From: a virus
DNA length: 34,460 nucleotides
IMG/VR virus record: IMGVR_UViG_3300035698_028141
Span: 1 to 34,460 of that record
Direction: 5' to 3' (one strand)
Below are positions 1 to 34,460 of this stretch, piece after piece. Positions within the stretch are counted from its first letter, which is position 1; each line of letters opens with the position of its first letter. Under the pieces are notes generated by a model. The model was not told where the DNA came from, did not search any database, and worked only from the letters and a program-made list of their open reading frames with translations. The translations under genes and the position numbers were made by a program.

Positions 1-409
1 CGTTATCACCAGGCTCTAGAAATGTCTCCGTATTAAGATCCAACTCGCTGATTTTCCTAAAGTCAGGGACTCCTATTCCTCCATCGGCATATGTTGCATA
101 ATACATACCGTATAGAAGACTCTTATTCAACATAAACATTCTATCAAATCCACCACTCTTCTGGCTATCTTCGAATAATACTACTGTTGCATTAGAACCT
201 ATCTCTCCAACGGTCGGCATTGGCCGACCGTCCTGCTTTCTAAAATTCTGAGTCATCCCGATTACAAAGAAATCATCTGGACTTGTACTACCGGCCTTTC
301 CTGCACAGATCACAATATCGTGTGCTCCGACAAAATTGACCGCTTTCAGATCCTTATCTATATGACTGTCTCTGTTATCCCTAAATTCGTCAACTTTATT
401 TTGGTTCAT
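1..409 (-). CDS. Partial tail gene after the sheath, possibly tail tube
   Basis: The reading frame starts at ATG 409 and stays open for 136 codons to the window edge, so the C-terminus is missing. A GGGAGA ribosome site lies about 6 bases upstream of the start, and the gene follows the sheath stop by 12 bases. The visible part is a soluble mixed protein beginning MNQNKVDEFRDN, with no signal peptide or membrane segment. Segments such as NFVGAHDIVICAG and RPMPTVGEIGSNATVVLFED look like beta-strand structural protein. In contractile phages the gene directly after the sheath is usually the tail tube, which is the only reason for that suggestion. It could equally be another baseplate or tail protein. 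Confidence 0.7.
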   Translation of the reverse strand, partial: MNQNKVDEFRDNRDSHIDKDLKAVNFVGAHDIVICAGKAGSTSPDDFFVIGMTQNFRKQDGRPMPTVGEIGSNATVVLFEDSQKSGGFDRMFMLNKSLLYGMYYATYADGGIGVPDFRKISELDLNTETFLEPGDN

Positions 410-421
410 AATTATCTCCCA

Positions 422-2599
422 CTAAACGTAAATTATTACATTTGCTCTGTTATGTGGAGAGTAGTAATCTACACTTGTCTTAATATCTGATTGATCAGGA
501 TTTGTTGCATTTTGTACAACACTAAGCACCTTAAGCTCTGAGAATATTCTCTCGTCAGTCACAAACTTTCTTCTAATGCCTGATATAGCAGAATTAAGCT
601 TATTTAGCGTCCCAGCTGTTACCGGAGAGTTAGGATCACTTGAAAGTCTATTAATCTTACCCTTCGCGATAAACGGCTTCAATGTTGCTCTTATTTCGGC
701 AGCACATAAATGAGTTGCTATAACCAGATCCTCTTCCCTCTTCTCTAATGTGTCTGGATCAGTAGTTGTCTGATGATAGATTATAGGCACAGAGCTTACA
801 TTCTCTTGCCATATAATCTGCCATCCGGAGCTCTTCATATTCTCAATCTGATCACCACTAAAATATTCCACACTAGGAACAGATGTGATTGCTGATGGTG
901 TATCATTAGTTGTACTATATCCAGGATCAAGCTGTGCTCTAAATCCAGCTACTAACGCTGCTACTGCAGAACCGGGAAGAATGTCCAAGCCCATAAAGGC
1001 ATAAGCTGGAAGCATTGTAACAAGTTCACTATCAAATGTATCGCCTGGTAGTCCTCGCATAGCATCATAGTCATCATCTGCATCGCATCCAGTACAGTCT
1101 ACGAAATTTGTACCTTCAGCTATCTCACTAAGATCAGCTCCACCATAAGCAGCAGCAGATGCATCTACATAACCATATCCCAAGTTAACCAAAGGCATGC
1201 TACACCATAAGTGACCTTCATTTCTTGCCTCAACAGCAGTACGTGCTATTACTGCAGCCTTATACAAGGCTAGAACAGCTAATACAGCCGCTCTATCAGT
1301 AACATCATCAAACCTATACGTTGGAACTAGGTGATATGCTTTGTATTTTGATATTGCATTAATCGCGATAGAAACCTGCGCTGTGCTTACCGCATTAGAA
1401 GCTCCATAGGCTGGAGTGTCAACATCAACATCCATAGCGTATATAGAGAACTTGCTCTGAGAGGCTATAAAGAAACATGCTGCATCAAATGCTAAGTGAC
1501 TTAGTGGATTAACCACTGAATTAGCACCGAACAGATCAATCAAATCTCCCATAGTGGTTATTGTATGTTTACCCTGGACACTAGCCCTATTAGCAATTAT
1601 TGACATTCTAATCTTTGGAGATCTCTTAGGATAAACAGTAGGAGTACCCTTAACTATACCACTATAGTCATGATAAAATTCCCATGTATCAAGTACTGTA
1701 GCTGTTGCGAAATATGCACTGTCTAGATCTTCTTTACAAATTACGGTTAACTCATAAGTAGCTTTATCAATTGAAGAGATATAAGCTGTAGCGATTTGAC
1801 CAACCGTACCAGATGTTGTTGGTAGTTTAGCTTCGTCATGATAGAATAAGCAACCAGTAAGCGTATCACCACCCGAGTCAGGAACAGCAGCACCGTAATA
1901 GAATAAGTAAGCTTCCCCACCAAGGTTATATTCTGCCCATCCGCCATCTGTGTTAAATCCTGCAGCATCATCTACATCTAATGTATATCCATCACCAACC
2001 GCGGTTACGAGTGTAATGGCCACAGCAGTTTCTGAACCTTGAACAATTAAGATATCTCCCTTTTCAAACTCTTCGATGTTATCTTCAATATCGGAATCTG
2101 TTCCTTCATCAGATATAGTATAAACATCTCCACCAACCGCTACCACATTAATGTCACCTGAATGAGCAAATTTCTTTGCAAGTAACTGGTCTATCCCTAC
2201 AGTTGCAAGGTGCTTACTAGCTACAACACCATTATAATCTGCAGCACTCGAAATAGCTAATGGAAGCTTACAGTTAGGAGCAACACCGGTTGCAGTATCA
2301 TCTGCTGACGCCATTGATAACTGATTCCCACCATCAGGATCTTCTACAAAAAATTCAACATCAACAACATTAACAATTTGATCATCTACCAACGGCTTCA
2401 ATATTTGGCTTATGTCATAGCCTACACCGCCAGCAGCGACATTAACAAGTAAATTTAATCCAGGATCACCAATAACACATAGCTTCCTTTCTTTTTCTGT
2501 TCTCAGAGGTGGGCCTATAATCAATCCCTCCTGAGTTACCTCTTTACCAATAACTGTTTCGTTCTGGTAAACTATCTGAGTAAATACTCCGCTTCTCAT
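422..2599 (-). CDS. Contractile tail sheath protein
   Basis: This 725-residue protein has the features of a myovirus tail sheath, the outer contractile sleeve that drives the tube through the host envelope. The N-terminus (RSGVFTQIVYQNETVIG) resembles the start of sheath proteins. The middle and C-terminal part carries a long alpha/beta domain, with SVPIIYHQTTTDPD at about 620-640 and an end reading YYSPHNRANVIIYV, which resembles the sheath C-terminal handshake strand. An extra beta-rich, Asp/Gly-rich segment at roughly 90-310 is probably a surface insertion and explains the large size. I chose ATG 2599 because AAGGAG lies 8 bases upstream; a GTG at 2608 overlaps that ribosome site. It follows a tail-completion candidate and precedes the next tail gene. 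No targeting tag is present. Confidence 0.88.
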   Translation of the reverse strand: MRSGVFTQIVYQNETVIGKEVTQEGLIIGPPLRTEKERKLCVIGDPGLNLLVNVAAGGVGYDISQILKPLVDDQIVNVVDVEFFVEDPDGGNQLSMASADDTATGVAPNCKLPLAISSAADYNGVVASKHLATVGIDQLLAKKFAHSGDINVVAVGGDVYTISDEGTDSDIEDNIEEFEKGDILIVQGSETAVAITLVTAVGDGYTLDVDDAAGFNTDGGWAEYNLGGEAYLFYYGAAVPDSGGDTLTGCLFYHDEAKLPTTSGTVGQIATAYISSIDKATYELTVICKEDLDSAYFATATVLDTWEFYHDYSGIVKGTPTVYPKRSPKIRMSIIANRASVQGKHTITTMGDLIDLFGANSVVNPLSHLAFDAACFFIASQSKFSIYAMDVDVDTPAYGASNAVSTAQVSIAINAISKYKAYHLVPTYRFDDVTDRAAVLAVLALYKAAVIARTAVEARNEGHLWCSMPLVNLGYGYVDASAAAYGGADLSEIAEGTNFVDCTGCDADDDYDAMRGLPGDTFDSELVTMLPAYAFMGLDILPGSAVAALVAGFRAQLDPGYSTTNDTPSAITSVPSVEYFSGDQIENMKSSGWQIIWQENVSSVPIIYHQTTTDPDTLEKREEDLVIATHLCAAEIRATLKPFIAKGKINRLSSDPNSPVTAGTLNKLNSAISGIRRKFVTDERIFSELKVLSVVQNATNPDQSDIKTSVDYYSPHNRANVIIYV

Positions 2600-2622
2600 C
2601 TTGTACACTCCTTTATCGAATT

Positions 2623-3132
2623 TTATTGCACTTCTTCTCTTATTTTATCGACAACTGCTGCTACCCTAACGGTAAATGTCACCCTAGTTACATGCAGCCC
2701 CGCCTTTCCAAAACGCCTGATTACAGTAGGCGCAATAGTGGCGTTATCGAATACCTTTAAAACTCTGATTTTTTCTTGTGATGGAGAATGTATTCCGGTT
2801 TGCATCTTGTCAACTAATATCTCGGCTATAGTCCTACTTTCTTCATCAAGGCTTGATATACAGTCTGCGTATACCTCTATATCCTTAGTATTCTGGAATG
2901 TTTTCTTCCTTTCCCAAAAATCATAAGAGATCAGCCCATTACTTTGATCAGTTATTACGTTTTCGCGACCAAGTTTTACTATAATTACAGGAGGTCCTGT
3001 ATTTTCTCCATAAGCAGCAGCAAATCCAACGCCATTATACCCTTTATCAAGATGATTCATCTGGGCTTTTAGCCACTCTATCATTGTTATCTTCAATGCT
3101 ACTGATCTAATTGGTAAATTGGTGTTACTCAC
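2623..3132 (-). CDS. Probable tail-completion / tail terminator-like protein
   Basis: This 169-residue protein has no motif I can name securely. It begins with a helix-rich segment (SVALKITMIEWLKAQMNH) and is followed by strand-rich sequence containing PPVIIVKLGR, a KDIEVYADCISS segment and a final strand-like VTRVTFTVRVAAVV. This layout, and the position between connector-like genes and the sheath, fits tail terminator or neck proteins that cap the tail tube. The start is a GTG at 3132 with GGAGG 6 bases upstream, lying inside the last codons of the preceding gene, which suggests translational coupling. The function is inferred mainly from position; another neck or minor tail role is possible. 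Confidence 0.55.
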   Translation of the reverse strand: MSNTNLPIRSVALKITMIEWLKAQMNHLDKGYNGVGFAAAYGENTGPPVIIVKLGRENVITDQSNGLISYDFWERKKTFQNTKDIEVYADCISSLDEESRTIAEILVDKMQTGIHSPSQEKIRVLKVFDNATIAPTVIRRFGKAGLHVTRVTFTVRVAAVVDKIREEVQ

Positions 3133-3886
3133 CTTCCACCTCCAGGTTCATCGCTGGATGACTTATCGCCACCTTTCTCATGGTAAAATCTTGTTTTACC
3201 ATAAACTTCTTATTATTGGGCAACGCAGTCAATTCAGATACCTGGGGAGGGCTATCTATAATATATCGATCTGCGGAAGACTTAATAATAATATCTCCCT
3301 CGCTTAAGACCGGATAGTTAATCGTCCACCCAGCGACTATTTCTTCATTCGTTGCTAATCCGTCTGAATAGTCAACAGAACGGTTAGAGTTCCCGAAAGC
3401 TACATAAATACCTATTGGTCCTTTATAGCCATTGCCGAGACGTCCTGATCCATCACATGTATTACAAAGCGACTGAACTCTCTTTTGTAGCTCCGTACTA
3501 TAACACTCAGGACAAAATTTATCGTTATCAATTGCAATATACACGTCTACTTGGGTACCGGCAAGACCTTCCTTTAGTGCATAGCTGAATTCATCTACCA
3601 CATTGTATAGATAATTATCACCGGTCTGGTCTAATGTTACTGTTTGAAGAACAGTGTCCCCATTTCTTAAGCGATATCTGATCCCATCATTCCTTAAAAA
3701 CAACTCACTACTATCCAAGAAGAATGTTGCAGATCCAGTATACAATAAATCCCATGGGGCACCGGGGGATATCTCTCGTTCTATGATTATATTCTTATCA
3801 GCCAAATTCTCATTATCCCAATATATATATGCAGTTTTAAGGGCAATCCTTTTGGCGATCAATGTTATCTTTTTCAATGCCCCCAT
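3125..3886 (-). CDS. Connector/neck-region protein with zinc-ribbon-like insert
   Basis: This is a 253-residue beta-rich protein. Two CxxC pairs, CPEC at about 124-127 and CNTC at about 141-144, frame a short loop followed by GSGR and look like a small zinc ribbon inserted in the middle. The rest has alternating strand-like segments (YRLRNGDTVLQTVTLDQ, GDIIIKSSADRYIIDS). It overlaps the upstream 135-aa gene by 13 bases and the downstream GTG-started gene by 8, so it belongs to the same neck block between capsid and sheath. A head-tail joining or neck role is inferred from position alone. The N-terminus (MGALKKITLIAKRIALKTA) is basic and helical. Confidence 0.6.
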   Translation of the reverse strand: MGALKKITLIAKRIALKTAYIYWDNENLADKNIIIEREISPGAPWDLLYTGSATFFLDSSELFLRNDGIRYRLRNGDTVLQTVTLDQTGDNYLYNVVDEFSYALKEGLAGTQVDVYIAIDNDKFCPECYSTELQKRVQSLCNTCDGSGRLGNGYKGPIGIYVAFGNSNRSVDYSDGLATNEEIVAGWTINYPVLSEGDIIIKSSADRYIIDSPPQVSELTALPNNKKFMVKQDFTMRKVAISHPAMNLEVEGE

Positions 3887-4281
3887 CCCCCTTCTAAGTT
3901 AGCACCATATTTAAGAGATTGCAGGCTACTATCAAACTCAGCAGCTATTTCTTGTACCATATTCATAAGGATCGTTAGATTTGCTTCTCTATTGATCTGC
4001 ATTCCACCTTCTGCTATTACTATATAGTTGCTAGCCTTAAGAATATTTTCGCTGCCCATAAGCTTTGATGCCACGCCTAATACTATTAACCTATCCTGTA
4101 CATCTTCCAACGCATAAGATGAATTAGGTATGTATTTATAGTTTATATCCAAAAGAGCTAAGTCTATAGCTGAATCAAAGTCTTGTGGTGTATATCTTAA
4201 TTTATACCCTGCTAACCGATTCAGGGTAGCCCTGTCCTTTAACATTCCCCTAACTAATTGTTCTAACTTTTGTCTGGTCAT
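3874..4281 (-). CDS. Small helical head-completion/connector-like protein
   Basis: This 135-residue, mostly helical protein begins MTRQKLEQLVRGMLKDR and contains YTPQDFDSAIDLALLDINYKY, a pattern like the small alpha-helical head-completion (adaptor) proteins that bind the portal. It starts at ATG 4281, just after a strong terminator that closes the preceding gene, and leads the neck/tail block with 13-base overlap to the next gene. I see no catalytic motif. The adaptor assignment is inferred from size, helicity and gene order. Confidence 0.5.
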   Translation of the reverse strand: MTRQKLEQLVRGMLKDRATLNRLAGYKLRYTPQDFDSAIDLALLDINYKYIPNSSYALEDVQDRLIVLGVASKLMGSENILKASNYIVIAEGGMQINREANLTILMNMVQEIAAEFDSSLQSLKYGANLEGGWGH

Positions 4282-4295
4282 TATTATCTCCTAAC

Positions 4296-4336
4296 AAAAA
4301 AGGGCTGACAAGGTTCCCCACCACTGTCAGCCCTTT
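4296..4336 (-). terminator. Rho-independent terminator
   Basis: On the minus strand, AAAGGGCTGACA pairs perfectly with TGTCAGCCCTTT across a 14-base loop, followed by a run of T (plus-strand A run 4296-4301). It lies immediately downstream of the TPR-like gene and upstream of the neck genes, separating the two. Confidence 0.85.
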
Positions 4337-4350
4337 CAATATTACTACCC

Positions 4351-5427
4351 TTATTTAGGGCTATTTATTTTAGCAATCGCTGCTACAAGAAATTCTGCTT
4401 TTTTCTTCATAGTCATTTTATTATAGCCTGGCATCTTGATCTTATGCTTGGCCTTAAAGTCTCTGATCGTGTTAAGCCCGCCTTCTACAAAGTATTCTAC
4501 TGTATATTTTGACGAGTCTATCAGCTCTTTACCAGCTTTTGCGCCTGTGCCTTTTTCTGCTACTTTCTCATCTTCTGGGTTCGTAACTTCTTTCTCAGTC
4601 TCAGTTACGCCATCATTAGTGTCTGGTTCTTCACCTGTGACTTCTTCTGTGACTTTCTCATCATCTTTGGGATATAAGCCTTCAACTAATTGCTGAATAC
4701 CTTCCTGCTCTGCTTCTTTTGGATATAGTGCTATAATCTTCTCGAAAAGGTCAACAGCTTCAACTATTTTCTCAGCTTCGTTTAGCTCTTTTGCTTCCGC
4801 ATACATCTCTTCAAATGTTGGGTCTATAGATGAAATAGAAGTAAGCAACTCTTCTAATTTATCTTCTAAGGCGTATTCAGGACATTCTTCAATGAGTTTT
4901 TCTAAGAGGAGAATTGCTTCATTGATCTCATCTTTATCAATATGAAGCTTAACATCAATATAAAGACCCTTATATGCCTCGTATCTAATCTTAAGTTCTA
5001 ACTCTTCAATCAGATTAGAGAGTTCTAATTTTACTGATAATTTTGGATACTGTTCGACCGCTTTCTTGAGGATTTCAATTGCATCACTATATTGTAATTC
5101 CCCTATAAGAGCATTTGCTTCATTTACCATTTTGTCGAATTCTTCAGTAATACTCGGTTTATCGTCCTTAGTGATCTCAATCTTTTTCTCTTCACCAACT
5201 ATCTTAGCAAACAGTCTGACCTTTTTATCCCATTTGCCTGGTTCTTCATCTAGACTAACTAGTCCTACCGATTCTAATTGATCATATGTTTGCTGGTCAA
5301 TCACGCGAGATGCGCCGAATGGCAATCTTGATACAAAGCCACTGCCCATATCTTTTACTCTTACACTAGCTCTTCTTCTGAATCTTGGATGTTGTGCGGA
5401 AATGTTTTTTACCTTATAAATATTCAT
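4351..5427 (-). CDS. Acidic TPR-like protein following the major capsid gene
   Basis: This 358-residue protein has three parts. The first ~75 residues are basic and then mixed (MNIYKVKNISAQHPRFRRR). The middle has about three TPR-like helical hairpins, for example YSDAIEILKKAVEQYP, INEAILLLEKLIEECPE and IVEAVDLFEKIIALYPKEA. A low-complexity acidic Glu/Thr linker follows, then a basic C-terminal helix region (GGLNTIRDFKAKHKIKMPGYNKM). I chose ATG 5427 because GGGAGA lies about 7 bases upstream; an upstream extension to 5448 would run through that site. The gene is bounded by terminators on both sides, so it can be expressed separately. It may be a capsid-associated or assembly protein binding partners through its TPR groove; this is inference. 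Confidence 0.7.
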   Translation of the reverse strand: MNIYKVKNISAQHPRFRRRASVRVKDMGSGFVSRLPFGASRVIDQQTYDQLESVGLVSLDEEPGKWDKKVRLFAKIVGEEKKIEITKDDKPSITEEFDKMVNEANALIGELQYSDAIEILKKAVEQYPKLSVKLELSNLIEELELKIRYEAYKGLYIDVKLHIDKDEINEAILLLEKLIEECPEYALEDKLEELLTSISSIDPTFEEMYAEAKELNEAEKIVEAVDLFEKIIALYPKEAEQEGIQQLVEGLYPKDDEKVTEEVTGEEPDTNDGVTETEKEVTNPEDEKVAEKGTGAKAGKELIDSSKYTVEYFVEGGLNTIRDFKAKHKIKMPGYNKMTMKKKAEFLVAAIAKINSPK

Positions 5428-5446
5428 CTTAAAGTCTCCCTTTAAC

Positions 5447-5478
5447 AAAAAAGCATAGGCGAGGCACGAAGCCCCGCC
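5447..5478 (-). terminator. Rho-independent terminator after the major capsid gene
   Basis: On the minus strand GGCGGGGC pairs with GCCTCGCC (one G-T wobble) around a 5-base TTCGT loop, and a T run follows (plus-strand A run 5447-5452). It lies 20 bases past the stop of the major capsid gene, a usual place for a terminator that sets high capsid transcript levels. Confidence 0.82.
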
Positions 5479-5497
5479 AATACATTAAAAATATCCG

Positions 5498-6493
5498 TTA
5501 TTGGACCTGTACTCTCAATCTCACTACACCTCTAGAATCTCCAAATCCTAGACCGGCATATCTCCAGCTACTCCATTCGAAAACGTCCTCATCCCATCTG
5601 GACCAAACATTATCTTTACCAACTCTGATTACCTTACCAAGGAATGCAGGATCTACAAAACAGTAAATGTAGTAATACTTATTGGTTCCCGCAGAATCAG
5701 TATCGGTGCTCATAAAGTAATAATCATCGTCTCTGTTCAACCCTTCTTTTACAGTAGTGATAACAGGAAGACTAAACAAAGTCTTAATCTTATGACCACC
5801 ATAAAGTCTTTCACCAGCATCAGCACCAAAGTTTGTACCTTCTTCAGTAAGGATGTAGTTCCAGCAAGAGTTTGACATCAAGAATGTTTGTGGAATTAAT
5901 TCTTGTTCTGATATCATGTTCATAAGAGCGATGATATCTTTCTTATCTGCACCAGTGATCCAATCTGCATTAACATAATGAGCACCGGAAGACCAGCTTC
6001 CATACTCAACAGCAGTCTTGACACCAGCCATAAACAATCCATCCTGCATGCGGATGATCTTGTTTGCAGAGTTTTGCTTAATCATGTTCATTAAGCGTGG
6101 AGCAGCCATCAATTCGATCTGTGGCTTTCTAACTTTCTCTGACTTCAATTTACCAACGCTGATTGTATATTTGTTGCTTGTCACGAAGGTAGCTTTAGTT
6201 CCGGCCCTGAAAGATGTCTCCAGAGCTACTGCATCGATCTCAACGTCTTCCATGTAGTAGAACTCGTCAGTTGTTTTTTCACGTTGAACATTAGGGTGAT
6301 TAATATCAGCATTAATTACCGGTAATATCTGCTCAACAATTGATCCTTCACGCACGATGGTTCGGATAATATCTTCACCATATGTATCGTATGCTAACTT
6401 AAAACTAACCAAATCATCCGATGCTAGATGTGAAACCATCTCATCAGCTAATTTACCTAATTCCGCTTGCTTCAAAAATTCATTCTTATCCAT
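5498..6493 (-). CDS. Major capsid protein (HK97-fold type)
   Basis: This 331-residue protein has the length and composition of an HK97-type major capsid protein. It has a helical N-terminal part, an E-loop-like strand region (FRAGTKATFVTSNKYTISV), a long spine-helix-like segment (KPQIELMAAPRLMNMIKQ) and a C-terminal beta domain (KTLFSLPVITTVKEG, then SSWRYAGLGFGDSRGVVRLRVQVQ). Gene order is diagnostic: scaffold-like genes, then a decoration-like gene, then this gene, then a strong terminator. The N-terminus reads MDKNEFLKQAELGK, and F-L-K-Q-A matches the hydrophobic-x-K-x-A core of the tagged proteins, so a short N-terminal peptide may be cut off on maturation. Family knowledge supports the capsid role; cleavage is inferred. 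Confidence 0.85.
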   Translation of the reverse strand: MDKNEFLKQAELGKLADEMVSHLASDDLVSFKLAYDTYGEDIIRTIVREGSIVEQILPVINADINHPNVQREKTTDEFYYMEDVEIDAVALETSFRAGTKATFVTSNKYTISVGKLKSEKVRKPQIELMAAPRLMNMIKQNSANKIIRMQDGLFMAGVKTAVEYGSWSSGAHYVNADWITGADKKDIIALMNMISEQELIPQTFLMSNSCWNYILTEEGTNFGADAGERLYGGHKIKTLFSLPVITTVKEGLNRDDDYYFMSTDTDSAGTNKYYYIYCFVDPAFLGKVIRVGKDNVWSRWDEDVFEWSSWRYAGLGFGDSRGVVRLRVQVQ

Positions 6494-6506
6494 GATCTCC
6501 CCCTAC

Positions 6507-7019
6507 CTATATTGGCTTAGGCACAATGTATCCTGCGCCAACCGTTGATATTTTGTATGTAAGACCACTTGATGCGTCAAAGTCTTCCATTGCTATTGCC
6601 ACACAGGTACGATGATCTGAAGCACTCGTTAATGTAATAAACTTACCGTCTGCATTAAGAGTTAAACGATCACCCTCAGAACCAGTGCTTGAAAATTTAG
6701 CTGCTGGTAAATTACTTACCTCAAAAGGAGCTGTAAAATGTATAATTGCTCCCTTACCCCATGTTACTGCTGTTGGTGGATCTGCTGTCTCACCAGGTGC
6801 AGAACGTGCAGCACCTAAAGGAATATCAAGGCTATTACTTGGTGCAACAGCCATTCCAACCTGTCCCAAGTTTAATGCCTCATCTAACGCTAAACTAGCT
6901 GCTGGTAACCAGCCAGTTGATCCATACATTAAAACATCTCCGACAGCAATAGTCTCGCCAGACTTATAATCAACGGCAATATTATCGCCCATGTTCGAGT
7001 ATATCTTTACTTCTTCCAT
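6507..7019 (-). CDS. Capsid decoration / head stabilisation-like protein
   Basis: This 170-residue protein is rich in Gly, Ala, Ser and short strands, with segments such as SGETIAVGDVLMYGSTGW and GSEGDRLTLNADGKFITL. This resembles small beta-barrel phage proteins of the DUF2190 / decoration type, often encoded directly before the major capsid gene. It has no membrane segment and no Lys/Ala processing motif. It starts at ATG 7019 with GGGAGA upstream and ends 13 bases before the capsid gene. The binding role on the capsid surface is inferred from composition and position. Confidence 0.6.
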   Translation of the reverse strand: MEEVKIYSNMGDNIAVDYKSGETIAVGDVLMYGSTGWLPAASLALDEALNLGQVGMAVAPSNSLDIPLGAARSAPGETADPPTAVTWGKGAIIHFTAPFEVSNLPAAKFSSTGSEGDRLTLNADGKFITLTSASDHRTCVAIAMEDFDASSGLTYKISTVGAGYIVPKPI

Positions 7020-7034
7020 AATTATCTCCCTTAC

Positions 7035-7514
7035 CTATTTTTGTTGTGAAAATACTGCGATCTGTTTTTCCAGGTGCGCTGTCTTGCTTACTGGAGGTTT
7101 TGGTTCTTCATCATCTGTTGCAACTTTTGCAATCTTCGTAGAGTCGCTAATTAATTTTCCGTCACCATGATCTCCACCATTCATTTCAGAAACTACCTGT
7201 GCTATCTTTTCAGTACTAAGGTTCATATCCATTAAGCTAGCAACTTTAGATGCTTTCTTATCTTGAGTAATCATTCCTTTATCTATGGCCTTTTGTACCA
7301 ATAATTCTATTTCTGCTTTCTTCTTTAATCCTGCAAGTTCTTCTTGCGAATCATTATATTTTCCAGTGATTTCTTCTACCGTTCCTTCCAACTCAGCAAT
7401 CTTTGTCTTCTGAGATGCAGACTCCTCACCAGCTAACTTTAATTGATCAGCCGCTTCAGATACGTTTTGCTTCAATTCCTTAAATTCTTCCTGACCTATT
7501 TTGACGTATTTCAT
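7035..7514 (-). CDS. Coiled-coil scaffolding-like protein
   Basis: This 159-residue, highly charged helical protein has a long coiled coil over roughly residues 8-75 (QLKLAGEESASQKTKIAELE, then TVEEITGKYNDSQEELAGLK). A less ordered acidic part follows and the end is a short basic segment. Such proteins encoded just before the decoration and capsid genes are commonly scaffolding proteins that shape the prohead and are then lost. Its C-terminal half contains I-A-K-V-A and V-S-K-T-A, matching the core of the recurring tag, which would fit digestion by the phage protease. No close family is recognised beyond this pattern. Confidence 0.55.
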   Translation of the reverse strand: MKYVKIGQEEFKELKQNVSEAADQLKLAGEESASQKTKIAELEGTVEEITGKYNDSQEELAGLKKKAEIELLVQKAIDKGMITQDKKASKVASLMDMNLSTEKIAQVVSEMNGGDHGDGKLISDSTKIAKVATDDEEPKPPVSKTAHLEKQIAVFSQQK

Positions 7515-7548
7515 TGCTGACCTCCAGCTTGCTCCTGCTCTAATCTAT

Positions 7549-7827
7549 TTAATAGGGGAGTTTAGCCACAGCGTTTCCACCTAGCTGGTATCCCTGAGCA
7601 AATATTCTTGGATCTTCTTTCTTATCTTTGTGGCGTTCAATACCCATACCTGCAGCAAATCCGCCACCCGCAACGGCAGTGGCACCTGTTCCTACTATTA
7701 TTTTCTGCAATGTTGGACTCAGATCAGCTAGAGCTTTTAACCCAAAAACTAGCTTTTTTCTCAATATTATCCTCTTTGAGAGGGACATCTTCACCAATAA
7801 ATAATGCAGCCACCTTGTCGATTGCAT
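7549..7827 (-). CDS. Gly-rich hydrophobic segment, probably the shifted C-terminus of the upstream acidic gene
   Basis: This frame overlaps the end of the 265-aa acidic gene in the +1 frame and continues past its stop. The part beyond the overlap is clearly protein-like: ALADLSPTLQKIIVG, then a glycine-rich hydrophobic stretch (TGATAVAGGGFAAGMGIE), then a charged tail ending GGNAVAKLPY. No convincing ribosome site precedes any internal start (an ATG at about 7788 has only GGTGA nearby). A similar LSP-x-x-QKII pattern occurs in the separate 49-aa gene at 26637-26786. I think this is the true C-terminal part of the preceding gene, joined by a frameshift near the A-runs at 7737-7759. A separate small membrane protein is the alternative. 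Confidence 0.45.
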   Translation of the reverse strand: MQSTRWLHYLLVKMSLSKRIILRKKLVFGLKALADLSPTLQKIIVGTGATAVAGGGFAAGMGIERHKDKKEDPRIFAQGYQLGGNAVAKLPY

Positions 7828-8521
7828 CTTTTATTGATATCCCAATTGGTTGGTCACCATCTTTAATCTTTGCTTCTGGTTCTGGTGGTTCTACTGGTTC
7901 CTTGGGAGGATTGCCAGGATCACCGGTATCTACAGGATTATCCGCTTGAAGCTCAGTTTCCTTTACGTCTTGATCAACGGGAGGGGCTTCTTCTTTGGTC
8001 GTAACCGGCTCCGCTGGTTCCTTAATCTCAACTGACGCATCAGAAGGCTGTGGACCTTCTGCTGTTTTTTCAGGTTCTTCGGAAGGAGTTTCTGCTGGTT
8101 TCGCAGGCTCATCTTTTTTAGTTTCATCTTTTTTAGGTTCTTCCTTAGGCTCTTCCTTTGGTTCTTTTTCAGGCTCTTCCTCAGCTCCTTTCTCAGCTGC
8201 TGCTAATTCTTTTTCAGGATCGACTGGTGCTGGGTCTGCCGAAGGATTCTCTTCACTTTTAGCTGGGGCATCAGGTGCTGGCACCTTTGTCTCAACTGGC
8301 TCTGCTGGCTCCTCTATCTTTACAGATGTATCATCGATTACAGGTGTCTCAGTCTCTGACACCTTATCCATAGCTATTTTCAATTTATCTGCGAAAGCTC
8401 CAGGATTTAATTCTACCTTTACTTTTTCCTTTTGCTCATCTTCTGCTACTTTTTCGATAATTTCATCTACCTCGATAAGGAGATCTTTCATAATATCCTT
8501 ATGTGTAGCTATCTTATCCAT
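7724..8521 (-). CDS. Acidic Pro/Glu/Lys-rich core or scaffold-like protein
   Basis: This 265-residue protein starts with a helical segment (MDKIATHKDIMKDLL, then EVDEIIEKVAEDE). A long low-complexity region of Pro, Glu and Lys follows at about residues 70-225, containing two related copies of S-V-x-I-x-E-P-A-E-P-V. A short helical part, SIKDAIDKVAALFIGED, precedes the stop. Motifs of the form hydrophobic-x-K-x-A occur at least four times (MDKIA, IEKVA, IDKVA, IEKKA). Very acidic, processed proteins upstream of the capsid gene are typical head-core proteins. The reading frame ends abruptly in VKSSS while a Gly-rich segment continues in another frame, so the annotated C-terminus is doubtful. 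Confidence 0.6.
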   Translation of the reverse strand: MDKIATHKDIMKDLLIEVDEIIEKVAEDEQKEKVKVELNPGAFADKLKIAMDKVSETETPVIDDTSVKIEEPAEPVETKVPAPDAPAKSEENPSADPAPVDPEKELAAAEKGAEEEPEKEPKEEPKEEPKKDETKKDEPAKPAETPSEEPEKTAEGPQPSDASVEIKEPAEPVTTKEEAPPVDQDVKETELQADNPVDTGDPGNPPKEPVEPPEPEAKIKDGDQPIGISIKDAIDKVAALFIGEDVPLKEDNIEKKASFWVKSSS

Positions 8522-8531
8522 AGTATCCCCC

Positions 8532-9260
8532 CTATACCTGTGGTGCTGTTGGGATTTCTTTATTCTCTTCTACTGGTGCTGGTGCAATTTCAGGTAACGG
8601 CGCATTTGGTCCGGGTCCGCCTACTGGTGGTGCACCTTCATCAACTGGGGGTGCGCCTTCATCAACTGGTGGTGCTTCTTCCATTGGAGGTCCACCCTCT
8701 CCGCCTGCTGCTTCTTGCATTACTTCTTGAGCAACCTGTGCAGTAACCTGTTCGATAGTTTCTACAACTTGCTGGAATTCCTCTGGACTGTTTTGAGCCA
8801 TCTCTTCTAGCTTGGCTTCGCCACCAACTGCTTCCACAATTACCGGAGCAACACCTTTCGCAATCTCTTGCATCATTTCATCTTCTTCTTGAGGATTTTC
8901 GCCAGAAGCCATGCCGACTTCTTCTGCTAAAGCCTCTGCAAATTTATCACCAGATAGTTTGGATAAACGTTCAACTACTTTCTTATCCTCTGCTACCTTT
9001 GCAATCACGGCAAATGTAGTGGTATATATTTGATCTGCGGCTTCTTTTATGCTGTTCTTAAGTCCCATCTCATATCCCATTGCCATACCCTGCCCAACCA
9101 TCTGAGCATTCTTTACCAGTACCATATCTTCTTCAGAAACTTTTTCAATGATTGACGCAACCTTTACTGACATAGTATCATTTTCCTCGTATTCCTTCAA
9201 CATATTGACCGTTACATCATGCCCAATCTTTTGAAGAGCTTCTTTTGCTTGCTTTTCCAT
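8532..9260 (-). CDS. Acidic Glu/Pro-rich core or scaffold-like protein
   Basis: This 242-residue protein begins MEKQAKEALQKIGHD and has helical, Glu/Val/Ala-rich sequence to about residue 185. A proline-rich tail with a PPVDEGA tandem repeat follows. It contains M-E-K-Q-A and I-A-K-V-A, matching the recurring hydrophobic-x-K-x-A core, and several looser versions (SVKVA, SIKEA). Position, acidity and motif content match the neighbouring 265-aa gene, and both are likely internal head-core or scaffold proteins. It follows an 88-base gap that contains a TTGACA element, so it may begin a transcript. No enzyme motif is visible. Confidence 0.55.
   Translation of the reverse strand: MEKQAKEALQKIGHDVTVNMLKEYEENDTMSVKVASIIEKVSEEDMVLVKNAQMVGQGMAMGYEMGLKNSIKEAADQIYTTTFAVIAKVAEDKKVVERLSKLSGDKFAEALAEEVGMASGENPQEEDEMMQEIAKGVAPVIVEAVGGEAKLEEMAQNSPEEFQQVVETIEQVTAQVAQEVMQEAAGGEGGPPMEEAPPVDEGAPPVDEGAPPVGGPGPNAPLPEIAPAPVEENKEIPTAPQV
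8623..8682 (-). repeat. 21-bp in-frame tandem repeat
   Basis: Two nearly identical 21-base units (8623-8643, 8644-8664) and a partial third (8665-8682) encode the PPVDEGA repeat of the Glu/Pro-rich core-like protein. The copies differ by only a few bases, so repeat number may vary between related genomes. Confidence 0.85.
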
Positions 9261-9348
9261 ATATCCTCCAGTTAATTTTATAAAAATTTTCTTTTAACGC
9301 TTCCACAATTAAGATTCTTATCCATCTACTTTTTTGTCAACTATTTTT
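9261..9348 (-). promoter_or_regulatory. Intergenic gap with TTGACA element, possible promoter
   Basis: This 88-base AT-rich gap precedes the core/scaffold genes. A perfect minus-strand TTGACA lies at 9335-9340 followed by an A run. No good TATAAT box sits at 16-18 bases; TAATTG occurs 23 bases on. It could be a phage-specific promoter or chance. A GGAGG ribosome site is present just before the ATG at 9260. Confidence 0.3.
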
Positions 9349-9792
9349 TTATCTAACAGGCTCATCACGGTTTCTTCTAATCATTTTACCGACTCCGCCC
9401 ACGGTCGCACCGACTCCAGCAACACCTGCTCCTACTCCTCCGCCAACGGCTAATGCTTTGTATGGATTTGCCTTTGCTGTATTCCATAAACCCTTAGCTG
9501 CATCACTTCTTACTTGTGATGAATGCCCTTTAACAGCACGATATGCGTTACCCTTCATATTCTTTCCATATAAATTCCAGCTTGGTTTCCCTGCGAAAAG
9601 ATCTGATTTTGCTCCAGTTGTTACTTTCTTAGCAAGATTACCTACCCTGCCACCTAAGGCAGTACCTTTAGCGGCATTATACATTGTCTTACCCATCTCA
9701 CCTGTTTGTTTACCAAGTGTACTTGCCCTGCCTGGCATACCCTTAATAAATTTCATAAAGGTATTCAGCTTGCCAGCTCCTTTTAATATCAT
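9349..9792 (-). CDS. Small basic protein with C-terminal glycine zipper
   Basis: This 147-residue protein is strongly basic (many Lys/Arg, few acidic residues) over its first ~110 residues. It then has a glycine-zipper hydrophobic segment (ALAVGGGVGAGVAGVGATVG) followed by a short basic end (MIRRNRDEPVR). It starts at ATG 9792 with GAGGAGG about 6 bases upstream. Unlike its neighbours it lacks the MxCP N-terminal tag. The layout suggests a DNA-binding or membrane-inserting internal virion protein, but no family is recognised. Confidence 0.6.
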   Translation of the reverse strand: MILKGAGKLNTFMKFIKGMPGRASTLGKQTGEMGKTMYNAAKGTALGGRVGNLAKKVTTGAKSDLFAGKPSWNLYGKNMKGNAYRAVKGHSSQVRSDAAKGLWNTAKANPYKALAVGGGVGAGVAGVGATVGGVGKMIRRNRDEPVR

Positions 9793-9803
9793 ATCAGCCT
9801 CCT

Positions 9804-10019
9804 CTAATAATCCATTTTATCTTTTTTGAATATTTTTTTGCTATCTATATTAATGCCGGGCACTGCCGACTTTGTACTTTTTACTTTATAATTTATTCCC
9901 ACATTCGTACCAGGCTTTATAGAAATAGTTTTTGGTGTCTTAATAGTCGGAGCCTTTATATTAGGAATGGACTCCATCCCTGCCTCGGCAGCTCTCTTTA
10001 TCAATAGTGGACATTTCAT
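9804..10019 (-). CDS. Small tagged protein, function unknown
   Basis: This 71-residue protein starts with a variant of the shared tag, MKCPLLIKRAAEAGM: Cys3, Pro4 and Ile7 are kept, and the K-x-A part is slightly shifted (IKRAA). The rest is basic, rich in Lys, Ile and Pro (IPNIKAPTIKTPKTISIKPG), with no clear domain. It lies between two other small basic or tagged genes downstream of the protease. By analogy with T4 internal head proteins it may be packaged cargo; nothing in the body says what it does. Confidence 0.6.
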   Translation of the reverse strand: MKCPLLIKRAAEAGMESIPNIKAPTIKTPKTISIKPGTNVGINYKVKSTKSAVPGINIDSKKIFKKDKMDY

Positions 10020-10021
10020 AT

Positions 10022-10474
10022 CTACCCCTGTTGAGGTTGTGGTTGTTTTTCACTTTGATTTCTAGATGCCAAGTAATTATTTAGCATAGATCCTGCACCT
10101 ACCATTGCAGTCCCTACGGCTCTTTGTGGTTGTTCAGCTTTAACTCTATCAGTTTCTAACTTCATCATTTCCATTCTCTTCATATCGGCTTCGCTCTTTC
10201 TATTCCTAATTCGCTGACCTAGCTCAGGATAATCTAGTATAAGCCTTCTCACAATTTTATTTTGAAGGTTTTCCTTAGCTATTGTAGGTGCAATGCCAAG
10301 AGTTGGAATTCCGGTAAGCCACGGATGTCTTAAAGAAAAGCTATCATCATATCCCTTATTGATCAATCCTCTTACTTGCTCTTCCCGCTCATCTGGCAAA
10401 TATTCTCCAATGGCGTCCTCAATACGACCTACTCTCATCTTTGCTATTTTAATTATAACATCTGGACATTTCAT
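10022..10474 (-). CDS. Tagged small helical protein, function unknown
   Basis: This 150-residue protein starts with the tag MKCPDVIIKIAKM, which matches the consensus at Cys3, Pro4, Ile7, Lys9 and Ala11. The body is charged and helical (GRIEDAIGEYLPDEREEQVR). It has a hydrophobic patch near HPWLTGIPTLGIAPTIAKEN, then a long basic helix (EADMKRMEMMKLETDRVKAE) and a Gln/Pro-rich end. It is two bases away from the next tagged gene. No enzyme motif is visible. Packaging into the head is inferred from the tag. Confidence 0.6.
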   Translation of the reverse strand: MKCPDVIIKIAKMRVGRIEDAIGEYLPDEREEQVRGLINKGYDDSFSLRHPWLTGIPTLGIAPTIAKENLQNKIVRRLILDYPELGQRIRNRKSEADMKRMEMMKLETDRVKAEQPQRAVGTAMVGAGSMLNNYLASRNQSEKQPQPQQG

Positions 10475-10484
10475 AATTGACTCC

Positions 10485-10694
10485 TTAATAATTAGCGATC
10501 CTGCCGCCTAATCTATTTATTTTCCCCTGCAGCTTGGGCAGAGCGCTACGCGCCATATCCTTTTTAGATAAAGACATTATTTTAGTATTTAAAATTTTCT
10601 TTAGCCCTGCTTCCCTGTTAAGTCCCGATGTAAGATATCTTTTAAGATACCCCTGACTAAGTGCTTCTTTTGTTATCTCTCTTGGACAATTCAT
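10485..10694 (-). CDS. Very small tagged basic protein
   Basis: This 69-residue protein is almost entirely tag plus a basic helical body. The first eleven residues, MNCPREITKEA, match the tag consensus. The rest (LSQGYLKRYLTSGLNREAGL and a Lys/Arg-rich end) is strongly basic, which would suit contact with packaged DNA. The start overlaps the end of the upstream 117-aa gene by 4 bases (ATGA type), so expression is coupled. No family is recognised. Confidence 0.6.
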   Translation of the reverse strand: MNCPREITKEALSQGYLKRYLTSGLNREAGLKKILNTKIMSLSKKDMARSALPKLQGKINRLGGRIANY

Positions 10695-11044
10695 ATAACC
10701 TCGCGTTTATCTACTTTCCAATCTTCTTTTGTAGCACTGTCTAATTTCCAAGTTTTTCCAGTTCCCGGTTTAGGATCTATAGTACCATAAAACTCTGATC
10801 TAATATGTAAATCACCATCTTCTATTAATAATTTCATACGTTCTAATGACAGTTTGCTTATAAACATCTCTACCCTATTTTGTAATAATATAAGCATTTT
10901 CCCATTATGTATTACATGACTAAGAATTAAATCATGAATAATTATATTCTTTCCAGGGTGTTGCATAGCCTTGCCAATGGCTTCGAGTATTTTCCCATCT
11001 GTTTCACCATATAATCTTATCGTATCACCATTTTCATTCTTCAC
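10691..11044 (-). CDS. Small protein downstream of an orphan tag, function unknown
   Basis: This protein of about 117 residues reads VKNENGDTIRLYGETDGK onward, with a strand-helix-strand body and a repeated-strand region (LLIEDGDLHIRSEFYGTIDP). I place the start at GTG 11044 (TTG 11047 is possible), with GGGAGG a few bases upstream. That ribosome site lies inside an out-of-frame 11-codon reading frame encoding a tag (MKCPREAVGEE then stop). So this gene either lost its tag by a frameshift or is translated by coupling from the short frame. It sits between tagged genes. No function can be assigned. Confidence 0.55.
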   Translation of the reverse strand: MKNENGDTIRLYGETDGKILEAIGKAMQHPGKNIIIHDLILSHVIHNGKMLILLQNRVEMFISKLSLERMKLLIEDGDLHIRSEFYGTIDPKPGTGKTWKLDSATKEDWKVDKREVI

Positions 11045-11069
11045 CAACTGCCTCCCTTGGACATTTCAT
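11034..11069 (-). CDS. Orphan 11-codon tag reading frame
   Basis: Starting at ATG 11069 with GAGGA about 8 bases upstream, this frame reads MKCPREAVGEE then TGA. Its ATG overlaps the TGA of the upstream tagged gene (ATGA), the same arrangement seen between real genes here. Cys3 and Pro4 of the tag are intact but the I-x-K-x-A part is not. It is either the decapitated start of the following gene or a leader that feeds ribosomes to it. Confidence 0.4.
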   Translation of the reverse strand: MKCPREAVGEE

Positions 11070-11299
11070 TTTATTTTCCTCGGTTTGGCAACAAACTTAC
11101 CTCTAGAGAATATATTTAATTTTTTCCCAGTATATAAGTTTTTGCGCCCATAACCAGGATGACTTTTTAGCAGTTGTTCCCATTTTCCCTTATCAACCCC
11201 TGCTCCCTCTAATATAAAAGCAGGATTATCCACGTTTAACATCATTCTTGCCATAGCCATATTACTAGCTTCCTTCACTATCATTCTTGGACATTTCAT
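11066..11299 (-). CDS. Very small tagged basic protein
   Basis: This 77-residue protein begins MKCPRMIVKEASNMA, a full match to the tag consensus. The body has DNPAFILEGAGVDKGKWEQL, then a strongly basic end (KKLNIFSRGKFVAKPRKIK). The start overlaps the protease-like gene's stop by 4 bases (ATGA), so it is translated right after the protease. A cut after the tag would release a small basic protein. No family is recognised. Confidence 0.6.
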   Translation of the reverse strand: MKCPRMIVKEASNMAMARMMLNVDNPAFILEGAGVDKGKWEQLLKSHPGYGRKNLYTGKKLNIFSRGKFVAKPRKIK

Positions 11300-13302
11300 A
11301 ATTTCTCCTTATCTACCTTTGCAATCGTATCCCAAAGCATAGCAACAACACGAGGCTGTTCTTCCAGTGAATATTTTTCCATATCCATACCTTCGAACCC
11401 CATGCCTTGTTTTACCATATCTTCCATGCCTCTTTTAAATAGCCAATTAACCGGCATCTTTAACACTTTGCCTATAACGTCCCTGGACGGCTTATTTGCA
11501 AGCATAATTCCGCCGATGGCAGAAGTACCGGGATTCTTAGCAATAAACTTATTAGCATTGCTGATTCGCTCACCTCTTCTAGCTCTATTTATTTGGTGTT
11601 GCCCATATACATATGACAAAGGAACTATCCCTAATGTAGACAATGCCAGCGTCTTTATAGGATTCATCTTAATCGCTGTCTTGGGCATCTGATCTCGCTG
11701 GTATGCATCATATTCGCTTTCTACTGATCTACCAACTTCGGTCAAAGCCATTGCCCCTGCAACCGAGCCCATTAAAGCAAATTTATTCTTCCACATAGCC
11801 TTCATAACATCAACCATGGCCTTACTACCAGTTACCCTTGCCAATCCTAAATATGCGGCAATTGCTAGTAAAGATGTAGGCAATATGTCCCGCGCCGAGC
11901 TAGGTGGGTTTAACGGTGTTTGTATAGCATCTGCTTTCTTTATCATTATAATACGAGACACCATAGGTTTACTATGATAAGATTTCTGACCAATAAATGG
12001 TTTTAAAAGCTTAATAATGTCATCGGAAATATTCTCTTCACCAATATTATATGGAGAGCGCTCTTCATTCACTATATTTTCAAGACGCATCATCCTGCCT
12101 ACGTCATTTTCAGTAATGACCTTCCCTTCTCTCTCATATTTGTCAGCAAGATCTTTTTTCCCCTGGATTATAAGCGTTATTCTTTGGAATTCTTTAGGCT
12201 TTGGAGACATGCCAAGTCCCATCATTGTAGTTATGATCTTATCTATGTCGTGAGTTGCTAATTCATCAATAACTTCATTAGGGAGGTCTGGTTCTATTTC
12301 TCGTAAAACGGGAGTGATATAAGAATTCATGTATTCTTTGATTTGCTTATCATCATCACTTATAACCTCGCCATCAACTTCTTTCTCTATTTCAGCATCC
12401 TTATCAGCCTCATTAGTCTTTTCTAGTTTAAGATCTTCTGGATCCGTAATAGTTTCATCTTCACTAGCAACCTTAGCCAGTACAACTGCAGAACGATCTG
12501 CAGGGCGTCCGACTGTATCAGGGCTTGTTAGATTACTAATATCAAAGAATGAAGGATACATATTAACCATAAATGCTTTCCGTCCTTCTACATATTCGCC
12601 CTTATGAAACTTTATATGATTACAATATCTTTTAGCGGTTGCGGCAATACCCTTAGCCCCTCCATCTTTATTGAGCTCTTTGATATATGAAAGGTCTACG
12701 CCATACTTCTTTCCTATATCATGTATTGTCTTCAAATCTTTAGCCTGGGCAATCTTCTCCATATCACTATTGGGGATTGCATAGAACTCTCGCCACCTAG
12801 GATGGCAGATAGAGCAGCAGTCGAAAGACACCTTAGTACCCATTGACACCTTAATATCCTTCCCCTTTGCTAAGGCATCCCTTGTCCAATCATCCGTTTC
12901 AAGATCATATTCTACGATCAACTCAACCCTTGCCATCTTATTATTAAAGAAAGAGAATACCACCCTGCCGTATGATTTCTTAGGATCTTTATTCTTATGT
13001 AGCCTATACCAGTATGCATTTTTTACAAATGTCTTATGTCCGTATTCTTCCGTGTCATTATCAAGAGACTTAGTCGGGAAATAATCACCGTTATTGTTTT
13101 GTCCCCAGTTCTCATCAGTCATTGCCGCAATCAATAAGTACCCCTTTCCATTCTTGGGTTCCATGCTTGCAATAAAATCTTTTATCTCTGTAGAAAGCTC
13201 TTTATCCGCAGCTTCTTTAAGAAAATTACCCTTCTGGATGAGACTTTCTACTATAGTGTTTTCACTATCTTGCTGTTCAATGTATTTGATCATTCCTGAC
13301 AT
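11296..13302 (-). CDS. Probable prohead maturation protease fused to a membrane-like C-terminal region
   Basis: This 668-residue protein's first ~275 residues have the layout of phage prohead serine proteases: an opening NNNGDYFP at 69-76, a His at 102 in LHKNKDPKKSYGRVV, strand-rich sequence, and a Ser at 153 in KVSMGTKV, matching the family's H...S-x-G pattern. A Cys/His cluster (C162, C163, C166, H167, C227, H229) may bind metal. After residue 275 come an acidic linker, then at 447-457 an 11-residue M-x-S-x-x-x-M-x-K-K-A resembling a degraded tag. The C-terminal ~200 residues are hydrophobic and Gly/Ala-rich (LLAIAAYLGLA, FALMGSVAGAMAL). FLKEA, MEKIA, LAKVA and MIKKA motifs suggest self-cleavage. 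It lies upstream of the scaffold and capsid genes, the usual protease position. The active-site residues are assigned by eye. Confidence 0.7.
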   Translation of the reverse strand: MSGMIKYIEQQDSENTIVESLIQKGNFLKEAADKELSTEIKDFIASMEPKNGKGYLLIAAMTDENWGQNNNGDYFPTKSLDNDTEEYGHKTFVKNAYWYRLHKNKDPKKSYGRVVFSFFNNKMARVELIVEYDLETDDWTRDALAKGKDIKVSMGTKVSFDCCSICHPRWREFYAIPNSDMEKIAQAKDLKTIHDIGKKYGVDLSYIKELNKDGGAKGIAATAKRYCNHIKFHKGEYVEGRKAFMVNMYPSFFDISNLTSPDTVGRPADRSAVVLAKVASEDETITDPEDLKLEKTNEADKDAEIEKEVDGEVISDDDKQIKEYMNSYITPVLREIEPDLPNEVIDELATHDIDKIITTMMGLGMSPKPKEFQRITLIIQGKKDLADKYEREGKVITENDVGRMMRLENIVNEERSPYNIGEENISDDIIKLLKPFIGQKSYHSKPMVSRIIMIKKADAIQTPLNPPSSARDILPTSLLAIAAYLGLARVTGSKAMVDVMKAMWKNKFALMGSVAGAMALTEVGRSVESEYDAYQRDQMPKTAIKMNPIKTLALSTLGIVPLSYVYGQHQINRARRGERISNANKFIAKNPGTSAIGGIMLANKPSRDVIGKVLKMPVNWLFKRGMEDMVKQGMGFEGMDMEKYSLEEQPRVVAMLWDTIAKVDKEKL

Positions 13303-13325
13303 TTATAGTCTCCTAATATAATACT

Positions 13326-13559
13326 TTACCGTGAAACAGTTCTTTTTAATGAGCGATTAACACTCCCATTTAAAAGATTCATACCCTGATCATACGCTTT
13401 TCTGTAACTGGTTACTATATGCTCAGGAACTTTCATATCCTTAGGATATCTCTGTATTAAGGCAGCTAGAGCCTCAACCTTATCAGTTGCCTTACGCCCA
13501 GCTCTTCCAAGTAGGCCTGGACTCAATGCCTCTTTAATTATTAATCCTGGACATTTCAT
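13326..13559 (-). CDS. Very small tagged basic protein
   Basis: This 77-residue protein starts MKCPGLIIKEALSPG, matching the tag consensus fully. The rest is basic and helical (GRAGRKATDKVEALAALIQR) and ends in a Lys/Arg-rich tail (NRSLKRTVSR). It ends 23 bases before the protease-like gene starts. The basic body suits packaging with DNA in the head. No catalytic residues or known domain are visible. Confidence 0.6.
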   Translation of the reverse strand: MKCPGLIIKEALSPGLLGRAGRKATDKVEALAALIQRYPKDMKVPEHIVTSYRKAYDQGMNLLNGSVNRSLKRTVSR

Positions 13560-13571
13560 AAGTCTTCTCCT

Positions 13572-13846
13572 CTATACTGTGTTCAATGGGAATATTATTC
13601 TCAATCCCAATCCGATAATTATTCCTATTGCATCAGCTGTCAAGTCTTTATAGCTCATCCCAGACTTACGGATATCCGATACTTCCTTAAAAATGCCCGC
13701 AACACCAGCCGTAACACCCCCAAAAAAGTATGTAATAAACACGCATCCCAGCAAGTGCCACAGCTTATCTATGGTTGTCCACTTATCATTAAACTGAATT
13801 ATCTTATGCTTCTTGATCCACGCAACAAAACTTATCCATATAACAT
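13572..13846 (-). pseudogene. YfiM-like small membrane protein with a disrupted frame
   Basis: A strong GGAGG site at 13851-13855 leads to ATG 13846, but that frame stops after four codons. In the next frame the sequence is open and continuous, with IDKLWHLLG and further on GIFKEVSDIRKSGMSYKD followed by DAIGIIIGLG. This is the DK-x-x-H ... KE-x-x-D-x-R ... KDL-x-x-D-x-x-G layout of the YfiM family of small membrane or envelope proteins. The DKLWH part lies upstream of the only available in-frame start, a TTG at 13754 with no ribosome site, so the real gene begins earlier. A single missing base near 13844 would restore a protein of about 91 residues. It is either a sequence error, decay, or recoding. 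Confidence 0.5.
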
Positions 13847-13858
13847 TTTTCCTCCAAA

Positions 13859-14560
13859 TTATAACCCAAAAAATTTTATACCGGCATAAATGCCATGAAG
13901 CCCATTCTTTCCCTTCTTAAAGTTAGAGACAGCCTGTATAGACCATCGTTCATTGAATATCACCTGGGGACCAAGCATAGGATCAAACCTTTCTACCCCA
14001 CCATTTGCGCCACCGTTAAGCCATACCTGTAGTTTATCTTTCATATCAACCTGTTTAGGCAATTTAACCAGTATAGGATCCAATATCTGCTGATACAACG
14101 TCCCGTCCATTAAGAAATCATAATCTTCCGTCATCCAAACATCTACAACTACCTGTTGAGCAGTCATAAATCTTAATGTATCTCCTGTTTCTTCGAATAC
14201 TATCTCATATGATACCTTAAGAGAATCATCTACACCAAGGGTATCGGTCATCACCCTCGCGATCTGCGTACCCGGTTCTACCGATGTCGAATCAGAAAGC
14301 CATATTGTATCCAAGAGAGTTTTAACTATGATATCCGGATTACTCTTTAAAGAATCCCATCTAGTTTTCCAGAATTCAGCTAATATCGTCATACCGCTAA
14401 GAGAATCTTTAACTGCTTTTATCTCTGTATCCTTACCGGCTATTACTTCTGACTTGGTATCATTCAGCTTAGCAATGCGTGTAGCTTGCATAATATTGAT
14501 GCCGACACTACCAACTACTATGGCAAATAATATGAGTATTGCCTTTACTTGTAAGGTCAT
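13859..14560 (-). CDS. Membrane-anchored coiled-coil protein, spanin-like candidate
   Basis: This 233-residue protein has an N-terminal membrane segment (ILILFAIVVGSVGINIM) and then a short coiled coil (IAGKDTEIKAVKDSLSGM). A middle part follows with repeated D-T-x pairs (TLLDTIWLSDS, MTDTLGVDDS), and then a beta-rich Gly/aromatic C-terminus (LQVWLNGGANGG, GIYAGIKFFGL). That layout is like phage envelope-spanning proteins that bridge inner and outer membranes at lysis. It overlaps the upstream membrane gene by one base (ATAATG type) and the next gene follows closely. No lipobox is visible, so it is not a standard two-gene spanin; a tail or envelope-interacting role is possible. Confidence 0.45.
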   Translation of the reverse strand: MTLQVKAILILFAIVVGSVGINIMQATRIAKLNDTKSEVIAGKDTEIKAVKDSLSGMTILAEFWKTRWDSLKSNPDIIVKTLLDTIWLSDSTSVEPGTQIARVMTDTLGVDDSLKVSYEIVFEETGDTLRFMTAQQVVVDVWMTEDYDFLMDGTLYQQILDPILVKLPKQVDMKDKLQVWLNGGANGGVERFDPMLGPQVIFNERWSIQAVSNFKKGKNGLHGIYAGIKFFGL

Positions 14561-14976
14561 TATTCTTCCTGCGATTTACCGTGTCTTTCTACAAAACCTT
14601 CAATAATGTTATACAATAGTTTAGAGAAAGCGAATAATAGCCCTGCAACAATAATATAGTCCAAAAACCTAGGGATAACTACGTCTGTAGCTCCCCTTTC
14701 CCTGTTATACGCACCAAACATATTACTAATCATATGAAATTTGAATACCCAAGAGATAAGAAACGCATATATAAGACTCACCCATCTCTTAAGTTCACTA
14801 GGTAGTCCATCAACAAACCAGCTTCTAAACGGCTTTAGTGCTGACCAATCACCCCAACTGTCAGGAATACCCTTGAACATACTGCTTGTGGTTTTAACTA
14901 AGGCATATACACAAATAACAAGCACCATAAACATTGTTATATCCATCCTAAATACATCAAACATGCTTGGAACCAT
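14560..14976 (-). CDS. Small multi-pass membrane protein, holin candidate
   Basis: This 138-residue protein has about three hydrophobic segments, near MFMVLVICVYALV, SLIYAFLISWVF and YIIVAGLLFAFSKLLY. It has a charged C-terminus (FVERHGKSQEE). Size, topology and its place beside a spanin-like gene fit a holin, which makes the inner membrane permeable at lysis. Holins cannot be identified by motif, so this rests on topology and context. It is spaced 2 bases from the upstream membrane gene, and its stop overlaps the next start. Confidence 0.4.
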   Translation of the reverse strand: MVPSMFDVFRMDITMFMVLVICVYALVKTTSSMFKGIPDSWGDWSALKPFRSWFVDGLPSELKRWVSLIYAFLISWVFKFHMISNMFGAYNRERGATDVVIPRFLDYIIVAGLLFAFSKLLYNIIEGFVERHGKSQEE

Positions 14977-14978
14977 AA

Positions 14979-15749
14979 TTACCTCCTAGTGACATTTCCC
15001 TTGGGAACACCATCAATATCATGATATGCATCCCAATAAACCAATAAACTATCAAGTGAATACCTATAAAAACGTATGATCAAAAGTTTCATCTCATACT
15101 CTACATTAATGTTATTAATCCTTCTCTGGGGATTTAGTAGCCACTCAACGTCCTTAATGAAGTTAGCAACGTGACTAGTATGTGTTTTTTTATAAAAATA
15201 TTTAATAAACCCTTCTTCCCCTTTCAAGGCAATACTCCAGTCAGTTTTAACCTTAATTATTTTCACCTTCATTTCAGCGCTTATATCTTCAATCTTTAAC
15301 TTAGAAAGATCTCCATCTAGGATACTGTTAAAAAAATTCCTCATGCCATCAGCTTTTATAATAATTAAATCTGATAAGGGATCTTTATCTCTAGCGCAGC
15401 GAATCGCCTCACTTTTTATACCCTTCATCTCATCACCTATCTCTAATTTACCATGTACTACCGAAGTAATCTTAGTATTAAGATCAATCTTCTTATTCAT
15501 AACCCTCTGGTTTGATAAGATCTTTTCAAGCTGCTTTTCGATGCCACTACTTTTTACCATACAGTGAGACTGTATAGTATTAGTAGCAATGATCTCATAT
15601 TTATCTTTGGCAGAATTAATTACTGATTTATTGCCAAATATGTTACCAATGGTAAACACAAGTGCAGTCAAAGCTGCAATTATAAATTTATCCCAAAAAC
15701 TACCCAATGGTACCGCCGCTGCTGCCGCCAAAATTGTCGTTACTATCAT
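14979..15749 (-). CDS. Membrane-anchored protein of unknown function
   Basis: This 256-residue protein begins with two hydrophobic stretches (MIVTTILAAAAAVPLG and FIIAALTALVFTIGNIFG) and then becomes soluble and charged, with coiled-coil-like helices (SSGIEKQLEKILSNQR). It has a long alpha-helical body and no known domain. It leads the group of three membrane genes between the portal block and the protease-like gene. It may act in lysis or host membrane interaction. RBS AAGGA precedes the ATG at 15749. Confidence 0.55.
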   Translation of the reverse strand: MIVTTILAAAAAVPLGSFWDKFIIAALTALVFTIGNIFGNKSVINSAKDKYEIIATNTIQSHCMVKSSGIEKQLEKILSNQRVMNKKIDLNTKITSVVHGKLEIGDEMKGIKSEAIRCARDKDPLSDLIIIKADGMRNFFNSILDGDLSKLKIEDISAEMKVKIIKVKTDWSIALKGEEGFIKYFYKKTHTSHVANFIKDVEWLLNPQRRINNINVEYEMKLLIIRFYRYSLDSLLVYWDAYHDIDGVPKGNVTRR

Positions 15750-15791
15750 TCTTTATTCCTTTCTGTTTTTATTTTGTGATCACCTCATGAT

Positions 15792-16097
15792 CTACCACTT
15801 CACGATTATTTGGGCAGCGATTACTGTTGCTTGAGCACCACTTTTAATATTTACGATACTGCCTGCATAATCCATACCGGAAACACAAACCTCTTCAACA
15901 TATGGAGTATCCATGCCTACCATCCCGGCATAGTAGATAGAATACGTACCATCTACATTACACTTAAATCCCCTTGCTGGATGACTAAAGTTTGCCCCGT
16001 CAAAGTCATTAAGATCTGCGCCATAGGCAGGTAAATTCATTGCCACGGCTATTTTTTGCTTTAAGTAATACTTCATCCTCGTCCAATCAAACATCAT
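15792..16097 (-). CDS. Small protein, beta-rich virion-like, function unknown
   Basis: This 101-residue protein begins MMFDWTRMKYYLKQKIAVAM and is followed by strand-rich, Gly/Asp-rich sequence (ANFSHPARGFKCNVDGTY, MDYAGSIVNIKSGAQATV). Two ATG codons at 16094 and 16097 follow the same GGAGG site, so the exact start is ambiguous by one residue. Its position after the 251-aa beta-rich gene suggests a minor virion protein. No function can be assigned. Confidence 0.5.
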   Translation of the reverse strand: MMFDWTRMKYYLKQKIAVAMNLPAYGADLNDFDGANFSHPARGFKCNVDGTYSIYYAGMVGMDTPYVEEVCVSGMDYAGSIVNIKSGAQATVIAAQIIVKW

Positions 16098-16133
16098 ATA
16101 TCCTCCGATTATCCTTAAAATTTATTTTTATGT

Positions 16134-16889
16134 CTATATCTCTACTACCCTAATGTTGCTTATCTCTATCCTATATGTTTTATCGGTGTCTACTGTAAAC
16201 ACTATATCATCCAACACATCTTCACCCCCAGCTGTCTGCTGAGTTATCACCGGCAATATGGCGTTTTCATATTTTACCCACCTGAATACTGGATCAGCGG
16301 TAGCATCATATTGCCAAATTTGTACCATAAACGTTTTGTCTATATAACTATATTTATCAAGACCAAGAGCAGTCTTAATATCAGAATCAGCTATTGTGAT
16401 CTTTACAGTAGGAGTCGTAACGCTTACTACATCATCATATGAATAGACATCAACTTCATCAGTTATCGCTAATACCTTATTCGCCTGCAGAGGCACCGTC
16501 CTAAATTCTACTGGGTCATATCCTTGTACAACTGCCCAGTTAGCATCAGTCATTCCAGTATAAGTATCAGCAGGTGAACCGATTTTAATAATATATTGAT
16601 CATCTCTTTCTGCATTCTCCGCATCTAAGTCATCTGAGTCTAATTCTATATACCAAAGACCATTAGCAATATGACTCATAGTTGCGCTTGCTACCGAGCC
16701 GCCAACTAAAGCATCTAACGGGGTGCCGGAGTCCTGGTCATCATCTTCCCACCAATTATAGGGATAGGTGCCAGCTGCTTCCACGGTCAATCTCTTTGCA
16801 TATATAAGAATGGCTATTTGGGCACCACCATCATTAGTATAGGGATCCCCATCACTATCATAAATCGTTGCATAAAATCTTTTTAACAT
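16134..16889 (-). CDS. Beta-rich virion-like protein after the portal
   Basis: This 251-residue acidic protein is dominated by strand-like segments and aromatic/Asp-rich loops (RFYATIYDSDGDPYTNDGG, NGLWYIELDSDD), with SPADTYTGMTDANW in the middle and RIEISNIRVVEI at the end. It starts directly after the portal stop with no spacer (ATG 16889, portal stop 16890-16892), a strong coupling signal. The sequence style resembles phage fibre or baseplate Ig-like domains. Its role is inferred from position. Confidence 0.5.
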   Translation of the reverse strand: MLKRFYATIYDSDGDPYTNDGGAQIAILIYAKRLTVEAAGTYPYNWWEDDDQDSGTPLDALVGGSVASATMSHIANGLWYIELDSDDLDAENAERDDQYIIKIGSPADTYTGMTDANWAVVQGYDPVEFRTVPLQANKVLAITDEVDVYSYDDVVSVTTPTVKITIADSDIKTALGLDKYSYIDKTFMVQIWQYDATADPVFRWVKYENAILPVITQQTAGGEDVLDDIVFTVDTDKTYRIEISNIRVVEI

Positions 16890-19673
16890 TTATTCCCCCA
16901 GCTTTACAAGTAATGCTTTATATAGATCAGGATCTTCTGTTTTATATATAGCAAGATGAGACTTCCTCTCATCCTCGTCCATTAATTTCAGTTTACCATA
17001 GACTTCTTCTGCCATAAGAGACTTAAATTCAGCTATCTTCTCTCTAGATCTATTTGATGCAGCCTTAAGATGAACATCTGTAATGTCTTGTTGTAAATAT
17101 TTTTCATAGAACGATATCACCTGAGCTCTAAATATTTCTGGAGCCCCGTCATTTAACTGTTGAATAACCTTTTGCTGTTCTTCAGGGCTCTCTTTAAGTC
17201 TATACAACTTATAAGCATATAATTTAGCCTGTTCCTGAGTTGCTAGCTGTGCTTTAGCGATCTCCAGCACTTCAGCTACTATTGAAGGATTATTGTCCTT
17301 CATAGCGGTTATAATACTAGTCTCCTGCCCTGATTTAGATGACATTATACGGCTAACATAGATATCCACATTACGCTGCTTGATATAATTCTTGACCTTA
17401 CTATATTTAGTTGCGTCCTCATTCATTAATTCTGCTTCGAATGTTTGCCTTTCAAGAGGATCTGTCATTTGCATCATGCTCTCGCCAATTCTAGATATAT
17501 CTTCTTCCTCTGTTTCCTTTTCCTTTTGCTTATTTGCTGCAGCAGGATTTTCTTGCTCTAATTGAGCTGCTTCCTGGTCAGACTGCATCATCTGAGCCAG
17601 CTGTGAATATTTTTCTTCTTCTGAAAGCTCGCCAAACTCTGCCTTTTGTGCTTCCGGAAGAGACTCATAATATTCATCCATCTCTATCTGTTGCCCTTTT
17701 TGTATTAACTGAGCTCGTTGATCTTCTTCCGGCATGCCTTTTAATAGCTCCTGCTCTTCGGGAGACATTGCATCCATTGCTTTTTGAATATAGTTATCTT
17801 CAGCACTTGCCTGCTCTTTGGCAGCCATCTCTTCCTGTATTTCTTGCTCCGCATGAGCCTGCTCTTTCATACCTTTTGTTTGTATCTTCATCTGGGCTAT
17901 CATCATCTTAATCTGGTCTTTAATGCTTCTTTCCATAGTTCTTACTTGTGACTCTTCCTGATTAGATAATAAATCTTTTTGTTGGCCCAAATTCAAGTTA
18001 GACATGTACTCCTGAGCACCGATATCCTCTCTCAACATTTTCTTCTTTGCATCTATCTCAGCGGCCATTTCATCAGCCTTAACAGCTCCCATGGCAATGC
18101 TGTCCTTAAGGCTTTCCTTACGCTCTACGCTGGCCTGTTCAACTCTGAAATTCATCTTCATTCGAGCACTTTCGATCTCTGCCTCAGTATTTCTCTTATA
18201 CTCATCTACCAAACGATCCCTAACCGTAGCATCTTCCTCAGGCAACATCTCTTTCTGTGCATCAGCATCGATTCCAAGCTTACCAAAATAAGTATGTTCA
18301 GTGATCTCTCGCTTATCCTTGGCGTCCTTCAAGAACGTCATTTCTGCAAGGCCTTCCACGATTCTTGGTGTTTTTATATGGATGCTGATCTTTTCGTCTT
18401 CCCCAATCACTTCCTGCAGTTTTTCACTGATATGATCAAGTAATTGCTGAGATCTTGTAGCCATATTCGCAATGGTATTTTCGAGCACTATCGCTGAAAC
18501 ATTCTGGCGCGACCAGGTAGCTCCACCATAAATAAATTCGATAGGAATCCCCAACTCTGCCAACAAATCTTTAGTGGTCATGTCCAATAAAGGCTCTAGC
18601 GCAAGCATCTTACCGTTGCCCCAAAAGTCCTTGGAACCCACTTCTATCGGCAATACAGGAATGTACGACTTATCCTTTCTCCACTTCTCAATCTCAGCTC
18701 TTACTTTTTGTGAGTGACTGGAAAGAGATAATACCCGGCTTTGGGTATTGGGCATCTGTGTTCCACCACTTCTGTCTATCGGGAACATCATGCGCAACGG
18801 AACAAGCATTTCTTCGGCAATAACCGAGTTAGCCTTATGGAATTTTTCCCTTCTAACAAGAGTTCTTAGTGCTCTTGCAAGTGGCGGTATTGGCATACCG
18901 TGGATATAGTTCTCGTTAGTCTCAAAAACAAAAGTACTCTTTTCATCTAAAAGAATCTTCATCGCTTTTGAGCTATTACCCGCCTTTAAAAACATTTCCG
19001 GAGTTGTACAAAGGATAAAATGATTATTCTGTTGTATAAGCTTCTTTGTGGTTGGAGGAATTTGATAATACCACTGTTTCTCACCAGTAATCTCATTAGT
19101 TACGTTAGTGATTTGATATGGAGATCTCACACTAATCTTTAGCTTATCTCCACCACCATTTCTCTGGTCTATTGCTTCAAATTCCCTTAATAGATTATAA
19201 GAATCACATTCTTCATTTGTACACTTATATTTGAATTTACCATTAACATATTTATATTTAGGCTCTCCATGTCCAGCTAGGTCTTCTAATAGATATTTGG
19301 TCTCACAAGTCTTGCATGTTATAATCTTCCTTGTTGGAGACATAACTGATACTACTGCCAAGCCTAATTTTAGTCCATTAATATTTGAGCTTTTAATCTT
19401 TTGATGAACTTCCATCTTTCTTAAAAGCCTATTAATTTTTTTGCGTGTCTCAGATTTCTTTGCAACGACATATATCCCGGATAGTGGGAACTCTGCCAGT
19501 TTATCAATAGCCGTACCAACTATAGTGAATGTATAGAAATATTCACATAGCCGGTATAGCTTTTGGATATCATTCTTTTCTACTTTATATCTTGCTAGGC
19601 TTGATACATCTGTTGCCCCATCTAGGAACAACTTAGACCCAGCACTTAAAATCAAACTATTTTCATCAGCCAA
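16890..19673 (-). CDS. Portal protein, long, with zinc-binding insert
   Basis: This 927-residue protein has the portal layout, the ring that sits at the head vertex and through which DNA is pumped. There is an N-terminal helical/strand region, a central wing/stem (PLARALRTLVRREKFHKANS and YIPVLPIEVGSKDFWGNGK), and the stretch GIPIEFIYGGATWSRQNVSA, typical of portals. A four-Cys insert (C120, C123, C151, C156) looks like a zinc ribbon. After about residue 480 comes a long charged and Gln/Met-rich helical tail. The start is TTG 19673 with AGGAG 6 bases upstream; the first in-frame Met is 87 residues in. Gene order (terminase two genes upstream, scaffold/capsid downstream) supports the call. Confidence 0.8.
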   Translation of the reverse strand: MADENSLILSAGSKLFLDGATDVSSLARYKVEKNDIQKLYRLCEYFYTFTIVGTAIDKLAEFPLSGIYVVAKKSETRKKINRLLRKMEVHQKIKSSNINGLKLGLAVVSVMSPTRKIITCKTCETKYLLEDLAGHGEPKYKYVNGKFKYKCTNEECDSYNLLREFEAIDQRNGGGDKLKISVRSPYQITNVTNEITGEKQWYYQIPPTTKKLIQQNNHFILCTTPEMFLKAGNSSKAMKILLDEKSTFVFETNENYIHGMPIPPLARALRTLVRREKFHKANSVIAEEMLVPLRMMFPIDRSGGTQMPNTQSRVLSLSSHSQKVRAEIEKWRKDKSYIPVLPIEVGSKDFWGNGKMLALEPLLDMTTKDLLAELGIPIEFIYGGATWSRQNVSAIVLENTIANMATRSQQLLDHISEKLQEVIGEDEKISIHIKTPRIVEGLAEMTFLKDAKDKREITEHTYFGKLGIDADAQKEMLPEEDATVRDRLVDEYKRNTEAEIESARMKMNFRVEQASVERKESLKDSIAMGAVKADEMAAEIDAKKKMLREDIGAQEYMSNLNLGQQKDLLSNQEESQVRTMERSIKDQIKMMIAQMKIQTKGMKEQAHAEQEIQEEMAAKEQASAEDNYIQKAMDAMSPEEQELLKGMPEEDQRAQLIQKGQQIEMDEYYESLPEAQKAEFGELSEEEKYSQLAQMMQSDQEAAQLEQENPAAANKQKEKETEEEDISRIGESMMQMTDPLERQTFEAELMNEDATKYSKVKNYIKQRNVDIYVSRIMSSKSGQETSIITAMKDNNPSIVAEVLEIAKAQLATQEQAKLYAYKLYRLKESPEEQQKVIQQLNDGAPEIFRAQVISFYEKYLQQDITDVHLKAASNRSREKIAEFKSLMAEEVYGKLKLMDEDERKSHLAIYKTEDPDLYKALLVKLGE

Positions 19674-19699
19674 TGGTAACTCCTACTGGACGGTTATTT

Positions 19700-21055
19700 T
19701 TACTTTGGCGTTAATTTACTAACGATATCAAGAGCCTTCATAGCTTTATTGCCAGGACCGCTATCTTCCTTTATTTTCTTAGCACTTAAAAGATTACCAA
19801 CAGTAGATGATTCTAACGTATCCCATTCTTTATTGTGCAACATTACCTGCGCTAAATAGTAAGGCGTTTTAGCTAAGCTTGGATCTATGGTAAGTATGTC
19901 ACCTAGTATTTTATCAAACTTTTCTGATTCTATTTTTGCTAATTCTGGATATCCCTCAAGCAATTTCTTCTTAGCTTTCTTTTTATCAATTGCCTCTTCC
20001 ACCGTAAGTCCACCATATACACCAGTAGCTACTAATAATGGCAATAATGCATGATTTAATGCCGGCTTTATTACATCCTGCCAAGCACCTTGTGACTCCC
20101 TGCTAACGTCAGGCATATTTATAATTATGTTACCTGCGCTTCTCGCTGCTCTTGACCCCGGTATTCTAGAAGGAAAATATGCCAATTTGCTACGGCTAAG
20201 ATTAAGTAAGTGTTGTTTTGACGACACCTTTACTCTTTTCTGCAGTGGATCTATTAAGTATTCACCGCCAGCTTCTTTAAGCATTCTCATTAATTTTGCA
20301 TTCATATAAGCAAATTTAACAGCATTAAAATTGGCATCCATTAATTTTTCAGCCTGCTTAGATAATTCAGTATCTTCAACTTCCCTATCTTCAAACTCGC
20401 CTGGAATTTCAAACTGTGATTCCTGAGGGATAACGCCTTCATCCTTAAGTTTCTCTACAATGATCGGAAAATCTTTATCTAAGGCGGGCTTATTTGTCTC
20501 TCCCCATGTTTTAGCCAATACTTCATAAACATTATCAAGCGTTTCTCCTTCCTGCAATAATTCCTTAATAGTGTTATAAATATTAGTGTAAGTATCTTGC
20601 TGTTCCTGATACGCCCCGTTAAGATTATCCACTACTTCTTCTGCAGCTGTCTTTAGTATGCCCCTCTCGTGATACTTAGAGTTCATATACTTCTGACCAA
20701 GCTCTGACGCTGTTTTCTCAGCAAGAGAAGTACTCATAGCCGGGATAATGAATTCCATGTCAGCCTCTATTACCGCAACCTTTTTAATGGTGTCACTGAC
20801 ATTTTTTACCTGTTCTGCAGCTTCCAGGTGCTTAGCGGCATCAAACGTTGTCATTTTATCCTCTGCCCGCTTTTCTTCCCACTCCGTGTGGTTAATTTTG
20901 TGACATACCGATTCTATTTCATCGGGATTTAACATATTGCTCTTTGCTACCTTTACTAAAGCTTCTGTTAGACCACAAGGGGCAGCATGAGCATATTGTA
21001 ATGCTTCCTTTGCCAATCCTTCTATCTGCAATGACTTTCTATTGTCCCCAAACAT
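19700..21055 (-). CDS. Lys/Ala-motif-rich protein of the packaging module, processed internal protein candidate
   Basis: This 451-residue, mostly helical protein lies between terminase and portal. Its first 45 residues include CGLTEALVKVAKSNMLNPDE. The rest is charged helix with a hydrophobic stretch near residue 340 (ALNHALLPLLVATGVYGGL). Six matches to hydrophobic-x-K-x-A occur (LAKEA, LVKVA, IKKVA, ILKTA, LSKQA, MLKEA), more than in any other gene here, suggesting many cuts by the phage protease. The start at ATG 21055 has GGAGG upstream. The role may be an internal head or ejected protein; no family is recognised. Confidence 0.5.
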   Translation of the reverse strand: MFGDNRKSLQIEGLAKEALQYAHAAPCGLTEALVKVAKSNMLNPDEIESVCHKINHTEWEEKRAEDKMTTFDAAKHLEAAEQVKNVSDTIKKVAVIEADMEFIIPAMSTSLAEKTASELGQKYMNSKYHERGILKTAAEEVVDNLNGAYQEQQDTYTNIYNTIKELLQEGETLDNVYEVLAKTWGETNKPALDKDFPIIVEKLKDEGVIPQESQFEIPGEFEDREVEDTELSKQAEKLMDANFNAVKFAYMNAKLMRMLKEAGGEYLIDPLQKRVKVSSKQHLLNLSRSKLAYFPSRIPGSRAARSAGNIIINMPDVSRESQGAWQDVIKPALNHALLPLLVATGVYGGLTVEEAIDKKKAKKKLLEGYPELAKIESEKFDKILGDILTIDPSLAKTPYYLAQVMLHNKEWDTLESSTVGNLLSAKKIKEDSGPGNKAMKALDIVSKLTPK

Positions 21056-21073
21056 ACCCCTACCTCCATGCCT

Positions 21074-21415
21074 TTATAGGTTTTTTATTAATTTAGCGGA
21101 TGAGAGTTGTTTATATTTTTCACTTTTATCAATGTCCTTACGTTTCATTATTGCCATTGCCTTAGGAACATTATGAAAATGAAATTTCTTCCCATCTAAA
21201 CTTGTTTGAACCCATTCTCCGTCTTTAGCGGTTTTAATGTTTGTGAAATTATCAAAATCTTCCAGAGCATCCTCGGCTACTTTCACATTACCCGTCTCAA
21301 GTCCCCTTTCCATACTCTCTACCGCAATAGTGCCAATAACGTCATCCATCTGTGCTTCTTTCTCCATATTATCAGCTGCAACCTTACTCAATTTTCTAAT
21401 TTTCTCTAGTACCAT
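21074..21415 (-). CDS. Small charged protein with Lys/Ala motifs
   Basis: This 113-residue protein begins MVLEKIRKLSKVAADNMEKE. It contains L-S-K-V-A and M-E-K-E-A near the N-terminus, plus the looser N-V-K-V-A and N-I-K-T-A. A strand-rich part (EWVQTSLDGKKFHFHNVPK) lies in the middle and a basic helix at the end. It is the first gene after the terminase and is preceded by an 80-base gap that contains a TTGACA element. Its closeness to the 451-aa gene (18 bases) and shared motif suggest related roles. Function unknown. Confidence 0.55.
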   Translation of the reverse strand: MVLEKIRKLSKVAADNMEKEAQMDDVIGTIAVESMERGLETGNVKVAEDALEDFDNFTNIKTAKDGEWVQTSLDGKKFHFHNVPKAMAIMKRKDIDKSEKYKQLSSAKLIKNL

Positions 21416-21455
21416 TTCAGTACCTCCTTTATTAATTAAGCCTTAATACATTTCT

Positions 21456-21490
21456 ATAATAGAAAAGTATTTTCATATTTTTTTTGTCAA
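21456..21490 (-). promoter_or_regulatory. TTGACA element upstream of the packaging-module genes, possible promoter
   Basis: A perfect minus-strand TTGACA lies at 21485-21490 in the gap after the terminase stop, followed by an A-rich stretch and TATTAT at 21456-21461. The 23-base spacing is too long for a standard sigma-70 promoter, so this is weak evidence unless the phage uses its own factor. Confidence 0.3.
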
Positions 21491-21495
21491 TAACT

Positions 21496-23172
21496 TTATT
21501 TGCTTATCCATGGGAATCTGTCAGTTTCTCCCTGGAACCAGATTTTTGCCAGGAGAAGATAAGTAAGATTTTGCAACCAATCATCGGGTAATGTCTTTCC
21601 ATAACGCAATGTACGCTTTACTGGGTCATTATACCTAAACACAGTAGTTAGATCATGCACAAATTCTGATGTTTCTCCAGTAAACTTTGCAAACTCAAAT
21701 TCTCCATTAGTTATACCATCAATGCATTCTGTCATTGCTACGGTTCTTGGAGCTAACCATTTGTCACCTTCTGCACTATATACATACTTATCACCCATAT
21801 CACCTAGGTATTGTATTTCCATTACCCTATCTGAGCCAAGTATTGCTTTCAACCTTTGGTTTTCTTTGTGCCCAGCACCATAATCACAACCTAATATTTT
21901 TACTTTTGCAGCATTGCACCATTTAGCTATATCATTAACTACTGAATCAGGATCATCAGTATTAAATCCTTCCATGTCATAATATTTTCTACGGAACAAA
22001 ATATCTATACGGTTAGTTACCATATTGAGCTGGCCTATAGTAAGCATTGTATATGATTTTATAGTTACTGTACCGCCTCCACGTGGTGACGTTTCCATAG
22101 CCCAGTCCAGTCCAGCAAATGCAGGCCAATGAGAAACCCGCATTTCCTTCAGATCTTCTATTGTGTTGGCATAAGACCTATCCGGATTGCACATAGTTGC
22201 TATCAGCTTATTTGTTAATGGATGGGTACTGTCAGCATAAGATACTCCTATGATCTCATTATAGACAGTAACAATAGGGTCTGTTTTCATTCTATATAAT
22301 ATCTCTTTCCATGATGTTGCACCAGGAGCTGAAGGATCTACCATAAGCTCATTTATATGATACCCACCCATTGGCTTATCTGGGAATGACTCAACCCATT
22401 CGCCGTCTCTTGCATACAGTCTGCTGCCACATTTTATGCAGATCAAACCCTTAAGACCTATGTGGGTTATTTTTTTCTCGGTTCCATCCCCACCAAGCGG
22501 TCCATTCCAATGATTGCAATGAGTACACTTTACCATCCATTCATTCATTGAGCTTCCCTGCCATAATGTTTCAAGCGGATTATCTGGTGATTTAGGTGTT
22601 CCTGAGTATATAACAAATTTATATGGTGAACGTCTCGAAGAGTTCAAAACAATAACCGTATTCTCTATAGGAATGTCTTGGATCTCGTCGAAGATGCAGC
22701 AATCACTGGCCACCCCACGAATCGAAAGTACTGATGCATATATGTTTGCGAGTATGATACGTGACCCAGTTGTAACGGCCATTTTTTTCACTTGCCGCTC
22801 AGTTTTCTTGTGATCATAGAGCCATTTTTCCATCACCATAGACTCACCCATAAATCGCTTCATGATATCCACAGAGAATTGACTTATCTGCTTATCTGTT
22901 GGTTGGCATATTATAGTTGAGAAATTCTTATACATCATACTAAAGATGCCGCCAATCCCACCAACCGTTACTGACTTACCCACCTGTCGTGAACATTTGA
23001 ATACAAGCTTCCTACTTACCTGGTCTATAGTATTAGATAACCTCTGATCATCCAGTACCGCTATCCAGAAAGGAAATGCATCGAATGAATAAGGATTACC
23101 CTTAAACATTAATAGGGACTGTACCTTATCAGATAGGCTGTATGTATTAGATAAACTACCTTTTGGTAACAT
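21496..23172 (-). CDS. Terminase large subunit
   Basis: This 558-residue protein is the DNA-packaging motor. The ATPase half has Walker A C-S-R-Q-V-G-K-S at 60-67, Walker B ending CCIFDE at 158-163, and the coupling motif SGTP at 190-193. A zinc-binding pair, CTHC at 216-219 and CIKC at 245-248, sits between the domains. The nuclease half has acidic residues D356 (AGLDWAME) and D430 (GCDYGAG), matching the RNase H-like terminase nuclease. It overlaps the upstream 333-aa gene by 17 bases. Length and motif order are normal for the family. No small-subunit gene can be named; the upstream gene is a candidate. Confidence 0.93.
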   Translation of the reverse strand: MLPKGSLSNTYSLSDKVQSLLMFKGNPYSFDAFPFWIAVLDDQRLSNTIDQVSRKLVFKCSRQVGKSVTVGGIGGIFSMMYKNFSTIICQPTDKQISQFSVDIMKRFMGESMVMEKWLYDHKKTERQVKKMAVTTGSRIILANIYASVLSIRGVASDCCIFDEIQDIPIENTVIVLNSSRRSPYKFVIYSGTPKSPDNPLETLWQGSSMNEWMVKCTHCNHWNGPLGGDGTEKKITHIGLKGLICIKCGSRLYARDGEWVESFPDKPMGGYHINELMVDPSAPGATSWKEILYRMKTDPIVTVYNEIIGVSYADSTHPLTNKLIATMCNPDRSYANTIEDLKEMRVSHWPAFAGLDWAMETSPRGGGTVTIKSYTMLTIGQLNMVTNRIDILFRRKYYDMEGFNTDDPDSVVNDIAKWCNAAKVKILGCDYGAGHKENQRLKAILGSDRVMEIQYLGDMGDKYVYSAEGDKWLAPRTVAMTECIDGITNGEFEFAKFTGETSEFVHDLTTVFRYNDPVKRTLRYGKTLPDDWLQNLTYLLLAKIWFQGETDRFPWISK

Positions 23173-24157
23173 CTATAGCCTCATCTTGTATGTGTTCTCT
23201 ATCTGCTATCTCTTCTTTCCTGATATCATCTAATGTTTTACGCTTGCTATAAACATTATCCATCCTTTGTACAATCCTCATTACTTCATTGATGTCTTCC
23301 TGTGGTCCACCTTTTCTAAGCAAGTCCTCTCTGATCATATTGTTGATGAACTGCCACTGCTGTGATACCCATTGTGGTATAGCAAGACCACTCTTTTGGA
23401 ATGTCTGGTACATCTCTTTCGTTAGCATACCTAGTATTTGTCTATAGATGTATTCAGATTCTACTTCCGTCATGTATCCAAGCATGTAGATTGTTTGGAC
23501 AGATGATTTATCTATCAAGAACCTGTGCATCTCATAAGATCTATTTCTAGTATCGATCAGTAAATATTCTGCTATATCGGCCCGACTATAGTTTTCATTT
23601 CTCTGCGTTGACCATGATACGTTCCAAAAATAATAGTAATAATTCTTCAACATCTGATATCCATATTTTTCTCGATGAGAAGACCTAGCTGTATTCCATG
23701 CCATTCTAATTTGATGCAATGGCACACCAGTCATTAAGCCACACTCAAACCACTGTCTCGCTTGATATATCTCATGTACCTGCAGAAGCTTCATTATACA
23801 GTTCTTTGGGTTTTTCTTAAACTTCCCTAATTCTTCTAGATAGTCATAATATGATTGTGGTATTTCAGTGTTGACATAATAAGTAATAAACCCTATAAAC
23901 TCTTCTTTGTGTGGATAGAAAGTATCCATTACCGTTTCTTTAAATACCCACGGTGTTTTATTAACCAATGCTTTTGCATTACCTTCTCTCATTTTCTTGC
24001 CATCAGGGAAGCTAATGCACTTATCTATTTCAGCCTGTATGTCTATTTCCGGCACAACATTCAGGTTAGCATTATTAATAATTACTGTTATATCAGGAAT
24101 ACTGAGCCCTGAATAAATCAGGGCTCTTAAAAAATTCCTATAAGGAACGCATTTCAT
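23156..24157 (-). CDS. Unknown protein coupled to the terminase, possible packaging partner
   Basis: This 333-residue, mainly helical protein begins MKCVPYRNFLRALIYSG, which superficially resembles the tag but lacks Pro4 and the K-x-A end, so it is not a member. It has long aromatic-rich helices (YYYYFWNVSWSTQRNENYSR) and a charged C-terminus (DDIRKEEIADREHIQDEAID). The gene overlaps the terminase by 17 bases, so the two are translated together. A small terminase subunit or packaging accessory is possible by position, but no DNA-binding motif is visible. It starts directly after the 696-aa gene's stop. Confidence 0.5.
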   Translation of the reverse strand: MKCVPYRNFLRALIYSGLSIPDITVIINNANLNVVPEIDIQAEIDKCISFPDGKKMREGNAKALVNKTPWVFKETVMDTFYPHKEEFIGFITYYVNTEIPQSYYDYLEELGKFKKNPKNCIMKLLQVHEIYQARQWFECGLMTGVPLHQIRMAWNTARSSHREKYGYQMLKNYYYYFWNVSWSTQRNENYSRADIAEYLLIDTRNRSYEMHRFLIDKSSVQTIYMLGYMTEVESEYIYRQILGMLTKEMYQTFQKSGLAIPQWVSQQWQFINNMIREDLLRKGGPQEDINEVMRIVQRMDNVYSKRKTLDDIRKEEIADREHIQDEAIDVTKR

Positions 24158-26248
24158 TTACTCAGCTCCTGAGTCGTTACCTCTTATCTCATTTAATAAC
24201 TTTGTCAGGGCTTTGATTGATCTCATCAATATATTCTCAGGTATATCATTTTTACCCATTCTGGATAATAATAATAGCTGTCCTATCTTATCAATTAAAT
24301 CTTCTACTCCATACTCTATGTCACTAGTTTCACCAATATTATCGTTATCTACATATTCTAGTCCAATAAGATCGTCTACTAATGATTCTAGCTCTGCTGC
24401 TTTAAACATACGCTTGCTATTTGCTGCAGCCTTAGAGTATTTTACAACGTCTTCATTCTTCAATAATACATAAGCAAGCTTCATCCACTCACCTCTGTAT
24501 TCTTTTAAGGATTCTATGGACGGATACTCCTTAAGTTCTGGCTCAGATGCCTTCTTAGTTATAAGATAACCCTTACCCTTTTGCAAATCTTCAGATACTA
24601 TGTCATCTCTTCCCATGAAATGTTGCACATATAAGTCTGCTGCTGTCTTGCTTACTTCTGATACCACTATAGGATCCTTTTCTTCTTCCTTGATCGCGAT
24701 ATCAACCTTAGTTGGATTATAGTTACTAGTGGTAAGAATCAGCTCTTTGTCATACTTACCGAACTCATCCTTGAAGTAGCTACCATAATAATCTTTTGGC
24801 TTAACAGGTTCTTCCCTCTTTCCAGGCAATAGCATCGTTCTATATTGTGCAGGGATCATCCATAGCGGGTGACCTGTATCAGATACAGCCTTATACTTAT
24901 TCCTTTGCATCTTGTCTTTCTTCGCCTTAAGTGGACGATCAACTTGGCATCCAAGCCACAAGGATAGAACCATTTTAGATGCGTATGACTCAACATCTAT
25001 GATAGTAATAACTTCTCTTTTCTCGCCCAATGCATAACTTTCTGCTTTGAGTATCTTATAAGGAGAAGATATCCTTCCACCATCAGCATAAAATATGATA
25101 TCCCTTCCGAAATGTTCCTGAAGGTCATCTATATCTTCAAGACAAACCCAAGTCCCATCTCTTCCGGCATCTGGCACATCGAATTCGTCATGCTTTATAC
25201 CATACATCTTGCCAAACATCCATCCAGACTTTTTCTTAGGCTCATTGTCCCCATCAACATCCGGAGTTATGCCTCCGCCACCACTTTGAGCTTCCATTTT
25301 GGGTTCGTTGCCAACTGGCATTGTATCAACGATTGTTAATGGCTTTATGTTTCTTTGTGCAGTATTCTCTATTGTGAAAATGTTAGTGAACACAGGAACC
25401 CTTACGATAGATTCCTTAAATGATATATCATATTCGCCCGGCTCTTCGATAGACTTTATCTTTGGAGGCTCAACACTTTTAGGGTTAAATGAGACAAACT
25501 CTGCCTCTTTAACTACCTTATTATTAAATTCTTTTAGTTGCGACTCTGGGACATCTTCTAAGTATTCATGCTTTAGTTCACCACCTACTTTCTTCAGCAC
25601 AACGCAGCGATAATGATAAGGATTTTCTTCCATTTCCTGTGATGCAACCTTGATGATATCCTCTCTATCATATATCGAATTTGCGCACTTAATATAGCGT
25701 TTAATCTTATCGGAAAACACGCTGTCAGCCTTGTATAAAGAGTCATAATAGCTAGCAACTTTCTCTGATAATTCCTTTGCACCCTTGAAGTACATCGGGT
25801 TGCCATCTTCATCTGCATCAGTTGTTTCGAATAAACTTGTGATGAATTCCGTTTGATCCGTGATGTCGTCTTCTTCCGGATTCTCAGTCATCACGCCGTC
25901 TTCCTGCCCTCTTAATCCAAGGCTCTTGATCATCCCCATATCGATGGGAATAACACGCTTTCCAGCCAGTGCTATGTCCGGTTCCTTGAGCTTGAATTCC
26001 TCAATAAAAATAGGTATAGTAAACGCAATATTGCCATCTCTATACTCTGCACTTCCCACAGCATTCCCAACCTCTGGATCCTTAGCCTGGAAATTTACAG
26101 GTCTTATCCCTGACGATAGTTCTGGATATTTATCAATTAGGTATTCGTTGACTAATGAAGACCACTTACTTGCGTCCTTCGCTTCAACACTTAACAGTGC
26201 GACTTTGACATTTTCAAACGGCTTTACTTCCTTAAATAACTTACTCAT
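24158..26248 (-). CDS. Large unknown virion-type protein with Lys/Ala motifs
   Basis: This 696-residue mixed alpha/beta protein lies upstream of the terminase pair. It carries several matches to hydrophobic-x-K-x-A (IIKVA, VVKEA, VSKTA, ITKKA), suggesting processing in the head. A Gly-rich linker (EAQSGGGGITPDVDGDNE) separates the first half from a second, strand-rich half (GWMFGKMYGIKHDEFDVP onward), and the C-terminal ~150 residues are helical. The start, ATG 26248, has GGAGAGG upstream. It ends one base before the 333-aa gene. I do not recognise a family; an internal or ejected virion protein is the best guess. Confidence 0.5.
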   Translation of the reverse strand: MSKLFKEVKPFENVKVALLSVEAKDASKWSSLVNEYLIDKYPELSSGIRPVNFQAKDPEVGNAVGSAEYRDGNIAFTIPIFIEEFKLKEPDIALAGKRVIPIDMGMIKSLGLRGQEDGVMTENPEEDDITDQTEFITSLFETTDADEDGNPMYFKGAKELSEKVASYYDSLYKADSVFSDKIKRYIKCANSIYDREDIIKVASQEMEENPYHYRCVVLKKVGGELKHEYLEDVPESQLKEFNNKVVKEAEFVSFNPKSVEPPKIKSIEEPGEYDISFKESIVRVPVFTNIFTIENTAQRNIKPLTIVDTMPVGNEPKMEAQSGGGGITPDVDGDNEPKKKSGWMFGKMYGIKHDEFDVPDAGRDGTWVCLEDIDDLQEHFGRDIIFYADGGRISSPYKILKAESYALGEKREVITIIDVESYASKMVLSLWLGCQVDRPLKAKKDKMQRNKYKAVSDTGHPLWMIPAQYRTMLLPGKREEPVKPKDYYGSYFKDEFGKYDKELILTTSNYNPTKVDIAIKEEEKDPIVVSEVSKTAADLYVQHFMGRDDIVSEDLQKGKGYLITKKASEPELKEYPSIESLKEYRGEWMKLAYVLLKNEDVVKYSKAAANSKRMFKAAELESLVDDLIGLEYVDNDNIGETSDIEYGVEDLIDKIGQLLLLSRMGKNDIPENILMRSIKALTKLLNEIRGNDSGAE

Positions 26249-26303
26249 GACCTCTCCTTTGGAATTTTAGTTTAAATTCTATGTTACAATCCACTTACTG
26301 TAC

Positions 26304-26615
26304 TTATACTTCTTTTTTCAGATCCCTTTTTTCTATCCTTCTTAAATTCTTTATCTCACCCTTGCGAGACATATTGCGCCCAGTTAAGCCACCAACAACG
26401 GTTCCAGTGGCTAACATTGGTGCCATGGTACCCAATGCTAAGAGTGGGTTTTTCCTAAACATTAAGGCATTAAGTAGACCTCCACCCATAAAGCCAAGAG
26501 CAGCACCTCCTGCTCCACCACGATGACCAGCCCTGTTAACACGTTCAGTAGCCTCTATTTGGTCCAGCGGTGAATTTTCATATGCTATCTTTACGATCAT
26601 ATTTGGACATCTCAT
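26304..26615 (-). CDS. Small tagged glycine-zipper membrane-like protein
   Basis: This 103-residue protein begins MRCPNMIVKIAYENS, a full tag match identical over the first 11 residues to the tag of the gene at 26985-27437. The body is dominated by Gly/Ala hydrophobic segments (GGAGGAALGFMGGGLLNALM and LLALGTMAPMLATGTVVGG) followed by a basic tail (RRIEKRDLKKEV). This suggests insertion in a membrane, perhaps the host envelope after ejection. No known family. Confidence 0.6.
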   Translation of the reverse strand: MRCPNMIVKIAYENSPLDQIEATERVNRAGHRGGAGGAALGFMGGGLLNALMFRKNPLLALGTMAPMLATGTVVGGLTGRNMSRKGEIKNLRRIEKRDLKKEV

Positions 26616-26636
26616 TATTTCTCCTTTTATCCTAAA

Positions 26637-26786
26637 TTAATTACATCTATCCCCATATATTGCTTTTGCCAAGATTCCCAATCCTAACCCGCCACCAACA
26701 TAACGTAGGTTTTTAAACCCATCTCTGATGATTTTTTGGGCCATTGGGCTCAAGGCTACTTTATTGAAATTAGCTGTATCCAACAT
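26637..26786 (-). CDS. Very small glycine-rich protein with tag-like start
   Basis: This 49-residue gene, with AGGAG 5 bases before ATG 26786, fits the gap exactly between two tagged genes. It begins MLDTANFNKVALSPMAQKII. F7, K9 and A11 sit in the same register as the I7-x-K9-x-A11 of the tag, but Cys3-Pro4 are absent. A Gly-rich hydrophobic stretch (YVGGGLGLGILAKAIYG) forms the rest. It may be a tag variant or a related small membrane protein. Confidence 0.55.
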   Translation of the reverse strand: MLDTANFNKVALSPMAQKIIRDGFKNLRYVGGGLGLGILAKAIYGDRCN

Positions 26787-26793
26787 ATAGCTC

Positions 26794-26976
26794 CTATAGT
26801 ACCTTCATTGGATTTTTTGTTACTGCCTTTAACGATGTTTTTAACGGATTCTTAAGGCTATTGGCATACATTAGATTGAACCCAGTTTTAAGCGGCTTCT
26901 TAATCATGCTTTTGCCAAGACCTATTATTGCCTTGCCAACAAATGCCTGCTTTAAGATCACCTTTGGACAATTCAT
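26794..26976 (-). CDS. Very small tagged basic protein
   Basis: This 60-residue protein starts MNCPKVILKQAFVGK, a full tag match. The rest is strongly basic and helical, with near-repeats (MIKKPLKTGFNLMYANSL, then KNPLKTSLKAVTKNPMKVL), which suits contact with DNA or membranes. Its I-L-K-Q-A resembles F-L-K-Q-A in the major capsid N-terminus. It lies between two glycine-zipper genes. Confidence 0.6.
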   Translation of the reverse strand: MNCPKVILKQAFVGKAIIGLGKSMIKKPLKTGFNLMYANSLKNPLKTSLKAVTKNPMKVL

Positions 26977-26984
26977 AACCTCTC

Positions 26985-27437
26985 CTAGTCTATATACTTA
27001 TCTTCTTCTTTAACCTTGCGTTGCCCTCCACGAACTTGCATTTTTCTTGATGCAAGCCAATCACCAAGAAAGGGTACCATAGTACCCATTAAATTTCTAC
27101 CAACATATTGATTCACATCTGTAGGTTTTACCCCCGTATTTTTTTCAGTTTTCCTTAAAGATGTAACATCCCCAGCAATTGACCCAGAAACTCCCCCTAT
27201 ATATCCACCTGCTGCTGCTCCTATACCTGTTCCTACCCTACCACCAACCAATCTACCAATACCTGCACCTATACCTACCCCTGCGCCTCCACCAGCCGCT
27301 CCACCAACTGTGGTTCCTATCATCCTATTCGCAAGTTCTTTAATATAATTATCAACTGATTGGTAATCATCTCCCGATGTATTAAATGGGGTAATCCCCA
27401 CCTCAGCTATCTTTACGATCATATTTGGACATCTCAT
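26985..27437 (-). CDS. Tagged glycine-zipper protein
   Basis: This 150-residue protein begins MRCPNMIVKIAEVGI, a full tag match. I place the start at ATG 27437 for agreement with the tag, although ATG 27443 two codons upstream shares the ribosome site. A long glycine zipper occupies about residues 35-95 (GGAAGGGAGVGIGAGIGRLV and GTGIGAAAGGYIGGVSGSIA), typical of membrane-inserting or pore-like proteins. The C-terminus is charged and basic (ASRKMQVRGGQRKVKEEDKY). It follows the COOH-NH2 ligase-like gene by 17 bases. Membrane activity after ejection is inferred. Confidence 0.65.
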   Translation of the reverse strand: MRCPNMIVKIAEVGITPFNTSGDDYQSVDNYIKELANRMIGTTVGGAAGGGAGVGIGAGIGRLVGGRVGTGIGAAAGGYIGGVSGSIAGDVTSLRKTEKNTGVKPTDVNQYVGRNLMGTMVPFLGDWLASRKMQVRGGQRKVKEEDKYID

Positions 27438-27454
27438 AATCATTTTCTCCTTTA

Positions 27455-28834
27455 TTATTTAGTCCATCTCGGCATTATGTCTAACGATACATCTTGTATG
27501 CCAAGACGTGCTCTGTTTAATATTTCTTCTAACTGTTTATCACTGGTTACTCCACCTTTATGAAGCAAATCATATATCCCGTCCAACGCAGTCCTGTGTA
27601 CATCCCTGTTAAATAACCCGAGTGTTTTATCCCCAGTCATATTACGTATCTGTTTACCAAGAGCTGAAGCATCGTGCAATAACTCCGGATGTGACGTAAA
27701 TAACTGTGCTAAACCGTATGTGCTATATGTCTGCCCTGGGCTACCTATAAATGTAGAGCCATGTCTAGCCTCAAACGTCCTAACCCCATCACCAAGATCT
27801 CTTATCCCCCTTGTGTCACTTAGGGTACGACCAAAAGGAGCCAGCTGCAGCCTTTTCTTAGAACCCCCAACTGTATATTGATTCAAGATAGGTGCCAATA
27901 TAGATGCATTAAATATATCAGATTTTTTTAACTGTGTTGTTGACAAACTGTTCCCAAACTGATCTACTAATTCTCCTGGGTTTAATCCTACATGGATATG
28001 CCCCCCATGACCAGCCATACTGCCCCTAATCCTTGCCATTGCAGTAACGGTGTCTCCCGGTTTCAAATATTTATTTTTAATCCCAATTAATAAATCTCTT
28101 ATTTTATCTACTCCCTCTTCTGGAAGCACAGATGGGTATGGGTTAAGTTCTACTCCTAGTATTGTACTATCGCCAGTTAGTCTGCCAATATCATCCTTAT
28201 GCTTAAATACACTTTGTGAAATTGTACCGCCTTTGCGAACCGTGGGGCCTGAACGATAAACCAATCCTGGTATTTTATGTGGTTTATACAGCTTAAATTT
28301 ACCTAATATATTTTTGGCTCTTACCACACTTGACTCAGGGTCAGAACCAAAAGTGCGAAGCGCACCGCCTAAATCTGGTATTTTTTTTATAGCTCGTGAT
28401 AAGTTCGTAGCTGTTTTCCCAAAAGGTGCTATACTATACGGTCTAAATCCTATGTCTCTACCAACTCGACCCATTGCCTTTGTAGTGCCAAATTGTAATA
28501 AGCCTATTGCAGATGGGGATAGTACCCCTGCTACCGCTCCAATGCCGCCTCCGATTAATTGAGACTTTAAAATTTCTTTTTTTTCTTTCTTACTCAAACT
28601 TTGCAGATAATAATTCTTTTTAAGCGATCTAGTGCCATCTTTTTTATTTTTCTCAAGATAGTCATTATATAATTTATCTGTCTTAGTAACGCCGCCTATC
28701 GCTCCACCCGTAAATAAGCCCATCGCACCTAGATTTGCCAATATAGATGGGTCTATTGATAATTTATCCATTCCCACGTCTGTAGGGTTAAGCGTATGCA
28801 CACAATTACCAGTAATCACTGCAGGACATTTCAT
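27455..28834 (-). CDS. Tagged COOH-NH2 ligase type 2-like protein
   Basis: This 459-residue protein starts with a degraded tag (MKCPAVITGNC). The N-terminal ~160 residues have Gly-rich hydrophobic segments (ANLGAMGLFTGGAIGGV and QLIGGGIGAVAGVL). The C-terminal part has the motif order of the phage COOH-NH2 ligase type 2 family: FGSDPE near 162-167, LGVELNPYPS at 227-235, GGHIHVG at 277-283 and RTFEARHGSTFIGSP at 352-366. The family joins a carboxyl to an amine with ATP, but the substrate here is unknown. I place the start at ATG 28834 with AGGAG 6 bases upstream, rather than 28852. It is unusual in carrying the tag and a membrane-like head. Confidence 0.68.
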   Translation of the reverse strand: MKCPAVITGNCVHTLNPTDVGMDKLSIDPSILANLGAMGLFTGGAIGGVTKTDKLYNDYLEKNKKDGTRSLKKNYYLQSLSKKEKKEILKSQLIGGGIGAVAGVLSPSAIGLLQFGTTKAMGRVGRDIGFRPYSIAPFGKTATNLSRAIKKIPDLGGALRTFGSDPESSVVRAKNILGKFKLYKPHKIPGLVYRSGPTVRKGGTISQSVFKHKDDIGRLTGDSTILGVELNPYPSVLPEEGVDKIRDLLIGIKNKYLKPGDTVTAMARIRGSMAGHGGHIHVGLNPGELVDQFGNSLSTTQLKKSDIFNASILAPILNQYTVGGSKKRLQLAPFGRTLSDTRGIRDLGDGVRTFEARHGSTFIGSPGQTYSTYGLAQLFTSHPELLHDASALGKQIRNMTGDKTLGLFNRDVHRTALDGIYDLLHKGGVTSDKQLEEILNRARLGIQDVSLDIMPRWTK

Positions 28835-28880
28835 TTCCGCTCCTAACAACATTATTTAATGCTACTCTTTTAACAACGTG

Positions 28881-28910
28881 ATATTAATAATTAACAATAA
28901 CTTCTGTCAA
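28881..28910 (-). promoter_or_regulatory. Possible sigma-70-like promoter
   Basis: In the 87-base gap between the glycosyltransferase cassette and the COOH-NH2 ligase-like gene, minus-strand TTGACA (28905-28910) is followed after 18 bases by TAATAT (28881-28886), a tolerable -35/-10 pair. It could start a transcript for the tagged genes and the packaging module. No terminator is obvious in the gap. Confidence 0.4.
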
Positions 28911-28921
28911 TGATTTATTAA

Positions 28922-29983
28922 TTAAGCCATATTAATATCTTCAAGCAATTTTTTATATAATTCGTTCCACATATCTGCAACCACCCTGTAGCTATGGAAA
29001 TTATCACAAAATTCTTTTGTTTTTTGCGATATCTTTTCTAAGTTTGAATCTAACAATTTCCTAAACGCCCTATAGCATGATATCTGATTATTTGAGTGAA
29101 ACATTGCCATCGGGTGTTTTTCGTTAATTTTTCCGCCAGACTGTTTCATTGCATCTCTGCTTACATGGCAGATTGTGGGTATTCCAAATTGCATCGCTTC
29201 TAATGCTGAATTACCATAAAATCCTGGTCCTGTCTGATCAAAGAATATATGAGCACTTTTCTTAATCTCTACACATCTTTCGAAAGGTAACCCACATATT
29301 ACATTTACTTTAATATTATATCCATCTTTCCTTAATTCCTCTATTACAGGCAGAAATATACTATCCGTCCCCTTTTTCCCCCTATTTGATGGTGAATGCG
29401 CAATTACTATTTGTCCATTAGGTGGAGTAAAAGTGTTTTCTTGGCTTTCACTATCGATAGCCTGTTGTGTATAAATACCATCATAGCCATCATAGTTTAA
29501 TTCTGCTGTTAGGGCAGTACGTAAGTCAGATCCCATATAATGCTCAAATCCATGCCACGCCTTAGCAATGTTAGATTTCACATCATGCCTTCTGAAGCCA
29601 CTCCCTCCTACCGTTACAATTATTTTTTTATCTTTTGCTATTTTTATGTATTTTTTCCACATGTGAACAGGTGGTTCATCACCTTTAAAGTGTACTATGT
29701 CACAATCATCAACTAATCTCTGTATTCTTTTTAACGACAATGCAATATCATGCTGACTCCTTCTATCTTCACTTCTTGTAATTCTATGTCTAGGTTTTTT
29801 TGCATATCTTCTTTTAACCCTGCTCGGTATCATATTTGCTAATACATAATCAGAACCTCTTTTTGCCACTTTCTCAGTTATTAACTTTATTTTATATTCT
29901 GGATAATATCTCGTTACTGCTTCTTTTATCCTCTTTCCTGATCCTGCATAATCTGCTGTACTCAATATTACTATTTTAACCAT
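28922..29983 (-). CDS. GT-B-like glycosyltransferase
   Basis: This 353-residue protein has the shape of a GT-B glycosyltransferase. There is an N-terminal Rossmann-type domain (MVKIVILSTADYAGSGKRI) with a conserved-looking KIIVTVGGSGFR segment. The C-terminal domain has AHIFFDQTGPGFYGNSALEA, a typical GT4 sugar-nucleotide-binding region with the Gly-rich loop and acidic residue. I chose ATG 29983 with AGGAG upstream; an earlier start at 30067 would overlap the previous gene by 92 bases. It overlaps the upstream GT gene by 8 bases. Acceptor unknown: virion glycan, DNA base or host surface. Confidence 0.65.
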   Translation of the reverse strand: MVKIVILSTADYAGSGKRIKEAVTRYYPEYKIKLITEKVAKRGSDYVLANMIPSRVKRRYAKKPRHRITRSEDRRSQHDIALSLKRIQRLVDDCDIVHFKGDEPPVHMWKKYIKIAKDKKIIVTVGGSGFRRHDVKSNIAKAWHGFEHYMGSDLRTALTAELNYDGYDGIYTQQAIDSESQENTFTPPNGQIVIAHSPSNRGKKGTDSIFLPVIEELRKDGYNIKVNVICGLPFERCVEIKKSAHIFFDQTGPGFYGNSALEAMQFGIPTICHVSRDAMKQSGGKINEKHPMAMFHSNNQISCYRAFRKLLDSNLEKISQKTKEFCDNFHSYRVVADMWNELYKKLLEDINMA

Positions 29984-30947
29984 TAGATCTCCTGTAGTCA
30001 CCAATAACGTCCCTAATTGCCCTATCCAGTCTATCTGCAGCTTCTTCATATGTAAATACATACTCATTAGAATTTTTATATTTTAATAACTTATGGCACT
30101 TCGCTATTATGTCTTCACGGCTAAAATCTGTGAACTCTATACATTTTTTACCCTCTCCCCATTGCATCAGGGCATCATACTTACCCGATAATACTGGTAT
30201 GTTTGCAGATAAATAGTCATTAAGCTTATTAGGCAACGCAGTATTGGCCACACCATCATGATTAATAACTATTACCCCTATGTCATATTCTGAGAGCTCT
30301 GACGTTAAATCATAAGGAGATACGGAATCATGAACATATATACCAGCATCTTTATAAATATCACATTTACTAACTGAGGAAGGCAATATGTGAACATTGA
30401 TAAAGTCTATGGAGGATAATTTCTTTAATTTATCCAATATATTTCTATGATGATTTTCAAGATAGGTTATCGTTCCATCATAGACTATATTTATACAGCC
30501 ATTGCCTATCTTTGGTAAAGTATGTTTTGGTAAAAAATCTGCGTGAATACCATTCTCAAATACACAAGTCGGCGCTATCCCCATACTCTTAGCTATCTCT
30601 TCTTGCTGATTACTAACAAAGACACATAGATCAGCGGCATTCATATGTTCAATTTCTCTTGGCTTATTCTCATTTATGCTTTTTATATCCCCTACTGCTT
30701 GTATTATTGGACATCCAACCTTCTCATAAGCTATAGTCTTTAATCCTGGGTTAAATATTATACAGCAATCGTATTCTCCGTAATTCTTACGGTCCGTAAC
30801 GTTAATAATGTTAAATTGCTCCCAATTAAGCCCCGATACCGGCTCCCTTGTATACCCAATAGTAACTATATGCCCCAAGCTAATTAACGTTCTAGCCCAT
30901 TTATATAATCTTATGGCTGGTCTATATTGTATTAATATAATCTTCAT
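29976..30947 (-). CDS. GT-B-like glycosyltransferase
   Basis: This 323-residue protein begins MKIILIQYRPAIRLYKWART, a nucleotide-sugar Rossmann start, and shows CVFENGIHADFLP, then INIVYDGTITYLENHH in the second domain. A C-terminal part with ALPNKLNDYLSANIPVLSG is typical of GT4-family enzymes. ATGA overlap with the upstream LicD-like gene shows operon coupling. No substrate can be inferred. Confidence 0.6.
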   Translation of the reverse strand: MKIILIQYRPAIRLYKWARTLISLGHIVTIGYTREPVSGLNWEQFNIINVTDRKNYGEYDCCIIFNPGLKTIAYEKVGCPIIQAVGDIKSINENKPREIEHMNAADLCVFVSNQQEEIAKSMGIAPTCVFENGIHADFLPKHTLPKIGNGCINIVYDGTITYLENHHRNILDKLKKLSSIDFINVHILPSSVSKCDIYKDAGIYVHDSVSPYDLTSELSEYDIGVIVINHDGVANTALPNKLNDYLSANIPVLSGKYDALMQWGEGKKCIEFTDFSREDIIAKCHKLLKYKNSNEYVFTYEEAADRLDRAIRDVIGDYRRSNG

Positions 30948-31660
30948 AGAGTATTCTTCATCTGTTCTACTCTGCGGGATTCAAACATCCTTATGTTCAT
31001 CAACATTTTATTTGTAAAAAACAAAGCCTTAGGTGTTCTCCATGTTTCCCCATACCATGTTTCAAGACATAGTTCATACCTATTTGGCACTAAAAATTTA
31101 TGCCCTGCAATCTCACCTTCCCTTTTTAATGGGAATATCCAGTCCTTAGGTAAAGAGGTATAATATCTAGCTACAGTATTAGGCCCTATAACATATACTC
31201 TTGGGAAATAGTTATATATACACTGATGCTCAGGATTACTTGGATCCTCAAATGAAAGATACACATCATAAAACATATTCTTAAGATCTTCAGGTGGTTT
31301 TGCAGTATATATAGTAAAACGTAATTGTCCCCACAAATCTGCTGGTCTTAGATTGGTAATTTGCCTGTGATTAGGCATTTTCGCATATACGCCATCAATT
31401 TCTTTCTTTAGGGTCTCATAATCATTATTTTTAGACCTTGAAACAATAGCAACATCAATATCCTTATCATGAAGTATTAAATTTTTTTCCCGTATCCCGG
31501 CTAAGAGTCCTCCATATGTCAAAAACATGTCATACCCTAGTTCATTAAGCTTCTCCTCTAATGCAACAAGGTTATTAACATATACTTGCCTTTCATCATC
31601 CGTTAATTGCTTAAACTTGAATTTTTCCCTTTTTTTCTTATTATTCTCATTCACTAGCAT
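30944..31660 (-). CDS. LicD-like transferase (nucleotidyltransferase fold)
   Basis: This 238-residue protein contains LTYGGLLAGIREKNLILHDK followed by DIDVAIV, the GG-LL-G-R ... HD-K-D-I-D pattern of LicD/fukutin-type transferases that move a phosphate-containing group such as phosphocholine onto glycans. The paired Asp in DKDIDV would bind metal. The C-terminal half is strand-rich without further motif. It overlaps the GT2-like gene by 14 bases and the next GT by 4, so it works within this cassette. Substrate unknown. Confidence 0.6.
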   Translation of the reverse strand: MLVNENNKKKREKFKFKQLTDDERQVYVNNLVALEEKLNELGYDMFLTYGGLLAGIREKNLILHDKDIDVAIVSRSKNNDYETLKKEIDGVYAKMPNHRQITNLRPADLWGQLRFTIYTAKPPEDLKNMFYDVYLSFEDPSNPEHQCIYNYFPRVYVIGPNTVARYYTSLPKDWIFPLKREGEIAGHKFLVPNRYELCLETWYGETWRTPKALFFTNKMLMNIRMFESRRVEQMKNTL

Positions 31661-32420
31661 TCTCTTCTCCTGTTATAGTCATTTCCTCTAATCTATCAAC
31701 GATATCACCCGGTATATACTTTCTCATATCCCACTCATATTCTTTGAATGGTCTAATCCTCATTGTTATCTTTTTAGCTCTTGCTTTACTTATATTATTA
31801 AACCCATTGCTATCAAAGCCTTCAAGCAAACAACGCCCGTACAAAAGTTCCACTATCATAGGATCTGTTTGTTTAAAAAGCCAGTAATCTACAGAAGATT
31901 TTATATTATCTCCTCTTGGTATTTTATGGAGAATACTGGTAGAGATAGCCATATTTAAACTGCATGGATGGTTAGTTGTAATATTTTTCTCATAGAACAT
32001 CGCATGATCACCGGATAAGATATCATAGAATATCCCCTGTCTAGCCTGTACCCAATCAGCGCCCATAGAGAATAATTCATGGCTCTCCACCAACCTATAT
32101 GGATAGTCGTAACAATCAGCTGCCTGTGGCAAAAAACCAATAGAGGTTTCACTCACCATCTGAGCTAACCTATGCCATTTTTCGCTTAACGGTTCCCATT
32201 TACTTAGCCCAATATACTCTATTCTTTTACAGCCTACTTCTTCTAATCGTTTCGCATAAGCCTTGATCCGTTCAGAGCCAAAAGAATTATCTATCATCTC
32301 TTCTGCTATTAACAGTTCCCACTCGAAGTCTATGCCTTTCTGTCTGCATAAACCTTCAAATGCAAGCCAAGCTATCTTATCGCTGTTATACATAGGTAAT
32401 GCTACGCTTAACTTAACCAT
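31647..32420 (-). CDS. GT2-like glycosyltransferase
   Basis: This 257-residue protein begins MVKLSVALPMYNSDKIAWLA, the characteristic opening strand and loop of GT-A family 2 enzymes, followed by IDFEWELLIAEEMIDNSFGS, the expected acidic region. The GT2 metal-binding D-x-D is not obvious by eye. I prefer ATG 32420 over 32432 because GAGGA lies 6 bases before it. It overlaps the Cys-rich gene by 8 bases. Function: probably transfers a sugar in the same pathway as the neighbouring genes. Confidence 0.6.
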   Translation of the reverse strand: MVKLSVALPMYNSDKIAWLAFEGLCRQKGIDFEWELLIAEEMIDNSFGSERIKAYAKRLEEVGCKRIEYIGLSKWEPLSEKWHRLAQMVSETSIGFLPQAADCYDYPYRLVESHELFSMGADWVQARQGIFYDILSGDHAMFYEKNITTNHPCSLNMAISTSILHKIPRGDNIKSSVDYWLFKQTDPMIVELLYGRCLLEGFDSNGFNNISKARAKKITMRIRPFKEYEWDMRKYIPGDIVDRLEEMTITGEENASE

Positions 32421-32703
32421 ATAGATCCTCATTATATTTAATAATATTTTCTAGTCTTCTTATGAGGTATTTCTTTGTATAAAAGTCTTCCGGGCACATT
32501 ATCCAAGTTTTAGTTTGAAGCTTTGGTATCTTTGGGAATAACTCTCTACAAATCTCGCACATAATTTTATGTTGATCCTCCGGCTCTTTCGAATAGCATT
32601 TCCACCCGAAACATCCGATCATCCTTTCATCATTAATAATATTCTTTATTATCCTCTTGATTACAACAACACCGGTAAGACCAACCTTGATGTATTCCCT
32701 CAT
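32413..32703 (-). CDS. Small Cys-rich protein, function unknown
   Basis: This 96-residue protein has an N-terminal hydrophobic part (VGLTGVVVIKRIIKNII) and Cys clusters (GCFGWKC, MCEICREL, and another Cys in WIMCPEDFYTKKYLIRR). These could bind a metal. It lies between the radical SAM gene (7 bases) and the GT2-like gene (overlap), so it probably serves the same pathway. No family is recognised. Confidence 0.5.
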   Translation of the reverse strand: MREYIKVGLTGVVVIKRIIKNIINDERMIGCFGWKCYSKEPEDQHKIMCEICRELFPKIPKLQTKTWIMCPEDFYTKKYLIRRLENIIKYNEDLYG

Positions 32704-32710
32704 TTTGTTA

Positions 32711-33418
32711 TTAATAAGTTTCTAATAAGTCACGAGTTTTGAGGTTACCAAAACAATATGAGCACATATCCCTTTTGAATGGATCCATGTTCTCAAATTT
32801 CTTTAAAAATTCAGGTCCAAGCTTTGATACCTGAGACTTAAATTTTATCGGTTTCCATCCCTTTAAGTCTATCATATGATTTTGAAATGTACATAATGTT
32901 ATTTTGTTACCATACATGCCAAAAGCCTTACATCCGCAATCTGCAGGTAAGCTATCAGGGATAGGCTCATCGGGGATAGCGTAGAATATCTCTCTATCTA
33001 ATATAACAACATTGGGAATCTTCTCTTTTACTATTAGGTCTATATTCTTTTGGTTATTATCATACTTAGAAACAATGACTTTAGTGAGTAGTCCACATAT
33101 CTTCTTAAATTCAGGTAAATACTCTTCGTCAACTCTTAAAGCATTAGTATACATAACTATCTCTGGAGTAATCCCGGATTCCTTCAGCATAATTATAGCT
33201 TCGTGTAGAATAGTCCATAACAAAGGCTCTCCCCCAGAAAGCACTATCCTCTTAAACTGATATCCGCTCGATAAACTATATTCTATCAAGTCTTCCATAT
33301 CAGATAAACTTGTTTCCCAGCCTTTATGATTTTCCATCCAAGGTATTACCGGACAAAACGTACACCTATTCTGGCAAGCTGCGGTTGTTTTAATGGATAA
33401 CCTCATTTCTTGAATCAT
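32711..33418 (-). CDS. Radical SAM enzyme
   Basis: This 235-residue protein has the C-x-x-x-C-x-x-C iron-sulfur motif at Cys15, Cys19 and Cys22 (ACQNRCTFC), followed by the glycine-rich SAM-binding VLSGGEPLLW near 58-67. The C-terminus has further Cys (CGCKAFG, TLCTFQNH, MCSYCFGN) that may bind a second cluster, as in SPASM-type enzymes. It is shorter than a full SPASM enzyme. ATG 33418 has AGGGGA upstream. Placed first in the sugar cassette, it may make or modify a nucleotide sugar or acceptor; the reaction is unknown. Confidence 0.75.
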   Translation of the reverse strand: MIQEMRLSIKTTAACQNRCTFCPVIPWMENHKGWETSLSDMEDLIEYSLSSGYQFKRIVLSGGEPLLWTILHEAIIMLKESGITPEIVMYTNALRVDEEYLPEFKKICGLLTKVIVSKYDNNQKNIDLIVKEKIPNVVILDREIFYAIPDEPIPDSLPADCGCKAFGMYGNKITLCTFQNHMIDLKGWKPIKFKSQVSKLGPEFLKKFENMDPFKRDMCSYCFGNLKTRDLLETY

Positions 33419-33428
33419 CTTTGTCCCC

Positions 33429-34346
33429 TTATAACAATTTATTTAAGTATCTATTTCTATTCATTTTATTAATTATATATGGAGATATTTCCGAGCTACC
33501 ATATGCTTTAGACACGATACCCGGGTATTTATTGATCATTTTTTTACTGGCTACTCCGCCGTTCTGAAGGAACCACTTAAGGGGAGGTCTTATAATTTGA
33601 TTCTTAAAAGCCGGTGCAGTAAACGATGGGACTCCACTTGTGCCAGGTACTGCCAACAGCGGCAGTTCAAAAGGTAAAGCCTCTACGTTATTCCGTGCTA
33701 TATGAAGCAAATTCTTAGTTGGCTTGGTCTTACGCATTCCTTTATATACCCCGGCAACACTATTCCTAATCCCTGCCCATCCTTTTGGTATTAGTTCTCC
33801 TGCAGTTATTGCTACCTTAATAGATTGTCCTTTTACTGGCTTCTTAGTATTTCCCTTCTTTGCCCATTCCTTGAACTGATCAACAGTAAGATAGCTTATC
33901 GCTCCAAGCCCTGTCCATCCTTTCTCATAGTTAGCAAGATAGGTTTTCTTAGCCTCTTCTTCAGTTAAGGCTCCGATAACACACTTATGCTCATCGAATT
34001 TGCCTTTAAACATCTGGTCTATTACAAAGACTATCTGGCTTTCCGGATGGTCACCAATGAAGATGTCTATTTTATCTCCATCTTTAGCATCCTGCGCATT
34101 TGATATATAGCCATAGCCATACTTCATTTCAATAGACCATTTCTTGCCATTATCGGCTGTTCCTGACCTGATTGACCCCTTGGGATTTTCTATCTTTATA
34201 TTAAGCCCATTCCACTTAAATGATCCTTTCTTGTAGTTTTCTGCATTGATCTGAGCTTCTGTAGGATTAATATTTGTATCTTTACGTGCTTTCTGGATAT
34301 CAGACTTTAATCCTGATAACTTAATGATCATTCTTGGACATTTCAT
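33429..34346 (-). CDS. Tagged protein with phage pyrophosphatase-like (InPase) domain
   Basis: This 305-residue protein starts with a near-complete tag (MKCPRMIIKLS, Ser in place of Ala11). The domain at about 45-165 matches the inorganic pyrophosphatase-like domain of phage polyvalent proteins, with AKDGDKIDIFIGDHPES at 87-103, VIDQ at 108-111, FDEHK at 117-121 and a following EEEAKKTYLANYEKGW. Asp residues here would bind metal. The C-terminal ~130 residues are basic, with a helical end. The start overlaps the upstream gene's stop (ATGA). Tag plus polyvalent-type domain suggests it is packaged and ejected into the host. It could hydrolyse phosphate bonds; the substrate is unknown. Confidence 0.72.
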   Translation of the reverse strand: MKCPRMIIKLSGLKSDIQKARKDTNINPTEAQINAENYKKGSFKWNGLNIKIENPKGSIRSGTADNGKKWSIEMKYGYGYISNAQDAKDGDKIDIFIGDHPESQIVFVIDQMFKGKFDEHKCVIGALTEEEAKKTYLANYEKGWTGLGAISYLTVDQFKEWAKKGNTKKPVKGQSIKVAITAGELIPKGWAGIRNSVAGVYKGMRKTKPTKNLLHIARNNVEALPFELPLLAVPGTSGVPSFTAPAFKNQIIRPPLKWFLQNGGVASKKMINKYPGIVSKAYGSSEISPYIINKMNRNRYLNKLL

Positions 34347-34460
34347 GATTTTATCCTACTAAGTCCTCTAATCATTCCGCCAAGCGCAGCGCCTCTTCCA
34401 GTTGCCCAAACCATACCCCTTACATCGTTTTTAAGATAACTTTTAGGAGTTGTATCTGGC
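34343..34460 (-). CDS. Partial gene ending in a glycine-rich segment
   Basis: Only the C-terminal ~38 residues are in the window, in a frame ending in TGA at 34343-34345 that overlaps the next gene's ATG. The visible part contains RGMVWATGRGAALGGMIRGL, a Gly-rich hydrophobic segment like those of the tagged small proteins elsewhere in the window. The start lies outside, so the presence of a tag cannot be checked. Confidence 0.5.
   Translation of the reverse strand, partial: PDTTPKSYLKNDVRGMVWATGRGAALGGMIRGLSRIKS

Follow-up and report, generated by a model that had tools for sequence, protein, structure and literature searches.

A putative two-part capsid-targeting leader and a predicted Lys-x-Ala cleavage motif in a phage head-gene cluster

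In phage T4, internal head proteins that are unrelated and mostly basic (IPI, IPII, IPIII, and Alt) begin with a common leader of about 10 residues, the capsid-targeting sequence (CTS), in which an address half is followed by a processing half: residues 4 and 7 function in targeting and residues 8 and 10 in processing (PMC9026906). The gp21 protease recognizes L/I-x-E (PMC9026906), and this one motif serves both for chopping the T4 core proteins and for trimming the capsid protein. The DNA analyzed here, a stretch of 34,460 nucleotides from IMG/VR record IMGVR_UViG_3300035698_028141 that is referred to as the window, has a similar arrangement, with a leader of comparable length on unrelated, mostly basic proteins, an address half before a processing half, a protease modeled with the gp21 fold, and a core and capsid protein predicted to be processed at one motif. 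It appears likely (probability of about 0.84) that this leader is a removable two-part CTS cut by the phage's own prohead protease with Lys-x-Ala specificity. To our knowledge, the prohead proteases of the T4, phiKZ, and P1 kind studied to date cut after Glu, and a capsid-targeting leader cut by a protease of Lys-x-Ala, rather than x-Glu, specificity has not been described.

The leader and the genes that carry it

Ten open reading frames in the window begin with M-[KRN]-C-P, and all ten leaders were found at the minus-strand starts given in the original prediction (all features described below are on the minus strand). As had been claimed, most leaders match at five positions; C3, P4, I7, K9, and A11 are all present in 7 of 10. 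From the residue frequencies of the window, 0.017 genes with C3-P4 would be expected compared to the 10 observed, and 8e-6 genes with the full pattern compared to 7. All ten genes start with ATG, and nearly all are preceded by a Shine-Dalgarno-like sequence. No further protein in the window has the M-[KRN]-C-P motif. BLAST comparison of the tagged bodies within the window detected no mutual similarity, consistent with the claim that they have no common part. The leader consists of two halves, an M-[KR]-C-P head and an [ILMF]-x-K-x-A tail.

One tagged gene (33429..34346; leader MKCPRMIIKLS|G, 34314-34346; body pI 9.8) has Ser at position 11, where its orthologues in the related contigs G001, G005, and G007 have Ala. 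The pyrophosphatase domain proposed for its body is supported by a match to the polyvalent-protein pyrophosphatase InPase (Pfam PF18823; E value, 1e-48); Pfam gave nothing for the COOH-NH2 ligase-like domain proposed for another tagged protein and had no match for most of the tagged proteins. The next gene (27455..28834; body pI 9.9) has a degenerate leader, MKCPAVITGNC (28802-28834), without K-x-A. It is followed by a gene with a glycine-rich body (26985..27437; MRCPNMIVKIA|E, 27405-27437), by a gene at 26794..26976 (MNCPKVILKQA|F, 26944-26976), and by one at 26304..26615 (MRCPNMIVKIA|Y, 26583-26615) whose G001 orthologue begins MKCSRMIIKIA. Further tagged genes are located at 13326..13559 (MKCPGLIIKEA|L, 13527-13559), 11066..11299 (MKCPRMIVKEA|S, 11267-11299), 10485..10694 (MNCPREITKEA|L, 10662-10694), and 10022..10474 (MKCPDVIIKIA|K, 10442-10474), the last of which has orthologues in G005 and G007 that are tagged too. 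The final gene (9804..10019; MKCPLLIKRA|A, 9990-10019) was correctly listed among the exceptions, together with Ser11 and the degenerate leader; its shifted end reflects a form one residue shorter that is normal in relatives such as G004, and its G001 orthologue begins MKCPRMIVKTA|S. The orphan frame reported at 11069 (11034..11069) does have an MKCP start, but it reads MKCPREAVGEE-stop and lacks K-x-A. It is probably the remnant of a decayed tagged mini-gene, because G001 has a 31-codon tagged open reading frame (MKCPRMIVKEASRRF...) at the same place.

N-termini with K-x-A but without the Cys-Pro half, which the original prediction did not mention, are also found in the capsid protein (FLKQA), in a small basic protein (26637..26786; MLDTANFNKVA|L), and in a basic protein of body pI 10.8 (9349..9792) with the minimal leader MILKGA|G, which is MILKEA in G001.

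Conservation of the leader in related phages

The leader was found in seven related contigs, giving 58 distinct leaders, and in each contig the tags are located in the head-gene cluster, with the single exception of one G008 tag far away from it. None of the 95 early genes of G004 carries a tag. The earlier description of many tagged proteins as basic was borne out: 48 of 52 tagged bodies had a pI above 9, compared to 203 of 649 untagged proteins (P = 2e-19).

Exchange of the leader leaves the K-x-A junction intact in both the InPase family and the 26976 family, whose body is common to proteins of G001, G007, and G004 that have a different pro-region there. In relatives, Cys-Pro is replaced by Thr-Pro, Arg-Pro, Cys-Ser, or wholly different leaders, and the leaders of related phages read MKYFEKxA or MxNxYLEKxA. 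Cys-Pro is not needed for cleavage alone, since core and capsid proteins have K-x-A without it. Because it is dispensable for the cleavage motif and replaced in relatives, the M-[KR]-C-P head is best read as a lineage-specific address half, a "dialect." The doubt raised earlier over the role of Cys-Pro is thereby settled in part only.

The peptide, and not the DNA, is conserved, as the original prediction required. Codons vary freely (Lys, AAA 30 and AAG 28; Ala, GCA/GCG/GCC/GCT 22/14/10/9), and the DNA upstream and downstream of the leaders is unrelated. The leader DNAs of the 27437 and 26615 genes are nevertheless identical at 32 of 33 nucleotides despite unrelated flanks, which indicates that leader DNA gets copied and might suggest that the similarity resides in DNA or RNA, as a translation-initiation or recombination element at late-gene starts. 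That explanation was rejected as highly improbable because it is contradicted by the free synonymous variation of the 58 leaders; furthermore, the likeness ends at the start codon, and the peptide pattern is kept in distant phages. Equally improbable, and also rejected, is the possibility that the tagged proteins are old paralogues retaining only their N-terminus. Most are short and basic, as such a history might leave them, but their bodies have no detectable similarity within the window, orthologues swap the leader for other pro-regions, and enzymes such as InPase also carry it.

Several searches for further relatives were negative. A search of the genome contigs with a portal profile found no relative; contigs L047 to L049 share the portal alone and had neither K-x-A enrichment nor a protease match. 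A match of the short-form leader DNA pattern to a conserved 70-amino-acid protein (MKCPKYIKEALRQRANHA...) in the unrelated long contigs L137, L139, and L141 was taken as a look-alike. As a null, the same pattern with one base altered gave six single matches, none of which were tags.

The K-x-A motif, the protease, and its predicted substrates

Among all residue pairs in the core proteins of the window, K-x-A was the most enriched (72 versus 30 expected), in a protein set that was chosen partly by eye and with which unselected sets agree. Other K..A gaps in these proteins were at expectation, and K-x-A was not enriched in the other proteins of the window. In a motif-blind test, 57 loci were collected by protease homology only. 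Within 2.5 kb of the protease, K-x-A occurred 2,269 times compared to 1,066 expected (2.1-fold), whereas beyond 2.5 kb it was not enriched (777 versus 826 expected). The signal spans P5 to P2' in these loci. Observed K-x-A exceeded expectation in 79 of 80 loci and ranked first of 1,600 pairs in 24. In two independent cultured phages, Arash and Vibrio D69, it ranks first among pairs in the head genes but not in the tail genes, and in the 156-kb contig G010 it is enriched in the head block only. Applied to T4 as a positive control, the same statistic ranked LxE first and IxE second; in SPN3US, A-x-E ranked 19th behind E-S (first) and A-x-x-S (second), both of which belong to that same site. No relevant report of a K-x-A motif was found in the literature. 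Bacillus phage G may be regarded as a suggestive K-x-A case that was left out of the evidence: its gp19, a structural neighbor, has eight K-x-A in 300 amino acids, but K-x-A is absent from its capsid protein and only weakly enriched in the region.

The candidate enzyme is the head maturation (prohead) protease at 11296..13302 (PHROG annotation; approximately residues 34 to 282 of 668), which lies near the portal, core, and capsid genes in the head cluster. Pfam had no match for it. Its AlphaFold2 model is of the gp21/assemblin fold, with T4 gp21 and herpes assemblin as the top structural matches; VIA-align placed T4 gp21 first (Z score, 8.8), followed by many herpes proteases, and BFVD gave matches to prohead proteases with E values of 1e-8 and better, while the PDB Foldseek match was weak (E value, 0.11). 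His102 (12997-12999) and Ser153 (12844-12846), each invariant in 46 of 46 homologues, are the candidate catalytic residues. Predicted auto-cleavage sites lie at both domain borders: K29-E-A31 (13210..13218; K and A each 44/44) at the N-terminal border, within residues 1 to 33, which are predicted to be disordered, and K277-V-A279 (12466..12474; K 39/46, A 38/46) at the C-terminal border.

The major capsid protein (5498..6493; homologous to that of Arash, with an HK97-fold match at an E value of 5e-11) has a predicted site, FLKQA|E, at residues 6 to 10 (6464-6478) and a second motif, LGKLA, at residues 12 to 16. K-x-A is located near the N-terminus of 54 of 57 capsid proteins, and 3 lack the site; in Arash gp226, the predicted cut follows K27-E-A29. 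Sites are also predicted in a core/scaffold-like protein (7035..7514; three), an acidic core protein (7724..8521; four), two other core proteins (8532..9260, three; 19700..21055, seven), a small core protein (21074..21415; two), and a large structural protein (24158..26248; five). The K-x-A spacing of the 19700..21055 protein is invariant at several positions in relatives of 30 to 70% identity, and three K-x-A pairs of the 24158..26248 protein are invariant in relatives.

These patterns make it probable that the phage's own protease recognizes [ILMF]-x-K-x-A, with the assignment of the sites strongly supported; the symmetry of the pattern and analogy suggest that Ala is P1. M-[KRN]-C-P would act as the address for entry into the prohead, presumably through binding to the core or scaffold inside it. 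The protease would then recognize the tail of the leader and probably cut after the Ala, freeing a mature internal-head protein, mostly small and basic. The other predicted targets of this protease are the capsid protein, which it would trim, the core proteins, which it would cut into pieces, and its own two domain borders, where it would release itself. The liberated internal-head proteins would remain with the DNA and, by analogy with T4 and from the InPase domain, may be ejected into the host. The gene lacking K-x-A, the Ser at P1 in 34346, the three capsid proteins without the site, the low rank of A-x-E in SPN3US, and the outlying G008 tag count against this reading, and the virion location and cleavage of the tagged proteins are predictions from sequence. 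The T4-like removable capsid-targeting leader originally proposed gains support from the basic bodies, the untagged early genes, and the preserved K-x-A junction.

The presence of K-x-A in core and capsid proteins without Cys-Pro could also mean that the leader is only a removable propeptide, with the bodies doing the targeting and M-[KR]-C-P serving, for example, solubility or timing. This is improbable, given that unrelated bodies keep the head to a greater extent than cleavage would require, that the heads of other lineages are equally uniform yet different (MKYFEK, N.YLEK), and that the T4 leader devotes separate residues to targeting. Somewhat less probable still is that K-x-A goes uncleaved and serves for docking to a partner in the core or scaffold, with the leader as a permanent tether. 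The many copies of the motif in core proteins would suit multivalent docking, but it also occupies classical processing positions at both protease-domain borders and near the capsid protein N-terminus, its information is limited to P5 to P2', and in T4 the very same statistic picks out a genuine cleavage motif. The high coverage in the Arash virion table (core-type gp220, 96%; gp223, 100%) does not indicate loss of the core-type proteins, but it is uninformative because two-peptide proteins in the same table score 100%.

Comparison with known head-processing systems

If the removable-CTS reading is correct, the move to Lys-x-Ala throughout a clade would represent a new specificity with immediately testable substrates. 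The leader would permit sequence-based prediction of internal-head, possibly injected, proteins in phages that cannot be grown, proteins that are otherwise invisible because their bodies share no homology. By comparing dialects, one can begin to ask what reads a CTS, and the pair statistic provides a generally applicable means of inferring the cleavage rule of a head protease from genome sequence alone. We also lean toward a broader picture, held with less confidence, of a large clade of tailed phages with a Lys-x-Ala protease, in which lineage dialects are read by a coevolving core partner and the leader is a modular, copyable address-plus-cut-site cassette.

Cultured phages close to this system include Salmonella phage Arash, whose structural proteome has been published (PMC10585845), and Vibrio phages D69, D148, and D181, which have a homologous protease, capsid protein, and sheath and K-x-A as the top head-gene pair, the likeness of D148 and D181 being one of protease similarity only. 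They differ in that no Cys-Pro leader was seen. The large myoviruses phiKZ, 201phi2-1, and SPN3US, like the phage described here by prediction, have many processed internal head proteins, and SPN3US gp53 and gp54 have repeated N-terminal leaders; however, cleavage in these phages is after Glu (S/A/G-x-E, A-x-E), and the propeptides are mostly long (PMC5694885, PMC10052503). In P1, the N-terminal 30 residues of DarB suffice for packaging of a reporter, and the Dar cargo counters host defense upon ejection, but the Dar proteins lack a shared leader consensus, and cleavage of the P1 capsid protein follows Glu120 (PMC9024508).

The protease also matches herpesvirus assemblin in fold by structural comparison. 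Assemblin cuts after Ala, acts on scaffold rather than on cargo leaders, and has no K-x-A rule. As in T4, unrelated proteins of the window have a short N-terminal peptide in common, and comparative evidence indicates that this leader ends at the protease motif. The motif here is not the L/I-x-E at which T4 cuts after Glu; the window alone has about ten tagged genes, the protease has only distant similarity to gp21, and the leader is M-[KR]-C-P-x-x-I-x-K-x-A, with Lys predicted at P3 and Ala at P1. With [ILMF]-x-K-x-A as its motif, the leader thus resembles the T4 CTS in architecture only and not in sequence.

A common leader on unrelated proteins

The 34-kb window comes from the late region of a phage, and its main genes are all on the minus strand. 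Ten genes begin with M-[KRN]-C-P, and C3, P4, I7, K9 and A11 are all present in seven of them, when composition predicts 0.017 genes with C3-P4 and 8e-6 with the full pattern by chance. The original prediction of a common N-terminal peptide on ten otherwise unrelated proteins was confirmed. BLAST among the ten protein bodies (the sequence following the leader) detected no mutual similarity. The orphan frame at 11069 has the tag-like start described for it but not the K-x-A end; it is only 11 codons long, and a 31-codon tagged ORF is at the matching place in the related contig G001. Directly behind this orphan tag, among tagged head genes, positions 10691-11044 encode a homologue of a gene (31777) from the early region of the related contig G004. 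A sugar-modification-like block of glycosyltransferase-like genes, a LicD-like gene and a radical SAM gene (28922-33418) also lies between tagged genes.

Further tagged contigs were obtained with a DNA-pattern scan of viral contigs, followed by full reading of each, which yielded 58 distinct leaders in eight contigs (the window, G001, G004, G005, G007, G008, G009 and the L043 contig). The K-x-A end was built into the search pattern, and therefore its constancy among the 58 leaders is not evidence in itself. Codons were free to vary (Lys, 30 AAA and 28 AAG; all four codons for both Ala and Pro), and similarity between leaders stopped at the start codon on one side and after residue 10 or 11 on the other. 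This comparison, of the kind proposed earlier as a check, indicates that the peptide is conserved and the DNA is not. Cys3 was replaced by Thr, Arg or Tyr and Pro4 by Ser in some leaders. There were two leader lengths, M-K-C-P-x-x-I-x-K-x-A and the one-residue-shorter M-K-C-P-x-I-x-K-x-A; gene 10019 has the short form, which accounts for its previously noted shifted end. In the 64-kb G004, tags were confined to 39.8-48.6 kb, with none among its 95 early genes. A conserved 70-aa protein (MKCPKYIKEALRQRANHA...) in three long unrelated contigs (L137, L139 and L141) resembles the short leader, presumably by chance.

The bodies of all ten tagged window proteins have a pI of 9.3-10.9, compared to a median of 5.6 for the other proteins. 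In eleven other contigs and both further leader dialects, 48/52 tagged bodies versus 203/649 untagged proteins had a pI of >9 (P = 2e-19). The pyrophosphatase-like domain reported on one tagged protein was recovered as an InPase match; InPase is a domain of polyvalent proteins, for which packaging and injection have been predicted (PMC5512222). Enzyme cargo in relatives includes a SNF2-like helicase and an M91-like peptidase. A weak M91-like metallopeptidase match is on a tagged protein (MNCPSILQKKS) of G008 (L156, 18602-19181).

K-x-A in head proteins of the protease clade

The ORF at 11296-13302 matches the PHROG 'head maturation protease'. Its modelled domain (367 aa; mean pLDDT, 82) is structurally closest to T4 gp21 (Z 8.8), followed by many herpesvirus assemblins; matches in BFVD were predicted prohead proteases, and plain Foldseek against the PDB gave a weak match (E 0.11). 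All 46 homologues carry His102 and Ser153. K29 and A31, with a variable residue between them, mark the N-terminal border of the folded domain in 44/44 homologues, and K277 (39/46) and A279 (38/46) mark the C-terminal border; residues 1-33 and 295-308 are predicted to be disordered. K-x-A on both flanks is how self-processing sites should look. The unannotated gp19 of Bacillus phage G (L162, 16840-17742), itself with eight K-x-A, looks like a distant member of the clade. The capsid protein (5498-6493) has an HK97 fold, with FLKQA at residues 6-10. K-x-A is close to the N-terminus in 54/57 clade capsid proteins, usually near residue 25, directly ahead of a conserved EGSAFIRQKLRE block.

Within the window, [ILVMF]-x-K-x-A was enriched in the protease, the capsid N-terminus and core proteins, with no enrichment in tail or nonstructural genes. 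When all residue pairs with gaps of 1-6 were compared, K-x-A showed the strongest enrichment of any pair in the core set (72 versus 30 expected; Z 7.5) and was not enriched in the remaining window proteins (19 versus 28). The core set was picked partly by eye, and therefore unselected sets are the fair tests: 103 versus 69 for the whole window, 97 versus 62 for G001 and 50 versus 29 for L043. Two cultured phages, Salmonella phage Arash and Vibrio phage D69, are linked to the window through homologous proteases and capsid proteins; K-x-A was the top pair in their head genes but not in their tail genes. Among 80 loci collected through protease homology alone, K-x-A exceeded expectation in 79 and ranked first of 1600 pairs in 24. 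A motif-blind split gave 2269 versus 1066 expected within 2.5 kb of the protease and 777 versus 826 beyond. The site context was P5 L/M/F/I, P4 E, P3 K, P2 T/V/Q/E, P1 A and P1' S/E/A, with little information beyond P6 to P2'; in large core proteins, K-x-A spacing was invariant at several positions between relatives at 30-70% identity. These comparisons indicate that K-x-A is tied to this protease clade.

As a positive control, the same statistic ranked LxE first and IxE second in T4 head proteins, matching the experimentally known L/I-x-E motif of gp21 (PMC9026906). For SPN3US propeptides, E-S and A-x-x-S were at the top, which fits the A-X-E|S site (PMC10052503), although A-x-E itself ranked only 19th. 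No report of K-x-A as such a motif was found in an open-access library of papers.

Exchange of leaders

Other phages of the clade have their own repeated leaders that likewise end in K-x-A: M[STD]N[VIP]YLEKxA and, in the 156-kb contig G010, MKYFEK[ITNQL]A on 8/255 called genes. Seven of these eight are at 64-73 kb, the only part of G010 enriched in K-x-A. Orthologues may differ in their leaders yet retain the K-x-A junction: the body of gene 26976 follows another pro-region ending in ...IKQA (G001) or ...IKEA (G007), the InPase protein in L046 has a leader ending in ...EFLQKIA, and G004 has an internal in-frame MKCPEIIKEA. Leader DNA of the mutually unrelated genes 26615 (26583-26615) and 27437 (27405-27437) is identical at 32/33 nt between unrelated flanks. 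This sequence pair points to a recent copy, and to leader cassettes being copied from gene to gene. Tags that are internal and in frame, or nested, such that an MKCP/MRTP leader follows an upstream domain or a first leader, occur in G001 (28599-27571; L028), L143 (3326 and 3410) and G004 (43336-43734); some of them have a ribosome site of their own and others lack one. They are possibly polyproteins or alternative starts.

Proposed mechanism and comparison with known systems

Sequence comparison establishes the leader, its two-part structure, the link between K-x-A and the protease clade, and the basic cargo. The address half (M-[KRN]-C-P) may bind the prohead core, the protease would cut after K-x-A, and the cargo would end up alongside the DNA. 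The T4 capsid-targeting sequence is divided in the same manner according to mutations, with residues 4 and 7 serving in targeting and residues 8 and 10 in processing (PMC9026906), and the window leader appears to work alike. However, the proteases of T4, phiKZ, 201phi2-1, SPN3US and P1 cut after Glu (PMC5694885, PMC9026906, PMC9024508), and the window leader departs from the L/I-x-E rule of the T4 family; it is therefore classified as a variant rather than as a member of that family.
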